NCBI RefSeq assembly: GCF_004135405.1 | Contig: NZ_CP035491.1 | Location: forward strand, 1-64,000 | Reading direction: 5' to 3' | Length of the DNA: 64,000 nt | Source of the DNA: Agromyces protaetiae | Lineage (GTDB): Bacteria; Actinomycetota; Actinomycetes; Actinomycetales; Microbacteriaceae | Shown: piece by piece, positions 1 through 64,000 of the stretch | Layout of the letters: every line of letters starts with the position of its first letter | Position numbering within the stretch: position 1 is the stretch's first letter | Program-made: the position numbers and the translations under genes | The notes under the pieces: model-generated | The model's input: only the letters and a program-made list of their open reading frames with translations | The model's database searches: none | Told to the model about the DNA's origin: nothing

Positions 1-942
1 CGTGAGCGTCTCGCCGGGCTGCACGGTGTGCGAGTCGGGGTTGCCGAGGTTGTAGTTCAGGAGCGAGGTCTCTTCGAGCGCGACCGCCGAGACGTAGCCC
101 GAGCCGCCCGCGCCGTGCTGGGTGTCGTCGTAGAGCGTGTTGAGGACCTTGCCGGTCGTGTCGCCGTAGTGGATGACGCACTCCTCGAACGCCCGCGAGA
201 ACTCCTCTGCGGCCGCGACGTCGTCGGCCGTGAGGCCGTCGGTCTTGCCCGAGGCCTCGTACGACTGCATGAGGATCGCCGACAGACCGGTGGTCGAGGT
301 GTTCGGGTTCGTCTTCGAGATCTTGAACGACCCCCAGATCGGCTTGCCCACGCTCCCCCACCCGGCCGGGTCGGTGCAGAGCCGCTCGAGGTCGGTGATG
401 CCGATCGGGCGGTCGGGCCAGCCGAGCGCCTTCGCCATCGTCTCGGGCATGCCGAAGACGACGGGCGTGTGGGTGAACGAGACGGGCTCGCCGACGAGCG
501 CCGGCGATGCCGCAGCGGCGACGCGCTCGGTCCAGACGGTCGAGGCGGGCGACCACAGCGTCGGCTTGCGACGGTCCTCGTCGGGCCAGTCGCCGCCCGA
601 CGTGAGGAAGCGGGTCGCGTCACCGGACGAGACGTTGATCGGATGCACCGTGGCGCACTCTGCGAGCGCGTCGTGCTGCGGAGACTCCTTGAACGCCTTC
701 GCGAGGGCGTCGAGCATGTTGACCTTCTCGGACGACGTCGCCACGACGACGCTCGTGCAGCCGTCGTCCGCGAAGTCGCCGCCGCCGTCGGCGCGATCCC
801 CGTCGTACGAGCCGACGGTGCATGCGCTCAACACGAGGGATGCCGCGGCGAAGACGGTGATCGCGACCCCGGCGCGTGCGCCACGACGGGCCGACGACGA
901 AGCGGAGGGGGACGCAGCCGTGCGCCGCGGAACGAGAGCCAT
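1..942 (-). CDS. Substrate-binding lipoprotein, probably with a C-terminal VWA domain (3' part outside window)
   Basis: The frame is open from ATG at 942 to base 1, so 314 N-terminal residues are visible and the rest lies left of the window. Residues 1-41 form an Arg-rich n-region, a hydrophobic stretch and a lipobox ending LVLSAC with Cys41, so the product is an exported lipoprotein. The following region, with segments such as SSEKVNMLDALAKAF and WSPASTVWTERV, looks like a periplasmic-binding-protein fold. In actinobacteria this type of start usually belongs to proteins with a binding domain followed by a von Willebrand A domain; the VWA part would be off the edge, so that is family knowledge, not seen. 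The -10-like TATCGT (949-954 on the other strand) ends 6 nt before the ATG and there is no Shine-Dalgarno, suggesting a leaderless transcript. Confidence 0.75.
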   Translation of the reverse strand, partial: MALVPRRTAASPSASSSARRGARAGVAITVFAAASLVLSACTVGSYDGDRADGGGDFADDGCTSVVVATSSEKVNMLDALAKAFKESPQHDALAECATVHPINVSSGDATRFLTSGGDWPDEDRRKPTLWSPASTVWTERVAAAASPALVGEPVSFTHTPVVFGMPETMAKALGWPDRPIGITDLERLCTDPAGWGSVGKPIWGSFKISKTNPNTSTTGLSAILMQSYEASGKTDGLTADDVAAAEEFSRAFEECVIHYGDTTGKVLNTLYDDTQHGAGGSGYVSAVALEETSLLNYNLGNPDSHTVQPGETLT

Positions 943-1010
943 GGGAACACGATAAGTGGTCGCGCGCGAATGCACAGTGCGCGAGAAGCGACGGCTGTGG
1001 AGGGCGCGCG

Positions 1011-2135
1011 TCAGCGCGCCCTCGCGAGCGCGGCGCCCGCCGCCTCGAGGAAGCGCACGGCCTCGGAGCGCGCGGAGCGCGGGTCGCCTGCGAGCGAGGT
1101 CAACGAGACGGATGACTCGAAGCCCGAGGCATCCGGATCGGCGCCCTCGTCGATCACCCCCGCGACGAGCGCGACCGGCACCCCGGCGTGCGCAGCGAGC
1201 CGCGCGACCTCGGTCGGGGCCTTGCCCGCCTCCGACTGCGCATCGAAGCGGCCCTCGCCCGTGACGACGAGGTCGGCGTGTGCGATCGCTTCGGCGAGTC
1301 CGATCGCGCTCGCGACGACCGCCGCGCCCGACCCCATGCGGGCGCCCCACGCGAGCAGGCCGAACCCCGTGCCGCCCGCGGCTCCGGCGCCGGGTGCGTC
1401 GGCGAGTCGCCGCCCGCCGGGCACGAGCCCCGCGAAGCGGTCGAGGTTCGCCTCGAGAAGGGCGACGTCCGAGGCAGCCGCCCCCTTCTGCGGGCCGAAG
1501 ACCGCCGCCGCGCCCTGCGCGCCGAGGAGCGGATTGACGACGTCGCCGAGCACGGTCGCGCCGCCGGTCGGCAGGGGGCGGAGTCCCGTGAGGTCGACGG
1601 CCGTTGCGACCCCGAGCCCGCCGCCGCCGAGCGGAACGGGCGAGCCCGAGGCATCCGTCACCCGCGCGCCGAGCGCGACGAGGGCACCCGACCCTCCGTC
1701 GGTCGATGCACTGCCGCCGATGCCGAGGAGGAGTCGCGCGACGCCCGCGTCGAGGGCCGCCGCGATCGCGTCGCCGAAGCCCGCCGTGTGGGCCTCGAGC
1801 GGGCGCAGGGGGTCGACGAGCCCGAGCCCGCACGTCGCCGCGAGCTCGACGACGGCGGTGTCCCCGGGCAGCCGCAGCCACGACGACGACACGCGAGCAG
1901 CCCCCTCGTACGGCCCGCGCACGTCGACGGGCACGCGCACGGCGCCCGGCACGGCCGCCTCGAACGCGTCGAGCGTGCCCTCCCCGCCGTCGGCCATCGG
2001 CCGGAGCACCGCCTCGTCGCCCGGCCGCTCGGCGAGCCAGCCGCGCGCGAGCGCCGCCGCGGCGTCGGCGGCCGAGACCGTGCCCTTGAACGAGTCGGGC
2101 GCGAAGACGACGCGCCGCGGCCCCGCCTGCCTCAT
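1011..2135 (-). CDS. glxK: Glycerate kinase
   Basis: 374 residues, the normal length for the type I glycerate 2-kinase family (GlxK/GarK), which phosphorylates D-glycerate with ATP. Visible family marks are the N-terminal APDSFKGTVSA, RPMADGGEGTLDAF, LLGIGGSASTDGGSGAL, a GGTGFGLLAWG loop and VVTGEGRFDAQSEAGKAP. Its ATG overlaps the stop of the upstream ThuA-like gene by 4 bp (2132-2135), so the two are co-transcribed and translationally coupled. Together they may serve carbohydrate or glyoxylate turnover, but nothing else in the neighbourhood fixes the pathway. Confidence 0.92.
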   Translation of the reverse strand: MRQAGPRRVVFAPDSFKGTVSAADAAAALARGWLAERPGDEAVLRPMADGGEGTLDAFEAAVPGAVRVPVDVRGPYEGAARVSSSWLRLPGDTAVVELAATCGLGLVDPLRPLEAHTAGFGDAIAAALDAGVARLLLGIGGSASTDGGSGALVALGARVTDASGSPVPLGGGGLGVATAVDLTGLRPLPTGGATVLGDVVNPLLGAQGAAAVFGPQKGAAASDVALLEANLDRFAGLVPGGRRLADAPGAGAAGGTGFGLLAWGARMGSGAAVVASAIGLAEAIAHADLVVTGEGRFDAQSEAGKAPTEVARLAAHAGVPVALVAGVIDEGADPDASGFESSVSLTSLAGDPRSARSEAVRFLEAAGAALARAR

Positions 2136-2839
2136 GCGAGGAGCGCCGCGCTCGGCGCCGGCACGCGCTTCAGCCAGTCGAACGCACGCGCGAGGAGCTC
2201 GAGGTTGCCGGGCGACGCGTACGAGCGCTCGTCGTGGCCGAGCGCCGTGTAGACGAGCCGCGAGCGACCGAACTCGCGCGCCCACACGAGCGGATGCCGC
2301 ACCCCGCCCTCCTCGTGCTCGGCGATCGGCTCGATGACGTCGACGAGCACGAGGTCGGTGTACCGCTCGTCGAAGACGGCGAAGTCGGCGAGGCCCTCGG
2401 CGATGCGGTGATTGCCCACCACGTGCACGATCGCGTCGCCGATGGGCGGATGCCACGAGTGCTCGTGCACCCAGCGCGCTCCGAGCGCGGCCTCGAAGTA
2501 CGGCAGCTCACGCAGGGTCGAAGCCGCCGCGTGCACCGCGAGGATGCCGACGCCGCGTTCGATCGCCGCGTCGAGCGCCGTCGCGGCCCGCGCGACGACG
2601 GCGGGATCGGCGGGAGTCGGGGCCTCGCCTCCCCCGCCCGGCCCGTCGGGATCGCCCGCGTTGACGATCACGAGCGAGACGTCGTCGGCGAGCGCCGCGA
2701 GCCCGTCGAGGGGGTCCTGCACGATGTCGACGTCGAAGCCCGCGGCACGCGCGAGCTCCGCGAGCCGCTCGCTCGTCTCGGCGAACGGATGCCACGGGTC
2801 GGCGTTGCGTCCGGCTCCGCTCAGGATCACGGCGTGCAT
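2132..2839 (-). CDS. ThuA-like (trehalose utilisation family) domain protein
   Basis: 235 residues starting MHAVILSGAG. The sequence fits the ThuA-like fold, a glutamine-amidotransferase-like alpha/beta domain: an early strand and turn, VSLVIVNAGDP, GVGILAVHAAASTL, WVHEHSWHPP and LVYTALGHDERSY near the end, which corresponds to the family GHxxxSY segment. The biochemical role of this family is poorly known; it is often found near sugar catabolism genes. The start was chosen at 2839 because TACGAT ends 6 nt upstream (leaderless signal) and homology begins there; a long upstream extension in the same frame has no support. First gene of a two-gene unit with glycerate kinase. Confidence 0.85.
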   Translation of the reverse strand: MHAVILSGAGRNADPWHPFAETSERLAELARAAGFDVDIVQDPLDGLAALADDVSLVIVNAGDPDGPGGGGEAPTPADPAVVARAATALDAAIERGVGILAVHAAASTLRELPYFEAALGARWVHEHSWHPPIGDAIVHVVGNHRIAEGLADFAVFDERYTDLVLVDVIEPIAEHEEGGVRHPLVWAREFGRSRLVYTALGHDERSYASPGNLELLARAFDWLKRVPAPSAALLA

Positions 2840-2920
2840 GCCCGCATCGTATCGTCGGGCGGCGCGCGCCACGAGGCATCCGCCCTGTGGCTTCCCAGGG
2901 GCCGTCGCTACGCTGGGGCG

Positions 2921-4270
2921 ATGCCGTTCGACTTCCGTAGCAGCCCCGTGGACCGCGCCGCCGAAGTCTCCCTCGGAGCCCGCGGGCTCGAGTACCGGCT
3001 CGTCGACACGGCCGACCACGCGGCGTTCGACGCGTGGTCGCAGGCCGACAACCTCGCCTTCCATCACCCGCGCCCGCGCGAGATCGACCTCGAGCACGAG
3101 CGCCGGGTGTTCGCCGAGCGGCGCGTGATCGGCGTGTACGACTCGACGTCGGCACGCCCCGACGTGCCCGTCGCGACGGTCTCGAGCTGGCCGACGGGCC
3201 TCAGCATGCCCGGCGGCCGCAGCGTCGACGCGTGGGCCGTGAGCTCGGTGTCGGTCGCTCCGACGCATCGGCGCCGCGGCATCGCGCGCGCCCTCATGGA
3301 GGCCGAGCTCCGCGACGCCGTCGCCGCGGGCGCGGCGGTCGCGATGTTGACGGCGACGGAGGCGACGATCTACGGCCGGTTCGGCTACTCCCCCGCGGCG
3401 CGCGCGGCGACGGTGCACGTCGATCGGCGGCGCGCGCGGTGGAGCGGTCCGGATGCCCCGGGGCGCACGCATCTCGTCGATCCCGCGTCGCTCCGCGAGA
3501 TCGCGCCGCAGCTCGTCCGGCGGGCTGTCGCGCGCACGCCGGGCGAAGTCGACCGGTGGGGCGGACTCCTCGACCGCGTGCTCGGCCTCGTCGACCCCGA
3601 ATCGGCGGGCTCGCGGGCGGTGCGCGCCGTCCGGTACGACGACGAGCACGGCGAGCCGCAGGGCTTCGCGGCCTATCGCGTGACCCGCAACCCCAACGAG
3701 CCGGGCGTGCTCGAGTTCGACTTCCTCGCCGCGGCGACCGACGACGCCGAGCGGGCCCTCTGGCGCACCCTCGTCGAGGTCGACTTCGTCGACGAGGTGC
3801 GCGGGCTCCTGCGGTCGGTCGACGAGCCGCTGCCGTGGCTCCTCGACGATCCGCGCGCGATCGCCGTCGACCACCTCGGCGACCACCTGTGGGTGCGCGT
3901 GCTCGACCCCGTCGCGGCGCTCGGCTCGCGGCGGTTCGGCGCGGGCGGCACGCTCACGCTCGACGTCGACGATCCGCTCGGGTATGCGCACGGCGTGTTC
4001 GAGCTCGAGGTGTCGGGCGACGGCCGCGCCGAGGTGCGCAAGGTCGAGGACGCTCCGGATGCCTCGGCCGCGGGCTCCTCGCGGCGCAGCCGCCGCGCGG
4101 GAGGCCTCCGGCTCGGGGTGCGCGAGCTCGGCTCGATCCTCCTGGGCGACGTCGCGCCGTCGCTCCTCGCCCGTGCGGGCCGGGTGCACGAGTCGTCGGC
4201 GGGGTCGCTCGAGGTCGCCGATCGGCTGTTCCGATCGGCTCGCGCGCCGCACCTCTCGATCTGGTTCTGA
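2921..4270 (+). CDS. Eis-like GNAT family N-acetyltransferase
   Basis: 449 residues, typical of the Eis (enhanced intracellular survival) family: an N-terminal GNAT domain with the acetyl-CoA loop SVAPTHRRRGIARALM, a central second GNAT-like domain, and a C-terminal sterol-carrier-like domain. The polypeptide ends in Phe (LSIWF), matching the C-terminal Phe whose carboxylate is the catalytic base in Eis. Eis enzymes acetylate amines on aminoglycosides and polyamines or lysines; the substrate here is unknown. TACGCT ends 6 nt before the ATG with no ribosome binding site, so it is probably leaderless. It is divergent from the ThuA-like gene. Confidence 0.88.
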   Translation: MPFDFRSSPVDRAAEVSLGARGLEYRLVDTADHAAFDAWSQADNLAFHHPRPREIDLEHERRVFAERRVIGVYDSTSARPDVPVATVSSWPTGLSMPGGRSVDAWAVSSVSVAPTHRRRGIARALMEAELRDAVAAGAAVAMLTATEATIYGRFGYSPAARAATVHVDRRRARWSGPDAPGRTHLVDPASLREIAPQLVRRAVARTPGEVDRWGGLLDRVLGLVDPESAGSRAVRAVRYDDEHGEPQGFAAYRVTRNPNEPGVLEFDFLAAATDDAERALWRTLVEVDFVDEVRGLLRSVDEPLPWLLDDPRAIAVDHLGDHLWVRVLDPVAALGSRRFGAGGTLTLDVDDPLGYAHGVFELEVSGDGRAEVRKVEDAPDASAAGSSRRSRRAGGLRLGVRELGSILLGDVAPSLLARAGRVHESSAGSLEVADRLFRSARAPHLSIWF

Positions 4271-4718
4271 GGGCGGGCCGAGGCTGCTCGAACGCCCGCA
4301 GGGACCCGCCTCGAGGCATCCGATTGTTCTGATGTCTGTGTCAGTCGAGCCCGCTCGCGAACCCGTCACTCGATTGTCAGGTTTCCTGCCTGATTCCCCT
4401 GATCCGGAGACTTTTCGTAGGTTCGTGGTCGCGCTCTCAGGATCAGCGCCGAACCCGACACGCCGAGCTCGAAAATCGAATCGATCCGATCTTCGCGGCC
4501 GATGCCCCCACTTCGGGGCACATGCACCCCGCGACATCCGCGAACCCCGGCATTCCGCGGAACTCGCAACTTACTGACAAGTCAGTTAGTTGTGAAACCG
4601 TTACCTCGCTTTTGTTTCGGAGCACGCGAATTGGGTGAATCATGGGCACCGCCCCCGCCAAAGCCGACGGGGAGCACCACGAGGGGTCGACCTCACTTTT
4701 TTCGAGAAGGAGAGCGCC
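4271..4718. other. 448-bp non-coding leader/promoter region upstream of the sugar importer
   Basis: No convincing gene. The stretch is richer in A/T than its surroundings. It holds a GAGGCATCC motif near 4310, a short hairpin at 4504-4521 (TGCCCC, six-base loop, GGGGCA), and the dyad ACTGAC-AA-GTCAGT at 4573-4586 followed by GTGAAACCGTTAC, which could bind a LacI- or ROK-type sugar regulator. I could not place the promoter with confidence. Confidence 0.5.
4573..4586. promoter_or_regulatory. Perfect dyad, candidate operator of the sugar ABC operon
   Basis: ACTGAC, two bases, GTCAGT: a perfect 6-bp inverted repeat about 130 bp before the binding-protein start. The outer bases extend it imperfectly (TTACTGAC/GTCAGTTA). 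No regulator gene lies next to it, so a distantly encoded regulator is an inference. Confidence 0.4.
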
Positions 4719-5803
4719 GTGAAGAACTCTTCATTGGTCTCTGCTGCCGCACTCGCCGGGGTTTCGGCGCTGTTGCTGGCAGGCTGTGCGAGCGGCGGCG
4801 ATGGCGGCGGAGGCGATGAGGGCGGCGGCGAGGCTTCGGCTCGCGCCTGTGTCATCCTGCCCGACGCCGAATCGTCGCCGCGCTGGGAGAACTTCGACCG
4901 CAAGTACCTGCAGGAAGGTCTCGAGGCCGCGGGCTTCGAAGCCGACATCCAGAACGCCGGCGGCGACGTGAACAAGTTCTCGACGATCGCCGACCAGCAG
5001 CTCACCCAGGGCTGCGGCGTCATGCTGCTCGTCGACTACCAGGGCGCAGCCGAAGGCGTCGCAGCCAAGGCCAAGGCCGAAGGCATCCCCGTCATCGCCT
5101 ACGACCGCCCGTTCACGGGCGCCGACTACTACGTGTCGTTCGACAACGTCGAGGTCGGTCGACTGCAGGGCCAGACCGTGCTCGACGGCCTCGCGGCCGC
5201 CGGCAAGGACCCGGCCACGGCCGTCGTCGTCTACATGGGCGGCGACCCGACCGACGGCAACGCCAAGATGTTCCACGACGGCGCCGTCGAGGTCATGGAA
5301 GCAGCCGGCATCAACCCGGCGGCCGAGCCCCCGGGGTCTGGGACGGCGAGAAGAGCGCCACCAACTTCGAGCAGGCGCTCACCGCGCTCGGCGGCCACGT
5401 CGACGGCGTCTGGGCGGCCAACGACACGAACGCGGACGGCGTCATCGGCGTCTTGCAGCGCAACGGCCTCACGGGCGTCGCGGTGTCCGGCCAGGACGCC
5501 AACGTCGCCGGTCTGCAGAACATCCTCACCGGATGGCAGACCGCCACGGTGTACAAGCCCGTCAAGCTCGAGGCCGACGCGGCCGTCGAGGTCGCCGTCG
5601 CGCTCCTGAGCGGCGAGACCCCGACCGCCGACCAGGAACTCGAAGACGGCACGCCGTACATCGCGGTCACGCCGGTCCTCGTCGGACCGAACGAGGTCGT
5701 GCAGGTCGTCGAGGCGGGCGACGCCTCGGCAGACGAGATCTGCACGGGCGAGATCGAGGGTGTCAGCCTCGCCGACAAGTGCGCGGAGTTCGGCGTACAG
5801 TAG
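4719..5803 (+). CDS. Sugar ABC transporter substrate-binding lipoprotein (XylF-like), frame broken once
   Basis: Lipoprotein of about 361 residues: signal peptide with lipobox ALLLAGC and a Gly/Asp linker, then a type I periplasmic-binding fold (IADQQLTQGCGVMLL, GIPVIAYDRPF, YVVVYMGG-type strand, VDGVWAANDTNADG, VAVSGQDANVAGLQ, YKPVKLEADAAVEVA) as in xylose/ribose-binding proteins. GTG at 4719 was chosen because of GAAGGAG at 4706-4712. The frame shifts by -1 at the run C5G4 (5328-5336): upstream coding is in one frame to about residue 203 and continues without loss from VWDGEKSATNF in the next. One extra base in the run restores a normal protein, so a sequence error is likely. First gene of the importer operon. 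Confidence 0.85.
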
Positions 5804-5816
5804 GCGCCACGCTCAG

Positions 5817-5845
5817 GGGGCGTCGCGTCGCTGGCGCGGCGCCCC
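5817..5845 (+). terminator. GC-rich hairpin between binding protein and ATPase genes
   Basis: GGGGCG (5817-5822) can pair with CGCCCC (5840-5845), with extra GCG/CGC pairing inside. It sits just after the stop of the binding-protein gene. Such hairpins often stabilise the upstream message so that binding protein is made in excess; this role is inference. Confidence 0.4.
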
Positions 5846-5883
5846 TTGCACGTCGAGACATCCATGCACGCAAGGAAGCGAAC

Positions 5884-6678
5884 ATGACAGAACCCATCAT
5901 CGAACTCAAAGGGGTCAAGAAGTCCTTCGGCCCCGTCACCGTGCTGAAGGGCGTGAACCTCAAGGTCTACCCGGGCCGGGTCACCGCGCTCGTGGGCGAC
6001 AACGGCGCCGGCAAGTCGACCCTCATCAAGGGCCTCGCCGGCGTTCAGCCGTACGACGAGGGCGAAGTCCTCATCGACGGCCAGCACCAAGACCTCCACA
6101 CCCCGCGTGCGGCCTCCGCACTCGGCATCGAGGTGGTGTACCAAGACCTCGCGCTCTGCGACAACCTCGACATCGTCCAGAACATGTTCCTCGGGCGCGA
6201 AGAGCTCTCGGGCGGGACCCTCGACGAGGGCCGCATGGAGAAGGAGGCGTCCGACACGCTCCGCTCGCTGTCGGTCCGCACCGTGCGCTCGATCCGCCAG
6301 AAGGTGTCGAGCCTCTCGGGCGGCCAGCGGCAGACCGTCGCGATCGCCCGAGCCGTGCTCAAGAAGGCGCGCGTCGTCATCCTCGACGAACCGACCGCCG
6401 CCCTCGGCGTCGCACAGACCGAGCAGGTGCTCGCCCTCGTCCGCCGGCTCAGCGAGCAGGGCGTCGCCGTCATCCTCATCAGCCACAACCTCGCCGACGT
6501 CTTCGAGGTCGCCGACCACATCGCCGTGCTCTACCTCGGCCAGATGGTCGCCGAACTCGACACCGTCGAGACCAACCGCGACGACGTCGTCGGCTACATC
6601 ACCGGCACGAAGACGCAAGACGGCTCGCCCATCCTCAACACGACCTCGACCTCGATCGAGACAGGAGACGTCGCATGA
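5884..6678 (+). CDS. Sugar ABC transporter ATP-binding protein (XylG-like)
   Basis: 264 residues, a single ATPase domain as in many actinobacterial XylG/FrcA-type proteins, rather than the fused double domain of RbsA. Walker A GDNGAGKST, Q-loop VVYQD, signature LSGGQRQ, Walker B VVILDEPTAA and H-loop LISHN are all present. A GGAAG ribosome binding site precedes ATG 5884. Its stop overlaps the permease start (ATGA, 6675-6678), so the two are coupled. It energises uptake of the sugar bound by the upstream lipoprotein. Confidence 0.93.
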   Translation: MTEPIIELKGVKKSFGPVTVLKGVNLKVYPGRVTALVGDNGAGKSTLIKGLAGVQPYDEGEVLIDGQHQDLHTPRAASALGIEVVYQDLALCDNLDIVQNMFLGREELSGGTLDEGRMEKEASDTLRSLSVRTVRSIRQKVSSLSGGQRQTVAIARAVLKKARVVILDEPTAALGVAQTEQVLALVRRLSEQGVAVILISHNLADVFEVADHIAVLYLGQMVAELDTVETNRDDVVGYITGTKTQDGSPILNTTSTSIETGDVA

Positions 6679-7946
6679 GCCAGGCGACCCGGACCAACGC
6701 GTCGCCCGACCCGCTCGCGGGCGACCTCATCGGCAGCGGCGTCGAAGGCGGCGTGCTCGACCAGGTGCAGGCCTGGTGGCAGCGCGTCCGCGCGGGCGAC
6801 ATGGGCGCGCTCCCCGCCGTCGGCGGCCTCGTCGTCCTCACGATCCTGTTCTCGGCGCTCAGCCCGTTCTTCCTCTCCGAGCGGAACTTCGCGAACCTCC
6901 TGAACCAGGCGGCCACGCTCGTCATGCTCGGCATGGCCCTCGTGTTCGTCCTCCTCCTCGGCGAGATCGACCTCTCCGCGGGCGTCACGGGCGGCGTCGG
7001 CATGGCGCTCTTCGTCGTCCTCGTCGCGAAGTTCGACACGCCGTGGCCGCTCGCACTCCTGCTCGGGTTCCTCGTCGGCGTCGCGACGGGCGCCCTCATC
7101 GGCTTCTTCGTGGCGAGGGTCGGCATCCCGTCGTTCGTCGTCACACTGGGTCTGTTCCTCGGATACCAGGGCCTCGCGCTCCTCGTCATCGGCGACGGCG
7201 GCCTCTACAAGGTGCAGGTGCCCGAGCTCCTCGCCCTCCAGAACAGCAACCTGCCGGTGTGGGCGGGCTGGGCCATGCTCGCCGTCATCCTCGCCGTCTC
7301 CGCGGGCACCTCGTTCTGGGACCGCGCACGCCGCACCCGTGCGGGCGTGCCGAACCGTGCGATCGCCCTCGTGTGGATCAAGCTCGGCGTCATCGCGGCG
7401 CTCGGCGGCACGGTCGTGTACGTGCTCAACCAGAACCGAGGCCAGTCGATCGTCGCCGTCCAGGGCGTGCCGATCATCGTGCCCGTGACGCTCGCGATCC
7501 TCTGGATCGGCACGTTCGTCCTCGACCGCACGAAGTTCGGCCGGTACCTCTACGCGATCGGCGGCAACACCGAGGCGGCCCGACGGTCGGGCATCAAGGT
7601 GCGCTGGGTGAAATGGTGGGCGTTCGTCATCTGCTCGACGCTCGCCGTCGTGTCGGCGCTCTTCAGCGTCACGCGCGTCGGATCGGTCGACGCCACCGTC
7701 GGCCGCGACATCGTGCTGTCGGGCGTCGCGGCGGCCGTCGTCGGCGGCGTCAGCCTCTTCGGCGGACGCGGCCGGCTCATCCACGCGGCGATCGGCGCGC
7801 TCGTCATCGCGGTCATCACGAACGGCCTGGGCCTGCTCCACCTGCCCGCGGGCGTCAACTTCATCGTCACGGGCGGCGTGCTCGTGCTCGCGGCGACGGT
7901 CGACGCGGTCTCCCGCCTCCGGGCGGGCGGCGGCGCCAGGACCTGA
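6675..7946 (+). CDS. Sugar ABC transporter permease (XylH/BPD_transp_2 family)
   Basis: 423 residues with about ten or more hydrophobic segments starting near residue 45. Family marks include the FVLLLGEIDLSAGV loop after the third segment, RTKFGRYLYAIGGNTEAARRSG-type cytoplasmic loop and VVGGVSLFGGRG near the end. The order binding protein, ATPase, permease and the similarity to XylFGH point to a pentose or similar monosaccharide; there is no sugar kinase or isomerase nearby to fix the substrate. The operon ends in a strong terminator at 7974-8006. Confidence 0.92.
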   Translation: MSQATRTNASPDPLAGDLIGSGVEGGVLDQVQAWWQRVRAGDMGALPAVGGLVVLTILFSALSPFFLSERNFANLLNQAATLVMLGMALVFVLLLGEIDLSAGVTGGVGMALFVVLVAKFDTPWPLALLLGFLVGVATGALIGFFVARVGIPSFVVTLGLFLGYQGLALLVIGDGGLYKVQVPELLALQNSNLPVWAGWAMLAVILAVSAGTSFWDRARRTRAGVPNRAIALVWIKLGVIAALGGTVVYVLNQNRGQSIVAVQGVPIIVPVTLAILWIGTFVLDRTKFGRYLYAIGGNTEAARRSGIKVRWVKWWAFVICSTLAVVSALFSVTRVGSVDATVGRDIVLSGVAAAVVGGVSLFGGRGRLIHAAIGALVIAVITNGLGLLHLPAGVNFIVTGGVLVLAATVDAVSRLRAGGGART

Positions 7947-7973
7947 CACTGCGGCGCAGCCACGAAGAACGAT

Positions 7974-8006
7974 CGGATGCCCCGGGCGCGCTGCCCGGGG
8001 CATCCG
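7974..8006. terminator. Perfect 13-bp hairpin made of a GGATGCC/GGCATCC pair
   Basis: CGGATGCCCCGGG (7974-7986), a 7-base loop, and its exact complement CCCGGGGCATCCG (7994-8006). It lies between the convergent permease and AI-2E-type genes (stops at 7946 and 8030) and can terminate both. There is no U tract, which is common in high-GC actinobacteria. The arms each contain the recurrent GGATGCC motif of this genome. Confidence 0.8.
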
Positions 8007-8027
8007 GCTGTGTGCGCGGCCGAGCCG

Positions 8028-9161
8028 CTAGATGGTGTCCTGCCTCGGGAAGACGACCTTCTCGACGATGATGATGAGCGACGCCGCGACGGGGATCGCG
8101 ACGAGCGCGCCGAGCACGCCGCCGAGGGTGCCGCCTGCGACGGCCGCGATGACGACGAGCGCACCCGGCACCGACACCGCGCGGCTCATGATGCGCGGGC
8201 TCACGACGTACGCCTCCACCTGCATGTAGACGAGGTAGTAGATGATCGCGGCGAGCGCCGTCGGCCAGCCGGCAGCGAGGCACACGAGCGAGATGACGAT
8301 CGCGCCCGTGAGGGTGCCGACGAGCGGTACGAGCGAGCACAGGAACGCGATGAACGCGAGCAGGATGGGCGAGGGCGCGCCGATGATCGACAGGTAGATG
8401 AAGCTCAGCACGCCGTTGATGAGTCCGAGGCTCGCCTGACCGATGACGTAGCGGCCGACGGAGTCGGTGATCTCGCCCGTGAGTTCGAGGTACTTCTTGC
8501 GGCTCGACGCGGGCACGAACCGCGCCGAGTACTTCTCCATCGAGCGCAGCGACGCCATGAAGTAGAGCATGAGGATGAGCACGATCACGACGCCCGTGAA
8601 GCCGCCCGCGATGCCCGCGCCGACGGCGAGCACGCCGCCGCCGAGCGAGGCGAGGTGGCCGAAGTCGGAGAGCCACGTGAGTGCGTCCTGGATCTGCTTG
8701 TCGAGGTTGAAGTCGGGCGGCAGCACGCCCTGGGCCCACGTCACGATCGCGCTGTTCTGGATGTTCTGGACGATCTCGTCCCAGTTGTCGATGACGTTCG
8801 TCGTCTGCTCGACGATGATCGGCACGATCGTCGCGACGAGGATCGCGATGAGCCCGAGGATCACGAACACGATCACGAGGATGGCGACCCAGCGCGGCAT
8901 CCACCGTTCGAGGAACGAGATGACGGGGTCGAGTCCGAGCGCGAGGAAGAGCGCGAACACGACGTAGAGGATGACCGTGGACAGCTGGCCGACGACGCCG
9001 CCGAGCAGGAGCGCCGCGAGCACGCCGAGCGCGCCCACGAACCCGACGCGGAACGCCCGGATCTTGACCTCTGGGCCGCGCGAGTCGCCGTCGGCGGTGA
9101 TCTCGGCGGCCGGCTGCGGCTCGACCGGGGCGGAGCGGCGCGGGGTGATTCGGATGGCCAT
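8028..9161 (-). CDS. AI-2E family (UPF0118) transporter
   Basis: 377 residues with 7-8 predicted membrane spans: two pairs near the N-terminus (VGFVGALGVLAALLLGG, VILYVVFALFLALGLDPVI), the family motif ALGLDPVISFLER, PIIVEQTTNVIDN in the central soluble loop, and C-terminal LVPLVGTLTGAIV and VSPRIMSRAVSV-type segments. The family includes TqsA (AI-2 export) and Na+/H+ antiporter-like members; the substrate here cannot be told. ATG 9161 was chosen since TACCTT ends 6 nt upstream. Confidence 0.88.
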   Translation of the reverse strand: MAIRITPRRSAPVEPQPAAEITADGDSRGPEVKIRAFRVGFVGALGVLAALLLGGVVGQLSTVILYVVFALFLALGLDPVISFLERWMPRWVAILVIVFVILGLIAILVATIVPIIVEQTTNVIDNWDEIVQNIQNSAIVTWAQGVLPPDFNLDKQIQDALTWLSDFGHLASLGGGVLAVGAGIAGGFTGVVIVLILMLYFMASLRSMEKYSARFVPASSRKKYLELTGEITDSVGRYVIGQASLGLINGVLSFIYLSIIGAPSPILLAFIAFLCSLVPLVGTLTGAIVISLVCLAAGWPTALAAIIYYLVYMQVEAYVVSPRIMSRAVSVPGALVVIAAVAGGTLGGVLGALVAIPVAASLIIIVEKVVFPRQDTI

Positions 9162-9200
9162 GGATAGAAGGTAGCCCACTGTGTTCGAGCGGAGACACCC

Positions 9201-10691
9201 TCAATCGCGCAGCCGCATCGGCTCGACGACCTCGAAGTCGAGCGTCCGCACCCACCGCGCATGCGTCTCATGGAATTCGGCGCGCGTCGAGAACCGGTAG
9301 TGCCACGCCTGCACGCGCACCCAGACCGGCGGCGCTCCGCCGAACGGGTCGTGCGCGAGGAGTCGCAGCGTCGGCCGGTCGGCCTCGAGGAGGCGCACGA
9401 GGAGCGTCTCGAACCACGGTTCCCAGAACCGCCCCAGCGGCAGGAACCACATGAGCCAGTCGAGCCGCAGGTGGTACGGCGCGAACCAGCGCGGGACGCG
9501 ATGCACCTCGCCCGGCTTCCCCCTGAACGCGTACTCGCGCCACTCGGCCTCGGGCGAGTCGGGGTCGGCGGCGAGCGTGCCCGCGACGACGATCTCGACA
9601 CGGCGCTTCGTGACGGTGCCGAAGGCCCCGTATGCGTTGCCGAGCATGTACCGGTTGAAGCTCGCGTTCATGAGTTGTCGGCGGGCGAGAAGGTTTCGGA
9701 GCGGCGCGATCGCGAGCCACAGGAAGAGGGCGGATGCCGCGAGCACGACGATCCCCCACCACAGGGGGATGCCCGAGGCATCCCGAGCCCCCGAACCGAG
9801 CGCCGAAGGCACCGCCGGCAGCCATCCGAGCGCCCATCGCCACGCCGAGTCGGAGACCGCCGACGCTGCGAGCACGACCGTGAGCCAGTTCAGCCACGCG
9901 AAGTTGCCCGTGACGATGAGCCACAGCTGCGTGAGCACGATGATCGCGGCGGCGACCGATGCGACCGGCCCCGGCACGAACAGCAGGAACGGCACGACGA
10001 GTTGCGCGACGTGGTTCGCGACGACCTCGCAGCGGTGGAACCACGGCGGCAGGAGGTGCGCCTGGCGACTCAGCGGCCCCGGCATGGGCTGGGTCTCGTG
10101 GTGGAACATGAGCGCCGTGAGGTCGCGCCACTCGCGCCCGCCGCGGATCTTGATCATGCCCGCCCCGAATTCGAGGCGGAAGACGAGCCACCACACCGCG
10201 ATGAGGACGAGGAGCGGCGGCGGCTCGTGCGCCGACCCGAGGAACGCGACCGTGAAGAGCGCTTCGCAGAGGAGCATCTCCCACCCGAAGCCGTAGAAGG
10301 TCTGCCCGACGACGACGATCGACAGGTACAGGGTCCAGAGCACGAGGAAGACGATGAGCGGCACCCAGGGCGGCCCGAGTTGCGGGAGGCCGAGGACGAC
10401 GGATGCGCCGAGCACGATGCCTGCCCAGGCGACGGCGACGAGCTTCGGGTCGCTGTAGCCCCACCACGCAAAGAGGCTCGGGCCGCGCAAGCGCCGCGCG
10501 CCGCCTGAGCCGCGCGCCGCCAGCAGCCGCGGCACCGGCAGCAGCCCGTGCTCGCCGAGGAGCGGCCGGAACTGGTTCAGCGTCGACACGAACGCGATGA
10601 CGGCGATCGCGGCGACGCCGCGCTGGAGGATCTCGCGCGCGATCCAGTAGTCGCGCGCGTTCAGCCAGTCGAGCCAGGCGACCGCCTCCAC
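9201..10691 (-). CDS. Lipase maturation factor family membrane protein
   Basis: 496 residues, GTG start. Homologous in pattern to LMF1/LMF2: an N-terminal amphipathic WLDWLNARDYWIAREILQRG, many membrane spans, the conserved WLVFRLEFGAGMIKIRGG, WRDLTALMFHHETQPMPGPLS and the C-terminal soluble part WFAPYHLRLDWLMWFLPLG. In animals LMF1 helps lipases fold in the ER; the bacterial role is unknown. The preceding Nudix gene ends 9 bp before its start, on the same strand, so they are probably one operon. The C-terminal third contains a membrane-proximal linker with repeated GGATGCC motifs. Confidence 0.88.
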   Translation of the reverse strand: MEAVAWLDWLNARDYWIAREILQRGVAAIAVIAFVSTLNQFRPLLGEHGLLPVPRLLAARGSGGARRLRGPSLFAWWGYSDPKLVAVAWAGIVLGASVVLGLPQLGPPWVPLIVFLVLWTLYLSIVVVGQTFYGFGWEMLLCEALFTVAFLGSAHEPPPLLVLIAVWWLVFRLEFGAGMIKIRGGREWRDLTALMFHHETQPMPGPLSRQAHLLPPWFHRCEVVANHVAQLVVPFLLFVPGPVASVAAAIIVLTQLWLIVTGNFAWLNWLTVVLAASAVSDSAWRWALGWLPAVPSALGSGARDASGIPLWWGIVVLAASALFLWLAIAPLRNLLARRQLMNASFNRYMLGNAYGAFGTVTKRRVEIVVAGTLAADPDSPEAEWREYAFRGKPGEVHRVPRWFAPYHLRLDWLMWFLPLGRFWEPWFETLLVRLLEADRPTLRLLAHDPFGGAPPVWVRVQAWHYRFSTRAEFHETHARWVRTLDFEVVEPMRLRD

Positions 10692-10700
10692 GAGCTCACC

Positions 10701-11444
10701 CTAGAAGTCGTTGAGGTAGATCCAGGGCAGGCGGTCCATCATGAGCCGGTGCCGGTTGCCGACGGCATCGGGCGCGTCGTCGGGCACGGCCGGATGGTCG
10801 TCGTGGTGCGGGTCGTCGTAGGCCTCGTCTTCCTTCCAGAAGATCGTCGTGCGGTCGTCGTTGAATCGCGACACGTAGGGCTGCACGTCGCCCACGGCGA
10901 ACTCGGCGAGCGCGTCGTCGACCGTCTTCGCCGGGCGGAGCCCCGCGAGCGTCACCCACGTCGGCGGCCAGAGCGTCATCGAGCCGGCCGCATGCCGGTC
11001 GAGCGCGTCCTGCGGCGTGAGCCATTCGAGCGCCATCACTTCGTCGGGCGACGGCTTCGTGCGCCCCTCGGGCGCGCGCGCCGCGAAGAAGGTCGTCACG
11101 AGGTGCTTGGGCGAGCCTGCAGGCGGCGTCCACTTGGAGAAGGGCACGAGGGATGCCTCGTCGACGACGAGCCCGACCTCCTCTTCGGTCTCGCGGGCCG
11201 CTGCGCGGCGGCTCGCCGCCTCGGAGGCGAGGTCGCCGCCGGCTTCGGCGACGGAGTCGGCGTCGGATGCCTCGACGAGCCCTCCCGGGAACACCCACGC
11301 CCCCGCGAACGAGCCGCGATCGCGAGGCCGCTCGATGAGGAGCACTTCGAGCCCGTGCGCGCCGTCGCGAAGGAGCACCACGGTCGCGGCGAACCCGTGC
11401 GTCGTGGCATCCGTCAAAGCGGACAGATCGGTCTCAGCGCCCAT
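10701..11444 (-). CDS. Nudix hydrolase (NUDT19-like with expanded Nudix box)
   Basis: 247 residues. The Nudix motif is present but split: GAWVFPGGLVEASDAD, then about 20 extra residues, then AARETEEEVGLVV, as in NUDT7/NUDT19-type CoA or nucleotide-derivative pyrophosphatases. The C-terminal region (YVSRFNDDRTTIFWKED) is not assigned. Start at 11444 was preferred over an upstream in-frame ATG at 11474 because TATCGT ends 7 nt before it. It precedes the lipase maturation factor homologue in a likely two-gene unit. Confidence 0.85.
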   Translation of the reverse strand: MGAETDLSALTDATTHGFAATVVLLRDGAHGLEVLLIERPRDRGSFAGAWVFPGGLVEASDADSVAEAGGDLASEAASRRAAARETEEEVGLVVDEASLVPFSKWTPPAGSPKHLVTTFFAARAPEGRTKPSPDEVMALEWLTPQDALDRHAAGSMTLWPPTWVTLAGLRPAKTVDDALAEFAVGDVQPYVSRFNDDRTTIFWKEDEAYDDPHHDDHPAVPDDAPDAVGNRHRLMMDRLPWIYLNDF

Positions 11445-11533
11445 GCCGACCACGATAGGGGCCGCCGCCGACACGGGCCTCCCCCTTGCGGACGGCCGTC
11501 CCGCGAGACATCCGCCGCGGCTACGCTCGTGAC

Positions 11534-12358
11534 ATGGACGCTCTCGGCGACGACATCGGCGAACAGGTCACCCGCTCGGCCCGGCTCGTGCTCGCGCCGA
11601 ATCCCGGCCCCATGACGCTCGACGGCACGAACTCGTACGTGCTGCGCGCGCCGGGCGCCCTGGGCGCCGTCGTCGTCGACCCGGGCCCTGCCCTCGACGT
11701 GCACCTCGAGCGACTCGCGGCGCTCGGCCCGGTCGAGCTGATCTTGCTGACCCACCACCACTTCGACCACACGGCGGGGGCCGCGCAGTTCGCCGCCATG
11801 ACCGGCGCGCCAGTCCGTGCGATCGACGCGGCGCTGTGCGTCGACGCGGCTCCGCTCGCCGACGGCGAGCACCTGTTCGTCGCGGGGCTCGACCTCGAGA
11901 TCCTCGCGACGCCGGGGCACACGGCCGACTCGATGTGCGTCTTCATCGCGGGCGACGGCCCGAAGCCGTCGGTGCTGACGGGCGACACGGTGCTCGGCCG
12001 CGGCACGACCGTCATCCTCGATCCCGACGGCGAGCTCGGCCCGTACCTGACGTCGATCGAGCGGCTCCGCCGCATCGGCGAGGCGGGCGGCGAGGGCGGC
12101 GACGGAGTCACGGCGCTCACGGGCCACGGGCCCGTCCTGCCCGATCTCGCGGCCATCTCGGCCGACTACCTCGCGCACCGCGCCGAGCGGCTCGACGAGA
12201 TCCGCGGGGCGATCGCCGCGCTCGAGCTCTTCGGGCAGGAGGTCACGCCCGAGGCGGTCACCGACGCCGTGTACGCCGAGGTCGACCCGTCGGTGCGGCG
12301 TGCCGCCGAGGCATCCGTGCGCGCACAGCTCACGTACCTGCGCACGCACGGCGCCTGA
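11534..12358 (+). CDS. MBL-fold metallo-hydrolase (LACTB2-like)
   Basis: 274 residues. Metal-binding motif THHHFDHTAG (HxHxDH), TPGHTADSMC, LTGDTVLGRG and LTGHGPVLPD give all expected metal ligands for a two-zinc metallo-beta-lactamase fold. The C-terminal winged-helix-like part (EVTPEAVTDAVYAEV) matches LACTB2-type proteins, some of which are single-strand RNases; the substrate here is unknown. TACGCT ends 6 nt before the ATG (leaderless). Divergent from the Nudix gene. Confidence 0.88.
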   Translation: MDALGDDIGEQVTRSARLVLAPNPGPMTLDGTNSYVLRAPGALGAVVVDPGPALDVHLERLAALGPVELILLTHHHFDHTAGAAQFAAMTGAPVRAIDAALCVDAAPLADGEHLFVAGLDLEILATPGHTADSMCVFIAGDGPKPSVLTGDTVLGRGTTVILDPDGELGPYLTSIERLRRIGEAGGEGGDGVTALTGHGPVLPDLAAISADYLAHRAERLDEIRGAIAALELFGQEVTPEAVTDAVYAEVDPSVRRAAEASVRAQLTYLRTHGA

Positions 12359-12370
12359 CGCGCCGGGCGC

Positions 12371-12943
12371 TTACGCGACGAGCGCGAGGCCGCCCGTCCA
12401 GCCGAGCTTCTCCTGCACGGCGAGCGTGAGCTGGAGGAAGCCGACGGCCTCGAGCTCGCGAGCACGCGAGAGGGCGCCCGCGTCGACGGCCTGCACGCCG
12501 CCCGCGCGCACGACGTCGGCGAGCTGCTGCTTCGCGTCGGCGTCGTCGCCCGCGATGAGGACGGTCGTGGGGGTTCCGCCGAGCTGCTTGGCGTGGAGGG
12601 TCGCGGCGAAGTTCGTGTTGAAGGCCTTCAGCACCTTCGAGGCGGGGAGCGCCTCGGCGAGCTCGTGCGCGGCGCTCGCGTCGGGGGCGACGACGAGCGA
12701 GTCGAAGGTCTGGAAGTCGAGGGGGTTCGTGATGTCGACTACGGTCTTGCCGGCGAGCTGGGCGCCGCGCTCGGCGACGATGCCCGCGACGGCGGGGTAG
12801 GGCACGGCGAGGACGACGATGTCGCCCGTGACGGGCTGGGATGCGTCGCGGCCGACGATCTCGACCTCGTGGCCGCCTGCCGTGGCGATCGCTGCGATGG
12901 CCTGGCCCATGTTGCCGTTGCCGATGATGCTGACCGTGGTCAT
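12371..12943 (-). CDS. NADP(H)-binding oxidoreductase, F420-dependent NADP reductase-like
   Basis: 190 residues. Dinucleotide-binding start VSIIGNGNMGQAIA, then VVLAVPYPAVAGIV, VVDITNPLDF and KAFNTNFAATL, the pattern of the Fno/NADP reductase coenzyme F420-dependent family and its F420-independent relatives. It is divergent from a MarR regulator, and both promoters lie inside a duplicated operator (12974-13029), so it is probably the target of that regulator, for example in response to a quinone or aromatic compound (inference). Start at ATG 12943, after a GGAAGAAG purine tract. Confidence 0.85.
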   Translation of the reverse strand: MTTVSIIGNGNMGQAIAAIATAGGHEVEIVGRDASQPVTGDIVVLAVPYPAVAGIVAERGAQLAGKTVVDITNPLDFQTFDSLVVAPDASAAHELAEALPASKVLKAFNTNFAATLHAKQLGGTPTTVLIAGDDADAKQQLADVVRAGGVQAVDAGALSRARELEAVGFLQLTLAVQEKLGWTGGLALVA

Positions 12944-12973
12944 GTCGATCTTCTTCCCGCGTCGATCCGACGC

Positions 12974-13029
12974 ATTAGTTGTTGAGACAACCAACACCGT
13001 ACACCGCTTCGGTTGTTGCGTCAACTAAT
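12974..13029. promoter_or_regulatory. Duplicated operator ATTAGTTG-N5-ACAACC in inverted orientation
   Basis: Left copy 12974-12992 and right copy 13011-13029 (reverse strand) share ATTAGTTG and ACAACC with five variable bases between. The right copy overlaps the -35 region of the MarR gene (TTGTTG 13013-13018; -10 TAGAAT 13034-13039). Two copies facing two divergent genes suggest that the MarR protein represses both. Confidence 0.75.
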
Positions 13030-13045
13030 GCGGTAGAATCGCCCC

Positions 13046-13603
13046 ATGACCGACACGACGACCCCGGCGACCGGCACCGCCGCCCCCGTCTCCGGCGCCG
13101 CCACCCGCTGGCTGAGCGACGAAGAGTCCGCCGCGTGGGTGCGCCTCATCGCCGTGACCGAACTCCTCCCGACCGTCCTCGACGCCCAACTCGGCGCCGA
13201 CGCCGGCCTCACCCACTTCGAGTTCCTCACCCTGCAGGCACTCGCGGCCGCCGACGGCCGCACGATGCGGATGACCGCCCTCGCCTCGCTCACGAACTCG
13301 ACCCTCCCCCGCCTCTCCCACGTCATGCGGCGGCTCGAGGCGCGCGGGCTCGTGCACCGCTTCCCATGCCCCGAAGACCGCCGCGCGACGAACGCGACGC
13401 TCACCGATGAGGGCGTCGCGCTCCTCGAACGCGCCGCCCCGGGTCATGTCGGCGCCGTCCGCGAGACCGTCATCGACCGCCTCTCCCCCGAACAGCAGCG
13501 GCAGCTCTACGACATCGCGGGCGCGATCCTCGGCGAGCTCGACCCCGACGAGCGCTTCGACGCGACGAGCTGCCAGTTCAGCAGGGGCCCGCAGCTCCCG
13601 TAG
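13046..13603 (+). CDS. MarR family transcriptional regulator
   Basis: 185 residues with a winged helix-turn-helix: LTHFEFLTLQALAAADG, RMTALASLTNSTLPRLSHVMRRLEARG-type recognition helix, and the wing RFPCPEDRRATNATLTDEG (the conserved DxR of MarR proteins appears as EDRR). One Cys in the wing and one near the C-terminus could sense thiol stress, but this is speculative. TAGAAT ends 6 nt before ATG, so the message is probably leaderless. Autoregulation and control of the divergent reductase are inferred from the operator pair. Confidence 0.9.
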   Translation: MTDTTTPATGTAAPVSGAATRWLSDEESAAWVRLIAVTELLPTVLDAQLGADAGLTHFEFLTLQALAAADGRTMRMTALASLTNSTLPRLSHVMRRLEARGLVHRFPCPEDRRATNATLTDEGVALLERAAPGHVGAVRETVIDRLSPEQQRQLYDIAGAILGELDPDERFDATSCQFSRGPQLP

Positions 13604-13627
13604 AAACCGAGTGATAGTCAGGATTAG

Positions 13628-15192
<1,565 letters not shown>

Positions 15193-15216
15193 GCGCGACG
15201 CCGACGCCGACCCGAA

Positions 15217-15240
15217 CCGCCGCCGCCGCCGCCGCCGCCG
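15217..15240. repeat. (CCG)8 trinucleotide tract
   Basis: Eight CCG units directly followed by the -10 hexamer TAGCGT (15242-15247) of the HAD gene. It lies where the -35/spacer region should be, in the 60 bp between the GH1 stop and the HAD start. Slippage would alter promoter spacing (inference). Confidence 0.8.
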
Positions 15241-15254
15241 CTAGCGTTGAGGAC

Positions 15255-16157
15255 ATGACCCGACCGCGCATCGCCTTCCTCGACGTCGACGGCACGATCC
15301 TCGAGCACGGCGACGTCGTCGCCCCCTCGACCGTGGCGGCTGTGCGCGCCGCCCGTTCGAACGGGCACCTCGTGTGGCTCTGCACGGGGCGCTCGGCCGG
15401 CGACCTTCACCCCGCGGTCGTCGAGATCGGCTTCGACGGCGCGATCACGAACGGCGGGGCGTTCGCGACGGTCGGCATCGGAAAGGGCGCGGAGCGCGTC
15501 GTGTCGCACCGGATGTCCCGCGCCGACGTCGACCGGCTGCTCGCCTACTTCGGCGAGCACGGCATCCACTTCTTCCTGCAGAGCGATGCGGCGGTGTTCG
15601 CGAGCCCAGGCGTCGCGGCCCTCACCGACGAGTACTTCCGCCGCATGCGCGAAGCGCACGCGGCCGACCTCGAAGCGCTCGGGATCTCTGCGGCCGAGTC
15701 CGGAAGCCGGCCCGCCCGCGAGCCGATGCTCCGTCATCGTCCGCTCGCCGAGGCCGACCTCGACGACATCGCGAAGGCGGTCTTCATCAGCCCGGCCGAC
15801 GAGGGGCTCGCACGCGCGCAGGCCGATCTCGGCGACCGGTTCCACGTCATCCCCGGGTCGATCCCGATGCCGGGCGGCTCGAACGGCGAGATCGGCTTGA
15901 ACGGAGTCGACAAGGGCACGGCGATCGTCGAGGTGCTCGTGTCCCTCGGTCTCGACGCTGCCGATGCGATCGGCATCGGCGACAGCTGGAACGACGTCGG
16001 CATGTTCGCCGTCGTCGGCACGCCGATCGCGATGGGCAACGCCGACCTCGAACTGCAGACGATCGCCGGCGAAGTCACGACGAGCGTGCTCGACGACGGC
16101 ATCTGGAACGCGTTCGTCCGCCACGGACTGATCCGGGCGGACGAACGGGAGAGCTGA
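15255..16157 (+). CDS. Cof-like HAD family phosphatase (HAD-IIB)
   Basis: 300 residues. Motif I FLDVDGTIL with nucleophile Asp and general acid Asp, motif II WLCTGRS, motif III Lys region, and motif IV IGIGDSWNDVGMF are all present; the large C2b cap lies at about residues 85-210 and contains GSNGEIGLNGVDKGTA. Cof-type enzymes dephosphorylate sugar phosphates, PLP or FMN; the substrate is not predictable. TAGCGT ends 7 nt before ATG (leaderless). The adjacent GH1 relic may once have shared a sugar-phosphate pathway, but they have separate promoters. Confidence 0.88.
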   Translation: MTRPRIAFLDVDGTILEHGDVVAPSTVAAVRAARSNGHLVWLCTGRSAGDLHPAVVEIGFDGAITNGGAFATVGIGKGAERVVSHRMSRADVDRLLAYFGEHGIHFFLQSDAAVFASPGVAALTDEYFRRMREAHAADLEALGISAAESGSRPAREPMLRHRPLAEADLDDIAKAVFISPADEGLARAQADLGDRFHVIPGSIPMPGGSNGEIGLNGVDKGTAIVEVLVSLGLDAADAIGIGDSWNDVGMFAVVGTPIAMGNADLELQTIAGEVTTSVLDDGIWNAFVRHGLIRADERES

Positions 16158-16172
16158 GGTTCGGATGCCTCG

Positions 16173-16475
16173 CTACGCGCGCACCTCGTAGGTGAGGCAG
16201 TCAGCACCCGTCGAGCCGCCGATGCGCACCGACGCGGCGCCGCACTCGAGGTGGTCGTTGAAGATGCACTCGGCGCGCTGGCAGGCGCCGACGTGGGTGA
16301 CGACCTTGTCGAGGCCGCCCTTGGAGCCGAGCGGGATGAAGGTCGCGCACTCGGCGTCGCCGACGGATCCGGCGATCGTGACGGCTGCGGCGTGGCAGTG
16401 CGAGTGGTCGTTGTAGGAACAGCCGGCGACCGAGCACTCGGCGACGGCGGGCAGTTCGTCGAGCGTCATGCTCAT
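16173..16475 (-). CDS. DUF1540 Cys-rich protein with two repeats
   Basis: 100 residues with two copies of the DUF1540 pattern: CSVAGCSYNDHSHCHAAAVTI (about residues 14-34) and CQRAECIFNDHLECGAASVRI (about 64-84), each with three Cys and a C-terminal Cys (AECATF, ADCLTY). The conserved Cys/His set suggests a small metal-binding protein. ATG 16475 has a good GGGAGG site 5 nt upstream; a second ATG at 16469 is possible. Its promoter region holds two DtxR-type iron boxes (16564-16582, 16603-16621) flanking a possible -10 TATACG, so iron control is likely. Function unknown. Confidence 0.85.
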   Translation of the reverse strand: MSMTLDELPAVAECSVAGCSYNDHSHCHAAAVTIAGSVGDAECATFIPLGSKGGLDKVVTHVGACQRAECIFNDHLECGAASVRIGGSTGADCLTYEVRA

Positions 16476-16563
16476 GATAGGCCTCCCGTGGATCAGACGT
16501 TGGTCGGACGTGGTGCGGTGTGTTCTGAGCCCGATGCTACGCCCGGATTCCGCCGTCGTATAG

Positions 16564-16582
16564 CAAGGCGAGCCTTGCCTTT
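16564..16582. promoter_or_regulatory. Candidate DtxR/IdeR iron box (weaker copy)
   Basis: The core AGGCGAGCCTTGCCT matches the consensus AGGTTAGGCTAACCT at 10 of 15 positions. It also contains the perfect dyad GCAAGGC-GA-GCCTTGC (16563-16578). On the minus strand it overlaps the likely promoter of the DUF1540 gene. Confidence 0.5.
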
Positions 16583-16602
16583 TCCCAGATCAGACGCGGT
16601 TT

Positions 16603-16621
16603 TCAGGTTAGGCTAGCCTCA
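16603..16621. promoter_or_regulatory. DtxR/IdeR iron box
   Basis: TCAGGTTAGGCTAGCCTCA matches the 19-bp corynebacterial/mycobacterial consensus at 16 of 19 positions. It lies 128 bp upstream of the DUF1540 gene and 217 bp upstream of the PHP gene; with the second box at 16564 it most likely serves DUF1540. Confidence 0.7.
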
Positions 16622-16640
16622 CCTCGGTCACCACCCCCAA

Positions 16641-16678
16641 GGCCCGCCGACCCACCCCACGGGCCTGCCGACCCACCC
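16641..16678. repeat. Two direct copies of GGCCYGCCGACCCACCC
   Basis: Copies at 16641-16657 and 16662-16678, period 21 bp, differing at one base. They directly precede the TGTCSGACA cluster and may belong to the same element. Confidence 0.6.
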
Positions 16679-16681
16679 GGG

Positions 16682-16757
16682 GTTTGTCGGACATCCTCCC
16701 GTTTGTCGGACATGAGCGCGCGACCATGTCCGACAAAGGCACGGTTGTCCGACAAAC
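16682..16757. repeat. Symmetric four-copy TTTGTCSGACA cluster
   Basis: GTTTGTCGGACAT occurs at 16682-16694 and 16701-16713. The complement occurs at 16726-16738 and, with one end mismatch, at 16745-16757. The centres of the 9-bp palindrome TGTCSGACA are 19, 23 and 19 bp apart, so the array is itself a dyad. It could be a cooperative operator, or as RNA a long hairpin with two 12-13 bp helices. I saw no other copy in the window. Confidence 0.8.
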
Positions 16758-16837
16758 ACAGCGCACTTCGCGACCACAAGTGCCCACTGCTGGAAGGGAG
16801 CCGGGCGGACGCGCCGCATCCGCGGCAGGATGGGCGC

Positions 16838-17884
16838 ATGGACGCCCGTCAGGCCCTCGAAGAGATCGCGACACTCCTCGAGCGCGAGCTCGCGAACCCC
16901 TTCAAGGCGCGCGCGTTCCGCAAGGCCGCCGCGGCGATCGAGCCGTTCGACGACGCCGAGCTCGCGGCGCGCATCGCCGACGGCAGGCTCAAGCGCACCC
17001 CGGGCGTGGGCGACACGACGTACGCGGTCATCGTCGAGGCATCCGAAGGGCGGACGCCCGCGTACCTCGCCGACCTGCGGAAGCAGGCCGGGCTCACCCC
17101 CGACGGCGCGGGCGCCGAACGCACTGGCCTCTTCGCGGCGGCCCGCGGCGACCTGCACAGCCACACCGACTGGTCGGACGGGACGACGTCGATCGCGACG
17201 ATGGCGCGCGCTGCAGCCGACCTCGGGCTCGAGTACCTCGTCGTGAGCGACCACTCGCCGCGCCTCACGGTCGCGAACGGTCTCACGGCCGAGCGGCTCG
17301 CGGCGCAGCTCGAGATCGTCGAGGCGCTCGACGCGCTGCACGATTCAGCGGACGGCGCGCTCGGCATCCGCCTGCTGCCGGGCATCGAGGTCGACATCAA
17401 CGCCGACGGCACGCTCGACCAGACGCCGGAGATGCTGGATCGTCTGGCGGTCGTCGTCGCGAGCGTGCACTCCAAGCTGCGCGCGCCGAAAGACGAGATG
17501 ACCGAGCGGATGCTCCGTGCCGTCGCGAATCCGTACACGAACGTGCTCGCGCACTGCACCGGGCGCCTGGTGGCAGGCAATCGGGGCACGCGCCCGCCGT
17601 CGGAGTTCGACGCCGAACGTGTCTTCGCGGCGTGCGCCGAGCGCGACGTCGCCGTCGAGATCAACTCCCGGCCCGAACGCCAGGACCCGCCCGACGAGCT
17701 CATCGCCCTCGCGCTCGCGGCGGGCTGCCGCTTCTCGATCGACTCCGACGCGCACGCGCCCGGCCACTTCGCGTTCCTCGGGCTCGGCGCCGAGCGCGCT
17801 GCGCGCGCGGGCATCCCCGCGGAGCGCATCGTGACGACATGGGAGCTGCCGAGGCTCCTGGAGTGGTCGCACGCGAAGCGGTGA
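16838..17884 (+). CDS. PHP domain phosphoesterase with Pol X-like N-terminal helix-hairpin-helix
   Basis: 348 residues. Residues 1-85 resemble the 8-kDa/HhH part of family X DNA polymerases (NPFKARAFRKAAAAIE, RTPGVGDTTYAVIVE). From about residue 105 a full PHP domain follows: DLHSHTDWSDG, VVSDHSPRL, LPGIEVDINADG, VVASVHSK, NVLAHCTGR, VEINSRPERQDPP and SIDSDAHAPGH supply the trinuclear metal ligands. The polymerase domain of PolX is absent, so this is a stand-alone phosphoesterase, possibly acting on DNA ends or small phosphates. ATG 16838 was chosen, not the upstream 16703 start, since CAGGAT ends 6 nt before it and the upstream frame is repeat sequence. Confidence 0.87.
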   Translation: MDARQALEEIATLLERELANPFKARAFRKAAAAIEPFDDAELAARIADGRLKRTPGVGDTTYAVIVEASEGRTPAYLADLRKQAGLTPDGAGAERTGLFAAARGDLHSHTDWSDGTTSIATMARAAADLGLEYLVVSDHSPRLTVANGLTAERLAAQLEIVEALDALHDSADGALGIRLLPGIEVDINADGTLDQTPEMLDRLAVVVASVHSKLRAPKDEMTERMLRAVANPYTNVLAHCTGRLVAGNRGTRPPSEFDAERVFAACAERDVAVEINSRPERQDPPDELIALALAAGCRFSIDSDAHAPGHFAFLGLGAERAARAGIPAERIVTTWELPRLLEWSHAKR

Positions 17885-17917
17885 CCGGGCACGCGCCGGA
17901 TGGGAGCCCCGCGCGCG

Positions 17918-18559
17918 TCAGCCGCGGATCGCGTCGGCGATCGGCACGTCGCCGTCGTTGAACCGGATGGTCCGGCCGATCGTCGACGGGTCGACGAGTA
18001 CGGCTGCGATGACGGCCGCGACGTCGTCGCGCGAGACCTCGCCGCTCGCGGTGGCCCGGGCGTCGATCGTTCCCCGGCCCGCGAGATCGGTGAGGCGGCT
18101 CGGGCCGAGGATCGTCCAGTCGAGGTCGGTCGCGGCGAGGTGCTCGTCGGCGTCGGCCTTCGCCTCGGCGTAGTCGCGGAAGGAGTCGCCCACGGGCACC
18201 GTGCGATCGGGCGAGCGGAAGTACGACACCATGACGTAGCGCGCGATGCCGGCCTGCGCCGAGGCATCCATCGATCTGATCGCCGCCCGCCGGTCGACGG
18301 CGTCGGTGCGCTCGGGCGACCCGCCGCCCGCTCCCGCCGACCATACGACCGCGTCGTGGTCGGCGAGGAGCCTCGCGAGCGCGTCGACGCCGAGCGTCTC
18401 GACGTCGGCGACGACGGGCGTCGCCCCGGCCGACTCGACGTCGCTCGCATGTTCGGGATTGCGGACGATCGCGTCGACATCGTCGCCGCGTGCTGAGAGG
18501 AGCCGTTCGAGCTTGAGGGCGATCTTGCCGTGACCGCCGATGATCGCGATACGTGCCAT
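17918..18559 (-). CDS. NAD(P)H-binding atypical SDR (NmrA/YwnB-like)
   Basis: 213 residues starting MARIAIIGGHGKIALKL, an atypical SDR glycine motif GGxGxI. Segments DAVVWSAGAGGG, RYVMVSYFRSPDRT and WTILGPSRLTD fit the SDR_a5 group of NAD(P)-binding proteins, often called epimerase-like. There is no YxxxK pair, as usual in this group, so redox catalysis is uncertain. TAGCGT ends 6 nt before the ATG. Single-gene unit. Confidence 0.83.
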   Translation of the reverse strand: MARIAIIGGHGKIALKLERLLSARGDDVDAIVRNPEHASDVESAGATPVVADVETLGVDALARLLADHDAVVWSAGAGGGSPERTDAVDRRAAIRSMDASAQAGIARYVMVSYFRSPDRTVPVGDSFRDYAEAKADADEHLAATDLDWTILGPSRLTDLAGRGTIDARATASGEVSRDDVAAVIAAVLVDPSTIGRTIRFNDGDVPIADAIRG

Positions 18560-18606
18560 GCGCCAACGCTAGCCCCGAGTGGCCTCGCCGCGGCAGAATG
18601 GGCCGC

Positions 18607-18714
18607 ATGACGGCGGAACAGATCATCTGGTCGGTGCTCGCGTTGATCGGGGCGGTGGGCGGCATCGGGCTCGTCGCCGCGCTGTGGTCGCTCATCAAGG
18701 CGCCCAAGCAGTAG
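18607..18714 (+). CDS. 35-residue single-span membrane protein
   Basis: Short ORF from ATG 18607 to TAG 18714: MTAEQIIWSVLALIGAVGG then GIGLVAALWSLIKAPKQ. It has one hydrophobic span of about 23 residues, a short N-terminus and a basic C-terminus. CAGAAT ends exactly 7 nt before the ATG, the same leaderless layout as neighbouring real genes, and codon third positions are G/C-rich. The downstream Nudix start is 13 bp after the stop but has its own -10. Function unknown; a translated small membrane peptide is likely but not proven. Confidence 0.65.
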   Translation: MTAEQIIWSVLALIGAVGGIGLVAALWSLIKAPKQ

Positions 18715-18727
18715 GCAGGATGCTCGC

Positions 18728-19237
18728 ATGCCCGTCGTGAGCGCGGGCCTGCTGCTGTGGCGGCGCGCAGGCGAGGGCGGCGTCGAAGTCTTCCTCGCGC
18801 ACCTCGGCGGCCCCTTCTGGGCGCGCAAGCACGAGGGCGCCTGGTCGATCCCCAAGGGCGAGTACGATCCCGCCGAAGAGGAGGCGTGGGATGCCGCGTG
18901 CCGCGAGTTCTTCGAGGAGATCGGCGTGCCGGCGCCCGGCGACGACCCCGAGGCATCCGAGCTCTCCGAGTCATCCGCCCCGCTCGACCTCGGCGAGTTC
19001 CGGTACTCGTCGGGGAAGCGCGTGCGCGTCTTCGCGGTCGAAGCGCCGGGGTTCGAGGTCGACGCGGTCGCGAGCAACCTGTTCGAGCTCGAGTGGCCGC
19101 CGCGATCGGGGCGGCGGCAGTGGTTCCCCGAGATCGACGACGCGAGGTGGATGCCTCTGGTCGACGCCGTCCCGTCGGTGTCTGTCGGTCAGCGCCCCGC
19201 GCTCGAGGCCCTCGCCGAGTGGACGCGACGCATGTGA
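18728..19237 (+). CDS. Nudix hydrolase (diadenosine polyphosphate hydrolase-like)
   Basis: 169 residues with a complete Nudix box GEYDPAEEEAWDAACREFFEEIG in the GX5EX7REUXEEXGU pattern. The N-terminal SAGLLLWRRAGEGGVEVFLAHLGGPFW and WSIPKG resemble the Ap4A-hydrolase-like group of actinobacteria. CAGGAT ends 6 nt before the ATG (leaderless). It lies just behind the 35-residue membrane peptide gene. Confidence 0.88.
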   Translation: MPVVSAGLLLWRRAGEGGVEVFLAHLGGPFWARKHEGAWSIPKGEYDPAEEEAWDAACREFFEEIGVPAPGDDPEASELSESSAPLDLGEFRYSSGKRVRVFAVEAPGFEVDAVASNLFELEWPPRSGRRQWFPEIDDARWMPLVDAVPSVSVGQRPALEALAEWTRRM

Positions 19238-19311
19238 ACCCGCTATATGAGGCATCCTCAGTTCCTCGATAGGATGCGGCTACGCGTCACCGCCTGATCA
19301 GGGGAGCATCG

Positions 19312-20895
19312 ATGGGCGAGCACCGGCGAGCGACCGCACGCACGATCGTCGCGGCAGGCATCGCCGTCCTTGCGATCTCCGCGGGCACCACTGCGATCCC
19401 GATGCTCCCGGTCTCCCCGGCCTCGGCACAGGCGACCGGGCCGATCTTCGTCGACGAGACCTTCATCGACGCCTCCGCGCCCGACTTCCTCGCGTACGGC
19501 TCGGCGTGCCTCACGGGCGCACCGACCGTCGCAGCGCTCGAACCCGGCGACCACGAGCTGACCGGATGCCCCGTGGAAGGCACCTCCCCCGGCGGCGTCG
19601 GCCCCGTCCCGCCCCGCGGGGACCCGGCGTTCGGGTACCTTCAGCTCACCGACAACGCACTCGATCAGGCGGGCGCCGTGCTGTTCGACTCCGCGATCCC
19701 GTCGACGACCGGCGTCGAGACGACCTTCGAGATCTGGCAGTACGGCAGCACGACCGACTTCCCGGCCGACGGCATCTCGTTCTTCCTCGTCGACGGCGAG
19801 GTCGACCTCGAAGCGCCGGGCGCGTTCGGCGGCAGCCTCGGATACGCGCAGAGCGACGACGGCGGCCCGACGATCAACCCGGGCGTCGCGGGCGGCTATC
19901 TCGGCATCGGGTTCGACACGCTCGGCAACTTCTTCGGCGACTGGGAGCAGCGCGGAAACGGATGCCCGCCCGAGGGGCAGTCCCCCGCGGGTACGGCGAT
20001 CAACCCCGCGGTCGCCGGTCAGCGGGTCACGGTGCGCGGCCCGGGCGACGGCACCACCGGGTACTGCTTCCTCACCTCGACGACGTCGAACTTCACGACG
20101 ACGCCGCCGTGGCCGACGACGCTCCCTGCCCCGCTGCAAGGCGACTTCGCGGGCTTCACGACGATTCCCCCGACACCTGCGAGCGCCGAAGCCGACCTCG
20201 TCTCGTCGCGGCGCACGGTCACGATCGTCATCACCCCCGCTCCCGATCCCGTCGTCACGATCTCGATGGACTTCGAAGACAGCGCCGGCAACGTCGAGGT
20301 ACTGAGCTTTCCCGCCCCGCCCGACGTCCCCGCCACCTACAAGTTCGGCTTCGCAGCATCCACCGGCGACTGGAACAATGTGCACCTGCTGCGCCACGTG
20401 CGCGTGCAGGCGCTCGACCCGCTGCCCGCGCTGTCCCTCGTCAAGCGCGTCGGACTCGACCCGGCGACAGTCGAGGGCGAGGTCGGCAAGCTCGTCCCGT
20501 ACGCGTTCGAGGTGACGAACACGGGCGGCACGTTGCTCGACGGCGTCGTCGTCGACGATCCGAAGATCGGCGTGATCACCTGTCCTGCGACGACCCTGGC
20601 ACCGGGCGAGTCGACGGTCTGCACGGGGCAGTACGCCCTGACGCAGGCCGACCTCGACGCAGGCGAAGTGCTCAACACGGCGATCGCACGCGGCACCGGG
20701 CCGGCGGGCGAGGTCGAGTCGAACCCCTCCGAGGCCCGCGTCGAGATCACGAGGCCGATCCTTGCCGAGAGCGGGTCGGCGCCCGTCGTGCCGCTGGCGC
20801 TCGGGCTCGCGCTGCTCGCCCTCGGCGGGTGGGCGCTCGCGTCGGCCCGAGCACGTCGAGAACAATTCCGAAAAAGTTCCCGAACCCCGGAATGA
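19312..20895 (+). CDS. Secreted L-type lectin-like surface protein with LAESG-TM anchor
   Basis: 527 residues. Signal peptide ends near residue 42 (SPASAQA). Residues about 45-360 look like an L-type lectin/legume-lectin-like jelly roll (FGYLQLTDNALDQAG, FEIWQYG, DGISFFLVDG, GGYLGIGFDTLGNF). About 370-480 is a DUF11-like repeat (LVKRVGLDPATVEGEVG, YAFEVTNTGGT, CTGQYALTQADLDAG). The C-terminus has LAESG (484-488), a hydrophobic span and RARR, close to the LAxTG class E sortase signal but with Ser in place of Thr. So it is probably held on the cell surface and may bind glycans. ATG 19312 has GGGGAG upstream. Stand-alone gene. Confidence 0.8.
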   Translation: MGEHRRATARTIVAAGIAVLAISAGTTAIPMLPVSPASAQATGPIFVDETFIDASAPDFLAYGSACLTGAPTVAALEPGDHELTGCPVEGTSPGGVGPVPPRGDPAFGYLQLTDNALDQAGAVLFDSAIPSTTGVETTFEIWQYGSTTDFPADGISFFLVDGEVDLEAPGAFGGSLGYAQSDDGGPTINPGVAGGYLGIGFDTLGNFFGDWEQRGNGCPPEGQSPAGTAINPAVAGQRVTVRGPGDGTTGYCFLTSTTSNFTTTPPWPTTLPAPLQGDFAGFTTIPPTPASAEADLVSSRRTVTIVITPAPDPVVTISMDFEDSAGNVEVLSFPAPPDVPATYKFGFAASTGDWNNVHLLRHVRVQALDPLPALSLVKRVGLDPATVEGEVGKLVPYAFEVTNTGGTLLDGVVVDDPKIGVITCPATTLAPGESTVCTGQYALTQADLDAGEVLNTAIARGTGPAGEVESNPSEARVEITRPILAESGSAPVVPLALGLALLALGGWALASARARREQFRKSSRTPE

Positions 20896-20902
20896 AGTAG
20901 AA

Positions 20903-20916
20903 AGAACGATCGTTCT
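20903..20916. promoter_or_regulatory. AGAACGATCGTTCT palindrome, TetR-type operator candidate
   Basis: Perfect 14-bp palindrome 44 bp before the hydrolase start and just after the preceding stop. Such GAACGATCGTTC cores are common TetR operators. No regulator gene is adjacent. Confidence 0.55.
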
Positions 20917-20959
20917 ACCCACCAAGCAAGGTCGCAGACCAATCCAAGGAGCAGGAACC

Positions 20960-21800
20960 ATGAACACCGACGACAGCACCGAGAAGGCCCCATCGTCCTC
21001 GTGCACGGACTCTGGATGACCCCAAAGAGCTGGGACACCTGGGCCGAGCGCTTCCGCGCCCGCGGCTACCAGGTCATCGTGCCCGGCTGGCCCGGCATCG
21101 ACGACCGCAGCCCCGAAGACGTCCGCGAGCACCCCGAGTCGCTCAAGGGCATCGGCCTCAAGGAGATCGCCGACCACTACGAGCGCATCATCCGCGCCCT
21201 CCCCCGCAAGCCGATCATCATGGGCCACTCCTTCGGAGGCCTCATCACCCAGATGCTCGCCGACCGCGGCCTCGGCGTCGCCTACGTCGGCGTCGAACCC
21301 GGACAGCCCGCCGGCATCACGACCCTCCCGCTCTCGACCGTCTGGACGAGCACGCCGATCCTCTCGAACCCGTTCGGCAAGAACGGCGCGAAGCCCATTT
21401 CGAAGAGCCACTTCCACTTCACGTTCGGCAACGACCTCCCCGCTCCGAGTCCGACAAGATCTGGAAGGAGCAGGCCGTCAACTCCTACAACCGGGTCTTC
21501 TTCGAGGGCGTCGCGGGCGCGTTCAACGAGAAGGGCGGCGTCTCGCACGTCGACTACGACCGCGCCGACCGCGCGCCGCTGCTCATCATGACCGGGCAGA
21601 TCGACCACGTCGTGCCGCCGGCCATCGGCAAGGCCATCGTCAAGAAGTACGAGCGGACCGGCAGCCCCGCCGTCGTCGAGTACAAGGAATGGCCCGGCCG
21701 CACCCACCGCATCGTCAGCCAGGACGGCTGGGAAGAGGTGGCCGACTACGCCATCGAGTGGGCCGAGACGCACCAGCAGAAGGCCGTCGCCAACGCCTGA
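20960..21800 (+). CDS. Alpha/beta hydrolase, frame broken twice
   Basis: About 280 residues if repaired. Start ATG 20960 with AAGGAG upstream. The frame shifts by -1 at CCCC 20988-20991 (after MNTDDSTEKAP, continuing IVLVHGLWMTPKSW) and again by -1 at 21438-21444 (between FGNDLP and SDKIWKEQAVNSYN). Repaired, it has the oxyanion HGLW, nucleophile elbow GHSFGG, and LIMTGQIDHVVPP with GRTHRI supplying Asp and His. It belongs to a family of actinobacterial hydrolases related to non-haem haloperoxidases; the substrate is unknown. Both breaks need only one base each, so sequence errors are likelier than decay. A TetR-like operator precedes it. Confidence 0.78.
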
Positions 21801-21802
21801 CG

Positions 21803-22501
21803 CTACCCCGCGCTCAGCACCTCGTCGACCCACGCGGGCACGAGCATGCTCGCGAGCCCGTGCCGCACCTCGTCGAAGAGGAGCGACACCTCGCTCTCGA
21901 CGAGGTTGAGTTCGAGGGTCGCCGCCCCGCGTCCCGCGGCCGTGAGCACGAATCCCGCCGCGGGGTAGACGGCCCCGGACGTGCCGATCGCGACGAACCG
22001 GTCGGTCGCGGCGAGCGCGTCGTCGATGAGGTCGAGATCGTACGGCACCTCGCCGAACCACACGACGTCGGGCCGGAGCGCCGCGACCCAGCACTCAGGG
22101 CACGTGTCGTCGTCGGCGAGCGCACGCGACGGCTCGACGACCGAGCGGGCGCCGCAGGCGCGGCAGAGGGCGGTGCCGAGTCGGCCGTGCATGTGGACGA
22201 CGCGCGTCGAGCCCGCGCGTTCGTGCAGGTCGTCGATGTTCTGGGTGACGACGAGGAGGTCGTCGCCGAGGTCCGCTTCGAGGCGCGCGAGCGCCAGGTG
22301 GGCGGCGTTCGGGACGGCGGATGCCACGCCCGCGCGCCGTGCGTCGTAGAACCGCTGCACGAGCCCGGGGTCACGGCGGAACCCCTCGGGCGTCGCGACG
22401 TCTTCGACGCGGTGGCCCTCCCAGAGGCCGCCCGCGTCGCGGAACGTCGGCACGCCGCTCTCGGCGGAGATGCCCGCCCCCGTCAGCACCGTGATGCGCA
22501 C
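21803..22501 (-). CDS. cobB: NAD-dependent protein deacylase, sirtuin family
   Basis: 232 residues. Sirtuin motifs GAGISAESGVPTFRD, TQNIDDLH, catalytic HMHGRL, and the zinc-finger pair CRACGA and CPECW are present, followed by RPDVVWFGEVP and IGTSGAVYPAAGF. The YxxR pair of class III desuccinylases is represented by FYDARR, so deacylation of longer acyls is possible. GTG at 22501 was chosen: GAGAAT ends 6 nt upstream and homology begins at VRITVLTGAG. It is divergent from the PLP enzyme. Confidence 0.92.
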   Translation of the reverse strand: MRITVLTGAGISAESGVPTFRDAGGLWEGHRVEDVATPEGFRRDPGLVQRFYDARRAGVASAVPNAAHLALARLEADLGDDLLVVTQNIDDLHERAGSTRVVHMHGRLGTALCRACGARSVVEPSRALADDDTCPECWVAALRPDVVWFGEVPYDLDLIDDALAATDRFVAIGTSGAVYPAAGFVLTAAGRGAATLELNLVESEVSLLFDEVRHGLASMLVPAWVDEVLSAG

Positions 22502-22526
22502 GCCCCCATTCTCGTACCCTTGACCC

Positions 22527-23621
22527 ATGCCCTCGCACGAACCCGTCGACGCCCCTGCCCTGCACCCCGAGACCCTCGCCGTCACGCTCGGCCGCCCCGC
22601 CCACGAGCCTGGCGCGTCGATGAACGTGCCCGTGCACCTCACGTCGACGTACGTCGCCGACGGCGAGTTCGGGTACGGCCGGTTCGGCAACCCGTCGTGG
22701 ACGGCGTTCGAGCAGACGCTCGCGGCGCTCGAGGGCGGCCCGGATGCCTCGTGCGTCGCCTTCGGCTCGGGAATGGCGGCGATCGCGGCGGTCCTCGACC
22801 TCGTGCCGACGGGCGGCGTCGTCGTGGCCCCGCGTCACTCGTACACGGGCACGGTCTCGCAGCTCGACGACCGGGCCGCGTCGGGGCGCCTCGGCGTGCG
22901 CTACGTCGACATCACCGATACGGCGGCCGTCGTCGCCGCGTGCGAGGGCGCGGCCATGCTGTGGTTCGAGTCGCCGACGAACCCCGCGCTCGAGCTCGCC
23001 GACATCCCCGCCCTCGTCGTGGGCGCGCACGCGCACGGCGCGCTCGTCGCGGTCGACAACACGTTCGCCACGCCACTGCTGCAGCGACCGCTCGAAAACG
23101 GCGCCGACCTCGTCGTGCACTCGGCGACCAAGTACATCTCGGGGCACTCCGACGTCGTGATGGGCGCGGTCGTGGCAGCCGACCCCGCCTTCACCGCGAA
23201 GCTCACCGCGACCCGCACGCTCACGGGCGCGATCCCGTCGGCCCTCGAGACGTTCCTCGCGCTCCGCGGCCTCCGCACGCTCGCGGTGCGGCTCGACCGC
23301 GCGCAGCTCAACGCGCAGGAGCTCGTGCGCCGGCTCGCCGGGCATCCCGCCCTCGAGGAGGTCCGCTACCCGGGCTTCGGCGCGATCGTCTCGATCGTCG
23401 TGCGCGGCGGCGCCGAGCCCGCCGAGCAGCTCGCGGCGTCGACGCGCCTGTGGGTACACGCGACGAGCCTCGGCGGCGTCGAATCGACCCTCGAGCGCCG
23501 TCGCCGGTGGGCGGCAGAGGCGCCGACCATCCCCGAGGGGCTCGTGCGGCTGTCGGTCGGCATCGAGCACGTCGACGACCTCGCCGCCGACCTGCTGCAG
23601 GCGCTCGACGCGCTCCGCTGA
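22527..23621 (+). CDS. Cys/Met metabolism PLP-dependent enzyme (cystathionine gamma-synthase/lyase-like)
   Basis: 364 residues. PLP-anchoring Lys202 in SATKYISGH, the cofactor-stacking FGSGMAAIAAVL, FESPTNP and VDNTFATP, all typical of the Cys/Met metabolism family. It lacks part of the N-terminal extension of many homologues. The start PSHEPVDAPALHPETLAVTLGR is standard for cystathionine gamma-synthases, but synthase, lyase and methionine gamma-lyase cannot be separated here. TACCCT ends 6 nt before ATG (leaderless). Confidence 0.88.
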   Translation: MPSHEPVDAPALHPETLAVTLGRPAHEPGASMNVPVHLTSTYVADGEFGYGRFGNPSWTAFEQTLAALEGGPDASCVAFGSGMAAIAAVLDLVPTGGVVVAPRHSYTGTVSQLDDRAASGRLGVRYVDITDTAAVVAACEGAAMLWFESPTNPALELADIPALVVGAHAHGALVAVDNTFATPLLQRPLENGADLVVHSATKYISGHSDVVMGAVVAADPAFTAKLTATRTLTGAIPSALETFLALRGLRTLAVRLDRAQLNAQELVRRLAGHPALEEVRYPGFGAIVSIVVRGGAEPAEQLAASTRLWVHATSLGGVESTLERRRRWAAEAPTIPEGLVRLSVGIEHVDDLAADLLQALDALR

Positions 23622-23638
23622 GTCTCAGCCCGAGCGCG

Positions 23639-24223
23639 TCAGCCCGCGTGTCCGTCGAAGACGAGCACGGGGATCGACCCGAACGGCGACGTCCTCACCC
23701 TGAGGTCACGTGCGTCGTCGGCGACGAACCCGGCCGCGGCGAGCGCCGCCGCCGTGTCGCGGTCCCAGTGGCAGCCGTGGTCGATGCGCTTCGTGAGGGG
23801 CGTCGCGATCCGCTGCACGAACCGCGTGAAGGTGCCGCGCGGTGCGGCGACGTGGTCGACGAACACGACACGCCCGCCCGGCACGAGCACACGCCTCACT
23901 TCGGCGAGCGCCGCGGGCACATCGGTCACGGAGCACAGCACGTAGGTGCCGACGACGGCGTCGACCGAGGCATCCGGCAGTGGGATGCGCTCGGCGACCG
24001 CGTCGAGCGGCGCCTGCTCGTGCCGCCATTCGCGCGCCCGCGTCGCGAGCTCGGCCCGCCGCGAGGCATCCGGTTCGAGGCCAGTCCATTCGACGTCGGG
24101 ATGCCACGCGCCGAAGTTCTCGCCCTCGCCCGCGCCGATCTCGAGCACGCGCCCGCGCACGCGGCCGAGGAACTCGCGCTCGAGGTCGTCGAGCGCGTCG
24201 TCGTCGATGGGCGATGCCGGCAT
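23639..24223 (-). CDS. Class I SAM-dependent methyltransferase
   Basis: 194 residues. Motif I VLEIGAGEGENF, acidic loop LEPDASRR, motif for adenine contact LPDASVDAVVGTYVLCSV, and VLVPGGRVVFVDHV identify a UbiE/Methyltransf_11-type enzyme. The substrate is unknown; the C-terminal HGCHWDRDTAAALAAAGF is shared with small actinobacterial methyltransferases of unknown role. GGAGGT abuts the start at 24223 more closely than ideal, so the true start might lie a few codons inside. Convergent with the PLP enzyme gene. Confidence 0.85.
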   Translation of the reverse strand: MPASPIDDDALDDLEREFLGRVRGRVLEIGAGEGENFGAWHPDVEWTGLEPDASRRAELATRAREWRHEQAPLDAVAERIPLPDASVDAVVGTYVLCSVTDVPAALAEVRRVLVPGGRVVFVDHVAAPRGTFTRFVQRIATPLTKRIDHGCHWDRDTAAALAAAGFVADDARDLRVRTSPFGSIPVLVFDGHAG

Positions 24224-24296
24224 ACCTCCATGGTGCCACCCCGCCTTCACCCGACGTCCAGCCTTCCTTCGGACGACCCCGCCTAGGCTGGAAGGC

Positions 24297-24893
24297 ATGG
24301 TGATCGCCCTCGTCCGGCACGGACAGACCGACTGGAACTTCGAGTTCCGCATGCAGGGGCGCACCGACATCCCGCTCAACGACGCGGGTCGCGCGCAAGC
24401 GCGCGCCGCGGTGGAGCGGTTCGCGCCCGCCGGGTACGACCTCGTCGTGTCTTCGACGCTCGGGCGTGCCCGTGAGACCGCGTCGATCCTCGCCGAAGGC
24501 CTCGGTGTGCCCCTCGGCGACGCGTACGACGGGCTCGTCGAGCAGGAGTTCGGCGAGGCCGAGGGCCTGCTCGTGAGCGAGTTCCGCGAGCGCTGGCCGC
24601 ACAGCGACATCCCGGGCGCCGAGCCGAACGCCCTCGTGGGCGCGCGCGGCGTCGCCGCCCTCGACGCCATCGCAGCCGAGTACGAAGGCCGGAAGGTGCT
24701 CGCGGTCGCGCACGGCACGCTCATCCGCCGCACGATCTCGGTCGTGACGGGCTACGCCGCCGACGCGTTCCCGCGGCTCGAGAACCTCGCCAGCTCGCGA
24801 CTTGCCCACGAGCACCTCGCGTGGACGGCGCTCACGTTCGGCGACCGCCCGTTCGACCTCGTGCGCGCAGAACTCAACGCGCAAGCGGCCTGA
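24297..24893 (+). CDS. Histidine phosphatase family protein (phosphoglycerate mutase-like)
   Basis: 198 residues. RHG motif LVRHGQTDWNFE with catalytic His, second Arg in STLGRARETA, proton donor Glu in EQEFGEAEG, and AVAHGTLIRR with the second His. This is the layout of broad-specificity histidine phosphatases (PhoE/CobC group), not of the glycolytic mutase. TAGGCT ends 7 nt before the ATG. Single-gene unit. Confidence 0.9.
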   Translation: MVIALVRHGQTDWNFEFRMQGRTDIPLNDAGRAQARAAVERFAPAGYDLVVSSTLGRARETASILAEGLGVPLGDAYDGLVEQEFGEAEGLLVSEFRERWPHSDIPGAEPNALVGARGVAALDAIAAEYEGRKVLAVAHGTLIRRTISVVTGYAADAFPRLENLASSRLAHEHLAWTALTFGDRPFDLVRAELNAQAA

Positions 24894-24921
24894 GCCGCCC
24901 CGCCCTCACGCCGCTCCGCCC

Positions 24922-25506
24922 TCACGCCGCCCCGCCGAGCCCAGCACGGTCGGGCACCTGCATGGGCACGCCCGGCAGCCACTCCTCGACCTCGGGCCAC
25001 GCGCGCCCCGTCGGCAGGCGCCTGAGCAGCCGCGCGAGCGACCCGTCGTCGGCGTCGTCCCACGGGATGACGCGCGACGGAGACGCGCCTGCGACGACGC
25101 CGAGCCACCAGTGCCGCCACGTCGGCGGCAGCGCCTCGGGGTGGATGACGACGTAGTAGTCGGGCACCGCGATGAGTCGCCGGCCGGCCGCCTCGACGGC
25201 GCGCGCGATCTCGAGTTCGAGTACTTCGAGCGTCGCCTGCTCATCGAAGAACTCGACCCACGCGCTCGCGACGTGCGCGAGCGGGTCGTGGTCGTGCACG
25301 AGGTAGGGCGTCGTCGCGCCGGCCGACCAGCGGGCGACGTCGGCGTCCGACGGCAGGGGGCGGCGCGAGGCATCCGCCGGTTCTTGCGCGCCCGCGGGAT
25401 CATGGAAGCTCGCGGCGCGCACGTTTGCGTAGCGGTGCAGCGAACGGATCGCGGTCGGCGCTTCCTCGCCGACGACGACCAGCGTGGTGCTCGTCGATGG
25501 CTCCAT
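24922..25506 (-). CDS. Conserved protein of unknown function
   Basis: 194 residues, not recognised. It is acidic, soluble, without signal peptide or membrane span, rich in Trp in the middle (PPTWRHWWLGVVAG). Features include YLVHDHDPLAHVASAWVEFF and VPDYYVVIHPEALP. TACACT ends 6 nt before the ATG and codon use is like that of its neighbours, so it is a real gene. It lies divergent from the UPF0303 gene. The length and composition resemble lineage-restricted actinobacterial proteins. Confidence 0.65.
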   Translation of the reverse strand: MEPSTSTTLVVVGEEAPTAIRSLHRYANVRAASFHDPAGAQEPADASRRPLPSDADVARWSAGATTPYLVHDHDPLAHVASAWVEFFDEQATLEVLELEIARAVEAAGRRLIAVPDYYVVIHPEALPPTWRHWWLGVVAGASPSRVIPWDDADDGSLARLLRRLPTGRAWPEVEEWLPGVPMQVPDRAGLGGAA

Positions 25507-25540
25507 TTCCGCAGTGTACGCCGAGAGTTAGGCTCGACCC

Positions 25541-26026
25541 ATGAGCGACCTCCCCGTCTTCACGCTGAACGACCTCCTCTCCGAGCCGAGCTTCGTGCTC
25601 GACGACTTCACGAACGACGACGCCGTCGAACTCGGCCTCGTCGCGGTCGACGTGATCCGCGAGCGCGGCGCGAACCTCGCCGTCCGCATCCTGCGGGGCG
25701 ACGACGAGGTGTTCCTCGCGAAACTCGGCTCGACGGGTCCCGGCAACGACCCGTGGCTCGCGGGCAAGGCCGCGACCGCCGCGCGGTTCAAGGAGCCCTC
25801 GCTCCTCGTGCGCCGCCGCCACGAAGACGCCGGCACGCCGTTCGGCGAGCGCCCCGACATCGACCACGACGTGTTCAAGGCGCACGGCGGCGCGGTGCCG
25901 ATCATCGTCGACGACGCCGTCGTCGGCACGATCACGATGTCGGGCGAGCCCGACGTCGTCGACCACGACACGACGGTCGAGGCGATCCACCGGTTCCTGG
26001 CCCGCCGCGAGGCATCCGGAGCCTGA
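25541..26026 (+). CDS. UPF0303/heme-degrading-domain (HbpS/GlcG-like) family protein
   Basis: 161 residues. The pattern DAVELGLVAVDVIRERGANLAVRI, GNDPWLAGKAATAARF and HGGAVPIIV with VGTITMSG matches the UPF0303 branch of the GlcG/HbpS fold. Relatives bind or degrade haem, or act as accessory subunits; function here is not shown. TAGGCT ends 6 nt before the ATG. Single gene between a hypothetical protein and an ABC importer operon. Confidence 0.8.
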   Translation: MSDLPVFTLNDLLSEPSFVLDDFTNDDAVELGLVAVDVIRERGANLAVRILRGDDEVFLAKLGSTGPGNDPWLAGKAATAARFKEPSLLVRRRHEDAGTPFGERPDIDHDVFKAHGGAVPIIVDDAVVGTITMSGEPDVVDHDTTVEAIHRFLARREASGA

Positions 26027-26180
26027 CCTCCGCGGGCTCCGCGTGCGTCGCTTGCGATTCACCGTGCGTCCACCGTCCGACCCCCTGGCGGTCGCCGAGG
26101 CTCTTTAGCGTGCCGAGCGTTCGCCGGTTCCCACGTCCGCTCCCCTGTCTGCGGTCGGCCGTGCGGACCACGGAGGACTC

Positions 26181-27299
26181 GTGTCGAACCGCAAACTCAT
26201 CCTCGCCGCGACGGGACTCGTCGCGGCCGCAGCGCTCGGACTCTCGGGCTGTGCGACGTCGGGCGAAGCCGCGTCGGACACCGACGCCGCCTCGGCCACC
26301 AGCCTCGCCGACTTCGGCGACCTCGCGGCCCTCGAGGCGGCCGCCAAGGCCGAGGGCAAGCTCAACGTCATCGCGCTCCCGCGCGACTGGGCGAACTACG
26401 GCGAGATCCTCGACCTGTTCGCGTCGAAGTACCCCGAGATCACGATCGAGGAGCAGTCGCCCGACGTGTCGAGCGCCGACGAGATCGCCGCCGCGAAGAC
26501 GAACGAGGGCCTCGATACGGCGCCCGACGTGTTCGACATCGGCCTCACGGTCGCGCTGCAGAACACCGACGTGTTCGCGCCGTACCAGGTCGCGACGTGG
26601 GACGACATCCCCGACGCCCTCAAGGAGCCGAGCGGCCTCTTCGTCGGCGACTACGGCGGGTACATGTCGATCGGCTACGACTCGTCGAAGTTCGACGCGC
26701 CGAAGACCCTCGACGACCTCCTCGGCGCCGACTACAAGGGCTCGGTCGCGATCAACGGCGACCCGACGCAGGCGGGCGCGGCGTTCGCCGCCGTCGGCCT
26801 CGCGACGGTGCAGTCGGGCGGCGACCTCGACGACTTCCAGCCCGGCATCGACTTCTTCGGCGAGCTCCAGAAGGCGGGCAACCTGCTGAAGGTGGATGTC
26901 ACGACCGCGACGGTCGCGTCGGGCGAGACCCCCGTCGTCTTCGACTGGGATTACCTGAACGCCGCCCACGTCGCCGACAACAAGAACTGGAAGACGGTCA
27001 TCCTTCCGGGCACGGGCTACGCGGGCTACTACAACCAGGCCATCAACGCCGACGCGCCGCACCCGGCCGCCGCGCGGCTCTGGCAGGAGTTCCTCTACAG
27101 CGACGAGGTGCAGAATCTGTGGCTGAAGGGCGGCGCCCGCCCCGTGCGCGCCGACGCGATGGAAGCCGCCGGCACGATCGACGCGAAGCTGTTCGCGGCG
27201 CTCCCGGCCTCGCCCGACGACACCGTCGTGCCGACCGAGGCGCAGTCGACGGCCGCGGGCGACCTGCTCGGCAAGGAATGGGCTGCGGCGGTCGAGTAA
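26181..27299 (+). CDS. ABC transporter substrate-binding lipoprotein (PotD/AfuA-like)
   Basis: 372 residues, GTG start with GGAGGA 5 nt upstream. Signal peptide and lipobox ALGLSGC, then a type II binding-protein fold: KLNVIALPRDWANYGEI, PDVFDIGLTVALQNTD, GGYMSIGYDSSKF, FDWDYLNAAHV. Relatives carry spermidine/putrescine, ferric ions or phosphonates; the absence of a clear acidic amine pocket or Tyr pair in the visible motifs leaves the substrate open. Probable -10 TAGCGT near 26108. First gene of a four-gene operon. Confidence 0.87.
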   Translation: MSNRKLILAATGLVAAAALGLSGCATSGEAASDTDAASATSLADFGDLAALEAAAKAEGKLNVIALPRDWANYGEILDLFASKYPEITIEEQSPDVSSADEIAAAKTNEGLDTAPDVFDIGLTVALQNTDVFAPYQVATWDDIPDALKEPSGLFVGDYGGYMSIGYDSSKFDAPKTLDDLLGADYKGSVAINGDPTQAGAAFAAVGLATVQSGGDLDDFQPGIDFFGELQKAGNLLKVDVTTATVASGETPVVFDWDYLNAAHVADNKNWKTVILPGTGYAGYYNQAINADAPHPAAARLWQEFLYSDEVQNLWLKGGARPVRADAMEAAGTIDAKLFAALPASPDDTVVPTEAQSTAAGDLLGKEWAAAVE

Positions 27300-27300
27300 G

Positions 27301-28254
27301 GTGACCGCCCCTGTCGCAACGCCCGCCGTCGCGGCGGCGCCGGAGGCTTCGGCCCCGGCGTCCCGCGGCGGCGGTCGCGCCTCCGGGTCCGCGGGCGGTC
27401 CTCGCACCGCCCGCGTGCCCGCGGCGCTCGGCCTCGTGCCGTTCGCCGTCTACGTGCTCGTCTTCCTCGCCCTGCCGACCGTGTTCGCCGTCGGCAGCGG
27501 GTTCTTCGACAAGTCGGGTGCGTTCACGCTCGACAACGTCGCGGCCCTCGGCGACCCCGTCATCCTGCGGACGTTCTGGAACTCGACGTGGCTGTCGCTC
27601 CTGACGGCCGCGGTCGGCGCGATCGTCGGCGCGCTCGTGTGCTGGGCGATGCTCGGCCTCGCCGAGTCGGGGCCGACGCGGCGCATCGTCGACGCGACGG
27701 CGGGGGTCTTCGCGCAGCTCGGCGGCGTCATCCTCGCGTTCATGTTCATCGCGACGATCGGCGTGCAGGGCATCCTGACCCTGTGGGTACAGGACGCGTT
27801 CGGTATCGAGCTCTATGCCGACGGCCCGTGGATCTACGAGGTGCCGGGCCTCATCCTCCCCTACGTCTACTTCCAGGTGCCGCTCATGGTCATCACGTTC
27901 ATGCCCGCCCTCTCGGCGCTGAAGCCGCAGTGGGCCGAGGCGAACCTCACCCTCGGCGGCACGCGCGGCGGGTTCTGGCGCTACGTCGGCGTGCCGGTGC
28001 TGACGCCGTCGTTCCTCGCGAGCTTCCTGCTGCTGTTCGCGAACGCGTTCTCGTCGTATGCGACGGCCGCGGCGCTCGCGAGCCAGGGCGCGCAGATCGT
28101 GCCGCTACAGATCCGCGGGGCGCTCTCGAGCGAGACGGTGCTCGGCCGCGAGAACCTCGCCGGCGCGCTCGCGCTCGGCATGATCGTCGTCGTCGCGCTC
28201 GTCATGTGGGGGTACTCGATCATCCAGCAGCGGGCGGCGAGGTGGCAGCGATGA
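27301..28254 (+). CDS. ABC transporter permease (PotB-like)
   Basis: 317 residues, GTG start two bases after the binding-protein stop. A Gly/Arg-rich N-terminal tail of about 40 residues precedes six spans. The EAA loop near LKPQWAEANLTLGGTRGGFWRYVGVPVL is typical of binding-protein-dependent permeases. Partner of the next permease, whose ATG overlaps its stop (28251-28254). Confidence 0.88.
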   Translation: MTAPVATPAVAAAPEASAPASRGGGRASGSAGGPRTARVPAALGLVPFAVYVLVFLALPTVFAVGSGFFDKSGAFTLDNVAALGDPVILRTFWNSTWLSLLTAAVGAIVGALVCWAMLGLAESGPTRRIVDATAGVFAQLGGVILAFMFIATIGVQGILTLWVQDAFGIELYADGPWIYEVPGLILPYVYFQVPLMVITFMPALSALKPQWAEANLTLGGTRGGFWRYVGVPVLTPSFLASFLLLFANAFSSYATAAALASQGAQIVPLQIRGALSSETVLGRENLAGALALGMIVVVALVMWGYSIIQQRAARWQR

Positions 28255-29084
28255 GCGCGATCCGGATGTCTCGAGCCACCGTGTCTCGAGCTGCCGGCTC
28301 GCTCGCCCCCGGCACGGGCGCCCGCTGGGCGATCGGCATCCTCGTCGGCCTCTTCTTCGTCGTGCCGATCGGGGCGAGCCTCGCGTTCACGTTCCGCGAC
28401 GTCGACGGCGGCTACTCGTTCGCCCACTGGGTCGGGCTCTTCGACCCCGCGAACGCGGCGAAGTACCGCCCGATCTGGACGGGCCTCGGCAACTCGTTCA
28501 TCCTCGCGATCGTGACGGTCGCGATCGTGCTCGTCCTCCTCGCGCCGACGATGATCCTCGTGCACCTGCGCTTCCCGAAGCTCCGCCGAGTGTTCGAGTT
28601 CGTCGTGCTCCTGCCGATATCGATCCCCGCGATCGTGCTCGTCGTCGGCCTCGCGCCCATCTACCAGCAGATCGGGCGTGCGGTCGGCACGGGCGTCTGG
28701 ACCCTTGCGTTCGTCTACGGCATCCTCGTACTGCCGTTCGCGTACCGCGCCATCCAAGCCTCGATCGACGCGACCGACCTCCGCACCCTCTCCGAGGCGG
28801 CGCGCACGCTCGGTGCGAGCTGGCCGTCGATCCTCGTGCGGGTGCTCGCGCCGAACCTGCGGCCGGGGCTGCTCGCGGCATCCCTCATCTCGGTCGCGGT
28901 CGTCTTCGGCGAGTTCACGATCGCCTCGCTCCTGAACCGTCAGAACCTGCAGACGGGCCTCTACCTCGTGAGCAAGCAGGATGCGTACGTGTCGGTCATC
29001 CTCTCGCTCGCGGCGCTCGCGTTCTCGTTCCTCCTCCTTCTCATCATCGGCCGCGCGGGCAGCGCGCCGAGAAAGCAGCGGTGA
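28251..29084 (+). CDS. ABC transporter permease (PotC-like)
   Basis: 277 residues, six spans. EAA loop TLSEAARTLGASWPSILVRVLAPNL. ATGA overlap with the previous gene indicates translational coupling. With the upstream permease it forms the heterodimeric channel of the importer; the ATPase follows after 4 bp. Confidence 0.88.
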   Translation: MSAIRMSRATVSRAAGSLAPGTGARWAIGILVGLFFVVPIGASLAFTFRDVDGGYSFAHWVGLFDPANAAKYRPIWTGLGNSFILAIVTVAIVLVLLAPTMILVHLRFPKLRRVFEFVVLLPISIPAIVLVVGLAPIYQQIGRAVGTGVWTLAFVYGILVLPFAYRAIQASIDATDLRTLSEAARTLGASWPSILVRVLAPNLRPGLLAASLISVAVVFGEFTIASLLNRQNLQTGLYLVSKQDAYVSVILSLAALAFSFLLLLIIGRAGSAPRKQR

Positions 29085-29088
29085 CCCC

Positions 29089-30179
29089 ATGTCGATCTCG
29101 ATCGAAACCGCCGACAACTCGATCCTCGCCGCGCGCGGCGAGGGTTCGGCCGTCGCCTTCGAAGGCGTCGTCAAGGACTACGGCCAGAACCGGGTGCTCC
29201 ACGGCCTCGACCTCTCGATCGAGCCGGGCGAGTTCGTCTCGCTCCTCGGCCCGTCGGGCTGCGGCAAGACGACGGCGCTGCGCGTGCTGGCCGGCCTCGA
29301 GCAGGCGAACGACGGCTTCGTGCGCATCGGCGGCACGGATGTCTCGGACGTGCCGACGAACAAGCGCGACCTCGGCATGGTGTTCCAGTCGTACTCGCTG
29401 TTCCCGCACCTCGACGTCGCCGGCAACACGGCGTTCGGGCTGCGCATGCGGAAAGTGGCGAAGGCCGAGGCATCCGACCGCGTGCGCGACGCGCTCGCCC
29501 TCGTGGGGCTCGACGGCTTCGCCGAACGCTACCCCCACCAGCTCTCGGGCGGGCAGCAGCAGCGCGTCGCGCTCGCGCGCGCCCTCGTGACCGAGCCGCG
29601 CGTGCTGCTTCTCGACGAGCCGCTGTCGGCGCTCGATGCGAAGGTGCGCGTGTCGCTCCGCGACGAGATCCGGCGCATCCAGTTGCGACTCGGCATCACG
29701 ACCGTGTTCGTGACGCACGACCAGGAGGAGGCGCTCGCGGTGAGCGACCGCATCGCCGTCATGAACGCGGGCCGCATCGAGCAGTTCGGCACGCCCGAGG
29801 CCCTCTACCGGCAGCCCGCGACGCCGTACGTCGCGGCGTTCGTCGGCCTCTCGAGCGCGCTTCGCGGCGTCGCCGCCGACGGCGAGGCGAACGTGCTCGG
29901 CGTCGACCTGCCGCTGCTCTCCCCGTCGCCGACGGGCGCGTACTCGACGGACCCGTCGAGGTCTACGTGCGCCCCGAGCACGTGCACCTCGGCGGGCCGA
30001 TCGCCGCGATCGTGCAGGAGTCGACCTTCCTCGGCTCGATCCGCCGCACGCTCCTCCGCACCGATTCGGGCGAACTCCTGCGGATGCAGCACGCCGCGAG
30101 CGAGCGTCTCGCCTTCGGCGAGCGCGTGCAGGTCGACATCGAGGCACAGCCGGTCGCGGCGCGGGCGATCACCGACTGA
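29089..30179 (+). CDS. ABC transporter ATP-binding protein with TOBE domain (PotA-like), frame broken once
   Basis: About 363 residues when repaired. Walker [13 protein letters not shown]-loop [10 protein letters not shown], signature LSGGQQQR, Walker [13 protein letters not shown] and H-loop [10 protein letters not shown] are intact. The C-terminal TOBE part ([14 protein letters not shown] onward) is in a different frame: a -1 shift occurs about 29936-29941, within GGGCGC. A single inserted base gives a continuous protein ending at 30179. A sequence error is likely since the ATPase and TOBE parts are both conserved. Confidence 0.85.
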
Positions 30180-30190
30180 TCGAGCGCGGC

Positions 30191-30430
30191 TTACGGCAGC
30201 AGGTCGAGCATCTGGGGCCGCGCCTTCATGGCGTGGATGACGAGTTCGTTCCCGCTGTCGAAGGTGAGCACGACCGTCTCCAAGAGTCGCCCTTGCGTGT
30301 CGAATCCGAGCCGCAACTGACGCGCCGGAGAATCGTCGTCGAGGTCTTCGATCCAGAGCGGCCACGACGCAGCCTGGATCGCCTCCTCGTCGGAGATGCC
30401 ATGCTTCCGTGCCGACGAATGAACCTTCAC
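30191..30430 (-). CDS. BrnT-like toxin of a type II toxin-antitoxin pair
   Basis: 79 residues, GTG start. RKHGISDEEAIQAA near the N-terminus and GRLLETVVLTFDSGNELVIHAMKAR near the C-terminus follow the layout of the BrnT ribonuclease-toxin group (KHGVxFEEA ... RIISARKA). The start overlaps the antitoxin stop by 4 bp (30427-30430). The gene order, antitoxin first, is the reverse of classical brnTA. Toxicity is inferred only from family and context. Confidence 0.7.
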   Translation of the reverse strand: MKVHSSARKHGISDEEAIQAASWPLWIEDLDDDSPARQLRLGFDTQGRLLETVVLTFDSGNELVIHAMKARPQMLDLLP

Positions 30431-30690
30431 GCGGCGTACGCAGCCAGCGCGTCACGGATCAGCTCCGAGCGGCTCTTGTGCTCCCGATGCGCCAGCGCAT
30501 CCAGCGTCGCCAGCTCTTCAGTCGTGAGTCGCAACGCGACCACCTGCGACGGGTCGGCACCGCGACCGGGGCGGCCACGCCCCCGCTTCTTCAATGCGGC
30601 GACGTCGTAGCCGGCTTCGGCCTCCGCCGCCCACGCGGCGATCTGTTCTTCGGTGACCGGGGAACCGTTGATCGTCTCGCGCTCGCTCAT
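30427..30690 (-). CDS. Ribbon-helix-helix antitoxin (CopG/BrnA-like)
   Basis: 87 residues. The C-terminal segment VVALRLTTEELATLDALAHREHKSRSELIRDALAAY is a classical ribbon-helix-helix DNA-binding domain, here split for reading: strand VVALRL, helix TEELATLDALAHRE, helix SRSELIRDALAAY. The N-terminus (ERETINGSPVTEEQIAAWAAEAEAGYD) likely binds the toxin. Start 30690 was preferred over 30696 because TACGAT ends 6 nt before it. The palindrome ATTACGTAAT (30702-30711) at the promoter is the likely autoregulatory site. Confidence 0.8.
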   Translation of the reverse strand: MSERETINGSPVTEEQIAAWAAEAEAGYDVAALKKRGRGRPGRGADPSQVVALRLTTEELATLDALAHREHKSRSELIRDALAAYAA

Positions 30691-30701
30691 CTGCATATCG
30701 T

Positions 30702-30711
30702 ATTACGTAAT
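30702..30711. promoter_or_regulatory. ATTACGTAAT palindrome, candidate antitoxin operator
   Basis: Perfect 10-bp palindrome that touches the -10 TACGAT of the antitoxin gene. It fits autoregulation by a ribbon-helix-helix dimer, which is known for the family; binding here is inference. Confidence 0.5.
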
Positions 30712-30788
30712 CCTGGCCGCAACAACCTCGAAGCATGGCGCCCCGACCACGAGACGCCAGAGCTTCAGTCGTTTCAGAAGGGTCGTGT

Positions 30789-31280
30789 TCACGACTGGTC
30801 GCTCGTGGAGACTGGCGGCGCATCGGCAGACACCGCGTCGAGGCGATGAGCAAGCTGAGGAACGACGCGGTCGGCGACCCGTCGGCTCATTGCCGTTGCG
30901 GGGAACTCCCAGTCTTTGTCGTCGACGTTCAACACGAGCATCCGCACATGGCGCGCCATCACATCGCGGACCGACCATCTGTTGATGTACCCCGAATAGC
31001 GCCAATTCGGGACTTCGTCGATCCGGGCTCGCGGAAACCGGTAGGTGCGGAACCATGAGGTGATGAGCAAACCGTCGTCGTCGATGCGGACTCCGATCAT
31101 GAGCGCGCGCACGAACAACGCCAGCGCGGGCAAGTTCACGAGCACGATCTCGAGCCAGGGCTTTCCCGTCGTCACTCCTCCCAGCGTGAACGCCGCCACC
31201 CAGATCGCAGCGACGACGACCCCGATCACCCGAGACACGCGGCCGATCCCCACTAGGGAGAGTTCGTCGGATCGATCCAC
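30789..31280 (-). CDS. Membrane protein with bacterial PH-like domain
   Basis: 163 residues, GTG start. Two membrane spans (VIGVVVAAIWVAAFTLGG and IVLVNLPALALFVRALM) are followed by a soluble part beginning GVRIDDDGLLITSWFRTYRFPRARI, the usual pattern of small actinobacterial PH-domain membrane proteins. Function unknown. Lower GC in the 3' third than in neighbours. The start is uncertain because no ribosome binding site or well-placed -10 is obvious. Confidence 0.7.
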   Translation of the reverse strand: MDRSDELSLVGIGRVSRVIGVVVAAIWVAAFTLGGVTTGKPWLEIVLVNLPALALFVRALMIGVRIDDDGLLITSWFRTYRFPRARIDEVPNWRYSGYINRWSVRDVMARHVRMLVLNVDDKDWEFPATAMSRRVADRVVPQLAHRLDAVSADAPPVSTSDQS

Positions 31281-31325
31281 GTATCACATCATGCCGTGAC
31301 GGCGACGGTCGCGCGGAGTGCCCGT

Positions 31326-31556
31326 CTACTCGGACGAAGATCGGGCGCGCCGCGGCGCGGGCGGCGGCGGCACCTCTTTCGCCGCGACGATGTCGGCGAC
31401 GGCGATGCGTTCGACGCCGCGCTTGCCGTCGACGACGACGGTCGTGTCATCCGCACTCAGCAGCTCGCCGAGCGCGTCGGTCGCCTGCCCCGTCGGGAGC
31501 AGGTATCGCACGACGACGCGGCGGCCGGGTTCAGGAAGGTTGACGAGCCCGCTCAC
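31326..31556 (-). CDS. Stand-alone SH3-like domain protein (like the N-terminus of Rv0428c-type acetyltransferases)
   Basis: 76 residues, GTG start overlapping the stop of the upstream SDR gene by 4 bp. The core PGRRVVVRYLLP, ALGELLSADDTTVVVDG and RIAVADIVAAKEVPPPP matches the SH3-like domain that precedes the GNAT domain in Rv0428c-like proteins. The GNAT part is absent, so this is either a free-standing regulator domain or a remnant. It is translationally coupled to the SDR. Confidence 0.7.
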   Translation of the reverse strand: MSGLVNLPEPGRRVVVRYLLPTGQATDALGELLSADDTTVVVDGKRGVERIAVADIVAAKEVPPPPAPRRARSSSE

Positions 31557-33031
31557 CACTGCCCCGGCGAGTAGTCCTTGAGGAACACGCCGAAGAGGTC
31601 TTCGCCCGCTTCGCCGCGCACGATGGGGTCGTAGACGCGCGCGGCGCCGTCGACGAGGTCGAGCGGGGCGTGGAAGCCCTCCTCGGCGAGCCGCACCTTC
31701 GTGGGGTGCGGGCGCTCGTCGGTGATCCACCCCGTGTCGACGCTCGTCATGAGGATGCCGTCGGTCTCGAACATCTCTCGCGCGCTCGTGCGCGTGAGCA
31801 TGTTGACGGCGGCCTTCGCCATGTTGGTGTGCGGATGTCCGGGGCCCTTGTAGCCGCGGTTGAAGACGCCTTCCATGGCGCTCACGTTGACGACGTAGGT
31901 GCGGCGGGCCTCGCTCGCCGCGAGCGACGGGCGAAGCCGGGAGACGAGGATGAACGGCGCGGTCGTGTTCGCGAGCTGCACCTCGAGCATCTCGAGCGGG
32001 TCGACCTCGCCGACGGCCTGCACCCACGAGTTCGTGTGGTCGAGGTCGGGGATGAGCCCGCCCGCGTCGATCGCGGTGCCTGCGGCGAGGCGTTCGAGCG
32101 AGCTCGAGCCCGCCGTCATGGCGTGCTCCGTCAAGAGGTTCGCCTGTTCGGTCAGTTCCTCGGCGCGCGCCGCGGCAGCGGCGAGGATCGGATGCGCCGA
32201 CACCGACCGTTCGAGGGCCTGCGGGTGGCGGTCGTTCGTGTGGCCGAACGTCACGAGTTCGGGCAGCGGCCCGTCGGGGAGCGGCGCGAGCTCGGCGTCG
32301 ACGAGCGGCTGGTACGCGCCCGGCGAGCGGCGCACGGTCTGCGTCGCGTTGTTGATGAGGATGTCGAGGGTGCCGGCCGCCGCGACGTCTTCGGCCAAGC
32401 CGATGACCTGGGCAGGGTCGCGCAGGTCGATGCCGACGACCTTGAGCCGGTGCAGCCACTCGGACGCATCGGGAAGGCTCGAGAACCGGCGCACCGCGTC
32501 GCGCGGGAACCGCGTCGTGATCGTCGTGTGCGCGCCGTCGCGCAGGAGCCGCAGGGCGATGTGCATGCCGATCTTCGCGCGCCCGCCCGTGAGGAGGGCG
32601 CGCTTGCCCGTGAGGTCGGTGCGCGCGTTGCGCTTGGCGTGGCTCATCGCCGCGCACGTCGGGCAGAGCTGGTGGTAGAACGCGTCGACGACGGTGTAGC
32701 GCTGCTTGCAGATGTAGCAGGCGCGCGCCTTGATGAGGGTGCCCGCGGTCGGCGCGGTCGTCGTGCCCGAGATCTGGATGCCTCGGGTCTCGTCGTCGAT
32801 CCGATCGGGCGCGCCGGTCGCGGTCGCCGCCGTCACGGCCTCGTCGGCCGCGGCGACGGCGGCACGGATCTGCCGGCGCCGCTCGTTCTTCACGGCCTTG
32901 AACATCTTCGCCGTCGCGTGGCGCACGGCGATGAAGTCGGGGTGCTCTTCGTCCATGCCGGCCATGCTCTTGAGGACGCGGAGCGTCGTCGCGAGGTCGT
33001 CTGGGTGGATCGCTTCGGATGTCTCGGGCAC
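31553..33031 (-). CDS. SDR family oxidoreductase with N-terminal zinc-finger-like domain
   Basis: 492 residues, unusually long for an SDR. Residues 1-150 hold a helical part (VRHATAKMFKAVKNERRRQIRAA) and two CxxC pairs, CYICKQ and CPTCAAM, which probably bind zinc. The SDR domain follows: GGRAKIGMHIALRLL, DILINNATQT, NVSAMEG and NMAKAAVNMLTRTS. The usual YxxxK has Lys but Thr in place of Tyr, as in a plant-like SDR subgroup, so chemistry is uncertain. GTG 33031 with TAAGAT 5 nt upstream. Co-transcribed with the SH3-like protein. Confidence 0.8.
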   Translation of the reverse strand: MPETSEAIHPDDLATTLRVLKSMAGMDEEHPDFIAVRHATAKMFKAVKNERRRQIRAAVAAADEAVTAATATGAPDRIDDETRGIQISGTTTAPTAGTLIKARACYICKQRYTVVDAFYHQLCPTCAAMSHAKRNARTDLTGKRALLTGGRAKIGMHIALRLLRDGAHTTITTRFPRDAVRRFSSLPDASEWLHRLKVVGIDLRDPAQVIGLAEDVAAAGTLDILINNATQTVRRSPGAYQPLVDAELAPLPDGPLPELVTFGHTNDRHPQALERSVSAHPILAAAAARAEELTEQANLLTEHAMTAGSSSLERLAAGTAIDAGGLIPDLDHTNSWVQAVGEVDPLEMLEVQLANTTAPFILVSRLRPSLAASEARRTYVVNVSAMEGVFNRGYKGPGHPHTNMAKAAVNMLTRTSAREMFETDGILMTSVDTGWITDERPHPTKVRLAEEGFHAPLDLVDGAARVYDPIVRGEAGEDLFGVFLKDYSPGQW

Positions 33032-33079
33032 ACGGAATCTTACGACGGGCGGTTGAGCGGAACCTGCTAGCGTGCGACC

Positions 33080-33910
33080 GTGACCCCCGAGCCCGCACCC
33101 CGAGTCATCCGCGTCTCCGCTGCCGTGATCGTCGACGGCGACCGCCTGCTCCTCGTGCGCAAGCAGGGAACGACGGCGTTCATGCAGCCGGGCGGCAAGC
33201 CCGAGCCGGGCGAGAACGGCGCCGAGACGCTGAGCCGCGAACTCGAGGAGGAGCTCGGCGTGCGCGTTCCGGCGGCGGAGCTGCGCCCCCTCGGCGAGTT
33301 CACCGCGGACGCGGCCAACGAGCCCGGGTTCCTCGTCGTCGCCGACTGCTTCGAGGCCGACCTCCACGGGCAGGAGCCGGTCGCGACCGCCGAGATCGAA
33401 GAACTCAGGTGGGTCTCACGGATCGAAGCCGAGGCCGACGACCTCGAGATCGCGCCGCTCGCGCGGACGTACTTCTTCCCGGATGCGTCGACGATCACGC
33501 CTGCCGACCCGTACCGACTCGAGCACGCGACCCCTGACCCCGAGACCTACATGGCGCTGCGAGCTGCTGCGGGCATGCACCCCCGGTCGCTCGAAGGCGC
33601 CCGGGTCGGCCTGCCGAACACCTGGCACGGCGCGGTCGTGCGGCACGCCGACGAGATCGTCGGCATGGGCCGGGTGGTGGGCGACGGCGGATGCTTCTTC
33701 CAGATCGTCGACATCTGCGTGCACCCCGAACACCAAGGCAGGGGCCTCGGGAAGCGCATCATGGCCGACCTCGTCGCGGCGATCCGCGAGCGCACCCCGC
33801 CGGGCAGCTATGTGTCGCTCATCGCCGACGGCGAGGCGCACCGCCTCTACGAGCAGTTCGGGTTCGCGCCGACGGCGCCCGCGTCGATCGGCATGTACTG
33901 GCGGCCGTAG
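33080..33910 (+). CDS. Nudix-GNAT fusion protein
   Basis: 276 residues. Residues 10-140 are a Nudix domain with a complete box (GGKPEPGENGAETLSR then ELEEELGV). Residues about 150-276 are a full GNAT domain with VDICVHPEHQGRGLGKRIM and YEQFGFAPT. No frame change or internal stop separates them. In most genomes these are separate genes, so the fusion suggests a shared substrate or pathway, possibly clearing a nucleotide-linked compound. GTG start with TAGCGT ending 6 nt upstream. Confidence 0.85.
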   Translation: MTPEPAPRVIRVSAAVIVDGDRLLLVRKQGTTAFMQPGGKPEPGENGAETLSRELEEELGVRVPAAELRPLGEFTADAANEPGFLVVADCFEADLHGQEPVATAEIEELRWVSRIEAEADDLEIAPLARTYFFPDASTITPADPYRLEHATPDPETYMALRAAAGMHPRSLEGARVGLPNTWHGAVVRHADEIVGMGRVVGDGGCFFQIVDICVHPEHQGRGLGKRIMADLVAAIRERTPPGSYVSLIADGEAHRLYEQFGFAPTAPASIGMYWRP

Positions 33911-33916
33911 CTCGCC

Positions 33917-34354
33917 TCACCCCTCCATCGTCACGCGCGTCCCGTCGGAGAGCACGTCGCTCATGAGCCCGAACGGGTTGCCGTCGGGGTCGGCGAGGTA
34001 GGCGCCGCGCCCGATGCCCGCCATGTCCTCGGGCGGGAGGATGCCCGTCGCACCGAGTTCGATCGCTTTGGCGTAGAGCCCGTCGGTCGTCTCGCCTTCG
34101 CCGACACCGACCACGACGTTCGCGCCGTTGACCCCCGCACCCGGCTCGGGCGCGGGCCCTTCGCGGCGCATGATGCCCCCGTTGATGCCGTGCCCGGGCC
34201 CCGCCATCGAGATGGCGCCGTCGCCCGTGTCGATGAGCCAGTACTCCATCTCGCCCCAGCGGGTGAACGTCCAGCCGAACAGGTCGCCGTAGAACTGCAC
34301 GAGCCGTTCGGGATCGCTCGCCGGGATTTCGAAGTGCACGACGAGATTGGCCAT
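33917..34354 (-). CDS. VOC (glyoxalase/bleomycin resistance) family protein
   Basis: 145 residues with the two beta-alpha-beta-beta-beta modules of VOC proteins: VVHFEIPASDPERLVQFYGDLFGW and the C-terminal GAYLADPDGNPFGLM. Likely metal ligands His7 and a Glu/Tyr near the end are present. The specific reaction is unknown; many such proteins are annotated as predicted lactoylglutathione lyase-like. A GGGGGAG ribosome binding site precedes ATG 34354. Confidence 0.87.
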   Translation of the reverse strand: MANLVVHFEIPASDPERLVQFYGDLFGWTFTRWGEMEYWLIDTGDGAISMAGPGHGINGGIMRREGPAPEPGAGVNGANVVVGVGEGETTDGLYAKAIELGATGILPPEDMAGIGRGAYLADPDGNPFGLMSDVLSDGTRVTMEG

Positions 34355-34428
34355 GATGTCTCCCCCCTCAAGACTGATCGCGCGGCCACGGTAACCCGGG
34401 CGACCGAGGCCCGCAAGGGGGCTGCGAG

Positions 34429-37400
34429 TCATCCGGTCGTCGCTCCCGTGACCTTCCAGATCTTGCCGTTCGCCTTCGCGACGAGGTACAGCTCGCCGTC
34501 GGCGTCGGAGCCGAACCGCAGGTCGACTCGTGTGTCGCCGACGAGTTGCGCGAACGTCGTCTCGCGGCCGCCCGAGAAGACCCGCAGTCGCTCGATGGGC
34601 GCGAGGTCGGCGATGTCGCCGTCGTTCCGGACCATCTGCGAGGCGTTCGTCGACAGCACCCAGCCGCGCACGAGGTCGGTGAACAGGTAGCGGCCTCGGA
34701 GCGCCTGGATGGCTCCGCGGTACACGAATCCGCCGTTGAGGGCGACGCCCGCGTCGCCCGTCTGCCCGGGGTCGCGGTTGTGGTCGTACGCGGCGACGGG
34801 GTAGGTGAATCCGAACTGCGCGTCGTCGAGCGGCAGCGGGAAGATCTGCCGGTTGTTCGCGAGGAACGGCCCCTCGCGCACCGACCACCCGAAGTTGTCG
34901 CCCGGCTCGACGGCGTAGACCGACTCGACCTGCCACTCGCCGATGTGCCCGAGGTACATCGTGTGGTCGCCGCCCGGGTCCCAGCTGATCCGGTGCGGGT
35001 CGCGCATGCCGACGGCGTAGAGCTCGGGCAGGGCGCCCGGCCTGCCGAGGAACGGGTTGTCGGGCGGGATGCCGTACTCGCCGTTCGCGCTGTTCCGGCC
35101 CGCCGGGTCGATGCGGAAGATCTTGCCGTGCGGCATCGCGAGGTTCTGCGGGTTGCCGTTGCCGACGCCGCTGCCGCCGTCGCCGACGAGGAGGTACAGC
35201 TTGCCGTAGTCGGGGTCGCCGGGCCCGACGGTCGGGTTGAACGCGATCTGCTGCACCGTGTGAACCTGGCCGGGGAACGGGATGCGCATGATCTCGCGCT
35301 GTGTGCCGGCGAACACGTTCGCGGCCGGGTTCGTCGCCTTCCACTCGGTCACGACGCTGTGGTACGCCGTGTTCCCGAACGCCGGGAAGTCGGGGGCGTC
35401 CTGCTGGAGTGCCGTGCCGCCCTCGGTGTGGACCGTGTAGAAGAGCCCGTTCTGCGCGAAGCCGGGATGGAACTCGGCCGACCCGAGCCCCGTGCCGAGG
35501 CCCGCGCTGTTGTGGAAGTTGTCGACGAACCGCTGCCGCACATCGAGGTAGGCGCTGTACTGCCCCGTCGTCTTGTTCACGAGGTAGAGGGTGCCGTTGT
35601 TGTCGGGCACCATGAGCCGCCCTGACCCGTCGGGCACCTCGTCGAGATGCGTGATGCGGTTGTACCGGATGAGTCGCTGGTCCTGCGTCGCCGGGGTCGT
35701 GCTCGAGCGGGGAAGCTGCGCGAGCTCGGTCACGACGATGCCGAGCGAGGAGGCGATCGGGTCGGGCAGGGGGTTGATGAGCGCGTCGGGCGACGCCGTA
35801 CCGCCGGGCGCGCAGTCGCCCGGGTTGCCGGTCGGCAGGGTCAGGTTCTCGCCGCCGGTGTCGACCGCGAGGTCGTCGAGGTAGAGCACGCCGTTGCCCG
35901 TCGGCCCGTTCTTCGTGAAGAAGCGGTCGAGGGCGCCGTTCACCGCCTGGCGGAAGCCGAACTGCTGTGCGGCGCCCGCCGGCAGGCGGGTGCGCGTCGC
36001 GTACGGGCCGCCCTGCGAGTAGATCGCGAGGCGGTCGGACTGGTTGTCGGCGACGATCCACACACACTGCCAGACATCCCGCGCGAGCGTGCCGACCGAC
36101 GTGAACGCGCCGCCGTTGCGCACCCGCAGGGCGTCGTCGTTCTGGGTGTTCGCGTACGCGCGCGCGTGCGCGAAGTCGGCCGGTGCGTCGACGTCGGTGA
36201 GACCGACCGAGGCATCCACGGTCCCCGTCCGCAGGAACCGGAAGAACAGGGTGCCGGTCGAGCCGTTCGCGATCGCGGGGATCGCCCGGTACGCCTGCTC
36301 GTTGCCGCCGCCGCCCATGCGGAGCACCTGGTTGTTGGCGTCGAGCGGGTCGGCGACGACGCTCGGCAGGGCCGATGCCGTCCAGCCGTCCTGGCCCTGG
36401 AGCGCTGCGCGCGTGTACTGGTCGAAGTGGACGAGGGCGTCGAAGCCCGGGCCGGTGGTCGGCGGAGTCGTCGGCGGCGGAGTCGTCGGCGGTTGCGTCG
36501 TGCCCGGGATGACTCGTGCCGCACTCGTCCGTGAGGTCGTCGTATACCCGGCCCGCGAAGCCGTCACGGTGACGGTGATGCTCGTCCCGGCGTCCGCCGC
36601 GACGAGCCGGTACGTCGAGTTGGTCGCACCGCTGATCGCCGAACCGTTGCGGTTCCAGCGGTACCCGCCGCCCGTCGGGGTCGGCGACCAGGTGCCGGGG
36701 TTCACGGTCAGCGTCGAGCCCACGGCCGACGTGCCCGAGATGATCGGCGTCGGCGCCGACGTGAACGGGGTCGACGACGGCGGCTGGGTCGTCGGCGGCG
36801 GGGTGGTCGGAGGCTGGGTCGTGGGAGGCGGTGTCGGCGCGCCGGGGATGACTCGTGCCGCGCTCGTGCGCGACGTCGTCGTGTACCCCGCCCTCGACGC
36901 CGTCACGGTCGCCGTGATGCTCGTCCCGGCATCCGCCGCGACGAGCCGGTACGTCGCCGCCGTGGCGCCGCCGATCGCCGTGCCGTTCCGGTTCCACTGG
37001 TACCCGCCGCCGGTCGGCGACGGCGACCACGTGCCCGGGTTGACGGTCAGCGTCGACCCCACCGCCGAGGTTCCCGAGATCGTCGGGGTCGGCGCCGACG
37101 TGAACGGCGAGGCGGCAGCGGCCGGGATGGCTCGTGCCGCGCTCGTCCGCGACGTCGTCGTGTAGCCCGACCGCGTCGCCGTCACGGTCACGGTGATGCT
37201 CGTCCCGGCATCCGCCGCGACGAGCCGGTACGTGGACGCCGTCGCCCCGCTGATCGCGGTGCCGTTCCGGTTCCAGCGGTATCCGCCGCCCGTCGGCGTC
37301 GGAGACCAGGTGCCGGGGTTCACGGTCAGCGTCGAGCCGACCGCCGACGTGCCCGAGATCGTCGGCACAGGTGCCGACGTGAACTCCGCCGCCGCGGCGG

Positions 37401-37515
37401 GCTGCGCGAGACCCAGCGTCACGGCGAGCGCGACGACGACGCCGAACACCGCCGCGCGACGAGTGCGCGCTGCGTCACCCTGTTCCCGAGTGCTTCCTCG
37501 CACGACGATCCCCAT
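34429..37515 (-). CDS. Secreted PQQ-type sugar (glucose/sorbosone) dehydrogenase with three Ig-like repeats
   Basis: 1028 residues. Signal peptide ends near residue 43 (QPAAAA). Three near-identical Ig-like repeats of about 88 residues start at 45, 138 and 251 (FTSAPxPxISGTSAVGSTLT, WNRNGxAI, TYRLVAADAGTSIT) and are joined by Pro/Thr-rich linkers. A jelly-roll-like domain follows (about 357-560: VHFDQYTRAALQGQDGW). From about 590 a six-bladed GSDH beta-propeller begins: ITHLDEVPDGSGRLMV, NGLFYTVHTEG, LLVGDGGSGVGNGN, GMRDPHRISWDP and NFGWSVREGPF, with the His/Arg that contact PQQ in soluble glucose dehydrogenase. It acts outside the cell on sugars or polysaccharide ends. Confidence 0.87.
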   Translation of the reverse strand: MGIVVRGSTREQGDAARTRRAAVFGVVVALAVTLGLAQPAAAAEFTSAPVPTISGTSAVGSTLTVNPGTWSPTPTGGGYRWNRNGTAISGATASTYRLVAADAGTSITVTVTATRSGYTTTSRTSAARAIPAAAASPFTSAPTPTISGTSAVGSTLTVNPGTWSPSPTGGGYQWNRNGTAIGGATAATYRLVAADAGTSITATVTASRAGYTTTSRTSAARVIPGAPTPPPTTQPPTTPPPTTQPPSSTPFTSAPTPIISGTSAVGSTLTVNPGTWSPTPTGGGYRWNRNGSAISGATNSTYRLVAADAGTSITVTVTASRAGYTTTSRTSAARVIPGTTQPPTTPPPTTPPTTGPGFDALVHFDQYTRAALQGQDGWTASALPSVVADPLDANNQVLRMGGGGNEQAYRAIPAIANGSTGTLFFRFLRTGTVDASVGLTDVDAPADFAHARAYANTQNDDALRVRNGGAFTSVGTLARDVWQCVWIVADNQSDRLAIYSQGGPYATRTRLPAGAAQQFGFRQAVNGALDRFFTKNGPTGNGVLYLDDLAVDTGGENLTLPTGNPGDCAPGGTASPDALINPLPDPIASSLGIVVTELAQLPRSSTTPATQDQRLIRYNRITHLDEVPDGSGRLMVPDNNGTLYLVNKTTGQYSAYLDVRQRFVDNFHNSAGLGTGLGSAEFHPGFAQNGLFYTVHTEGGTALQQDAPDFPAFGNTAYHSVVTEWKATNPAANVFAGTQREIMRIPFPGQVHTVQQIAFNPTVGPGDPDYGKLYLLVGDGGSGVGNGNPQNLAMPHGKIFRIDPAGRNSANGEYGIPPDNPFLGRPGALPELYAVGMRDPHRISWDPGGDHTMYLGHIGEWQVESVYAVEPGDNFGWSVREGPFLANNRQIFPLPLDDAQFGFTYPVAAYDHNRDPGQTGDAGVALNGGFVYRGAIQALRGRYLFTDLVRGWVLSTNASQMVRNDGDIADLAPIERLRVFSGGRETTFAQLVGDTRVDLRFGSDADGELYLVAKANGKIWKVTGATTG
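36502..37383 (-). repeat. Three tandem intragenic repeats encoding Ig-like domains
   Basis: Copies at about 37132-37383, 36841-37104 and 36502-36765, nearly identical at DNA level, with offsets of 279 and 339 nt. The third offset is longer because of a Pro/Thr linker encoded by GTCGTCGGCGG-like repeats. Recent duplication or gene conversion is likely. Confidence 0.8.
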
Positions 37516-37608
37516 CTCAATCGGGTCTCGGGTGATACGGACGATCGAGTCTGCCGCTGCAGGGTCGGCAGCCAGGCACGCAGAACGTAACGCGGGCCGC
37601 CGCTCGCG

Positions 37609-39156
37609 TCAACCGCCGGGCAGCAACGAGCGCAGCGACCTGATGGTGTCGGCTTCGGCCGCCGGCTTGTCGTCGCGATAGCGCTTGACGCGCGCGAAGC
37701 GCAGAGCGACTCCGCCCGGGTATCTGCTCGAGCGCTGCACGCCGTCGATCGCGATCTCGACGACCGTGACGGGTTCGACGAAGACCGCCTGCGCGGTGCG
37801 GTGCGTCTCGATCTCGGGGAAGTGCTCGGTCTGCCACGCGAGGAGCTTGTCGGTGAGCCCCTTGAAGGTCTTGCCGACCATGACGAACCCGCCCGGCTCG
37901 CCGAACTCGCCGTCGGGGTCGCGCGCCCCGAGGTGCAGGTTCGACAGCAGCCCCGTGCGGCGCCCGTACCCCCACTCGGCGCCGAGTACGACGAGGTCGT
38001 AGGTGTGCACGGGCTTCACCTTGATCCAGCTCGACCCGCGACGGCCCGCCGCGTAGACCGAGTCGATCGCCTTGACGACGACGCCCTCGTGGCCCGCGGC
38101 GAGCGCGTCGGCTGACACGCGTTCGGCGACGGCGGGGTCGGCGGTGACCTCGCCCGGGATGCGAAGCGCGGGCGCGATGCGCTCGAGCTCGGCGCGTCGC
38201 ACGGCGAGCGGTTCGTCGATGAGGTCGCGCCCGTCGACGTGCAGCACGTCGAAGAACCACGGCGCGAGCACGGTCTCGCGGGCGGCATCGGCCCCGAAGC
38301 GCGACATCGTGTCTTGGAACGGCCGCGGGGCGTCGTTCTCGTCGAGCGCGAGCGTCTCGCCATCGAGGATGACGGATGCCACGGGCAGCGCCCGCACGAC
38401 CTCGACGACCTCGGGCAGCCGCCCCGTGATGTCGGCGAGGTTGCGGGTGAAGACGCGCACATCGTCGCCCAGGCGGTGCACCTGGATGCGCGCGCCGTCG
38501 AGCTTGAATTCGACGGATGCCTCGCCCGCGGCCTCGATCGCGGCGGCAGGGGTCGCGGCGGTCGCCGCGAGCATCGGCAGCACGGGCCGGCCGACGACGA
38601 GCCCGACGGCGTCGAGCGCCGCCGCGTCGCCCGTGAGCGCGAGGACGGCGGTCGCTCCGAGGTCGCCCGAGAGCATCGCCGCACGCCGCACGGCGCCGGC
38701 CGGGCGGCCAGCAGCGCGGGCGATCGCGTCGAGCAGCACGCCCTCGAGCGCACCCGTGCGGACCTCGCCGAGGACGACCCGGGCGAGGAACTCCTGCTCG
38801 GGCCCCGTCGCGCGCGACGTGAGCTCGCCGAGGATCGACGTGCGTTCGGCGGCCGAGCCCGCACCGCCGAGCGCCGCGAGGGCGTCGAACACGGCGTCGA
38901 CCTCGGAGATCGTGAGGCTCGGGACATCCGCCGCCTCTGCCGTCGCCGACTGCAAACCGCGCCATCCGACGCCGATGCGCCCCTGCCGGGGTTTGCCGAC
39001 GAGATAGCCGACCGCGATCGCGACCTCGTCGGCGCTGTCGGCCGTGCTCTCGGCCGCGAGCCTGCCGAGCAGCGCCGCGAGCGCGTCGATCTTCGCGAGC
39101 CGCGACCGCGTGGCGGCGACGGCCGCCGAGGTGGCGACGAGCTCTTCGAGCAGCAC
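37609..39156 (-). CDS. ATP-dependent DNA ligase (LigB type)
   Basis: 515 residues. N-terminal DNA-binding domain (EVAIAVGYLVGKPRQGRIGVGW), adenylation domain with catalytic Lys218 in EFKLDGARIQVHR, ILDGETLAL, PFFDVLHVDG-type motif III, EGVVVKAID motif IV and WIKVKPVHTYDLVVLGAE motif V; the OB-fold follows. Seals nicks, probably in repair, in addition to an essential NAD+-dependent LigA elsewhere. GTG start at 39156; an AAGACT hexamer ends 6 nt before it. Confidence 0.92.
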   Translation of the reverse strand: MLLEELVATSAAVAATRSRLAKIDALAALLGRLAAESTADSADEVAIAVGYLVGKPRQGRIGVGWRGLQSATAEAADVPSLTISEVDAVFDALAALGGAGSAAERTSILGELTSRATGPEQEFLARVVLGEVRTGALEGVLLDAIARAAGRPAGAVRRAAMLSGDLGATAVLALTGDAAALDAVGLVVGRPVLPMLAATAATPAAAIEAAGEASVEFKLDGARIQVHRLGDDVRVFTRNLADITGRLPEVVEVVRALPVASVILDGETLALDENDAPRPFQDTMSRFGADAARETVLAPWFFDVLHVDGRDLIDEPLAVRRAELERIAPALRIPGEVTADPAVAERVSADALAAGHEGVVVKAIDSVYAAGRRGSSWIKVKPVHTYDLVVLGAEWGYGRRTGLLSNLHLGARDPDGEFGEPGGFVMVGKTFKGLTDKLLAWQTEHFPEIETHRTAQAVFVEPVTVVEIAIDGVQRSSRYPGGVALRFARVKRYRDDKPAAEADTIRSLRSLLPGG

Positions 39157-39408
39157 GTCGTCAGTCTTCCACCGCCCGCCGACATCGGCCTCGCATCAGA
39201 CCCGCACCCACCTACCCGTACCGCCCCTACCCGTACCGCCGCGCATCGCGCTCCTTCGTCGCGCCTCGTACCGCGACGGACCACATCTCGACCACCGGAC
39301 CCCGACATTCCGTGGTCCCTCGGATCGCGGCGGGTCCGCCGCGAGCGGGCGGGGTGGGCGGGCGGGCGAGGGCGGCGGGCGCGAGGCGGCACCGGGCAGA
39401 ATGAGCGG
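39157..39408. other. 252-bp divergent region between ligase and GNAT genes
   Basis: Contains a tandem ACCCGTACCGCC doublet near 39212-39237 and a perfect 9-bp hairpin TCGCGGCGG-GT-CCGCCGCGA at 39325-39344 with only a two-base centre. No coding potential seen. Confidence 0.4.
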
Positions 39409-39826
39409 ATGACCCGTGGCCTCCGCTGTTCGTCCGACCCCGCCGAGATCGACCGCGAGCGCGTGCACAGGTGGCTCTCGACCGACGCATACTGGGCGAT
39501 CGGGCGCTCGCGCGACGCGCAGGATCGCGCGATCGACGGCTCCCGAAACTACGGCGTCTTCGACGAGGAGACGGGCGAGCAGCTCGCGTACGCGCGCGTC
39601 GTGACCGACGGCGCCCTCTTCGCGTGGCTGTGCGGACGTCTACGTCGACCCGGCCTCGCGCGGTCGCGGGGTGGGCGTGGCGCTCGTCGAGTCGGTCGTC
39701 GCCGATCTCGAGCCGCTCGGGTTCAAACGGATCGTGCTCGCGACGGCCGATGCGCACGGGCTCTACGCGAAGTTCGGGTTCGAGCTGCTGCCGCACCCCG
39801 AGTGGTGGATGACCCGCATCTCCTAG
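39409..39826 (+). CDS. GNAT family N-acetyltransferase, frame broken once
   Basis: About 139 residues when repaired. The first half (YWAIGRSRDAQDRAIDGSRNYG, QLAYARVVTDGALFAWLC) is in one frame and the second half (DVYVDPASRGRGVGVALVES, ATADAHGLYAKFGFELL) in another. The switch is +1 at TGCGGAC (39631-39637), where one G too many is present. The acetyl-CoA loop RGRGVG is intact. This is the only break in the window that needs a base removed. CAGAAT ends 6 nt before ATG. Substrate unknown. Confidence 0.8.
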
Positions 39827-39860
39827 CACCGTGTCGGCGCCGACGAATAGCCTGTGCATC

Positions 39861-40160
39861 ATGAGCTTCCAGGCCTACCTCGACAACATCGAGGCCAAGA
39901 CGGGTGTGACGCCGCGCGAGTTCCTCGCCCTCGCGAAAGCACGCGGGTTCGACGCGACGACGAAGGCGACGCCGATCGTCGCGTGGCTCGCCGAAGACTA
40001 CGGCCTCGGCCGCGGGCACGCGATGGCGCTCGTGCACATCATCACGAAGGGCGAGAAGATCGACTCGAAACACGTCGGCACGGGCACCGCGCACAGCGAC
40101 GCGACCGACGTGCTGTGGCTCGACGGCGCAGCGACGAAGCCGGCCGACTGGCCGAAGTAG
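39861..40160 (+). CDS. DUF4287 domain protein
   Basis: 99 residues, covering the DUF4287 pattern: SFQAYLDNIEAKTGVTPREFLALA, GLGRGHAMALVHIITKGEKI. It is a small soluble protein of unknown function, widespread in actinobacteria. TAGCCT ends 7 nt before the ATG (leaderless). Single gene. Confidence 0.82.
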   Translation: MSFQAYLDNIEAKTGVTPREFLALAKARGFDATTKATPIVAWLAEDYGLGRGHAMALVHIITKGEKIDSKHVGTGTAHSDATDVLWLDGAATKPADWPK

Positions 40161-40163
40161 CGC

Positions 40164-41036
40164 TCAGGCGAGCGCTCGCCCCACCGCGGCGACCCTTCGC
40201 ACGAACTCCTCGGGGTCGGGCTCGGTCGCGATGGGCTGCAGCACGACCGTGTCGGCGCCCGCCGCGTGGAATCGCGCGACGTGTTCGGCGACCTCCTCGA
40301 CGCCGCCCGCAGCGGCGAGTCCTTGGTCGGTCGGCAGCTTCCACTCGGCGAGCTCGGCCTGCACCGCCTCACGTGCGGCGGCGCCGCCGAACGCCGCGAA
40401 CACGTAGACCGTGATGGGGCTGCGCCCGTCGCGGCCGGCCGCCGCCCGCCCTTCGGCGATGAGCGACGCCGCCCGGGCGACGCCCTCGACGCTCGTGCCG
40501 CCCGTCAGGATCGTGCCGTCGGCGACTTCTCCCGTGAGGGCGAGCGTCTTGGGGCCCTCGCCCGCGGCGAGGAGGTCGGGTACGACGGCGGGCGGCCAGT
40601 CGAGCTTCACGCGGTCGAGCGACACGTAGCGCCCGCTCGTCGAGACCTCCTCGCCCGCGAGGAGCGCCCGGAGTGCCGGCGCGTACTCGCGCATGAGCGT
40701 GAGCGGCGACTGCACGCGCGCCCCGATCTGGTCCATCCACCGCAGCACCCCGTGGCCGACGCCCGGCAGCAGCCGGCCCGGGAAGATGCGGGCGATCGTC
40801 GCGATCTCCATCGCGGTCGCGGCGACGTTCCGGAACGGCATGGGTGCAATGCCGATGCCGACGCGCAACCGCTCACTCCACGCGAGCGCCGCCGCCGCGG
40901 TCGCGAATGCCGACTCGCGGAAGCAGTCCTCCCAGAGCCACAGCTCGGACAGGCCCGCCTCGTCGGCGGCTTCGACGACCGACCGCAGTCGCTCGGGCGG
41001 GAAGGACGGCTGGAACACGGCTCCGACGTTGGGCAT
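40164..41036 (-). CDS. LLM class flavin/F420-dependent oxidoreductase
   Basis: 290 residues of the luciferase-like monooxygenase TIM barrel: GAVFQPSFPPERL, ELWLWEDCF, GIGIAPMPFRNVAATAMEIATI, LLPGVGHGVLRWMDQIG, GDGPK-type loop AAGEGPKTLALTGEVADGTI. The GHG segment and lack of a FMN-specific signature suit an F420-dependent member, but FMN cannot be excluded. The upstream region carries a tandem CGGATGTC array (41048-41108). CACGAT ends 6 nt before ATG. Confidence 0.85.
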   Translation of the reverse strand: MPNVGAVFQPSFPPERLRSVVEAADEAGLSELWLWEDCFRESAFATAAAALAWSERLRVGIGIAPMPFRNVAATAMEIATIARIFPGRLLPGVGHGVLRWMDQIGARVQSPLTLMREYAPALRALLAGEEVSTSGRYVSLDRVKLDWPPAVVPDLLAAGEGPKTLALTGEVADGTILTGGTSVEGVARAASLIAEGRAAAGRDGRSPITVYVFAAFGGAAAREAVQAELAEWKLPTDQGLAAAGGVEEVAEHVARFHAAGADTVVLQPIATEPDPEEFVRRVAAVGRALA

Positions 41037-41047
41037 GCCCCCATCGT

Positions 41048-41108
41048 GGCATCCGCCCCCGACATCCGGCCCGAAACATCCGGCCCGAGACATCCGCTCG
41101 TGACATCC
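41048..41108. repeat. Tandem ACATCCGGCCCGA-like units (GGATGTC array)
   Basis: Units begin at 41062, 41076, 41090 and 41103 (periods 14, 14, 13 bp), preceded by a GGCATCC at 41048. The reverse strand reads CGGATGTC repeatedly towards the oxidoreductase gene. It is the densest clustering of the genome-wide GGATGYC motif seen here and lies in a promoter region. Confidence 0.75.
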
Positions 41109-41151
41109 ATTCGTCCCGTTCAGGATGCATTCGGCGCGATGCGGAATAAAC

Positions 41152-41171
41152 TGAACTGATCGTTCAGTTCA
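41152..41171. promoter_or_regulatory. TetR operator TGAACTGA-N4-TCAGTTCA
   Basis: Perfect 8-bp arms with four central bases, 63 bp before the aldo/keto reductase start. The third-gene order AKR-tetR-SDR makes autoregulation by the TetR protein likely. Confidence 0.75.
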
Positions 41172-41234
41172 CTTTGATGCACGCGATTGCCACCGGCAGC
41201 GCACCCAGAACGAATCCCGGAACGGAAGCACACC

Positions 41235-42110
41235 ATGAGCGACACCTCGACGACCCGGCCCGCGCACGCGAGCGGCACCTTCCCGCTCGGGGGCGACCTC
41301 CCCGTGCATCGACTCGGCTTCGGCACGATGCAGCTCACCGGCCGCGGGGTCTGGGGCCCGCCCGCCGACCCAGACGAAGCCGTGCGCGTGCTCCGTCGGG
41401 CCGTCGAGCTCGGCGTCGACTTCATCGACACGGCCGACTCGTACGGCCCCGACGTCGCCGAACCGCTCATCAAGCGGGCCCTGCACCCCTACCCGACCGA
41501 TCTCGTCATCGCGACCAAGGCGGGATTCCGGCGCGAGGGCCCGAACCGCTGGACCGTCGACGGCGACCCCGCCCGCCTCCGGCACCAGGCCGAGCGCAGC
41601 CTGCAGTTGCTCGGCGTCGACCGCATCGATCTGTTCCAGCTCCATCGCATCGACCGTTCGATTCCACTCGAAGACCAGGTCGGCGAGCTGAAGGCGCTGC
41701 ACGACGAGGGCAAGATCCGTCACATCGGGCTGTCCGAGGTCTCGATCGCCGACATCGAAGCGGCCTCGCGCATCGCCCCGATCGTGTCGGTGCAGAACGA
41801 GTACAACCTCGCGAATCGCTCCGCCGAGTCGCTCGTCGATTACGCGACCCGCAACGGCATCGGGTTCATCCCGTGGTTCCCGCTCGCGACCGGCGCCCTC
41901 GCTCAGGCCGATGGGCCGCTCACCGAGATCGCTCGCCGCACGGGCGCGACGCCGTCGCAACTCGCCCTCGCCTGGTTGCTCCGGCGCTCCCCCGCGATGC
42001 TGCCGATCCCCGGCACGTCCCAGCTCGCACACGTCGACGACAACGTCGCCGCGGCGGCCGTCGAACTCACCGACGCCGAGTACGACGAGCTGACCGAGGC
42101 GGTGCGCTGA
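41235..42110 (+). CDS. Aldo/keto reductase
   Basis: 291 residues. GFGTMQLTGRGVWGPPAD, DFIDTADSYGPDVAE (catalytic Asp and Tyr), ATKAGFRREGPN with catalytic Lys, LFQLHRID with His, and the C-terminal LPIPGTSQLAHVDDNV NADPH site are present. The substrate is a carbonyl compound, unknown. ATG 41235 has a weak GGAAG upstream; an in-frame ATG at 41187 is less likely. First gene of a TetR-controlled operon; its stop overlaps the tetR start (TGATG). Confidence 0.9.
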   Translation: MSDTSTTRPAHASGTFPLGGDLPVHRLGFGTMQLTGRGVWGPPADPDEAVRVLRRAVELGVDFIDTADSYGPDVAEPLIKRALHPYPTDLVIATKAGFRREGPNRWTVDGDPARLRHQAERSLQLLGVDRIDLFQLHRIDRSIPLEDQVGELKALHDEGKIRHIGLSEVSIADIEAASRIAPIVSVQNEYNLANRSAESLVDYATRNGIGFIPWFPLATGALAQADGPLTEIARRTGATPSQLALAWLLRRSPAMLPIPGTSQLAHVDDNVAAAAVELTDAEYDELTEAVR

Positions 42111-42706
42111 TGGAGGCATCCGGAATCCTCGACCGCCCGCGCGGCGCACGGAGCGACCGCATCCACGCGAGCGTGCTCGCCGCGACGCAAGAACTGCTGC
42201 GCGAAGGCGGGCTGCCCGCCGCGACCGTCGACGCGATCGCGCAGCGGTCGGGCGTCAGCAAGGCGACGATCTACAAGCACTGGCCGTCGCGCACCGCGGT
42301 CGCAGCGAAGGCGTTCGGCCGGATGATGGCCGAGGCGCTGCCCCTGCCCGACACCGGCTCGACGCGCGGCGACCTCGTCGAGCAGGTGCGGCGTGTGAGC
42401 GCGTTCTACGCGAGCGAGCTCGGCGGCGTGTTCGCGCAGCTCGTCGCGGCGTGCGTCGACGACCCGGCGGGGGCCGCCTACTTCCGCAAGTACTTCCTCG
42501 ACGGTCGCCGCGCGGCGATCACCGAGCTCTGGCAGCGCGGACTCGACCGCGGCGACGCCGACCCGGCGATCGCGGTCGATGACGTCATCGACCTGCTCTT
42601 CGGTCCGCTCGTGTTCCGGCGCCTGACCGGGCATTACGCGCTCACCGACGAACATGCCGCGGCGCTCGCGCGCGTCGCGCTCGCGGGCCTGTTGCCCGAA
42701 TCCTGA
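42110..42706 (+). CDS. TetR family regulator
   Basis: 198 residues. HTH at about residues 25-65: GLPAATVDAIAQRSGVSKATIYKHWPSRTAV. The C-terminal ligand-binding domain (about 85-198) is of the TetR_C_11-like type (VFAQLVAACVDDPAGAAYFRKYF). Its start overlaps the reductase stop by one base, so it is co-expressed. The dyad at 41152-41171 is its probable site. Confidence 0.9.
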   Translation: MEASGILDRPRGARSDRIHASVLAATQELLREGGLPAATVDAIAQRSGVSKATIYKHWPSRTAVAAKAFGRMMAEALPLPDTGSTRGDLVEQVRRVSAFYASELGGVFAQLVAACVDDPAGAAYFRKYFLDGRRAAITELWQRGLDRGDADPAIAVDDVIDLLFGPLVFRRLTGHYALTDEHAAALARVALAGLLPES

Positions 42707-42736
42707 GCCCCAACCCACCATCACAAGGAGCATCAC

Positions 42737-43585
42737 ATGTCTCGCATCTTCCTCATCACGGGCGTGAGCAGCGGCCTCGGCCGCGCGTTCGCGACCGCCG
42801 CGCTCGACGCCGGCCACACGGTCGTCGGCACGGTGCGTCAGCCCGCCCAGGCGGCCGAGTTCGAGGCGCTCGCGCCGGGCCGCGCGCACGCGCGCCTCCT
42901 CGACGTCACCGGCTTCGACGCGATCGCCCCGGTCGTCGACGCCATCGAGCGCGAGGTCGGGCCGATCGACGTGCTCGTGAACAACGCCGGATACGGCGTC
43001 GAGGGCACGTTCGAAGAGACCGATCTTGCGACGTATCGCCGCCAGTTCGACGTCAACGTGTTCGGCGTGATCGCTGTGACCCAGGCTCTGCTGCCGCATC
43101 TGCGCGCGCGCCGCTCGGGTCACGTCGTGTTCGTCACGTCGATGGGCGGCCTCCGGGCGTTCCCCGGACTCGCGGCGTACCACGGGTCGAAGTTCGCGGT
43201 CGAGGGCATCGCCGCGACCCTCGCGCAAGAGGTCGCGCCGCTCGGCATCCGGGTGACGGCGATCGAGCCCGGGTCGTTCCGCACCGACTGGGCGGGTCGG
43301 TCGATGACGCGCGTCGGGTCGACGATCGCCGACTACGAGCCCGTCATCGGCCCGATCCGCCAGCGACGCCTCGAGTACAGCGGGAGCCAGCTCGGAAACC
43401 CCGAGGCCGCCGGGCAGGCACTCCTCACGGTCGTCGATGCAGAGAATCCGCCCCGTCACCTGCTCCTCGGCAGCGACGCGCTCCGACTCGTCGGCGACGC
43501 GCGCGCGGAGTTCGACGCCGAGACGGCCGATTGGGAGGAGCTGTCGCGCTCGACCGACTTCCCCGAAGGGCTGCAGATCGCCTGA
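42737..43585 (+). CDS. Classical short-chain dehydrogenase/reductase
   Basis: 282 residues. TGVSSGLGRAFA cofactor motif, NNAGYGVEG, Ser in VFVTSMGG, and catalytic YHGSK. AAGGAG ribosome binding site 7 nt before the ATG. The sequence resembles the SDR subgroup annotated as oxidoreductases with steroid/retinol-like names (start MSRIFLITGVSSGLG). Third gene of the aldo/keto reductase-tetR operon, so it probably acts on the same class of carbonyl compounds. Confidence 0.9.
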   Translation: MSRIFLITGVSSGLGRAFATAALDAGHTVVGTVRQPAQAAEFEALAPGRAHARLLDVTGFDAIAPVVDAIEREVGPIDVLVNNAGYGVEGTFEETDLATYRRQFDVNVFGVIAVTQALLPHLRARRSGHVVFVTSMGGLRAFPGLAAYHGSKFAVEGIAATLAQEVAPLGIRVTAIEPGSFRTDWAGRSMTRVGSTIADYEPVIGPIRQRRLEYSGSQLGNPEAAGQALLTVVDAENPPRHLLLGSDALRLVGDARAEFDAETADWEELSRSTDFPEGLQIA

Positions 43586-43635
43586 GAAGCACCGATCAGG
43601 CGGCGGATGCCTCGGCCACGACGTATCCTCGATCG

Positions 43636-44547
43636 GTGCCCGTGCAAGAACTCTCGGCGATGACCGACACTGCGTGGCGCGCCCGCGAGGCCGCGCACGC
43701 GGAGCGTGCCGACGCGCTCACGCAAGGGCATCGCGCGCGTGCGGCGCGCGGTGAGAAGCATCCGATCGAGGACTTCCTCTTCACGTACTACGGATACTCG
43801 CCGAGCCTGCTGCGCCGCTGGCATCCGGGCGCGGGCGTCGAGCTCGAAGGCGCCGCAGCCGACCGCGAACGCGCGGGCTGGCGCTGGTACGCGCCGAGCG
43901 CCCGGCCGGGCGCGGCGCCCGGCTCGCTCGTCGTCGATCGCGCCGCGATCGAACGCGAGAAGGCCACCCTGCTGACCGGCATCGAGCGCATCCTGCGGGC
44001 GACTGCGGGTCGGGCTGCGAGCTTCGGATGCTTCGGGCTGCACGAGTGGGCGATGGTGTACCGGCAGTCCGAGCACCGGCATCCGGTGCCGCTCCGGCTC
44101 GGGCAGGCCGGCACCGACGCCGTCGTCGACGCCCACGACCTCAAGTGCACGCACATCGACGCCTACCGGTTCTTCACCGACGAGGCGACCCCGCGCAACC
44201 GCTACGCGCCGACGCGCGAGACGCAGCCCGACCTCGAGCAGCCGGGCTGCCTCCACGCGAACATGGACGTCTACAAGTGGGCGATGAAGCTCGGCCCGCT
44301 CGTGCCGGGCGAACTGCTGCTCGACGCGTTCGCCCTCGCCCGGGACATCCGGTATCTCGACATGGCGGCCTCGCCCTACGACATGGAGCCGTGGCTCGAC
44401 CCGCGCGATCCCGAGCCCGTGCGCATCGAGTCCGCCGACGGCAAGGCCGAGTACGTGCGCCGGCAGCGCGGCTTCGCCGAGCGCGCGAACGCCCTGCGAA
44501 GCCGCCTGCTCGAGACGGTCTTCGACGCGTCCTACGGCACCAGGTAG
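43636..44547 (+). CDS. Conserved actinobacterial protein, often annotated as 3-methyladenine DNA glycosylase
   Basis: 303 residues. The core EKHPIEDFLFTYYGYSPSLLRRWHPG, GCFGLHEWAMVY, RFFTDEATPRNRYAPTRETQ and GCLHANMDVYKWAMKLGP is highly characteristic. Databases commonly call the family 3-methyladenine DNA glycosylase, but I see no helix-hairpin-helix glycosylase motif, so that name is weak. GTG 43636 was chosen over ATG 43660 because TATCCT ends 6 nt before it. Its 3' end overlaps the convergent reductase gene by 16 bp. Confidence 0.7.
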   Translation: MPVQELSAMTDTAWRAREAAHAERADALTQGHRARAARGEKHPIEDFLFTYYGYSPSLLRRWHPGAGVELEGAAADRERAGWRWYAPSARPGAAPGSLVVDRAAIEREKATLLTGIERILRATAGRAASFGCFGLHEWAMVYRQSEHRHPVPLRLGQAGTDAVVDAHDLKCTHIDAYRFFTDEATPRNRYAPTRETQPDLEQPGCLHANMDVYKWAMKLGPLVPGELLLDAFALARDIRYLDMAASPYDMEPWLDPRDPEPVRIESADGKAEYVRRQRGFAERANALRSRLLETVFDASYGTR

Positions 44548-45467
44548 CCGCCCGCGCGGTACAGCTCGTACCACTCGGCACGCGTGAACGGGATGTCGGA
44601 GCCCTGCGCCGCATCGGCGACGCGCCCCGGCGTCGTCGTGCCGAGCACGACCTGGATGCCCGCGGGGTGGCGCGTGATCCACGCCGTCGCGATCGCGAGC
44701 GCAGGCACGTCGTACTTCGCGGCGAGCCGGTCGATCACGGCGTTGAGCTCGGCGTACGCGGGGTCGTCGAGGAAGACGCCCGTGAAGAATCCCGCCTGGA
44801 ACGGCGACCACGCCTGGATGGTGATTTTGTTGATGCGGCAGTACTCGACGATGCCGCCGCCGTCGACGACGGTCGACTGCGGAAGGCCCTGCATGTTCGC
44901 GGCGACCCCCTGCGCGATGATCGGCGCATGGGTGATCGAGAGCTGCAGCTGGTTGGCGACGAGCGGCTGGCGCACGCTCGTCTTCAGGAGGTCGATCTGC
45001 CTGGGCGTGTGGTTCGAGACGCCGAAGTGACGGACCTTTCCGGATGCCTCGAGCTCGTCGAACGCACGGGCGACCTCGTCGGGTTCGACGAGGGCGTCGG
45101 GGCGGTGCAGCAGAAGGATGTCGAGGTAGTCGGTGTCGAGCGCTTTCAGCGACCCCTCGACTGCATCGACGAGGTGCTCGTACGAGTAGTCGAAGTACGG
45201 GCCTGACGGCACGATGCCAGCCTTGGACTGGATCGTGATCTCGGCGCGCTGCGACGACGTGAGCTGCAGCGATTCGGCGAATCGCCGCTCGGAGCGGTGG
45301 AGCTCGCCGCCGTACACGTCGGCGTGGTCGAAGAAGTCGATGCCCGCGTCGCGCGCGGTGCGGTAGAGCTCGCGGATCTCGTCGTCGGTCTTGTCGGCGA
45401 TGCGCATGACGCCGAGGACGACGTTGGGGACGTGGAGGTCGGTGGTTCCGAGGGGGACGTGCTTCAT
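44532..45467 (-). CDS. Aldo/keto reductase (YdhF-like)
   Basis: 311 residues. DFFDHADVYGGELHRSE, QSKAGIVPSGPYFDYS, LLLHRPDALVEPDEVARAF, HFGVSNHTPRQID and VVLGTTTPGRVADAA are typical of the YdhF/YqkF group; catalytic Asp, Tyr, Lys and His are all present. TAGCGT ends 7 nt before the ATG (leaderless). It is divergent from a LysR regulator that probably controls it. Confidence 0.9.
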   Translation of the reverse strand: MKHVPLGTTDLHVPNVVLGVMRIADKTDDEIRELYRTARDAGIDFFDHADVYGGELHRSERRFAESLQLTSSQRAEITIQSKAGIVPSGPYFDYSYEHLVDAVEGSLKALDTDYLDILLLHRPDALVEPDEVARAFDELEASGKVRHFGVSNHTPRQIDLLKTSVRQPLVANQLQLSITHAPIIAQGVAANMQGLPQSTVVDGGGIVEYCRINKITIQAWSPFQAGFFTGVFLDDPAYAELNAVIDRLAAKYDVPALAIATAWITRHPAGIQVVLGTTTPGRVADAAQGSDIPFTRAEWYELYRAGGYLVP

Positions 45468-45542
45468 GCGTTTCACGCTAGAGCGGGCAGACTGAGAAGT
45501 CCAACAGTTGTGATTCATGCGATTGAGAAGCACAATCGATGA
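45468..45542. promoter_or_regulatory. AKR/LysR divergent control region
   Basis: 75 bp holding the AKR promoter (TAGCGT, minus strand) and a LysR-type site with TTGTG and CACAA arms spaced about 19 bp, inside AGTTGTGATTCATGCG and AGCACAATCG. The repeated GATT suggests two half sites. Regulation of the reductase by the LysR protein is the usual logic for such pairs. Confidence 0.5.
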
Positions 45543-46442
45543 ATGGATCTCCGCCAGATGGAATACCTCGTCGCCCTCGCCGACGAAGGCCAGTTCACGC
45601 GCGCCGCCGCCGTGTGCCGGGTCTCGCAGTCGGGCCTGTCGGCCGCGATCCGCACCCTCGAAGACGAGCTCGGCACGACGCTCTTCCTCCGCACGACCCG
45701 CAAGGTCGAACCGACCGACGCGGGCCTCGCACTCCTCCCCTTCGCGCGGCAGATGCTCGCGCAGGCCACCGCCGGCCGCGACGCCGTCGTGCGCGCGAGC
45801 CGCGAGCTCTCGGGCCGCCTGCGGGTGGGCGCCGAGCAGTGCCTCGGCATCGTCGACGTGCCGACGCTCCTCGAACGTTTCCGCCGCCGCTACCCGCAGG
45901 TCGACATCCACTTCGTGCAGACGGGATCGCACGACCTCGTCGCCCAGGTGCGCGAGGGCGACCTCGACGTCGCGTTCGTCGCGACCACAGATCACCTCGG
46001 GGCGGTCGCCCGCACCGAGCTCGGTCGCCGCCGTCTCGTGCTCCTGTGCCCGCCGGAGCATCCGCTCGCCGCCTCGTCGCGCATCGAGTGGGCCGACCTC
46101 CGAGACGAGGACTTCATCGACTTCCAGGAGTCGTGGGCGGTGCGCTCGCTGAACGACGAAGCCGCCGCGGCGCACGGCCTCGGCCGCCGCGTGCGCTGCA
46201 CCGTCAACGACGTCCACACCCTCCTCGACCTCGTGCAGCGCGGTCTCGGCGTCGCACTCGTGCCCCAGCACGTCGCGGCGAAGCCGCAGGCGGCGGGGCT
46301 CGCGTCCGTGCAGCTTCCGGCGTCGTCGACGCCCGAATGGGTCGTGTCCGCCGTCACGGCGGCGGCGCCCGCGGCGTCGGCGCCGCTCCTCCTCGAGATC
46401 CTCGACTCGGAGCTTCGCGGCGACGAGCAGCGCGCGGCGTAG
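45543..46442 (+). CDS. LysR family transcriptional regulator
   Basis: 299 residues. N-terminal HTH MDLRQMEYLVALADEGQ, RAAAVCRVSQSGLSAAIRTLEDELG, then a LysR substrate-binding domain (LRVGAEQCLGIVDVPTLLERF, GLGVALVPQHVAA). The AUG lies directly after the operator region with no ribosome binding site. The target is probably the divergent aldo/keto reductase. Confidence 0.9.
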   Translation: MDLRQMEYLVALADEGQFTRAAAVCRVSQSGLSAAIRTLEDELGTTLFLRTTRKVEPTDAGLALLPFARQMLAQATAGRDAVVRASRELSGRLRVGAEQCLGIVDVPTLLERFRRRYPQVDIHFVQTGSHDLVAQVREGDLDVAFVATTDHLGAVARTELGRRRLVLLCPPEHPLAASSRIEWADLRDEDFIDFQESWAVRSLNDEAAAAHGLGRRVRCTVNDVHTLLDLVQRGLGVALVPQHVAAKPQAAGLASVQLPASSTPEWVVSAVTAAAPAASAPLLLEILDSELRGDEQRAA

Positions 46443-46451
46443 GCGCGGAGC

Positions 46452-47243
46452 CTAGCGCGCCCGCCAGTAGCCGCAGAATGCGACGTTCGCCTTCGGCACG
46501 CCCCACTCGTTCACGAGGTGGCGGCGCGCGCCGGTCGCGAGCTTCGACTCGCCGGCGGCGAATCCGACGACGGATGCCTCGGGGCGCGCGAGCTGGGCCA
46601 GCCGATCGAGCGCCGACACGCCCACGGGCGCTTCGCGCTCGCGCACGACCCAGTGCACCTCGACGCCGTCGGGGGCGCCGGTCTCCTGCCGGTCGGCGGC
46701 ATCGGGGAGCTCGACGATCGCGTCGCCGACGGCGTCGCGCGGCAGGTCGCGCAGGATGCCCGCGACGGCGGGCAGTGCGCTCTCGTCGCCGACGAGCAGC
46801 ACGCGGTCGGCCGCGACATCCTTGAAACCTCGGCCCTGGTCGATGAGACCGACGTGCGCGCCGACCGGGAGCGTGCCGGCCCACGGCCCGGCGACACCCT
46901 CGTCGCCGTGCACGACGAAGTCGATGTCGAGCTCGCGCACCTCGGGGCGGAACTCGCGCACCGTGTAGTTGCGGATGACGGGGCGGGTCGCCTTGGGCAG
47001 CGTGAGGTACTTGAGGTAGGCGATCGTGTTGAACGTGTCGGAGAGGTTGTCGAAGCGGGTCTCGTCGCTCGTCGGGACGGCGAGCCGGAACCACTGGTCG
47101 AACCCGACGTGCCGCCATTCGGCGAGCTCGTCGCCCGCGATCGTCAGCCGCACGAAGTGGGGCGAGATGTGCTCGGCGCGGGTGACCTCGGCGGTCACGA
47201 GACCGGTGTCGGCGTGAGAGATGGCGATGTTGCTCGAGGCCAC
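46452..47243 (-). CDS. Siderophore-interacting protein (FAD/NADPH ferric reductase)
   Basis: 263 residues. FAD-binding domain HFVRLTIAGDELAEW, RNYTVREFRPEVRELDIDFV, and NAD(P)H-binding domain RVLLVGDESALPAVAGIL, ending in CGYWR, as in ViuB/SIP proteins. It reduces ferric siderophores in the cytoplasm to free iron. GTG 47243 follows AAAGG; an upstream in-frame ATG at 47273 would sit inside the iron box and is rejected. A DtxR box (47259-47277) lies directly upstream. Confidence 0.9.
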   Translation of the reverse strand: MASSNIAISHADTGLVTAEVTRAEHISPHFVRLTIAGDELAEWRHVGFDQWFRLAVPTSDETRFDNLSDTFNTIAYLKYLTLPKATRPVIRNYTVREFRPEVRELDIDFVVHGDEGVAGPWAGTLPVGAHVGLIDQGRGFKDVAADRVLLVGDESALPAVAGILRDLPRDAVGDAIVELPDAADRQETGAPDGVEVHWVVREREAPVGVSALDRLAQLARPEASVVGFAAGESKLATGARRHLVNEWGVPKANVAFCGYWRAR

Positions 47244-47258
47244 GGGCTTGCCTTTCGG

Positions 47259-47277
47259 TGAGGGTAGCCTCACCTTA
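47259..47277. promoter_or_regulatory. DtxR/IdeR iron box of the siderophore-interacting protein gene
   Basis: On the minus strand TAAGGTGAGGCTACCCTCA matches the 19-bp consensus at 15 of 19 positions. It lies 16 bp before the GTG and overlaps the stop codon of the upstream antiporter gene (47275-47277), so the operator was built into the end of that gene. Confidence 0.75.
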
Positions 47278-48744
47278 CAAGACGATCCACCCCTGCACGA
47301 GACCGACGATGCCCACGACGGCGAGCCCGAGCGCGACGAGGAAGATCGCGAACTCGGCGAGCGTGAACACCCGCCGCCCCTGCTCGCGGCGGGCCATCGC
47401 GAAGAGGACCGTCCCGGGCGCGTAGATGATCGCCGAGAGCAGCACGTACGACAGTCCGGCCGCGAAGATGAGGAAGGCCGTGTACCCCGTTGCGAGGAGG
47501 CCCACGATCAGTTCGCGCGTCCGATGGCCCTGCACCGAGGCATCCGCCCCGTACCCGTCGCCGCGGATCGCGATCTTCAGCAGATACGCCGCCGACAACA
47601 GGAACGGGATGAGCGTGAGCGCACTCGTGAGCTCGAGGGCGAAGTCGAACGCGTTCGCCGAGAAGTAGGCGACGATGAGGATCGCCTGCGCGAGGAGCGT
47701 CGACGCGAGCAGCGCCGTCACGGGGACGTCGCGCGAGTTGACCCGGGCGAGGAAGCGCGGCATGTCGTGGTCGCGCGCCGCGACGAACATGACCTCGGCC
47801 GCCATGAGCGTCCACGCGAGATAGGCGCCCAGCACCGACACGATGAGCCCGATGCTCACGAACCACGCACCCCACGGACCGACCGCCGCCTCGAGCACGC
47901 CCGCCATCGACGGCTGGCGGAGCCTCGCGATCTCGTCGGCCGGGAGCACGCCGTACGAGACGATCGTGACCGACGCGAAGACCGCGAACACGCTCAGGAA
48001 TCCGAGCACGGTCGCCTTGCCGACATCCGACCGTTTCTTCGCATGCCGCGAGTACACGCTCGCGCCCTCGACGCCGAGGAACACGAAGACCGTGACGAGC
48101 ACCGTCGCGCGCACCTGGTCGAAGAGCGTGCCGTAGCCGACGCCCGACCAGTTCGACGCGAACGCCGCGGGGTCGAGCACGAAGAGGGCGAGGAGGACGA
48201 ACACGACGATCGGCACGACCTTCGCGATCGTCACGATGCGGTTGACCCCCGCTGCCGCCCGCACCCCGCGGCTCACGAGGAAGAAGAACGCCCACAACCC
48301 CGCCGTCGACAGCACGATCGCGAGCACCGTGTCGCCCTCGCCGAGCGCGGGCCAGATCGCGCCGATCGTCGACATGATGAGCACCCAGTACGTGACGTTG
48401 CCGAAGCACGCGCTCGCCCAGTACCCGAGCGCCGAGAAGAACCCGAGGTACTCGCCGAAGCCCGCCTTCGCATACGCGTAGATGCCCGCGTCGAGCTCGG
48501 GCTTCCGCGTCGCGAGCGCCTGGAACGCGAACGCGAGCATGAGCGTGCCCGTGCCCGCGATGAGCCACGCCGTGAGCGCGCCCGCGACGCCCGTCGCGGC
48601 GGCGAACGTGCGCGGCAGCGAGAACACGCCCGCGCCGACCATCGACCCGACGACCATCGCGGTCATCGTGGGGATGCCGAGCTTCGTGCCCCTGGGCGCG
48701 ACGGGTCGCGCAGTGTCGGAATCGGCGGTCTCGGAATCGGTCAT
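47275..48744 (-). CDS. APC family basic amino acid antiporter (arginine/ornithine-like)
   Basis: 489 residues, about 12 spans. VGSMVGAGVFSLPRTF is the APC signature in span 1, with LDAGIYAYAKAGFGEYLGF and FLGVEGASVYSRHAKKRSDVGKAT typical of the arginine/ornithine antiporter ArcD/YjdE group. Probably exchanges arginine and ornithine or agmatine, but no deiminase genes are near. It ends inside the iron box of the next gene but seems unrelated to it. Confidence 0.88.
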   Translation of the reverse strand: MTDSETADSDTARPVAPRGTKLGIPTMTAMVVGSMVGAGVFSLPRTFAAATGVAGALTAWLIAGTGTLMLAFAFQALATRKPELDAGIYAYAKAGFGEYLGFFSALGYWASACFGNVTYWVLIMSTIGAIWPALGEGDTVLAIVLSTAGLWAFFFLVSRGVRAAAGVNRIVTIAKVVPIVVFVLLALFVLDPAAFASNWSGVGYGTLFDQVRATVLVTVFVFLGVEGASVYSRHAKKRSDVGKATVLGFLSVFAVFASVTIVSYGVLPADEIARLRQPSMAGVLEAAVGPWGAWFVSIGLIVSVLGAYLAWTLMAAEVMFVAARDHDMPRFLARVNSRDVPVTALLASTLLAQAILIVAYFSANAFDFALELTSALTLIPFLLSAAYLLKIAIRGDGYGADASVQGHRTRELIVGLLATGYTAFLIFAAGLSYVLLSAIIYAPGTVLFAMARREQGRRVFTLAEFAIFLVALGLAVVGIVGLVQGWIVL

Positions 48745-48790
48745 CGGTCCCCCCGGCGATGCGGCGATGCGGTGCGCTGACGCGACCAGC

Positions 48791-49549
48791 CTAGGGGCGC
48801 TGCGGATGCTCCGCCGCGAGCCACTCCTCGAAGGTCTGCGCGCTGCGATCCGCGTCGGCGTCGGGCATGGCGGCTCCCCGCCGCATGGCGCGCAATTGCG
48901 CGGTCGGCAGCACGACGGGGATCACGGGCCCGCGCACCCCCGTCCGCCGCACGAGCCCGCGCACCATGTCGGGCAGGCGCTCGTCGCGCGGACCGCCGAG
49001 ATCGCGCGCCCGACCGACCGCACCGCCCTCGGCGAGCGCGACGAGCCGTTCGGCGACCTCGCGAGCCGCGACGGGCGCGCTCGGAATGCTCGGCACGACG
49101 TGGAACGGCCCGAACGACAGTTGCGCGAGCATCTGCCCCGCGAACTCGTGGAACTGCGTCGTGCGCTGGATCGTCCACGGGACATCCGTCTGCCCTTCGA
49201 CCGCCCGCTCCTGCGCGAGCTTGCCCGCGTAATAGTCGTAGGGCGCGCGGTCGACGCCGACGATCGAGAGCGCCACGTGGTGACGCACGCCCGCCGCGCG
49301 CTCGGCCGCAAGCAGCGTGCGCGTCGCGGTCGTGAAGAACGCGACGGCCTTCGCCGCCGACAGCGTCGTGATGTTCGACGTGTCGATGACGACCTCGACG
49401 CCCGCGAGCGCCTCTGCGAGCCCTGCTCCGGTCAGGAGGTCGACGCCGTTCGAGCGCGTGAGCACGACGACCTCGTGCCCGTGCTCGCGCGCGACGTCGA
49501 CGACGTGCGTTCCGACGGTTCCGGTTCCTCCCGCGACGGCGAGCTTCAT
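48791..49549 (-). CDS. NAD(P)-binding atypical SDR (NmrA-like)
   Basis: 252 residues. VAGGTGTVGTHVVDVA glycine motif, VVIDTSNITTL, HHVALSIVGVDRAPYDYYAGK and TIQRTTQFHEF are standard for SDR_a5/NmrA-like proteins; catalytic YxxxK is represented by YYAGK. It may bind NADP and act as sensor or reductase. GAGAGG upstream of ATG 49549 serves as ribosome binding site. Separate from the iron operon by 82 bp on the same strand. Confidence 0.85.
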   Translation of the reverse strand: MKLAVAGGTGTVGTHVVDVAREHGHEVVVLTRSNGVDLLTGAGLAEALAGVEVVIDTSNITTLSAAKAVAFFTTATRTLLAAERAAGVRHHVALSIVGVDRAPYDYYAGKLAQERAVEGQTDVPWTIQRTTQFHEFAGQMLAQLSFGPFHVVPSIPSAPVAAREVAERLVALAEGGAVGRARDLGGPRDERLPDMVRGLVRRTGVRGPVIPVVLPTAQLRAMRRGAAMPDADADRSAQTFEEWLAAEHPQRP

Positions 49550-49631
49550 GGATGCATCCTCTCGATCGAAAGCCTTCACCCCATCAGACCGCGCACTCCC
49601 CCGGACTGTGACGCCGAAACGCGCACCGCGC

Positions 49632-50477
49632 TCACGCGGGCTTCGGTACGACGAGCGGCGTTCCCGTGTGCGGGTCGGGGATGATCGTCGCGGGCAGGCC
49701 GAAGACGTCTTCGACGAGCCGCTCGGTGAGCACGTCGCCCGGCGCGCCCGTCGTCACCACCGCTCCGTCCTTCATGACGACGAGGTGGTCGGCGTAGCGG
49801 GCGGCCTGATTGAGATCGTGGAGGACGGCGACGAGCGTGCGCCCGCCTTCGCGGTGCAGTCGGCGCAGCAGCTCGAGGAGCTCGTACTGGTGCGCGATGT
49901 CGAGGAAGGTCGTCGGCTCGTCGAGGAGCAGAAGCGGCGTCTGCTGCGCGAGCACCATCGCGACCCACACGCGCTGGCGTTGGCCGCCCGAGAGCTCTTC
50001 GACGAGCCGCCCCGAGAGGTCGGCGGTGTTCGTCGCGGCGAGCGCGTCGGCGACGGCGTCCTGGTCGGCCGCGGTCCACTGGCGGAAGAGCCCCTGATGC
50101 GGGTGCCGCCCGCGCGAGACGAGGTCGGCGACCGTGATGCCCTCGGGTGCGATCGAGGTCTGCGGCAGCAGGCCGAGCCGACGCGCGACCTCTTTCGCGG
50201 GGTACTCGGTGATCGCCTTGCCGTCGAGGACGACTGTGCCCGCGGCGGGCGCCATGACGCGCGCGAGTGCGCGCAGCAGGGTCGACTTGCCGCACGCGTT
50301 CGGCCCGACGACGACCGTGAACGAGTCGGTCGGGATCTCGACCGAGAGGTCCTCGGCGATCGTGCGGCGGTCGTAACCGAGGGTCACGTGCTCGGCGGCG
50401 AGGCGAGCCGCCACCGCGGGTCGGTCGGGCGCGTCGGCGCCCGCAGTCAGGAGCAGTTCGCTCGCGACATCCGTCAT
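49632..50477 (-). CDS. Ferric-siderophore ABC transporter ATP-binding protein (FecE-like)
   Basis: 281 residues. Walker A GPNACGKSTLL, LPQTSIAPEGITVADLVSRGR (FepC-type Q-loop), signature ELSGGQRQRVW, Walker B LLLLDEPTTFLD and H-loop VLHDLNQA. Last gene of the operon; its ATG overlaps the permease stop by 4 bp. It energises siderophore uptake through the two permeases. Confidence 0.93.
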   Translation of the reverse strand: MTDVASELLLTAGADAPDRPAVAARLAAEHVTLGYDRRTIAEDLSVEIPTDSFTVVVGPNACGKSTLLRALARVMAPAAGTVVLDGKAITEYPAKEVARRLGLLPQTSIAPEGITVADLVSRGRHPHQGLFRQWTAADQDAVADALAATNTADLSGRLVEELSGGQRQRVWVAMVLAQQTPLLLLDEPTTFLDIAHQYELLELLRRLHREGGRTLVAVLHDLNQAARYADHLVVMKDGAVVTTGAPGDVLTERLVEDVFGLPATIIPDPHTGTPLVVPKPA

Positions 50478-51523
50478 CGTCGTCTCGCTTCCGTGATGAG
50501 CAACCAGATCAGGTACACGCCGCCGATGCTCACCGTGACGACGCCGACGGGCAGCTGCGTCGGCGCGAAGAGGTGCTGGGCGGCGAAGTCGCTCGCGGCG
50601 AGCAGGAGCGCCCCCATGGCGGCCGCGGCCGACAGGGTGACGCCCGCCGACCGCGTGAGGCGGCGCGCGAGCTGGGGCGCCGCGAGCGCGACGAACGCGA
50701 TCGGCCCGGCCGCGGCGGTCGCGGTCGCCGTGAGCGCGACGCCCACGATCACGAGCGCGAGGCGCGTGCGGGTCGTGCGGACGCCGAGCGCGGTCGCGGC
50801 GTCGTCGCCGAGTTCGAGCACGTGCATGGGCTTCGCGAGGAACGCGACGACGGCCCACAGCACGACGAGCACGATCGCGGCGGGGACGGCCTGCTCCCAT
50901 CCGACGGCGTTGAGCGACCCCGTTCCCCACGCCGCCGCGGCGAGGGCGACGTAGAGCTCGGCGTTCAGGATGATCCACGTGTTGAGCGACGCGAGCATGG
51001 CCGCGACGGCGATGCCGACGATGATGAGCCGGAACCCGTGGAACCCGCGCCGGTACGCGAGCAGGTAGACCGCGACCGCGGCGGCGAGCCCGCCGGCGAG
51101 CGCGCCGCCCGCCGTCGCGAGGTACCCCGTGCCGACGGTCGTGATGACGAGGAGCGCCCCCGTGTAGGCGCCCGCGTCGAACCCGATGAGGTCGGGGCTG
51201 CCGAGGGGATTCCGAGTGATCGACTGGAAGATCGCCCCCGACACGCCGAGCGCGGCGCCCAGCATGAGGGCGAGGGCGACCCGGGGCATCCGCCAGTCGA
51301 GCACGACGAGTTGCGTGCGCGAGTCTCCGCCGCCCGCGAGGGTCGCGACGACATCGGGGATCGGGATGAAGAAGTCGCCCGTCGCGAGGCTCACGACGCC
51401 GACGGCGAGCGCCGCGGCGACGAGCAGTGCGACGACGACGAGGTGGCGCACGGCGATGCGCGCACCGAAGCGGCCGTCGGGCGAGCGCAACTCGACCGAG
51501 CGGTACCCGAGATCCACGCTCAC
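50474..51523 (-). CDS. Ferric-siderophore ABC transporter permease (FecD/FepG-like)
   Basis: 349 residues, about nine spans. RMPRVALALMLGAALGVSGAIFQSITRNPLGSPDLIG and GPIAFVALAAPQLAR are FecCD family marks. GTG start at 51523 overlaps the stop of the first permease by 4 bp. With it, forms the inner-membrane channel for siderophores. Confidence 0.92.
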   Translation of the reverse strand: MSVDLGYRSVELRSPDGRFGARIAVRHLVVVALLVAAALAVGVVSLATGDFFIPIPDVVATLAGGGDSRTQLVVLDWRMPRVALALMLGAALGVSGAIFQSITRNPLGSPDLIGFDAGAYTGALLVITTVGTGYLATAGGALAGGLAAAVAVYLLAYRRGFHGFRLIIVGIAVAAMLASLNTWIILNAELYVALAAAAWGTGSLNAVGWEQAVPAAIVLVVLWAVVAFLAKPMHVLELGDDAATALGVRTTRTRLALVIVGVALTATATAAAGPIAFVALAAPQLARRLTRSAGVTLSAAAAMGALLLAASDFAAQHLFAPTQLPVGVVTVSIGGVYLIWLLITEARRR

Positions 51524-52608
51524 AGCGCGCTCGCCTTGCGTCGGCGCACGAGCGCGATGAGGACGGGGGCGCCGACGAACGCCGTCACGATTCCGACGGG
51601 CAATTCGCCGCTCGGCAGGACGACGCGGCCGAGCACGTCGCTCGCGACGAGGAGCACGGGCGCGGCGACGGCGCTGCCCGCGAAGATCCAGCGCTGGTCT
51701 GGGCCGGTGAACCAGCGCACGGCGTGCGGCACCATGAGGCCGACGAATCCGATGGGGCCTGCGGCGGCGGTTGCGGCGCCGCACAGGAGCGTGACGGCGA
51801 CGATCGACACGACGCGCGTGCGCACGACCTTCGAGCCGAGCGCGACGGCGAGCTCGTCGCCGAGGGCGACGGCGTTCAAGGGCTTCGCGACGGCGAACGC
51901 GAGCACGAGGCCGACGGCGATGAACGGCAGGATGCCGAGCGTGAGTTCGAGCGGCGCGACGCCGACGCTTCCGGCGTTCCACCCCCGCATCCGGTTGAAC
52001 ACGTCGGGCAGGAGGAGCGTGATGCCCGACGTGATGCCCGACAGGAATGCGCCGATCGCGACGCCCGCGAGCGTGAGGCGGAGCGGGTCGGGGCCGCCGC
52101 GGCCCGTCGCGCCGATCGCGTAGACCGCGAAGGTCGCGACGATCGCCCCCGCGAACGCGAACCACACGGTGCCCGTCAGCGAGGTCATGCCGAACGCGGC
52201 CGCGCCGATGACGACGGCGAGCGCGGCGCCGTTGTTGACGCCGAGGATGCCGGGGTCGGCGAGCGGGTTGCGCGTGAACGCCTGCATGACGGCGCCCGCG
52301 ACGCCGAGCGCCGCGCCGACGGCGATGCCGAGGATCGTCCGCGGCACGCGCAGCTCGCGCACGATCGTCCCGGCCTCGTCGGCCGACCCCCCGATCGCGG
52401 CGAGCACCTCGTCGATCGACAACCCCTTCGATCCGATCGCGAGGCTTGCGACGCAGCACGCCGCGAGCGCGGCGACGACGAGTGCGAACCCGAGCGCGCG
52501 GCGGCGGCGCACGGCGGCTATGGCGCGGCGCGCCTCGCCGGACGCGGCGGCGGATGTCTCGGAGCTCGCGCTGCTCGAGACATCCGCCGTTCTGGTGTCA
52601 GAGCCCAT
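51520..52608 (-). CDS. Ferric-siderophore ABC transporter permease (FecC/FepD-like)
   Basis: 362 residues with a Ser/Ala-rich cytoplasmic tail (SSSASSETSAAASG) before the first span. RVPRTILGIAVGAALGVAGAVMQAFTRNPLADPGILG and GPIGFVGLMVPHAVR identify FecCD. The start overlaps the 3' end of the siderophore-interacting protein gene by 11 bp. A 14-bp perfect inverted repeat lies at codons about 7-21 (52548-52589). Confidence 0.92.
   Translation of the reverse strand: MGSDTRTADVSSSASSETSAAASGEARRAIAAVRRRRALGFALVVAALAACCVASLAIGSKGLSIDEVLAAIGGSADEAGTIVRELRVPRTILGIAVGAALGVAGAVMQAFTRNPLADPGILGVNNGAALAVVIGAAAFGMTSLTGTVWFAFAGAIVATFAVYAIGATGRGGPDPLRLTLAGVAIGAFLSGITSGITLLLPDVFNRMRGWNAGSVGVAPLELTLGILPFIAVGLVLAFAVAKPLNAVALGDELAVALGSKVVRTRVVSIVAVTLLCGAATAAAGPIGFVGLMVPHAVRWFTGPDQRWIFAGSAVAAPVLLVASDVLGRVVLPSGELPVGIVTAFVGAPVLIALVRRRKASAL
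52548..52589 (-). promoter_or_regulatory. Perfect 14-bp hairpin at the 5' end of the permease gene
   Basis: CGGCGGATGTCTCG (52548-52561) and its exact complement CGAGACATCCGCCG (52576-52589) with a 14-base loop. Both arms contain GGATGTC. In the mRNA the structure would form 20-60 nt after the permease start codon and could dampen expression of the three downstream genes relative to binding protein and reductase (inference). Confidence 0.6.
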
Positions 52609-53497
52609 GCGCTTCGAGCGTGTCCTCGTACTCGTCCTCGAGCTCCTCGAGGTCGCGGCCGGCCTCGTCCCACATCTCGCGGAGGCGCGTGCGGACGTCG
52701 TCGGGCAGCGCCTCGTAGCGCTCGGTCCACGCCTCGGCGGCCTCGGTCCAGTAGCCGACGACCTTGTACGCCGTCGCGGGCAGCTTCAGCTCGTGCCGCA
52801 GGTAGCGGCGCACGGCGCGCGTGACCCGCGCTTCGCCGGCGACCCACACGTAGCCGGGTTCCTGCGGGAACTCGGTCGCGCGCACGATCTCCTCGAGCCG
52901 GCTCGGCGAGTGGCCGTTGCCGCCGTGCACCCACTGGAGGTCGACGTTCGCGGGCAGGTCGGGTCGCTGCTCGTCGCGGTCGTCGGCGACCTCGAGGACG
53001 ACGCGCGTGCGCACTCCTTCGGGTGCCTGTTCGGCGAGGCGGAGCGCCGCCGGGAGGCCCGTCGCGTCGGCGACGAGAAGCTGCCATCGGATGTCGGGGT
53101 CAGGCGCGTAGAGTCCGCGGGGCGTGTTGACGCCCGCGACGTGCCCGGGCTGCGCCCCGAGCGCCCAGCGTGCGGCGACGCCGCCGTCGTGGACGACGAA
53201 GTCGATCACGAGCCGACCGGTCGTCTCGTCCCAGCCGCGCACCGTGTAGGTGCGCACTTCGCTCGCCTCGACTCCGGCGGCGAACTCCCAGTACCCGTCG
53301 CCGGTCGCGACGGGCAGGTTCGGCTCGTCGTGGCCCTCGGCCGGAAGGAAGAGCCGAAGGTACTCGTCGCCGACGCCCGACGACACGAACCCTGCGAGGC
53401 CGTCGCCCGTGAACTCGATGCGGAGCATTCCGGGCGTGAGCCGGCGCACGTCGGCGACGACGACGCGGTGGATGCGGTTGACCTCGGCCTTGCTCAT
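52598..53497 (-). CDS. Siderophore-interacting protein (FAD/NADPH ferric reductase) inside the uptake operon
   Basis: 299 residues. FAD part LTPGMLRIEFTGDGLAGF and RTYTVRGWDETTGRLVIDFVVH, NADPH part WQLLVADATGLPAALRL, then an extended C-terminus after VVGYWTEAAEAWTERY with an acidic, helix-forming tail (EEWDEAGRDLEELEDEYED-like) not found in the other SIP. Its ATG overlaps the stop of the binding-protein gene by 4 bp. It probably releases iron from the imported siderophore. Confidence 0.9.
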   Translation of the reverse strand: MSKAEVNRIHRVVVADVRRLTPGMLRIEFTGDGLAGFVSSGVGDEYLRLFLPAEGHDEPNLPVATGDGYWEFAAGVEASEVRTYTVRGWDETTGRLVIDFVVHDGGVAARWALGAQPGHVAGVNTPRGLYAPDPDIRWQLLVADATGLPAALRLAEQAPEGVRTRVVLEVADDRDEQRPDLPANVDLQWVHGGNGHSPSRLEEIVRATEFPQEPGYVWVAGEARVTRAVRRYLRHELKLPATAYKVVGYWTEAAEAWTERYEALPDDVRTRLREMWDEAGRDLEELEDEYEDTLEAHGL

Positions 53498-54467
53498 CCG
53501 AGGAGCGCCTTCGCGATGATCTCGAGGAGGCCGTCCTGGCCGCTCGGCGAGCCGTAGCTCATCTCGTAGTTGTAGCCGTAGACGCGGTCGTTCGCGACGG
53601 CGGGCAGAGCGGTCCAGAGCGGGTTCGAGGTGAGCGCCTCTTCGTTCGTGATGATGTCGGAGCCGTCTTCGCTCATGCCGTTGAAGATGACGTCGATGCC
53701 CGAGAGCTCGCCGATCTGCTCGAGGCTCAGGGTCGTGCCCTCGCCGTCGGGTGCGCCGTCGCCGTCGCCGTCGGCGAGCGGGGAGATCTCGAGGCCGAGG
53801 TCGGCGAACACGAGGCACGAGATCGAGTAGCAGCCGACCGAGATCTGGCCGTCCCAGAACGAGACGTCGGCGACGACGGGAGAGATGCCTTGCGCGTCGA
53901 GCTCGGCTTTGACGTCGGCGGCGCGGGCGGCGTAGTCGTCGAGCCATGCCTGGGCGCGGTCTTCGCGGCCGAGGTCGGTCGCGAGCTTCACGAACTTGTC
54001 GCGCCAGTCGCCCCCGTCGAACCCGTCGTAGGTGTACGTGGGGGCGATGGGCGTGAGCTTGTCGTGGAGGTCGGTCTCGTAGCCGAGCCCGTTGAGGATG
54101 AAGTCGGGCCCGACCTCGAGGATGTGCTCGAGGTTGAACTCGGGGTAGTTGTGGAAGCCGGTGATGCCCTCGAGCTCGCTCTGGGGAAGAAGCTCGGGAA
54201 CTCGTCCCAGTCGACGCGGATGGGCTGTTCCTTCGCGAGGGTGTACCCGAGCGTGATGAGCATGTCGACGTCGGTCGTGTAGAAGCCCATGGCCGCCTTC
54301 GGCTCGACGGGGACCGTGACCTCGCCGAAGTCGGTGTCGATCGTGAGGGTCTCGGCTGCGGCTGCGCCGTCGTCGGTGGCGGAGGCGCTCGCGCAGGAGG
54401 CGAGGAGGGCGGTGGCGGCGACGGCTGCGAGGGCGGCGCGGAGGGCGCGCGAGTGAGAGGTCTTCAT
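53494..54467 (-). CDS. Ferric-siderophore ABC transporter substrate-binding lipoprotein (FecB-like), frame broken once
   Basis: About 325 residues when repaired. Signal peptide and lipobox ATALLASC, then FGEVTVPVEPKAAMGFYTTDVDMLITLGYTL, PEFNLEHILEVGPDFIL and C-terminal VIFNGMSEDGSDIITNEEALTSN, a class III (FhuD/FecB) fold. The frame shifts by -1 at GGGG 54183-54186 (coding strand CCCC), between EFPSFFP and SELEGITGFHNY. One C restores the protein. A DtxR box lies 38-57 bp upstream. First gene of a five-gene operon. Confidence 0.87.
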
Positions 54468-54505
54468 GCTGCTTTCGTTCCGGGGAAGGCGACGGCGATG
54501 AGTGC

Positions 54506-54524
54506 TTAGCTTAGGCTTACCTAA
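54506..54524. promoter_or_regulatory. DtxR/IdeR iron box of the siderophore uptake operon
   Basis: TTAGCTTAGGCTTACCTAA matches the consensus TTAGGTTAGGCTAACCTAA at 17 of 19 positions, the best iron box in the window. It lies 39 bp before the binding-protein ATG, between that gene and the stop of the AraC gene. Confidence 0.88.
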
Positions 54525-54548
54525 GAGCGTGCCGCCTTCGATCATGCA

Positions 54549-55382
54549 TCACCCGGATGTCGCGGAGCCGCCATCCGATGACGCGGAGGCGACAGGATGT
54601 CCCGCGCCCGTCGCCGCTCCGCCCGCGAACGCGCCCGGCGTCGTGCCGAACTCTCGGCGGAACGCCTGCACGAACGCGCTCGGCGTCGCATACCCCACCC
54701 GGCGGCCGACCGCGCCGACGGGGTGGTCGGCCGCGAGCAGCCCGATCGCCGCGCGCATGCGCGCCTTCGTGCGCCAGTCGGCGAACGTGAGGCTCGTCTC
54801 GAGCTTGAAGAGCCGCGAGAGGTTGCGCTCGCTCGCCCCGACGAGACTCCCCCACTCGTCGAGGGTGCGCTGGTCTGCGGGGTCGTCGAGCACGGCCTCG
54901 GCGATCTTGCGCGTGCGATCGTCATCGGGCATCGGCAGGTCGAGCCGCATGAGTTCGGCATCCTCGAGCAGCCGCACGACGAGCCGCTCGGCGAGGTCGC
55001 GGGTCTCTGCATCGAGGTCGCGCGCCTCGAGCTCGGCGAAGATCGCACGTGCGACGGCGGGCACGCCGACCGCCCCCGTCGTCTCGCGCGGGCCGCCGAG
55101 CCGCCTCGGCACGTAGGTGCACGCGAACTCGGTGCCCGACCCGGCGGCGACCCGGTGCGCGGTGCCCGCGGGGATCCAGAGCCCGACGGTCCAGGGCACC
55201 GCGTGGTCGCCTTCGGCGGTCTCGACGACGAGCGAGCCGCGCGTGCCCCACAGCAGCTCGTGCACGTCATGGCGGTGCCAGCCCCACTCCTCATCGCGGC
55301 GCACGGCGAACGAGCTGGTCATGACGCCGTCCCAGTCGACGGCGACGTCGAGCACGTCGAGTATCTGGCCGGTTCGCGACAT
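54549..55382 (-). CDS. AraC family transcriptional regulator with cupin-like sensor domain
   Basis: 277 residues. N-terminal cupin-like part (EEWGWHRHDVHELLWGTRGSL, PWTVGLWIPAGTAHRV) and C-terminal pair of HTH motifs (LVGASERNLSRLFKLETSLTFADWRTKARM; HPVGAVGRRVGYATPSAFVQAFRREFG). The cupin His residues could bind a metal or small ligand. It lies between the uptake operon and the exporter-fold ABC pair, so it may activate one or both in response to siderophore or iron, as RipA-type and other AraC regulators do. Start at 55382; the last 20 residues contain GGATGTC motifs. Confidence 0.87.
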   Translation of the reverse strand: MSRTGQILDVLDVAVDWDGVMTSSFAVRRDEEWGWHRHDVHELLWGTRGSLVVETAEGDHAVPWTVGLWIPAGTAHRVAAGSGTEFACTYVPRRLGGPRETTGAVGVPAVARAIFAELEARDLDAETRDLAERLVVRLLEDAELMRLDLPMPDDDRTRKIAEAVLDDPADQRTLDEWGSLVGASERNLSRLFKLETSLTFADWRTKARMRAAIGLLAADHPVGAVGRRVGYATPSAFVQAFRREFGTTPGAFAGGAATGAGHPVASASSDGGSATSG

Positions 55383-55413
55383 CCTTCGGCCCCCTATCGC
55401 CTGTCTGCAGAAG

Positions 55414-55432
55414 TAAGGACATCCTAAGCTAG
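55414..55432. promoter_or_regulatory. Candidate DtxR/IdeR box at the ABC pair promoter
   Basis: TAAGGACATCCTAAGCTAG matches the consensus at 12 of 19 positions. It overlaps the -10 TAAGCT (55425-55430), which ends 7 nt before the GTG at 55438. Binding there would block the promoter. Weaker than the other boxes. Confidence 0.5.
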
Positions 55433-55437
55433 CCGCC

Positions 55438-57101
55438 GTGCCAGCACCGTCCCGCACTTCCCCCTCCCCCTCGCCCTCGTCTTCCGGGGCCGTCGGCTCC
55501 TCGTCGCCGCCGCGATCGCGGGGCTCGTCGTGCACCAGATCACCGAAGCGCTCGTGCCCGTCGTCGTCGGCATCGTCGTCGATCGCGCCATCGCCCCCGG
55601 CGACCCGACCGCGCTCGCCTGGAGCCTCGGCCTGCTCGCGGCCCTGTTCGTCGCGCTCCTCCTCGCGTGGCGCCTCGGCGATCTCGCCGCGTCGCGCGCG
55701 ACCGAGCACGGCGGACTCGCCGTCCGCCGCCGGCTCGTCGAGCGACTGCTCGCCCCCGCCGGATTCGCGGGACAGCGGAGCCCCGGCGACCTCCTGAGCG
55801 TCGCAGGCACCGACGTCGATCGCACCGCGGGCGTCGTGTGGGTCGTCGGCGGGGGTGCCGCGCAACTCGCCGCCGTCGTCACGGCGACCGTGTCGCTCCT
55901 CGTCGTGTCGGTGCCGCTCGGACTCATCGTGATCGTCGCGACGCCCGTGTTCGTCGCCCTCATGCACCTCGTCACCACGCCGCTCGAACGCCGCATGCAC
56001 GCCGAGCAGGCCGCCGCGGCGGCCGCGAGCGCGACGGCGGGCGACCTTCTGACCGGGCTCAGGACGATCGCGGGGCTCGGCGCCGAACGGGCCGCGATCG
56101 ACCGGTTCGAGGTCGCGAACCGACGGTCGCTGGATGCCTCGCGGCGGGCCGTGCTCGCGAAGGGACTCCACACGACCGCGAGCCTGTCGGGCGCCGCCCT
56201 CCTCCTCGCCGGCATCGCGTGGGCGGCCGCCGCCGAGGCCGCCGCGGGCACGATCACGGTCGGCGAACTCGTCGCCGTGCTCGGCCTCGCGCAGTTCGTC
56301 GCGTGGCCGGTCGGCGGGCTCGCCTACGTCGGGGCCGAACTCGCGACGGTGCGGGCCTCGGCGAAGCGCGTTCGGGAGGTGCTCGACGCCCCCGCCGCGG
56401 TCGAGGTCTCGACGACCGCGCGAACGAGCGCAGACCCCGACACATCAGACCCCGAGACATCCGCCCCCGATGTCGTCTTCGACGCACTCGCCACCCCGCA
56501 CCTCCCGTCGTTCTCCGCCCGGATCCCCGCCGGCTCCCTCGCCGCGGTCCGCGTCGCCGATCCGCGCGCCGCGCGCGAACTCGCGGGGGTGCTCGCAGGC
56601 GCCCGCACGCCCGACGCGGGCCGTGTGCTCGTCGGCGGCGCCCCGCACGCCCCCGGCGCGCCGCTCGTCCTCGCTCCTCCGCACGACGCGGCGCTCTTCG
56701 CGGGCTCGCTCCGCGACAACCTCGAACTGCACCGACCGCCCGTCGGCGACGCGATCGCCCGGGCCGTGCACGCCGCCGCGCTCGAAGACGTGGTCGGCGG
56801 GACGCTCGACGCCGCCCTCGAGCGCCCCGTCGGCGAGCGCGGCCTCACCCTCTCGGGCGGGCAGCGCCAGCGCGTCGCCCTCGCACGCGCGCTCGCCCGC
56901 GAGGCGCGCGTGCTCGTGCTGCACGACCCGACGAGCGCCGTCGACTCGGTCACCGAGGCGCGCATCGCCGAGCGGGTGGCCGCGCTCCGGGCCGGTCGCA
57001 CGACGATCCTCCTCACGACGAGCCCCGCGCTCGTCAACGCGTGCGACGTCGTCATCGACGTGGGCACGCCCTCATCGGTCTACGAAGGAGCCTCCGCGTG
57101 A
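55438..57101 (+). CDS. Exporter-fold ABC half transporter, subunit with degenerate ATP-binding site
   Basis: About 550 residues: a TM domain with six spans (RRLLVAAAIAGLVVHQITEALVP onward) and an NBD. Signature [14 protein letters not shown] is intact, but Walker A reads VADPRAARE, Walker B reads VLVLHDPTSAVD (Asp to His, Glu to Asp) and the H-loop reads TTS. So its own ATP site is dead while it still provides the signature for the partner. The coding frame from 55440 has no start before GTG 55530; a missing base just after GTG 55438 (GTG GCC) would give a full-length protein with a leaderless -10, so a -1 error is suspected. GTGA overlap with the next gene. Confidence 0.8.
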
Positions 57102-58887
57102 CGACGACCCCGCTCCCGGTCGCTTCCCCCGCCGACACCCGCCGTACGCTCGGATCGCTCCTGCGGTCGCGGAGCGCGGCGCTCGTGGCCGCGAGCGGCG
57201 CGCTGCTCGCGGCCTCCGTCGCAGGACTCGCCCTGCCCGCCGCGCTCGGCCTCATCGTCGACGCCGTCGTCGACGGCGACACGCCTCGCGTCGGCGCGCT
57301 CATCGCGGCGATCGCGGGACTCGGCGTGCTCTCGGCCGTGCTCACGGGCGCCGGTCGCGTGCTCGTCGCCCGCCTCGGCGAAGGGGTGCTCGCCGAGCTC
57401 CGGGGCGCCGTCGTCACCCGGCTGCTGCGACTGCCGTCGACGGTCGTCGAACGCGCGGGCCGCGGCGACCTCGTCGCACGGGCGGCGGGCGACACGCGCA
57501 TCGTGGGCGACGTCGTGTCGGGGGTCCTGCCGACGTTCGCGTCGGCGGCGTTCGCGATCGTCGTGACGGTCGCGGGGCTCGGTGTGCTCGACTGGCGCTT
57601 CGCGCTCGCGGCGCTCGCTGCGGCACCCGTCCAGGCGTTCGCCCTCCGCCGCTACCTGCGGCGGTCGCGGCCCGTCTACCGTGACGCGCGCGCGGCCGAG
57701 GGCGAGCGTTCGCAGCGCATCCTGGAGTCGGTCGACGCGGCGGCCACCGTCCGCGCGATGGGCGTCTCACGCGAGCGCGCGGCGGTCGTCGATGAGGCCG
57801 CCGTGCGATCGGTCGCGCTCGAGCTGCGGGCCGTGCGGATCGGCGTGGACTTCTGGAACCGTCTCAATGTCGCCGAGCTCGTCGGCCTCGGCGCCGTGCT
57901 CGCGGTCGGATTCGCCCTCGTCGCGTCGGGAGACGCGACCCTCGGGGGCGCGACCGCCGCGGCGCTCTTCTTCCACTCACTCTTCGGCCCCATCGGGCAG
58001 GTGCTCGCCAACGTCGACGAACTGCAGAAGGCGCAGGCCGCGCTCGCACGACTCGTCGGGGTGTTCGCCCTGCCCGAGCGCGCGCTCCGCGCCCGCGGGT
58101 CGAGGACGCCCGCGGCGGTCGCGTTCGAGGGGTCGGCTTCGCGTACGAGCGATCGGATGCCCCGGCGCCGTCGCTCTTCGACGCGCCCGCGCCCGCGCTC
58201 GACGGCGTGACCTTCCGGGTCGCGGCGGGCGAGCAGGTCGCGCTCGTCGGGGCGAGCGGCGCCGGCAAGAGCACGATCGGCTCCCTCGTGCTCGGCTCGC
58301 TCGCCCCGACTGCGGGCCGGGTGCGGATCGGCGGCGTCGATTCGACGGATGGTTCGTCCGAGTCATCCGCCGCCCCGACCCTGCCGACCGTGGGACTCGC
58401 GGGCCAGGATCCGCACGTCTTCGCGGGCCCGCTCGCCGCCGACCTGCGCCTCGCGAAGCCCGACGCGACCGACGCCGACCTGCGCGAGGCGCTCGCCGCC
58501 GTCGGCGCGCTGGACTGGGCCGAACGCCTGCCCGACGGGATCGAGACCGTCGTCGGCTCGGGCGGGCACGCGCTCACGATCGTCGAGTCGCAAGAGCTCG
58601 CGCTCGCCCGGCTCGTCCTGCTCGACCCCGCCGTGCTCGTTCTCGACGAGGCGACGGCGAGCGCTGGCGTCGCGCTCGACTCGGCCGTCGCACGGGTCGC
58701 CGCGGGACGCACGTCGATCCAGATCGCGCACCGGCTCGACCAGGCCGCGCGCGCCGACCGCATCGTCGTGCTCGACCGCGGGCGAGTCGTCGAGCAGGGC
58801 GCCCACGACGTCCTGGTCGCCGCGGGCGGCGCATACGCGGCACTGTGGACGGCGTGGTCGGCGAATCGCTCCGACACGGCAGGATAG
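57098..58887 (+). CDS. Exporter-fold ABC half transporter, catalytic subunit, frame broken once
   Basis: About 596 residues when repaired. TM domain in one frame (SLLRSRSAALVAASGALLAA, GRGDLVARAAGDTRIV, YLRRSRPVYRDARAAEGERSQRILE), NBD in another: a -1 shift at GGGG 58129-58132, inside EG-VGFAYERS. The NBD has intact Walker A GASGAGKSTI, Q-loop GLAGQDPHVF, Walker B VLVLDEATAS and H-loop IAHRLD, but the signature is VESQE instead of LSGGQ. With the upstream subunit it forms a heterodimer with one working and one dead ATP site. Near siderophore genes, an IrtAB-like role is possible. Confidence 0.82.
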
Positions 58888-58892
58888 CGGGC

Positions 58893-59294
58893 ATGACCGC
58901 TCACGACACGTCGCCGTACAGCCAGCAGCCGCAGTACCCTCAGCAGCCGCAGTACCCGCAGTACCCGCAGCAGCAGCCCGCCGCCCCCACCCGCACGCTC
59001 GCGCTCGTCTCCGCGATCGCGGGTGCGGCGACCGTGCTGCCGACGATCGTGCTGACGTTCGTCACCGCGGCGCTCTACATGGCGGACGACTACGGCGGCG
59101 TCTCGGTCGTGTACCTCATCGGCAACGCGATCAGCTTCGTGTTCGCCCTCGTGGCGGTCGTGTTCGGCCTCATCGCCCTTCTTCGGCGCCTGCCCGGCGC
59201 GGCCCTCGCGGGTGCGGGCCTGGCGCTCGGCGCCGCGGAGATCGTGACGGTCGTCCTCTCGCTCGCGCAGCCGCTCGTCTACGGCCTCTTCTGA
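58893..59294 (+). CDS. Membrane protein with QPQYPQ-rich N-terminus (DUF4190-like)
   Basis: 133 residues. N-terminal 30 residues are a low-complexity Gln/Pro/Tyr tract with repeats QPQYPQ, followed by three spans (LALVSAIAGAATVLPTIVL, GNAISFVFALVAVVFGLIAL, ALAGAGLALGAAEIVTVVL). This is the layout of small actinobacterial membrane proteins of unknown role. CAGGAT ends 7 nt before the ATG. Separate unit behind the ABC pair. Confidence 0.78.
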   Translation: MTAHDTSPYSQQPQYPQQPQYPQYPQQQPAAPTRTLALVSAIAGAATVLPTIVLTFVTAALYMADDYGGVSVVYLIGNAISFVFALVAVVFGLIALLRRLPGAALAGAGLALGAAEIVTVVLSLAQPLVYGLF

Positions 59295-59309
59295 GCCGGG
59301 CGGCGCGCA

Positions 59310-60098
59310 CTACTCCCGGTCGATCGTCTGCTCGAGCACGCGTTCGAACGCGCCCGGCCCGACCGAGATGGCGCCCGCATAGGGGTGGTCCATGTCGGCC
59401 GTCACGAACATGACGAGTCCGATGAAGAGCGCGAGGAGTCCGGCCATCAGCAGGTGCAGGCGCAGGCTCTTGACGTAGATGAAGGCGATGAGGACGGCGT
59501 TGACGATCGCGCCGACCCAGAGCACCGCCCAGAAGAGGCCGGGCAGTTCGAGGGTCGTCGCGTCGATGCGTTCGCGGCGGGCCTCCACGAAGTCGTCGAA
59601 CGTGCCGAGCATCTGGATGTAGTTCGCCTGCTCCTGCCCGTTCGTCGGCTCGAACCGGTGCAGGAGGTCTTCGAACTCGTCGACGCGGCCCGTGCTCGTC
59701 TCGGGGATGATCCCGTCGCGCTGCAGAGGCCAGTCCTCATCGATGACGACGTGCACGTACCGGTCGAGCGCAGCCTCGAGCCCGTCGGCCGTCTGCGGCG
59801 GGAGCCCGGCTGCGCCGCGGTAGAGGGCTGCGACGTGGGCGGCTTCCTTGAGGGTCGCGACGCGCGTGTCGGCGTAGTTCTCGTAGACCGACACCGCGAC
59901 GAGGGCGAGCAGGATCCCGAAGAACACGCCGAAGGTGCCGATCGTGTGGCCGAGCACGCGGTCCCACTGGTCGGGATCCTGCACGAGCCGGTGCACGGGG
60001 CGGCGGAGGGCGATCACGATGCCGCAGGAGGCGGCGACGAAGAGTCCGACGAAGAGGGGCAGCGCGACGGCGACGTTCAGGTCGTAGAACCAGTTCAC
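59310..60098 (-). CDS. DUF4239 membrane protein
   Basis: 262 residues, GTG start with GGGGAGGT upstream. Two N-terminal spans (LFVGLFVAASCGIVIAL, TFGVFFGILLALVAVSVYENYA), a soluble middle and two C-terminal spans, with YADTRVATLKEAAHVAALYRGAAG as in DUF4239 (bestrophin-like topology). Function unknown. Divergent from the very large protein gene. Confidence 0.8.
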   Translation of the reverse strand: MNWFYDLNVAVALPLFVGLFVAASCGIVIALRRPVHRLVQDPDQWDRVLGHTIGTFGVFFGILLALVAVSVYENYADTRVATLKEAAHVAALYRGAAGLPPQTADGLEAALDRYVHVVIDEDWPLQRDGIIPETSTGRVDEFEDLLHRFEPTNGQEQANYIQMLGTFDDFVEARRERIDATTLELPGLFWAVLWVGAIVNAVLIAFIYVKSLRLHLLMAGLLALFIGLVMFVTADMDHPYAGAISVGPGAFERVLEQTIDRE

Positions 60099-60177
60099 GC
60101 GCACCTCCCCGGTCGGACGCGATGCTCCGAGATGCATGCTACGGATGCCTCGGGGCCGGGCGCCAGACGATCACCCC

Positions 60178-60207
60178 ACCCCCACTTCGGGGGTCACCCT
60201 TCGGGTG
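60178..60207. other. Two adjacent small hairpins
   Basis: ACCCCC-ACTTC-GGGGGT (60178-60194) is followed directly by CACCC-TTC-GGGTG (60195-60207). They lie between two divergent genes, upstream of both start codons. The first closely resembles the hairpin at 4504-4521. Role unknown. Confidence 0.5.
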
Positions 60208-60300
60208 CCCCTCGCCGCCCCCTTCCGACCGGATTACGCTCGGCCCCAGCGGGAGCGGCCGAGGGGTGCGGTCGCGCGGGTGCCCGCAGGCGGGGAACCC

Positions 60301-63300
60301 ATGCCCGAGATCGACGCACGATTCGCCGCGGCGATGGCGAACGTCTTCGCGCCCGCGGCGACGCTCGGGGTGCCGGCCCGCGACGTCCTCGGCCTGTTCG
60401 ATCCGGCGCTCGACGACGGGATCGACGTGGGGGCGCACCTGAATGAGTCGCTCGCGAGCATCCGCGTGCTCCGCACACGGGACCTCGTCGACGTCACCTT
60501 CCGCTTCTCGGGTCTCGCGCTCCGCGTCGACGAACGCGGCGGGCGCTTCCTCGTGCGCCGCGGCCGCGCGGCGGCGTTCCTCATCGCCGACTTCGGCCCG
60601 CAGCACCTGTACGAGCAGGCGTTCTTCGAGGCGGGCGGCGACGCCTCCGACTTCCTGAAGAACCCGCTCGCGCAGCAGCGCGCCGGGGTGCCGCCGACCT
60701 CGGGGACGCCCGCGCGCGACGTGCTGTCCAAGGCGATCCTCGCTCGCTCGAGCCGGCTCGTCTTCACGGTGACCGGGCAGCGCATCCCGTACTCGTCGGC
60801 GGGACTCCTCGCGGCGATGCGCGTGCTGCCGCTCAGCGTCGTGCCGCACGCGTCGCCGCCGCCGATCATCCTGGACTGGCGCGAGGTGTCGGGCGTCGTG
60901 TCGGTCGTGCGCCCCGATCGCCTGACCGCCATCGACCGGGCGATCGCGGGTGTGCGGCTCGCGCACACCGCAGACATCGTGCAAGCCCGGTTCGGGACGG
61001 CGAGCGCGGTCTCGGCCGTCTTCGACGACCTGTCGCCGATCGACTGGTACACGCCGTCGATCGAACTGCGTCCGCCCTCGCCGCGCCCGCCCGAGCAGAC
61101 CGAGACGGCGATCGAGCTGCCGTGGCGGCTGCAGCTCAGCCCGCACTCGCGCGGCGCGTTCGCGCACAGCCTCGACGAGGTCGAGCACGACGAGCGGGTC
61201 GAGTTGTGGCACACGAGGCTCGGCACCCGCATCGGGCAGGTCGACGAGGCCGCCGCCGTCGAGGCATCCGAAGCCATTCCCGCTCCCGTGAACGAATCCG
61301 ATCCGGGCGCGCGCACGGTGCGTGCGATCTGGACGCGCGACTACGACCGCGCGACCGATGCGGCCGACGAGTCGCGTGCGAAGAAGATCGCCGTCGACGC
61401 GGCAGCCGATCTCGCGAATCCGCAGCCGTTCCGCGGGTCGCTCTCACCGCGCGACCGCCGCCAGCTCGTGCATCTCACGAGCGACTTCCGCTGGCCGAAG
61501 TCGACGGGCGAAGACCGGTGGGAGCCGCGCGCGTTCCGCGCCGACGCGCTCATGCTCACCTCGCTCGGCGGGTGGCTGTCGGGCACGATGCAGATTCCGG
61601 GTGCGGTGCCTGCGGGGCTCTCGATCGAGGAGTGGACGCACCGCGCGACGATGGCGCGCGACCAGTACGTGAAGGTCGTGTACCAGGGGGTGCTGCTGCC
61701 GTTCGGGCATCGCGCGGCGCTCGTGAAGGTCACTGAGCGGCTCCTCCGCGACGGCGTCGCGCGACTCATCCAGCGCCTCTTCGTCATCGTCAAGCAACCC
61801 GAACGCAGCTTCCGTGCGAGCGGCGTGCCGGCGCTCGACCACCGGATGCCGTTCGGGTGGGTGCGGATCGTGACGCCCGGCACGCCGCCGCTCGCGCTGC
61901 CGTCGCAGATCGCGGGGGTCGTGGGCGGCTCGGCGTTCGTCCCGAGCATCCCGACGGCCGACGCCGTCGGGGCGGGCGGCGACCCGCCGACGGGCACGGC
62001 GCCGTTCCGGTTCCGGATGGTCGCGAGCGACGTCGAACACGGGCTCGTCGAGTTCGAGGGACCGCTCGTGTTCGTCGAGAAGACGGTGCTCGACCAGTCG
62101 GCGGGTGCGACCGCTGCGGCCTCGCTCGCTGCGCTCAACGGCGCTGTGCCGACGTTCGACCTGCGCGGCCAGCGCATCGCGTACGCCCCGCACGGCGACC
62201 CCGACGACACGACGCTCTCGACCGCATCGGCCAGGTTCGTGTCGGAGCCCGACCCCGGCACGGCGGAGCGGTACACGAACTTCGTGCTGCCGCGCCTGCA
62301 GGTGACGAACGCCGTCGTGCCCGCGATGAGCGCGTTCACGGGACAGAACGGGCCCGTGCCGCTGCGGTACCCGCAGGTGTTCGCCGACCACGGCCTCGAC
62401 ACGGCCGGGCGCAACCGGGGCGAGCTGTTCCTCGAGGTGTCGAACGCCTCGGGCGGCACGGCGACGGCCCCGAAGCCGATGGACTTCGCGAAGCAGTCCG
62501 ACCGATCGGGCGGGTTCCTCGCCCCGAGCGTCGCGATCAACTCTCTCGCCCGGCGACTGGGGCCCGTGGGCGGCGCGGTCGCCGCGCTCGACCAGAACCC
62601 CGCCGGGTTCGATGCGGGATCGATGTTCCCGCCCGACATGGCGAAGCTCTTCGGCATCCTGTCGCTCCGCGACCTGCTGCCCGATGCGGGCAGCCCGCTT
62701 CCGAAGTTCGCGACGCAGGCGGTCGACACGGTCGTCACGATCCAGACGGCGATCGTGCGCCTCCAGCAGCTCGACCCGGTCGCGGCGCTCGCGGGGCAGG
62801 CGCAAGCGATCCAGGATGCCGCGGGGTCGCTCGTCGACCGGATCGAAGCCCTCGCCGACGCGGTCGCGGCGCTCGGCGCCGACCCAGCCGCATCCCCCGA
62901 CCTCGACGGCATCCTCGGCGACCTCGGGGCCGCCGCCCGCACGCTCGCAGACGGCTGGAACGGGTTCGCGCCGAGCCTCGGCCTGCCGCGCGCGCACGTC
63001 GAACAGCTCGAGGGCGTCATCCGGAAGCTCTCCGACCTGAGCGACGACGTCACTGCCGTCGCGAAGGCCGTCGAGGCGTTCTTCCGCGGCGAGCTCCTGC
63101 CGCAGTCGATCGACGCCCGGCTCGAATGGTCGACCGAGCTCACGGCCTGGCCCCCCGGGGCATCCGTCTTCGAGCCCAAGGGCGATCGCACCCTCCGTCT
63201 CGTCGCCGAGACGAGCGCACCGCTCCGCCCCGGCGGGACGCCGACGGCGCTCGTGTCGTGTTCGCTGCCGCCCTTCGAACTGCGACTCGTAGGCCCCGAC

Positions 63301-64000
63301 GCAGTCATCCTCATCCGCTTCGAGGTCATGGAGTTCTCGATGCAGGCGGGGCGCAAGCCCGACGTCAACGTCGTGCTCGGCGACGAGAAGGGCATCGAGT
63401 TCGCGGGCGCGCTGAAGTTCGTCGAGACGCTGAAGGACATCATCCCGTTCGACGGGTTCAGCGACCCGCCCTACCTCGACGTGTCGCCGAGCGGCCTCAC
63501 GGCGGGCTTCGACCTCGCGATCCCCGACCTCGCGGTCGGCATCTTCGCGCTCACGAACATCACGTTCGGCGCCGAGATCTCGGTGCCCTTCATCGGCGAG
63601 TCGCTCGAGTTCCGGTTCTTCTTCGCGACGCGCGAAGACCCCTTCCGGTTGCAGGTCGCGTTCTTCGCGGGCGGCGGGTTCCTCGCGATCACCCTCACCC
63701 CGAAGGGCATGCGGGTCATCGAGGCGGCGTTCGAGTTCGGTGCGCAAGTGGCGCTGAGCTTCGTCGTCGCGAGCGGGTCGGTGTCGGTCATGGCGGGCAT
63801 CTACTTCCGCCTCGAGGTCATCGACGACGACAACCAGAGCGTGACGTTGACGGGATACTTCCGGGCGCGCGGCGAGGTCGACGTGCTCGGGCTCATCTCG
63901 GCATCGATCGAGATCTACCTCGAACTCACCTACAAAGAGGTCACGGCGGGCGGGCAGAAGCAGTCGAAGGCGTACGGCAAGGCGTCGATCACGATCGAGG
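60301..64000 (+). CDS. Very large protein of unknown function, 3' end outside window
   Basis: Open from ATG 60301 to the right edge, at least 1233 residues, with no frame break. Probable promoter TTCCGAC/TACGCT (60235-60240) and a weak GGGGAA site. No signal peptide, no membrane span, and only one Cys visible. Residues about 1-110 are mixed alpha/beta, 110-820 hold many short strand-like segments with Pro-rich stretches, 820-1000 are helical (PVAALAGQAQAIQDAAGSLVD). From about 1020 on, long alternating hydrophobic/polar strands dominate (FGAEISVPFIGESLEFRFFF, VALSFVVASGSVSVMAGIYF, RGEVDVLGLISASIEIYLEL), suggesting an extended beta structure such as a groove, helix or sheet. I do not recognise the family. 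No neighbours hint at its role. Confidence 0.75.
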   Translation, partial: MPEIDARFAAAMANVFAPAATLGVPARDVLGLFDPALDDGIDVGAHLNESLASIRVLRTRDLVDVTFRFSGLALRVDERGGRFLVRRGRAAAFLIADFGPQHLYEQAFFEAGGDASDFLKNPLAQQRAGVPPTSGTPARDVLSKAILARSSRLVFTVTGQRIPYSSAGLLAAMRVLPLSVVPHASPPPIILDWREVSGVVSVVRPDRLTAIDRAIAGVRLAHTADIVQARFGTASAVSAVFDDLSPIDWYTPSIELRPPSPRPPEQTETAIELPWRLQLSPHSRGAFAHSLDEVEHDERVELWHTRLGTRIGQVDEAAAVEASEAIPAPVNESDPGARTVRAIWTRDYDRATDAADESRAKKIAVDAAADLANPQPFRGSLSPRDRRQLVHLTSDFRWPKSTGEDRWEPRAFRADALMLTSLGGWLSGTMQIPGAVPAGLSIEEWTHRATMARDQYVKVVYQGVLLPFGHRAALVKVTERLLRDGVARLIQRLFVIVKQPERSFRASGVPALDHRMPFGWVRIVTPGTPPLALPSQIAGVVGGSAFVPSIPTADAVGAGGDPPTGTAPFRFRMVASDVEHGLVEFEGPLVFVEKTVLDQSAGATAAASLAALNGAVPTFDLRGQRIAYAPHGDPDDTTLSTASARFVSEPDPGTAERYTNFVLPRLQVTNAVVPAMSAFTGQNGPVPLRYPQVFADHGLDTAGRNRGELFLEVSNASGGTATAPKPMDFAKQSDRSGGFLAPSVAINSLARRLGPVGGAVAALDQNPAGFDAGSMFPPDMAKLFGILSLRDLLPDAGSPLPKFATQAVDTVVTIQTAIVRLQQLDPVAALAGQAQAIQDAAGSLVDRIEALADAVAALGADPAASPDLDGILGDLGAAARTLADGWNGFAPSLGLPRAHVEQLEGVIRKLSDLSDDVTAVAKAVEAFFRGELLPQSIDARLEWSTELTAWPPGASVFEPKGDRTLRLVAETSAPLRPGGTPTALVSCSLPPFELRLVGPDAVILIRFEVMEFSMQAGRKPDVNVVLGDEKGIEFAGALKFVETLKDIIPFDGFSDPPYLDVSPSGLTAGFDLAIPDLAVGIFALTNITFGAEISVPFIGESLEFRFFFATREDPFRLQVAFFAGGGFLAITLTPKGMRVIEAAFEFGAQVALSFVVASGSVSVMAGIYFRLEVIDDDNQSVTLTGYFRARGEVDVLGLISASIEIYLELTYKEVTAGGQKQSKAYGKASITIE

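Follow-up and report, generated by a model that had tools for sequence, protein, structure and literature searches.

The genome of Agromyces protaetiae carries, on both strands and both within and between genes, a short asymmetric word with the consensus CGAG[G/A]CATCCG, which we judge, with a probability of roughly 0.55 and on the strength of sequence features, to be a DNA uptake sequence of the kind found in Neisseria and Haemophilus, accumulated by preferential uptake and recombination. The word was picked from the window, i.e., the whole 64-kb stretch of DNA analysed, and then checked again in independent stretches and in the entire 3.68-Mb genome; the papers searched contained no earlier report of it. 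As in uptake sequences, its copies lie far above the number expected from composition and codon use.

An earlier note on this DNA had counted, by eye, about 75 copies of GGATGCC and about 30 of an extended form, and both counts hold up. The window contains 84 copies of GGATGCC, compared with 10.7 expected from dinucleotide shuffles or 21.6 from a third-order Markov model, and 33 copies of GAGGCATCC, compared with 0.5 or 1.5, respectively, so the enrichment survives the Markov null, a match to which the note had named among the outcomes that would refute it. The variant GGATGTC, said to behave likewise, does so with 37 copies against 11.0 expected. In the whole genome, GAGGCATCC occurs 1,734 times and its reversed-word control 8 times. 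Tolerance to substitution is graded: single-base variants at positions 1, 3, 5, and 11, together with A at position 4, are enriched, and those within CATCC are at or near expectation. The sites in the window are listed below, where intergenic refers to the called genes.

1126..1134 (+), CGAGGCATCCG, exact match
1648..1656 (+), CGAGGCATCCG
2873..2881 (+), CGAGGCATCCG
4057..4065 (-), CGAGGCATCCG
4313..4321 (+), CGAGGCATCCG, intergenic
5855..5863 (+), variant CGAGACATCCA, intergenic
7975..8005 (no strand), inverted pair GGATGCC...GGCATCC, 13-bp stem, 5-nt loop, between converging gene ends, no T run
9775..9783 (+), CGAGGCATCCC, belonging to the inverted pair 9767-9783 within a called gene
11151..11159 (-), CGAGGCATCCC
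11265..11273 (-), CGAGGCATCCG
11505..11513 (+), variant CGAGACATCCG, intergenic
12308..12316 (+), CGAGGCATCCG
14304..14312 (+), GGAGGCATCCT, intergenic
16163..16171 (-), CGAGGCATCCG, intergenic
17036..17044 (+), CGAGGCATCCG
18261..18269 (+), CGAGGCATCCA
18950..18958 (+), CGAGGCATCCG
19149..19157 (-), AGAGGCATCCA
19249..19257 (+), TGAGGCATCCT, intergenic
22742..22750 (-), CGAGGCATCCG
23967..23975 (+), CGAGGCATCCG
24063..24071 (+), CGAGGCATCCG
25367..25375 (+), CGAGGCATCCG
26009..26017 (+), CGAGGCATCCG
28264..28272 (-), variant CGAGACATCCG
29337..29345 (-), variant CGAGACATCCG
29467..29475 (+), CGAGGCATCCG
32776..32784 (-), CGAGGCATCCA
33017..33025 (-), variant CGAGACATCCG
36209..36217 (+), CGAGGCATCCA
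38515..38523 (-), CGAGGCATCCG
41087..41095 (+), variant CGAGACATCCG, intergenic
42113..42121 (+), GGAGGCATCCG
43605..43613 (-), CGAGGCATCCG, intergenic
45042..45050 (-), CGAGGCATCCG
46572..46580 (-), CGAGGCATCCG
47537..47545 (+), CGAGGCATCCG
52552..52585 (no strand), inverted pair of variant CGAGACATCCG, lying 12 bp beyond the stop of gene 52598-53497 (-) and overlapping the first part of gene 51520-52608 (-)
56132..56140 (-), CGAGGCATCCA
56454..56462 (+), variant CGAGACATCCG
60143..60151 (-), CGAGGCATCCG, intergenic
61261..61269 (+), CGAGGCATCCG

The four sites that the earlier note had placed between genes (4313, 16163, 43605, and 60143) all fall between called genes, and the density is 0.97 per kb between genes versus 0.40 per kb in coding sequence. 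Exact inverted pairs number 19 genome-wide and 0 for the control; in a 464-kb sample, 7 of 13 relaxed pairs end up within 80 bp downstream of a stop. The pair previously described as a perfect terminator at 7974-8006 does have the stem, the loop, and the converging genes, but the term is too strong because the T run is absent and the stem arms read GGATGCCCC.

For the coding copies, synonymous codons were shuffled as the null, in place of a codon-pair model, in the 445 genes called in the 464-kb sample. These genes hold 94 sense and 64 antisense copies, whereas shuffling leaves 3.8 and 3.1 (highest counts among 100 shuffles, 9 and 8); with both senses summed, 158 copies stand against 6.9, about 21-fold above expectation. 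The wording GAT GCC TCG and GAG GCA TCC noticed earlier is borne out: GAG GCA TCC encodes 72 of 114 EAS tripeptides, where codon usage predicts 0.9, and GAT GCC TCN encodes 53 of 104 DAS tripeptides, where it predicts 3.8. The excess reaches the protein level, with EAS found 114 times versus 50-66 for its permutations, and DAS 104 times versus 37-72. Codon use, runs of amino acids, or a mobile repeat might be thought to generate such copies, given that EAS or xDAS frames hold 125 of the 158 coding copies, but such an origin is hardly credible in view of the excess that outlasts synonymous shuffling, the excess between genes, and the information content outside the 11-mer, which is at most 0.17 bits per position (219 copies).

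The word was found on both strands in all 21 loci of this genome that were examined, with a near-exponential spacing and no phasing, apart from a small surplus at distances under 60 bp (26 vs 14.1). Genome-wide, GAGGCATCC occurs 846 and 888 times on the two strands (4 and 4 for the reversed control), and strand polarity is absent over the 21 loci (chi-square 12.5, P 0.92), in agreement with the earlier statement that the two orientations are about equal and with its argument against a Chi- or KOPS-like polar signal. Chi and KOPS follow the direction of replication, and the orientation bias along the replichore is what defines them; a recombination hotspot or segregation signal is a very improbable reading without such polarity, even though a short, overrepresented, and lineage-specific word is what either would look like. 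The presence in every locus examined, the near-exponential spacing, and the higher density between genes would also suit binding sites of an abundant protein of the nucleoid or of chromosome organisation, with a specificity that shifts from one species to another. We find this improbable, because the protein sequence has changed with the word, which a freely placeable binding site need not cause, phasing is lacking apart from the short-range excess, and most of the core sites at the com locus are not common to six members of the genus (small numbers). This orthologous comparison was made at the com locus and not at contig starts; the window showed hardly any homology to 23 contig-start loci.

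The earlier note had offered an uptake-like, a methylation, or an architecture signal. The uptake-like part is favored by the anatomy of the word, namely its size, density, occurrence on both strands, intergenic excess, inverted pairs, dialects, and little enrichment in five phages; methylation through embedded 5-mers is not favored. The 5-mers GGATG/CATCC and GCATC, which we take to be type IIS restriction specificities, are not the main enriched unit, which is a 9-11-mer: GCATC is at expectation (2049 vs 2073), and CATCC without a preceding GR is 1.4-fold above it (859 vs 624). An orphan methylase could nevertheless read the longer word, in the manner of HIP1, with repair near methylated sites making and keeping it, and with other methylases, hence other words, in other lineages. 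The graded tolerance would fit a reading enzyme, and cyanobacterial HIPs are described as replacing one another between lineages and going with cognate methylases (PMC4390886). We still regard such a methylase as unlikely, considering that the word is not palindromic, that the unit enriched is the 9-11-mer, and that phages are little enriched. This last point concerns five of five phages of related hosts (summed GGCATCC 57 vs 44.4 expected) and is a weak test, since their DNA is only briefly resident and host dialects are not established. Speaking against an uptake filter, the two M. foliorum phages have raised counts of the shorter GCATCC (37 vs 18.9 and 28 vs 18.5), and phage Min1 of GACATCC (19 vs 9.3).

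Returning to the uptake sequence, DNA that has not passed through the uptake filter would be expected to carry little of the word, and this is partly observed. An island with an MT-A70 gene and a conjugative coupling protein (L017:1-13400) has 0 copies compared with about 9.5 expected at the sample mean density; a Wadjet-bearing island (L013:1-18200) retains 4 GAG[A/G]CATCC and 17 GGCATCC. Across GC3 quintiles, the word is not depleted in low-GC3 genes. A tblastn search with an island protein returned no Microbacteriaceae plasmid among the 25 of 72 records listed.

Absence from relatives had been named as grounds for discarding the signal, and the relatives do have it: GGCATCC-type words with differing flanks are enriched in 11 of the 15 family genomes sampled, the present one included, so that dialects sharing a core are observed among related species, as in uptake sequences. 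One of the 15 is enriched for GCGCCTCCT, a GCCTCC word, and three (G069, G110, and G216) have no strong GGCATCC-type word; in G168 the core is altered. No GGCATCC excess was seen in the three outgroup genomes sampled. Among 37 genomes of the genus, the counts of GAGGCATCC and GCGGCATCC trade off (Spearman -0.48, P 0.003). G017 has only 134 copies of GAGGCATCC, more than the reversed control; in the sample, however, 2 copies stand against the 3.9 expected under its own Markov model. No intergenic excess is seen in G065, G138, and G164, nor for one of the two words examined in G116. The codon-shuffle ratios of the relatives are inflated because the words tested were the top words of the same samples. 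Ratios of this size are not unique to the Microbacteriaceae word either: in outgroup G038, the top word has a comparable one (6.5). A scan of genome contigs with the PilT of this genome gave 80 loci, and counts were made on 27 of these, spread over twelve named groups; the best named matches of this PilT include Leifsonia (67% identity), Cryobacterium, and Homoserinibacter.

The genome encodes ComEC, DprA, ComEA (SLBB plus HHH_3), one tad locus (T2SSE, T2SSF, and TadE matches) with a distant second T2SSE-T2SSF pair, and a full type IVa pilus cluster. The presence of such machinery does not predict the word. Competence genes were rejected as a discriminator and give no contrast because ComEC (195 of 199 family genomes) and DprA (16 of 16 genomes) are near-universal, as are the T2SSE ATPases; at least two T2SSE matches over the cut-off occur in 10 of the 11 motif-rich genomes without a full-length PilB. 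G216 has the type IVa pilus, ComEC, and DprA, yet no strong word, and the three outgroup genomes possess DprA and T2SSE too. PilM is weakly correlated with the word in genomes of at least 2.5 Mb (769 vs 463 per Mb, P 0.009), the positives being 97 genomes over the family cut-off, with G132 (E 0.001, below it) placed among the negatives; PilM is lacking in 23 genomes with more than 700 per Mb, a few of these being incomplete. The type IVa pilus was rejected as a general reader because many motif-rich genomes do without it: PilM is missing in G004, G008, and G164 and in each of the three g79 genomes drawn, and these genomes rank among the richest in the word.

We propose that a putative DNA receptor of the natural-transformation apparatus reads the word, and that DNA bearing it would be taken up more often and recombine into the chromosome, so that the word, whose accumulation is observed, would build up by biased transfer. 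The receptor of each lineage may read a slightly different word, which would give rise to dialects around a common core. The likely uptake machine would consist of ComEA/ComEC and two Tad/Flp pilus loci, an arrangement like that of Micrococcus luteus; the type IVa pilus of this genome is a possible one, though not a general reader.

To our knowledge, sequence-specific uptake is not known in Gram-positives, and we know of no uptake word for Micrococcus luteus. Judging from the papers searched, and as far as we know, there is close to an even chance that this is a first case of sequence-specific DNA uptake beyond the Proteobacteria, with transformation shaping codons and proteins family-wide. 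If these are uptake sequences, they would add to the long-standing puzzle of own-DNA preference in Neisseria and Haemophilus an independent, unrelated case, one that spans many genera and dialects, with changes inside a single genus. Natural competence would be predicted across the Microbacteriaceae, the word would be a readable marker of DNA exchange partners, and pairing dialects with variants of pilins or of ComEA would give a route to the receptor. Otherwise, the family still shows a strong genome-wide force that prevails over codon choice and calls for a different explanation.

Uptake sequences of the Pasteurellaceae have AT-rich flanks, which were not seen around the word here (219 copies), and they differ from it in wording and phylum. 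Like the word described here, the Pasteurellaceae sequences, tied there to competence, are 9-bp words present in hundreds to thousands of copies (PMC1626085, PMC2346458). The cyanobacterial HIP1 and alternate HIPs are likewise frequent short words that differ between lineages, but they are palindromes tied to methylases, whereas the present word is asymmetric (PMC4390886). Micrococcus luteus needs comEA/comEC and two distant tad loci for natural transformation, and the text of that paper contains neither "uptake sequence" nor "sequence-specific" (PMC4322843); A. protaetiae is also an actinobacterium with comEA, comEC, a tad locus, and a distant second T2SSE-T2SSF pair. In the Neisseriaceae, a minor pilin, ComP, serves as the receptor (PMC6370729), whereas many motif-rich genomes here have no type IVa pilus. 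The words are unrelated, with a CATCC core here and a CTG core there, and the uptake role is predicted from sequence, in a high-GC Gram-positive. Even so, the Neisseriaceae share with this family a word of about 10 nt, highly repeated within and between genes, inverted pairs, linked there to terminators, and dialects, eight of which are described for the Neisseriaceae, all built on a short core that does not vary (PMC3630211).

The first 64 kb of the single 3,683,091-base contig, i.e., the window, has a GC content of 71.6% and contains 84 copies of GGATGCC against 10.7 in shuffles, in agreement with the excess (about 75 copies) reported in an earlier note on this DNA, while GAGGCATCC occurs 33 times against 0.5. 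Genome-wide, the latter is found 846 + 888 times on the two strands, compared with 4 + 4 for the reversed word. To describe its shape, the window was combined with 20 further 20-kb stretches from across the genome (464 kb, the own sample), and the 219 copies of GAGGCATCC therein yield CGAGGCATCCG as their logo, positions outside it carrying 0.17 bits at most. One-base variants of this 11-mer are enriched at position 5 (A, 64 copies vs 1.1 expected; T, 16; C, 8), at position 3 (23-33 copies each), at positions 1 and 11, and for A at position 4; those changed within CATCC stay at or close to expectation, and those replacing the G at position 2 have zero copies in the 464-kb sample. In the same sample, the 5-mer GCATC is at expectation and CATCC without a preceding G[A/G] occurs 859 times against 624 expected; the embedded 5-mers are not the main enriched unit of the word.

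Other repeats are present. The HIP1 palindrome GCGATCGC is also enriched in the own sample (392 vs 168). A separate repeat, whose 11-mer GTCCGACAAAC has 16 copies vs 0.03 expected in this sample, forms clusters of direct and inverted copies of TTTGTCGGACA, with neighbours 19 bp apart, that are alike at four places (L, sampled stretches):

Clusters of TTTGTCGGACA
window 16683-16770
L002:4671-4750
L004:2363-2440
L010:16126-16205

Codon choice was examined in 445 genes found by a simple gene caller in the own sample, with synonymous codons shuffled within each gene (100 shuffles). The word overrides this choice, as previously proposed: GAGGCATCC occurs 94 times in sense, vs 3.8 after shuffling (largest of 100 shuffles, 9), and 64 times in antisense, vs 3.1 (largest, 8). 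The wording GAG GCA TCC, which had been read inside genes, accounts for 72 of the 114 EAS tripeptides vs 0.9 expected, GCA making up 6.7% of alanine codons, and GCA-TCC codon pairs number 141 vs 11 expected. Moreover, the 114 EAS tripeptides are about double the number for any permutation (50-66), and DAS occurs 104 times vs 37-72, and therefore the word seems to influence protein sequence too. Its density in the own sample is 0.97 per kb in intergenic DNA vs 0.40 per kb in genes (GAGGCATCC).

The two orientations are balanced over 21 own loci, as the note had observed (chi-square 12.5, in a test independent of the origin position). Spacing is approximately exponential, with a slight excess below 60 bp (26 vs 14.1); a tandem run of a 17-bp unit at L010:6880-6973, with GGATGTCTCG in every unit, accounts for five of the seven listed spacings of 17-18 bp. 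Exact inverted pairs, GGATGCCTC-N1..15-GAGGCATCC, number 19 genome-wide against 0 for the control, and 7 of 13 relaxed pairs in the own sample lie at most 80 bp past a stop. One pair had been called a perfect terminator (7974-8006); it folds into a stem and loop between converging genes, but it has no T run:

window 7975-8005, inverted pair between converging genes, 13-bp stem, 5-nt loop, without T run

Among relatives, GAGGCATCC has 134-1,734 copies in 37 genus genomes (reversed control, at most 11), 5-48 copies in 23 genomes from other families of the order, and a patchy distribution over 199 family genomes. Few copies of GAGGCATCC usually do not signal that a genome lacks a word of this kind, and words were sought de novo in 100-120 kb samples against a third-order Markov model:

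De novo words of related genomes (G, genome handles)
G004: CGAGGCATCCG
G010: CGCG[G/A]CATCCG
G017: CGGCATCCAC and GGCATCCGCAC
G005: CG[G/T]CATCCG
G187: GCGGCATCCGCC
G116: GGCATCCGT and CGGCATCC
G112: GGCATCCGTC
G065: CGGCATCC
G138 and G164: GCGGCATCCGC
G168: GCGCCTCCT, core changed
G110: CGATCCGC, weak

The search of sampled stretches of G216 returned no strong word. The predicted enrichment in related genomes is borne out, GGCATCC reaching 2.9 to 4.6 times expectation in ten family genomes; it is near expectation in samples of three outgroup genomes (19/22.0, 22/16.2, 28/21.3) and of the small family genome G069 (15/14.3), where ACACCGAT is enriched (L092-L096; coding copies 25 vs 7.2). Counts of GAGGCATCC and GCGGCATCC are inversely related across the 37 genus genomes (Spearman -0.48, P 0.003). 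When the com loci of six genus members were aligned, core sites proved mostly unshared: our genome has 31 and G004 22, with 9 in common, and our genome shares 3 with G017, 3 with G010, 2 with G033, and 5 with G023, some shared sites differing by dialect (CGAGACATCCA vs CGCGGCATCCG in G010). After synonymous shuffling, words of the ten relatives that carry the GGCATCC type retain ratios of 3.4 to 16.6; the ratio is 2.0-3.2 for G168, 2.3 for G110, 1.5-1.6 for G216, and 3.5 for the top word of G069; the top words of the outgroups G038, G040, and G049 reached 6.5, 2.5, and 2.1, and therefore the relatives' ratios are by themselves no proof. G038 may have its own word: a different sequence, CGACGCCGTC, is abundant there (L077-L081; coding copies 22 vs 3.4 after shuffling), possibly a similar phenomenon in another family of the order. 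Seven Cryobacterium loci contain 102 GGCATCC vs 29.1, these loci being mutually orthologous so that counts repeat, and single or paired loci are less clear (Leifsonia 13/7.5, Microbacterium 11/6.3, Homoserinibacter 9/6.4). Because seven orthologous loci of Cellulomonas, outside the family, hold 41/18.7, a strict family limit is weakened.

Depletion in foreign DNA had a mixed outcome. The island L017:1-13400, which encodes MT-A70 and a coupling protein of type IV secretion, has 0 GAG[A/G]CATCC and 2 GGCATCC; L013:1-18200, which carries an integrase and a Wadjet operon, has 4 and 17; and no depletion by gene GC3 was found in the own sample.

L013:3750-10269, Wadjet-type defence operon (PADLOC models JetB2, JetC2, JetD2), near a phage-integrase-family protein

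In two Curtobacterium phages and three Microbacterium phages, whose hosts' dialect may not be of the GGCATCC type, GGCATCC counts are 16 vs 10.6 (Min1), 12 vs 10.6 (Shayna), 13 vs 9.6 (CliffHanger), 10 vs 6.8 (Quenya), and 6 vs 6.8 (SanaSana). The shorter GCATCC is up in Quenya (37/18.9) and SanaSana (28/18.5), and GACATCC in Min1 (19/9.3); GCGATCGC ranks fourth or higher among the 8-mers of two of these phages. The GGCATCC counts of the phages speak against a methylation-linked word like the HIPs, as does the word not being a palindrome, although neither is decisive; as the HIPs described in PMC4390886 illustrate, lineage-specific frequent words can also be accompanied by methylation.

As regards candidate machinery for uptake, the genome encodes a type IVa pilus cluster, with rpoB- and rpoC-like genes (by eye) upstream:

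1487860-1500591 (L104:13860-20000 and L105:1-6591), type IVa pilus cluster: PilB, PilT, PilC, four pilin-like proteins, PilD, PilM, PilN, PilO

Pfam, applied to 10 of the 11 proteins, matched 8, and gave no match for PilN and a 596-residue pilin-like protein; the four pilin-like genes have 0 copies of GAG[A/G]CATCC. ComEA (SLBB, HHH_3) immediately precedes ComEC (PF03772 and a metallo-beta-lactamase domain), and DprA is present. A tad locus near 3.53 Mb matches T2SSE, T2SSF, and TadE and includes a short DUF4244 protein that looks Flp-like, and a second T2SSE-T2SSF pair lies near 2.19 Mb (3.8 kb examined). PilM exceeds the cut-off in 97 of the 199 family genomes. These have a higher GGCATCC density than the 102 others (medians of 695 and 390 per Mb; P 2e-7), a difference that is less clear among genomes of at least 2.5 Mb (87 with PilM at 769, 62 without at 463; P 0.009), and 23 genomes with more than 700 per Mb lack PilM. 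T2SSE was checked in 24 genomes, of which 11 are rich in the motif and have no full-length PilB (over 400 bits), namely G004, G008, G010, G017, G116, G184, G236, G164, G119, G113, and G066; ten have at least two T2SSE matches over cut-off (the second partial in G119) and G066 one, and their scores, rather than their neighbours, suggest the Tad type. Since transformation of Micrococcus luteus requires two distant tad loci and comEA/EC, according to PMC4322843, the tad and comEA/EC set would be the better general candidate, although T2SSE ATPases and DprA are also present in outgroup genomes.

Among the literature matches listed on uptake sequences in Actinobacteria, Microbacteriaceae, Microbacterium, Curtobacterium, Micrococcus luteus, and Gram-positives, on iterated words in Actinobacteria, and on GGCATCC itself, where subscription journals and preprints are mostly outside the scope, this word is not described; uptake-sequence terms are absent from the text of PMC8467076. 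Uptake is the functional core of the definition of DNA uptake sequences, and for the word described here it would be a prediction. Compared with their description in PMC3630211, the word resembles them closely: in size, density, balanced strands, and inverted pairs, and further in its proteome effect, its tolerance pattern, and its dialects.
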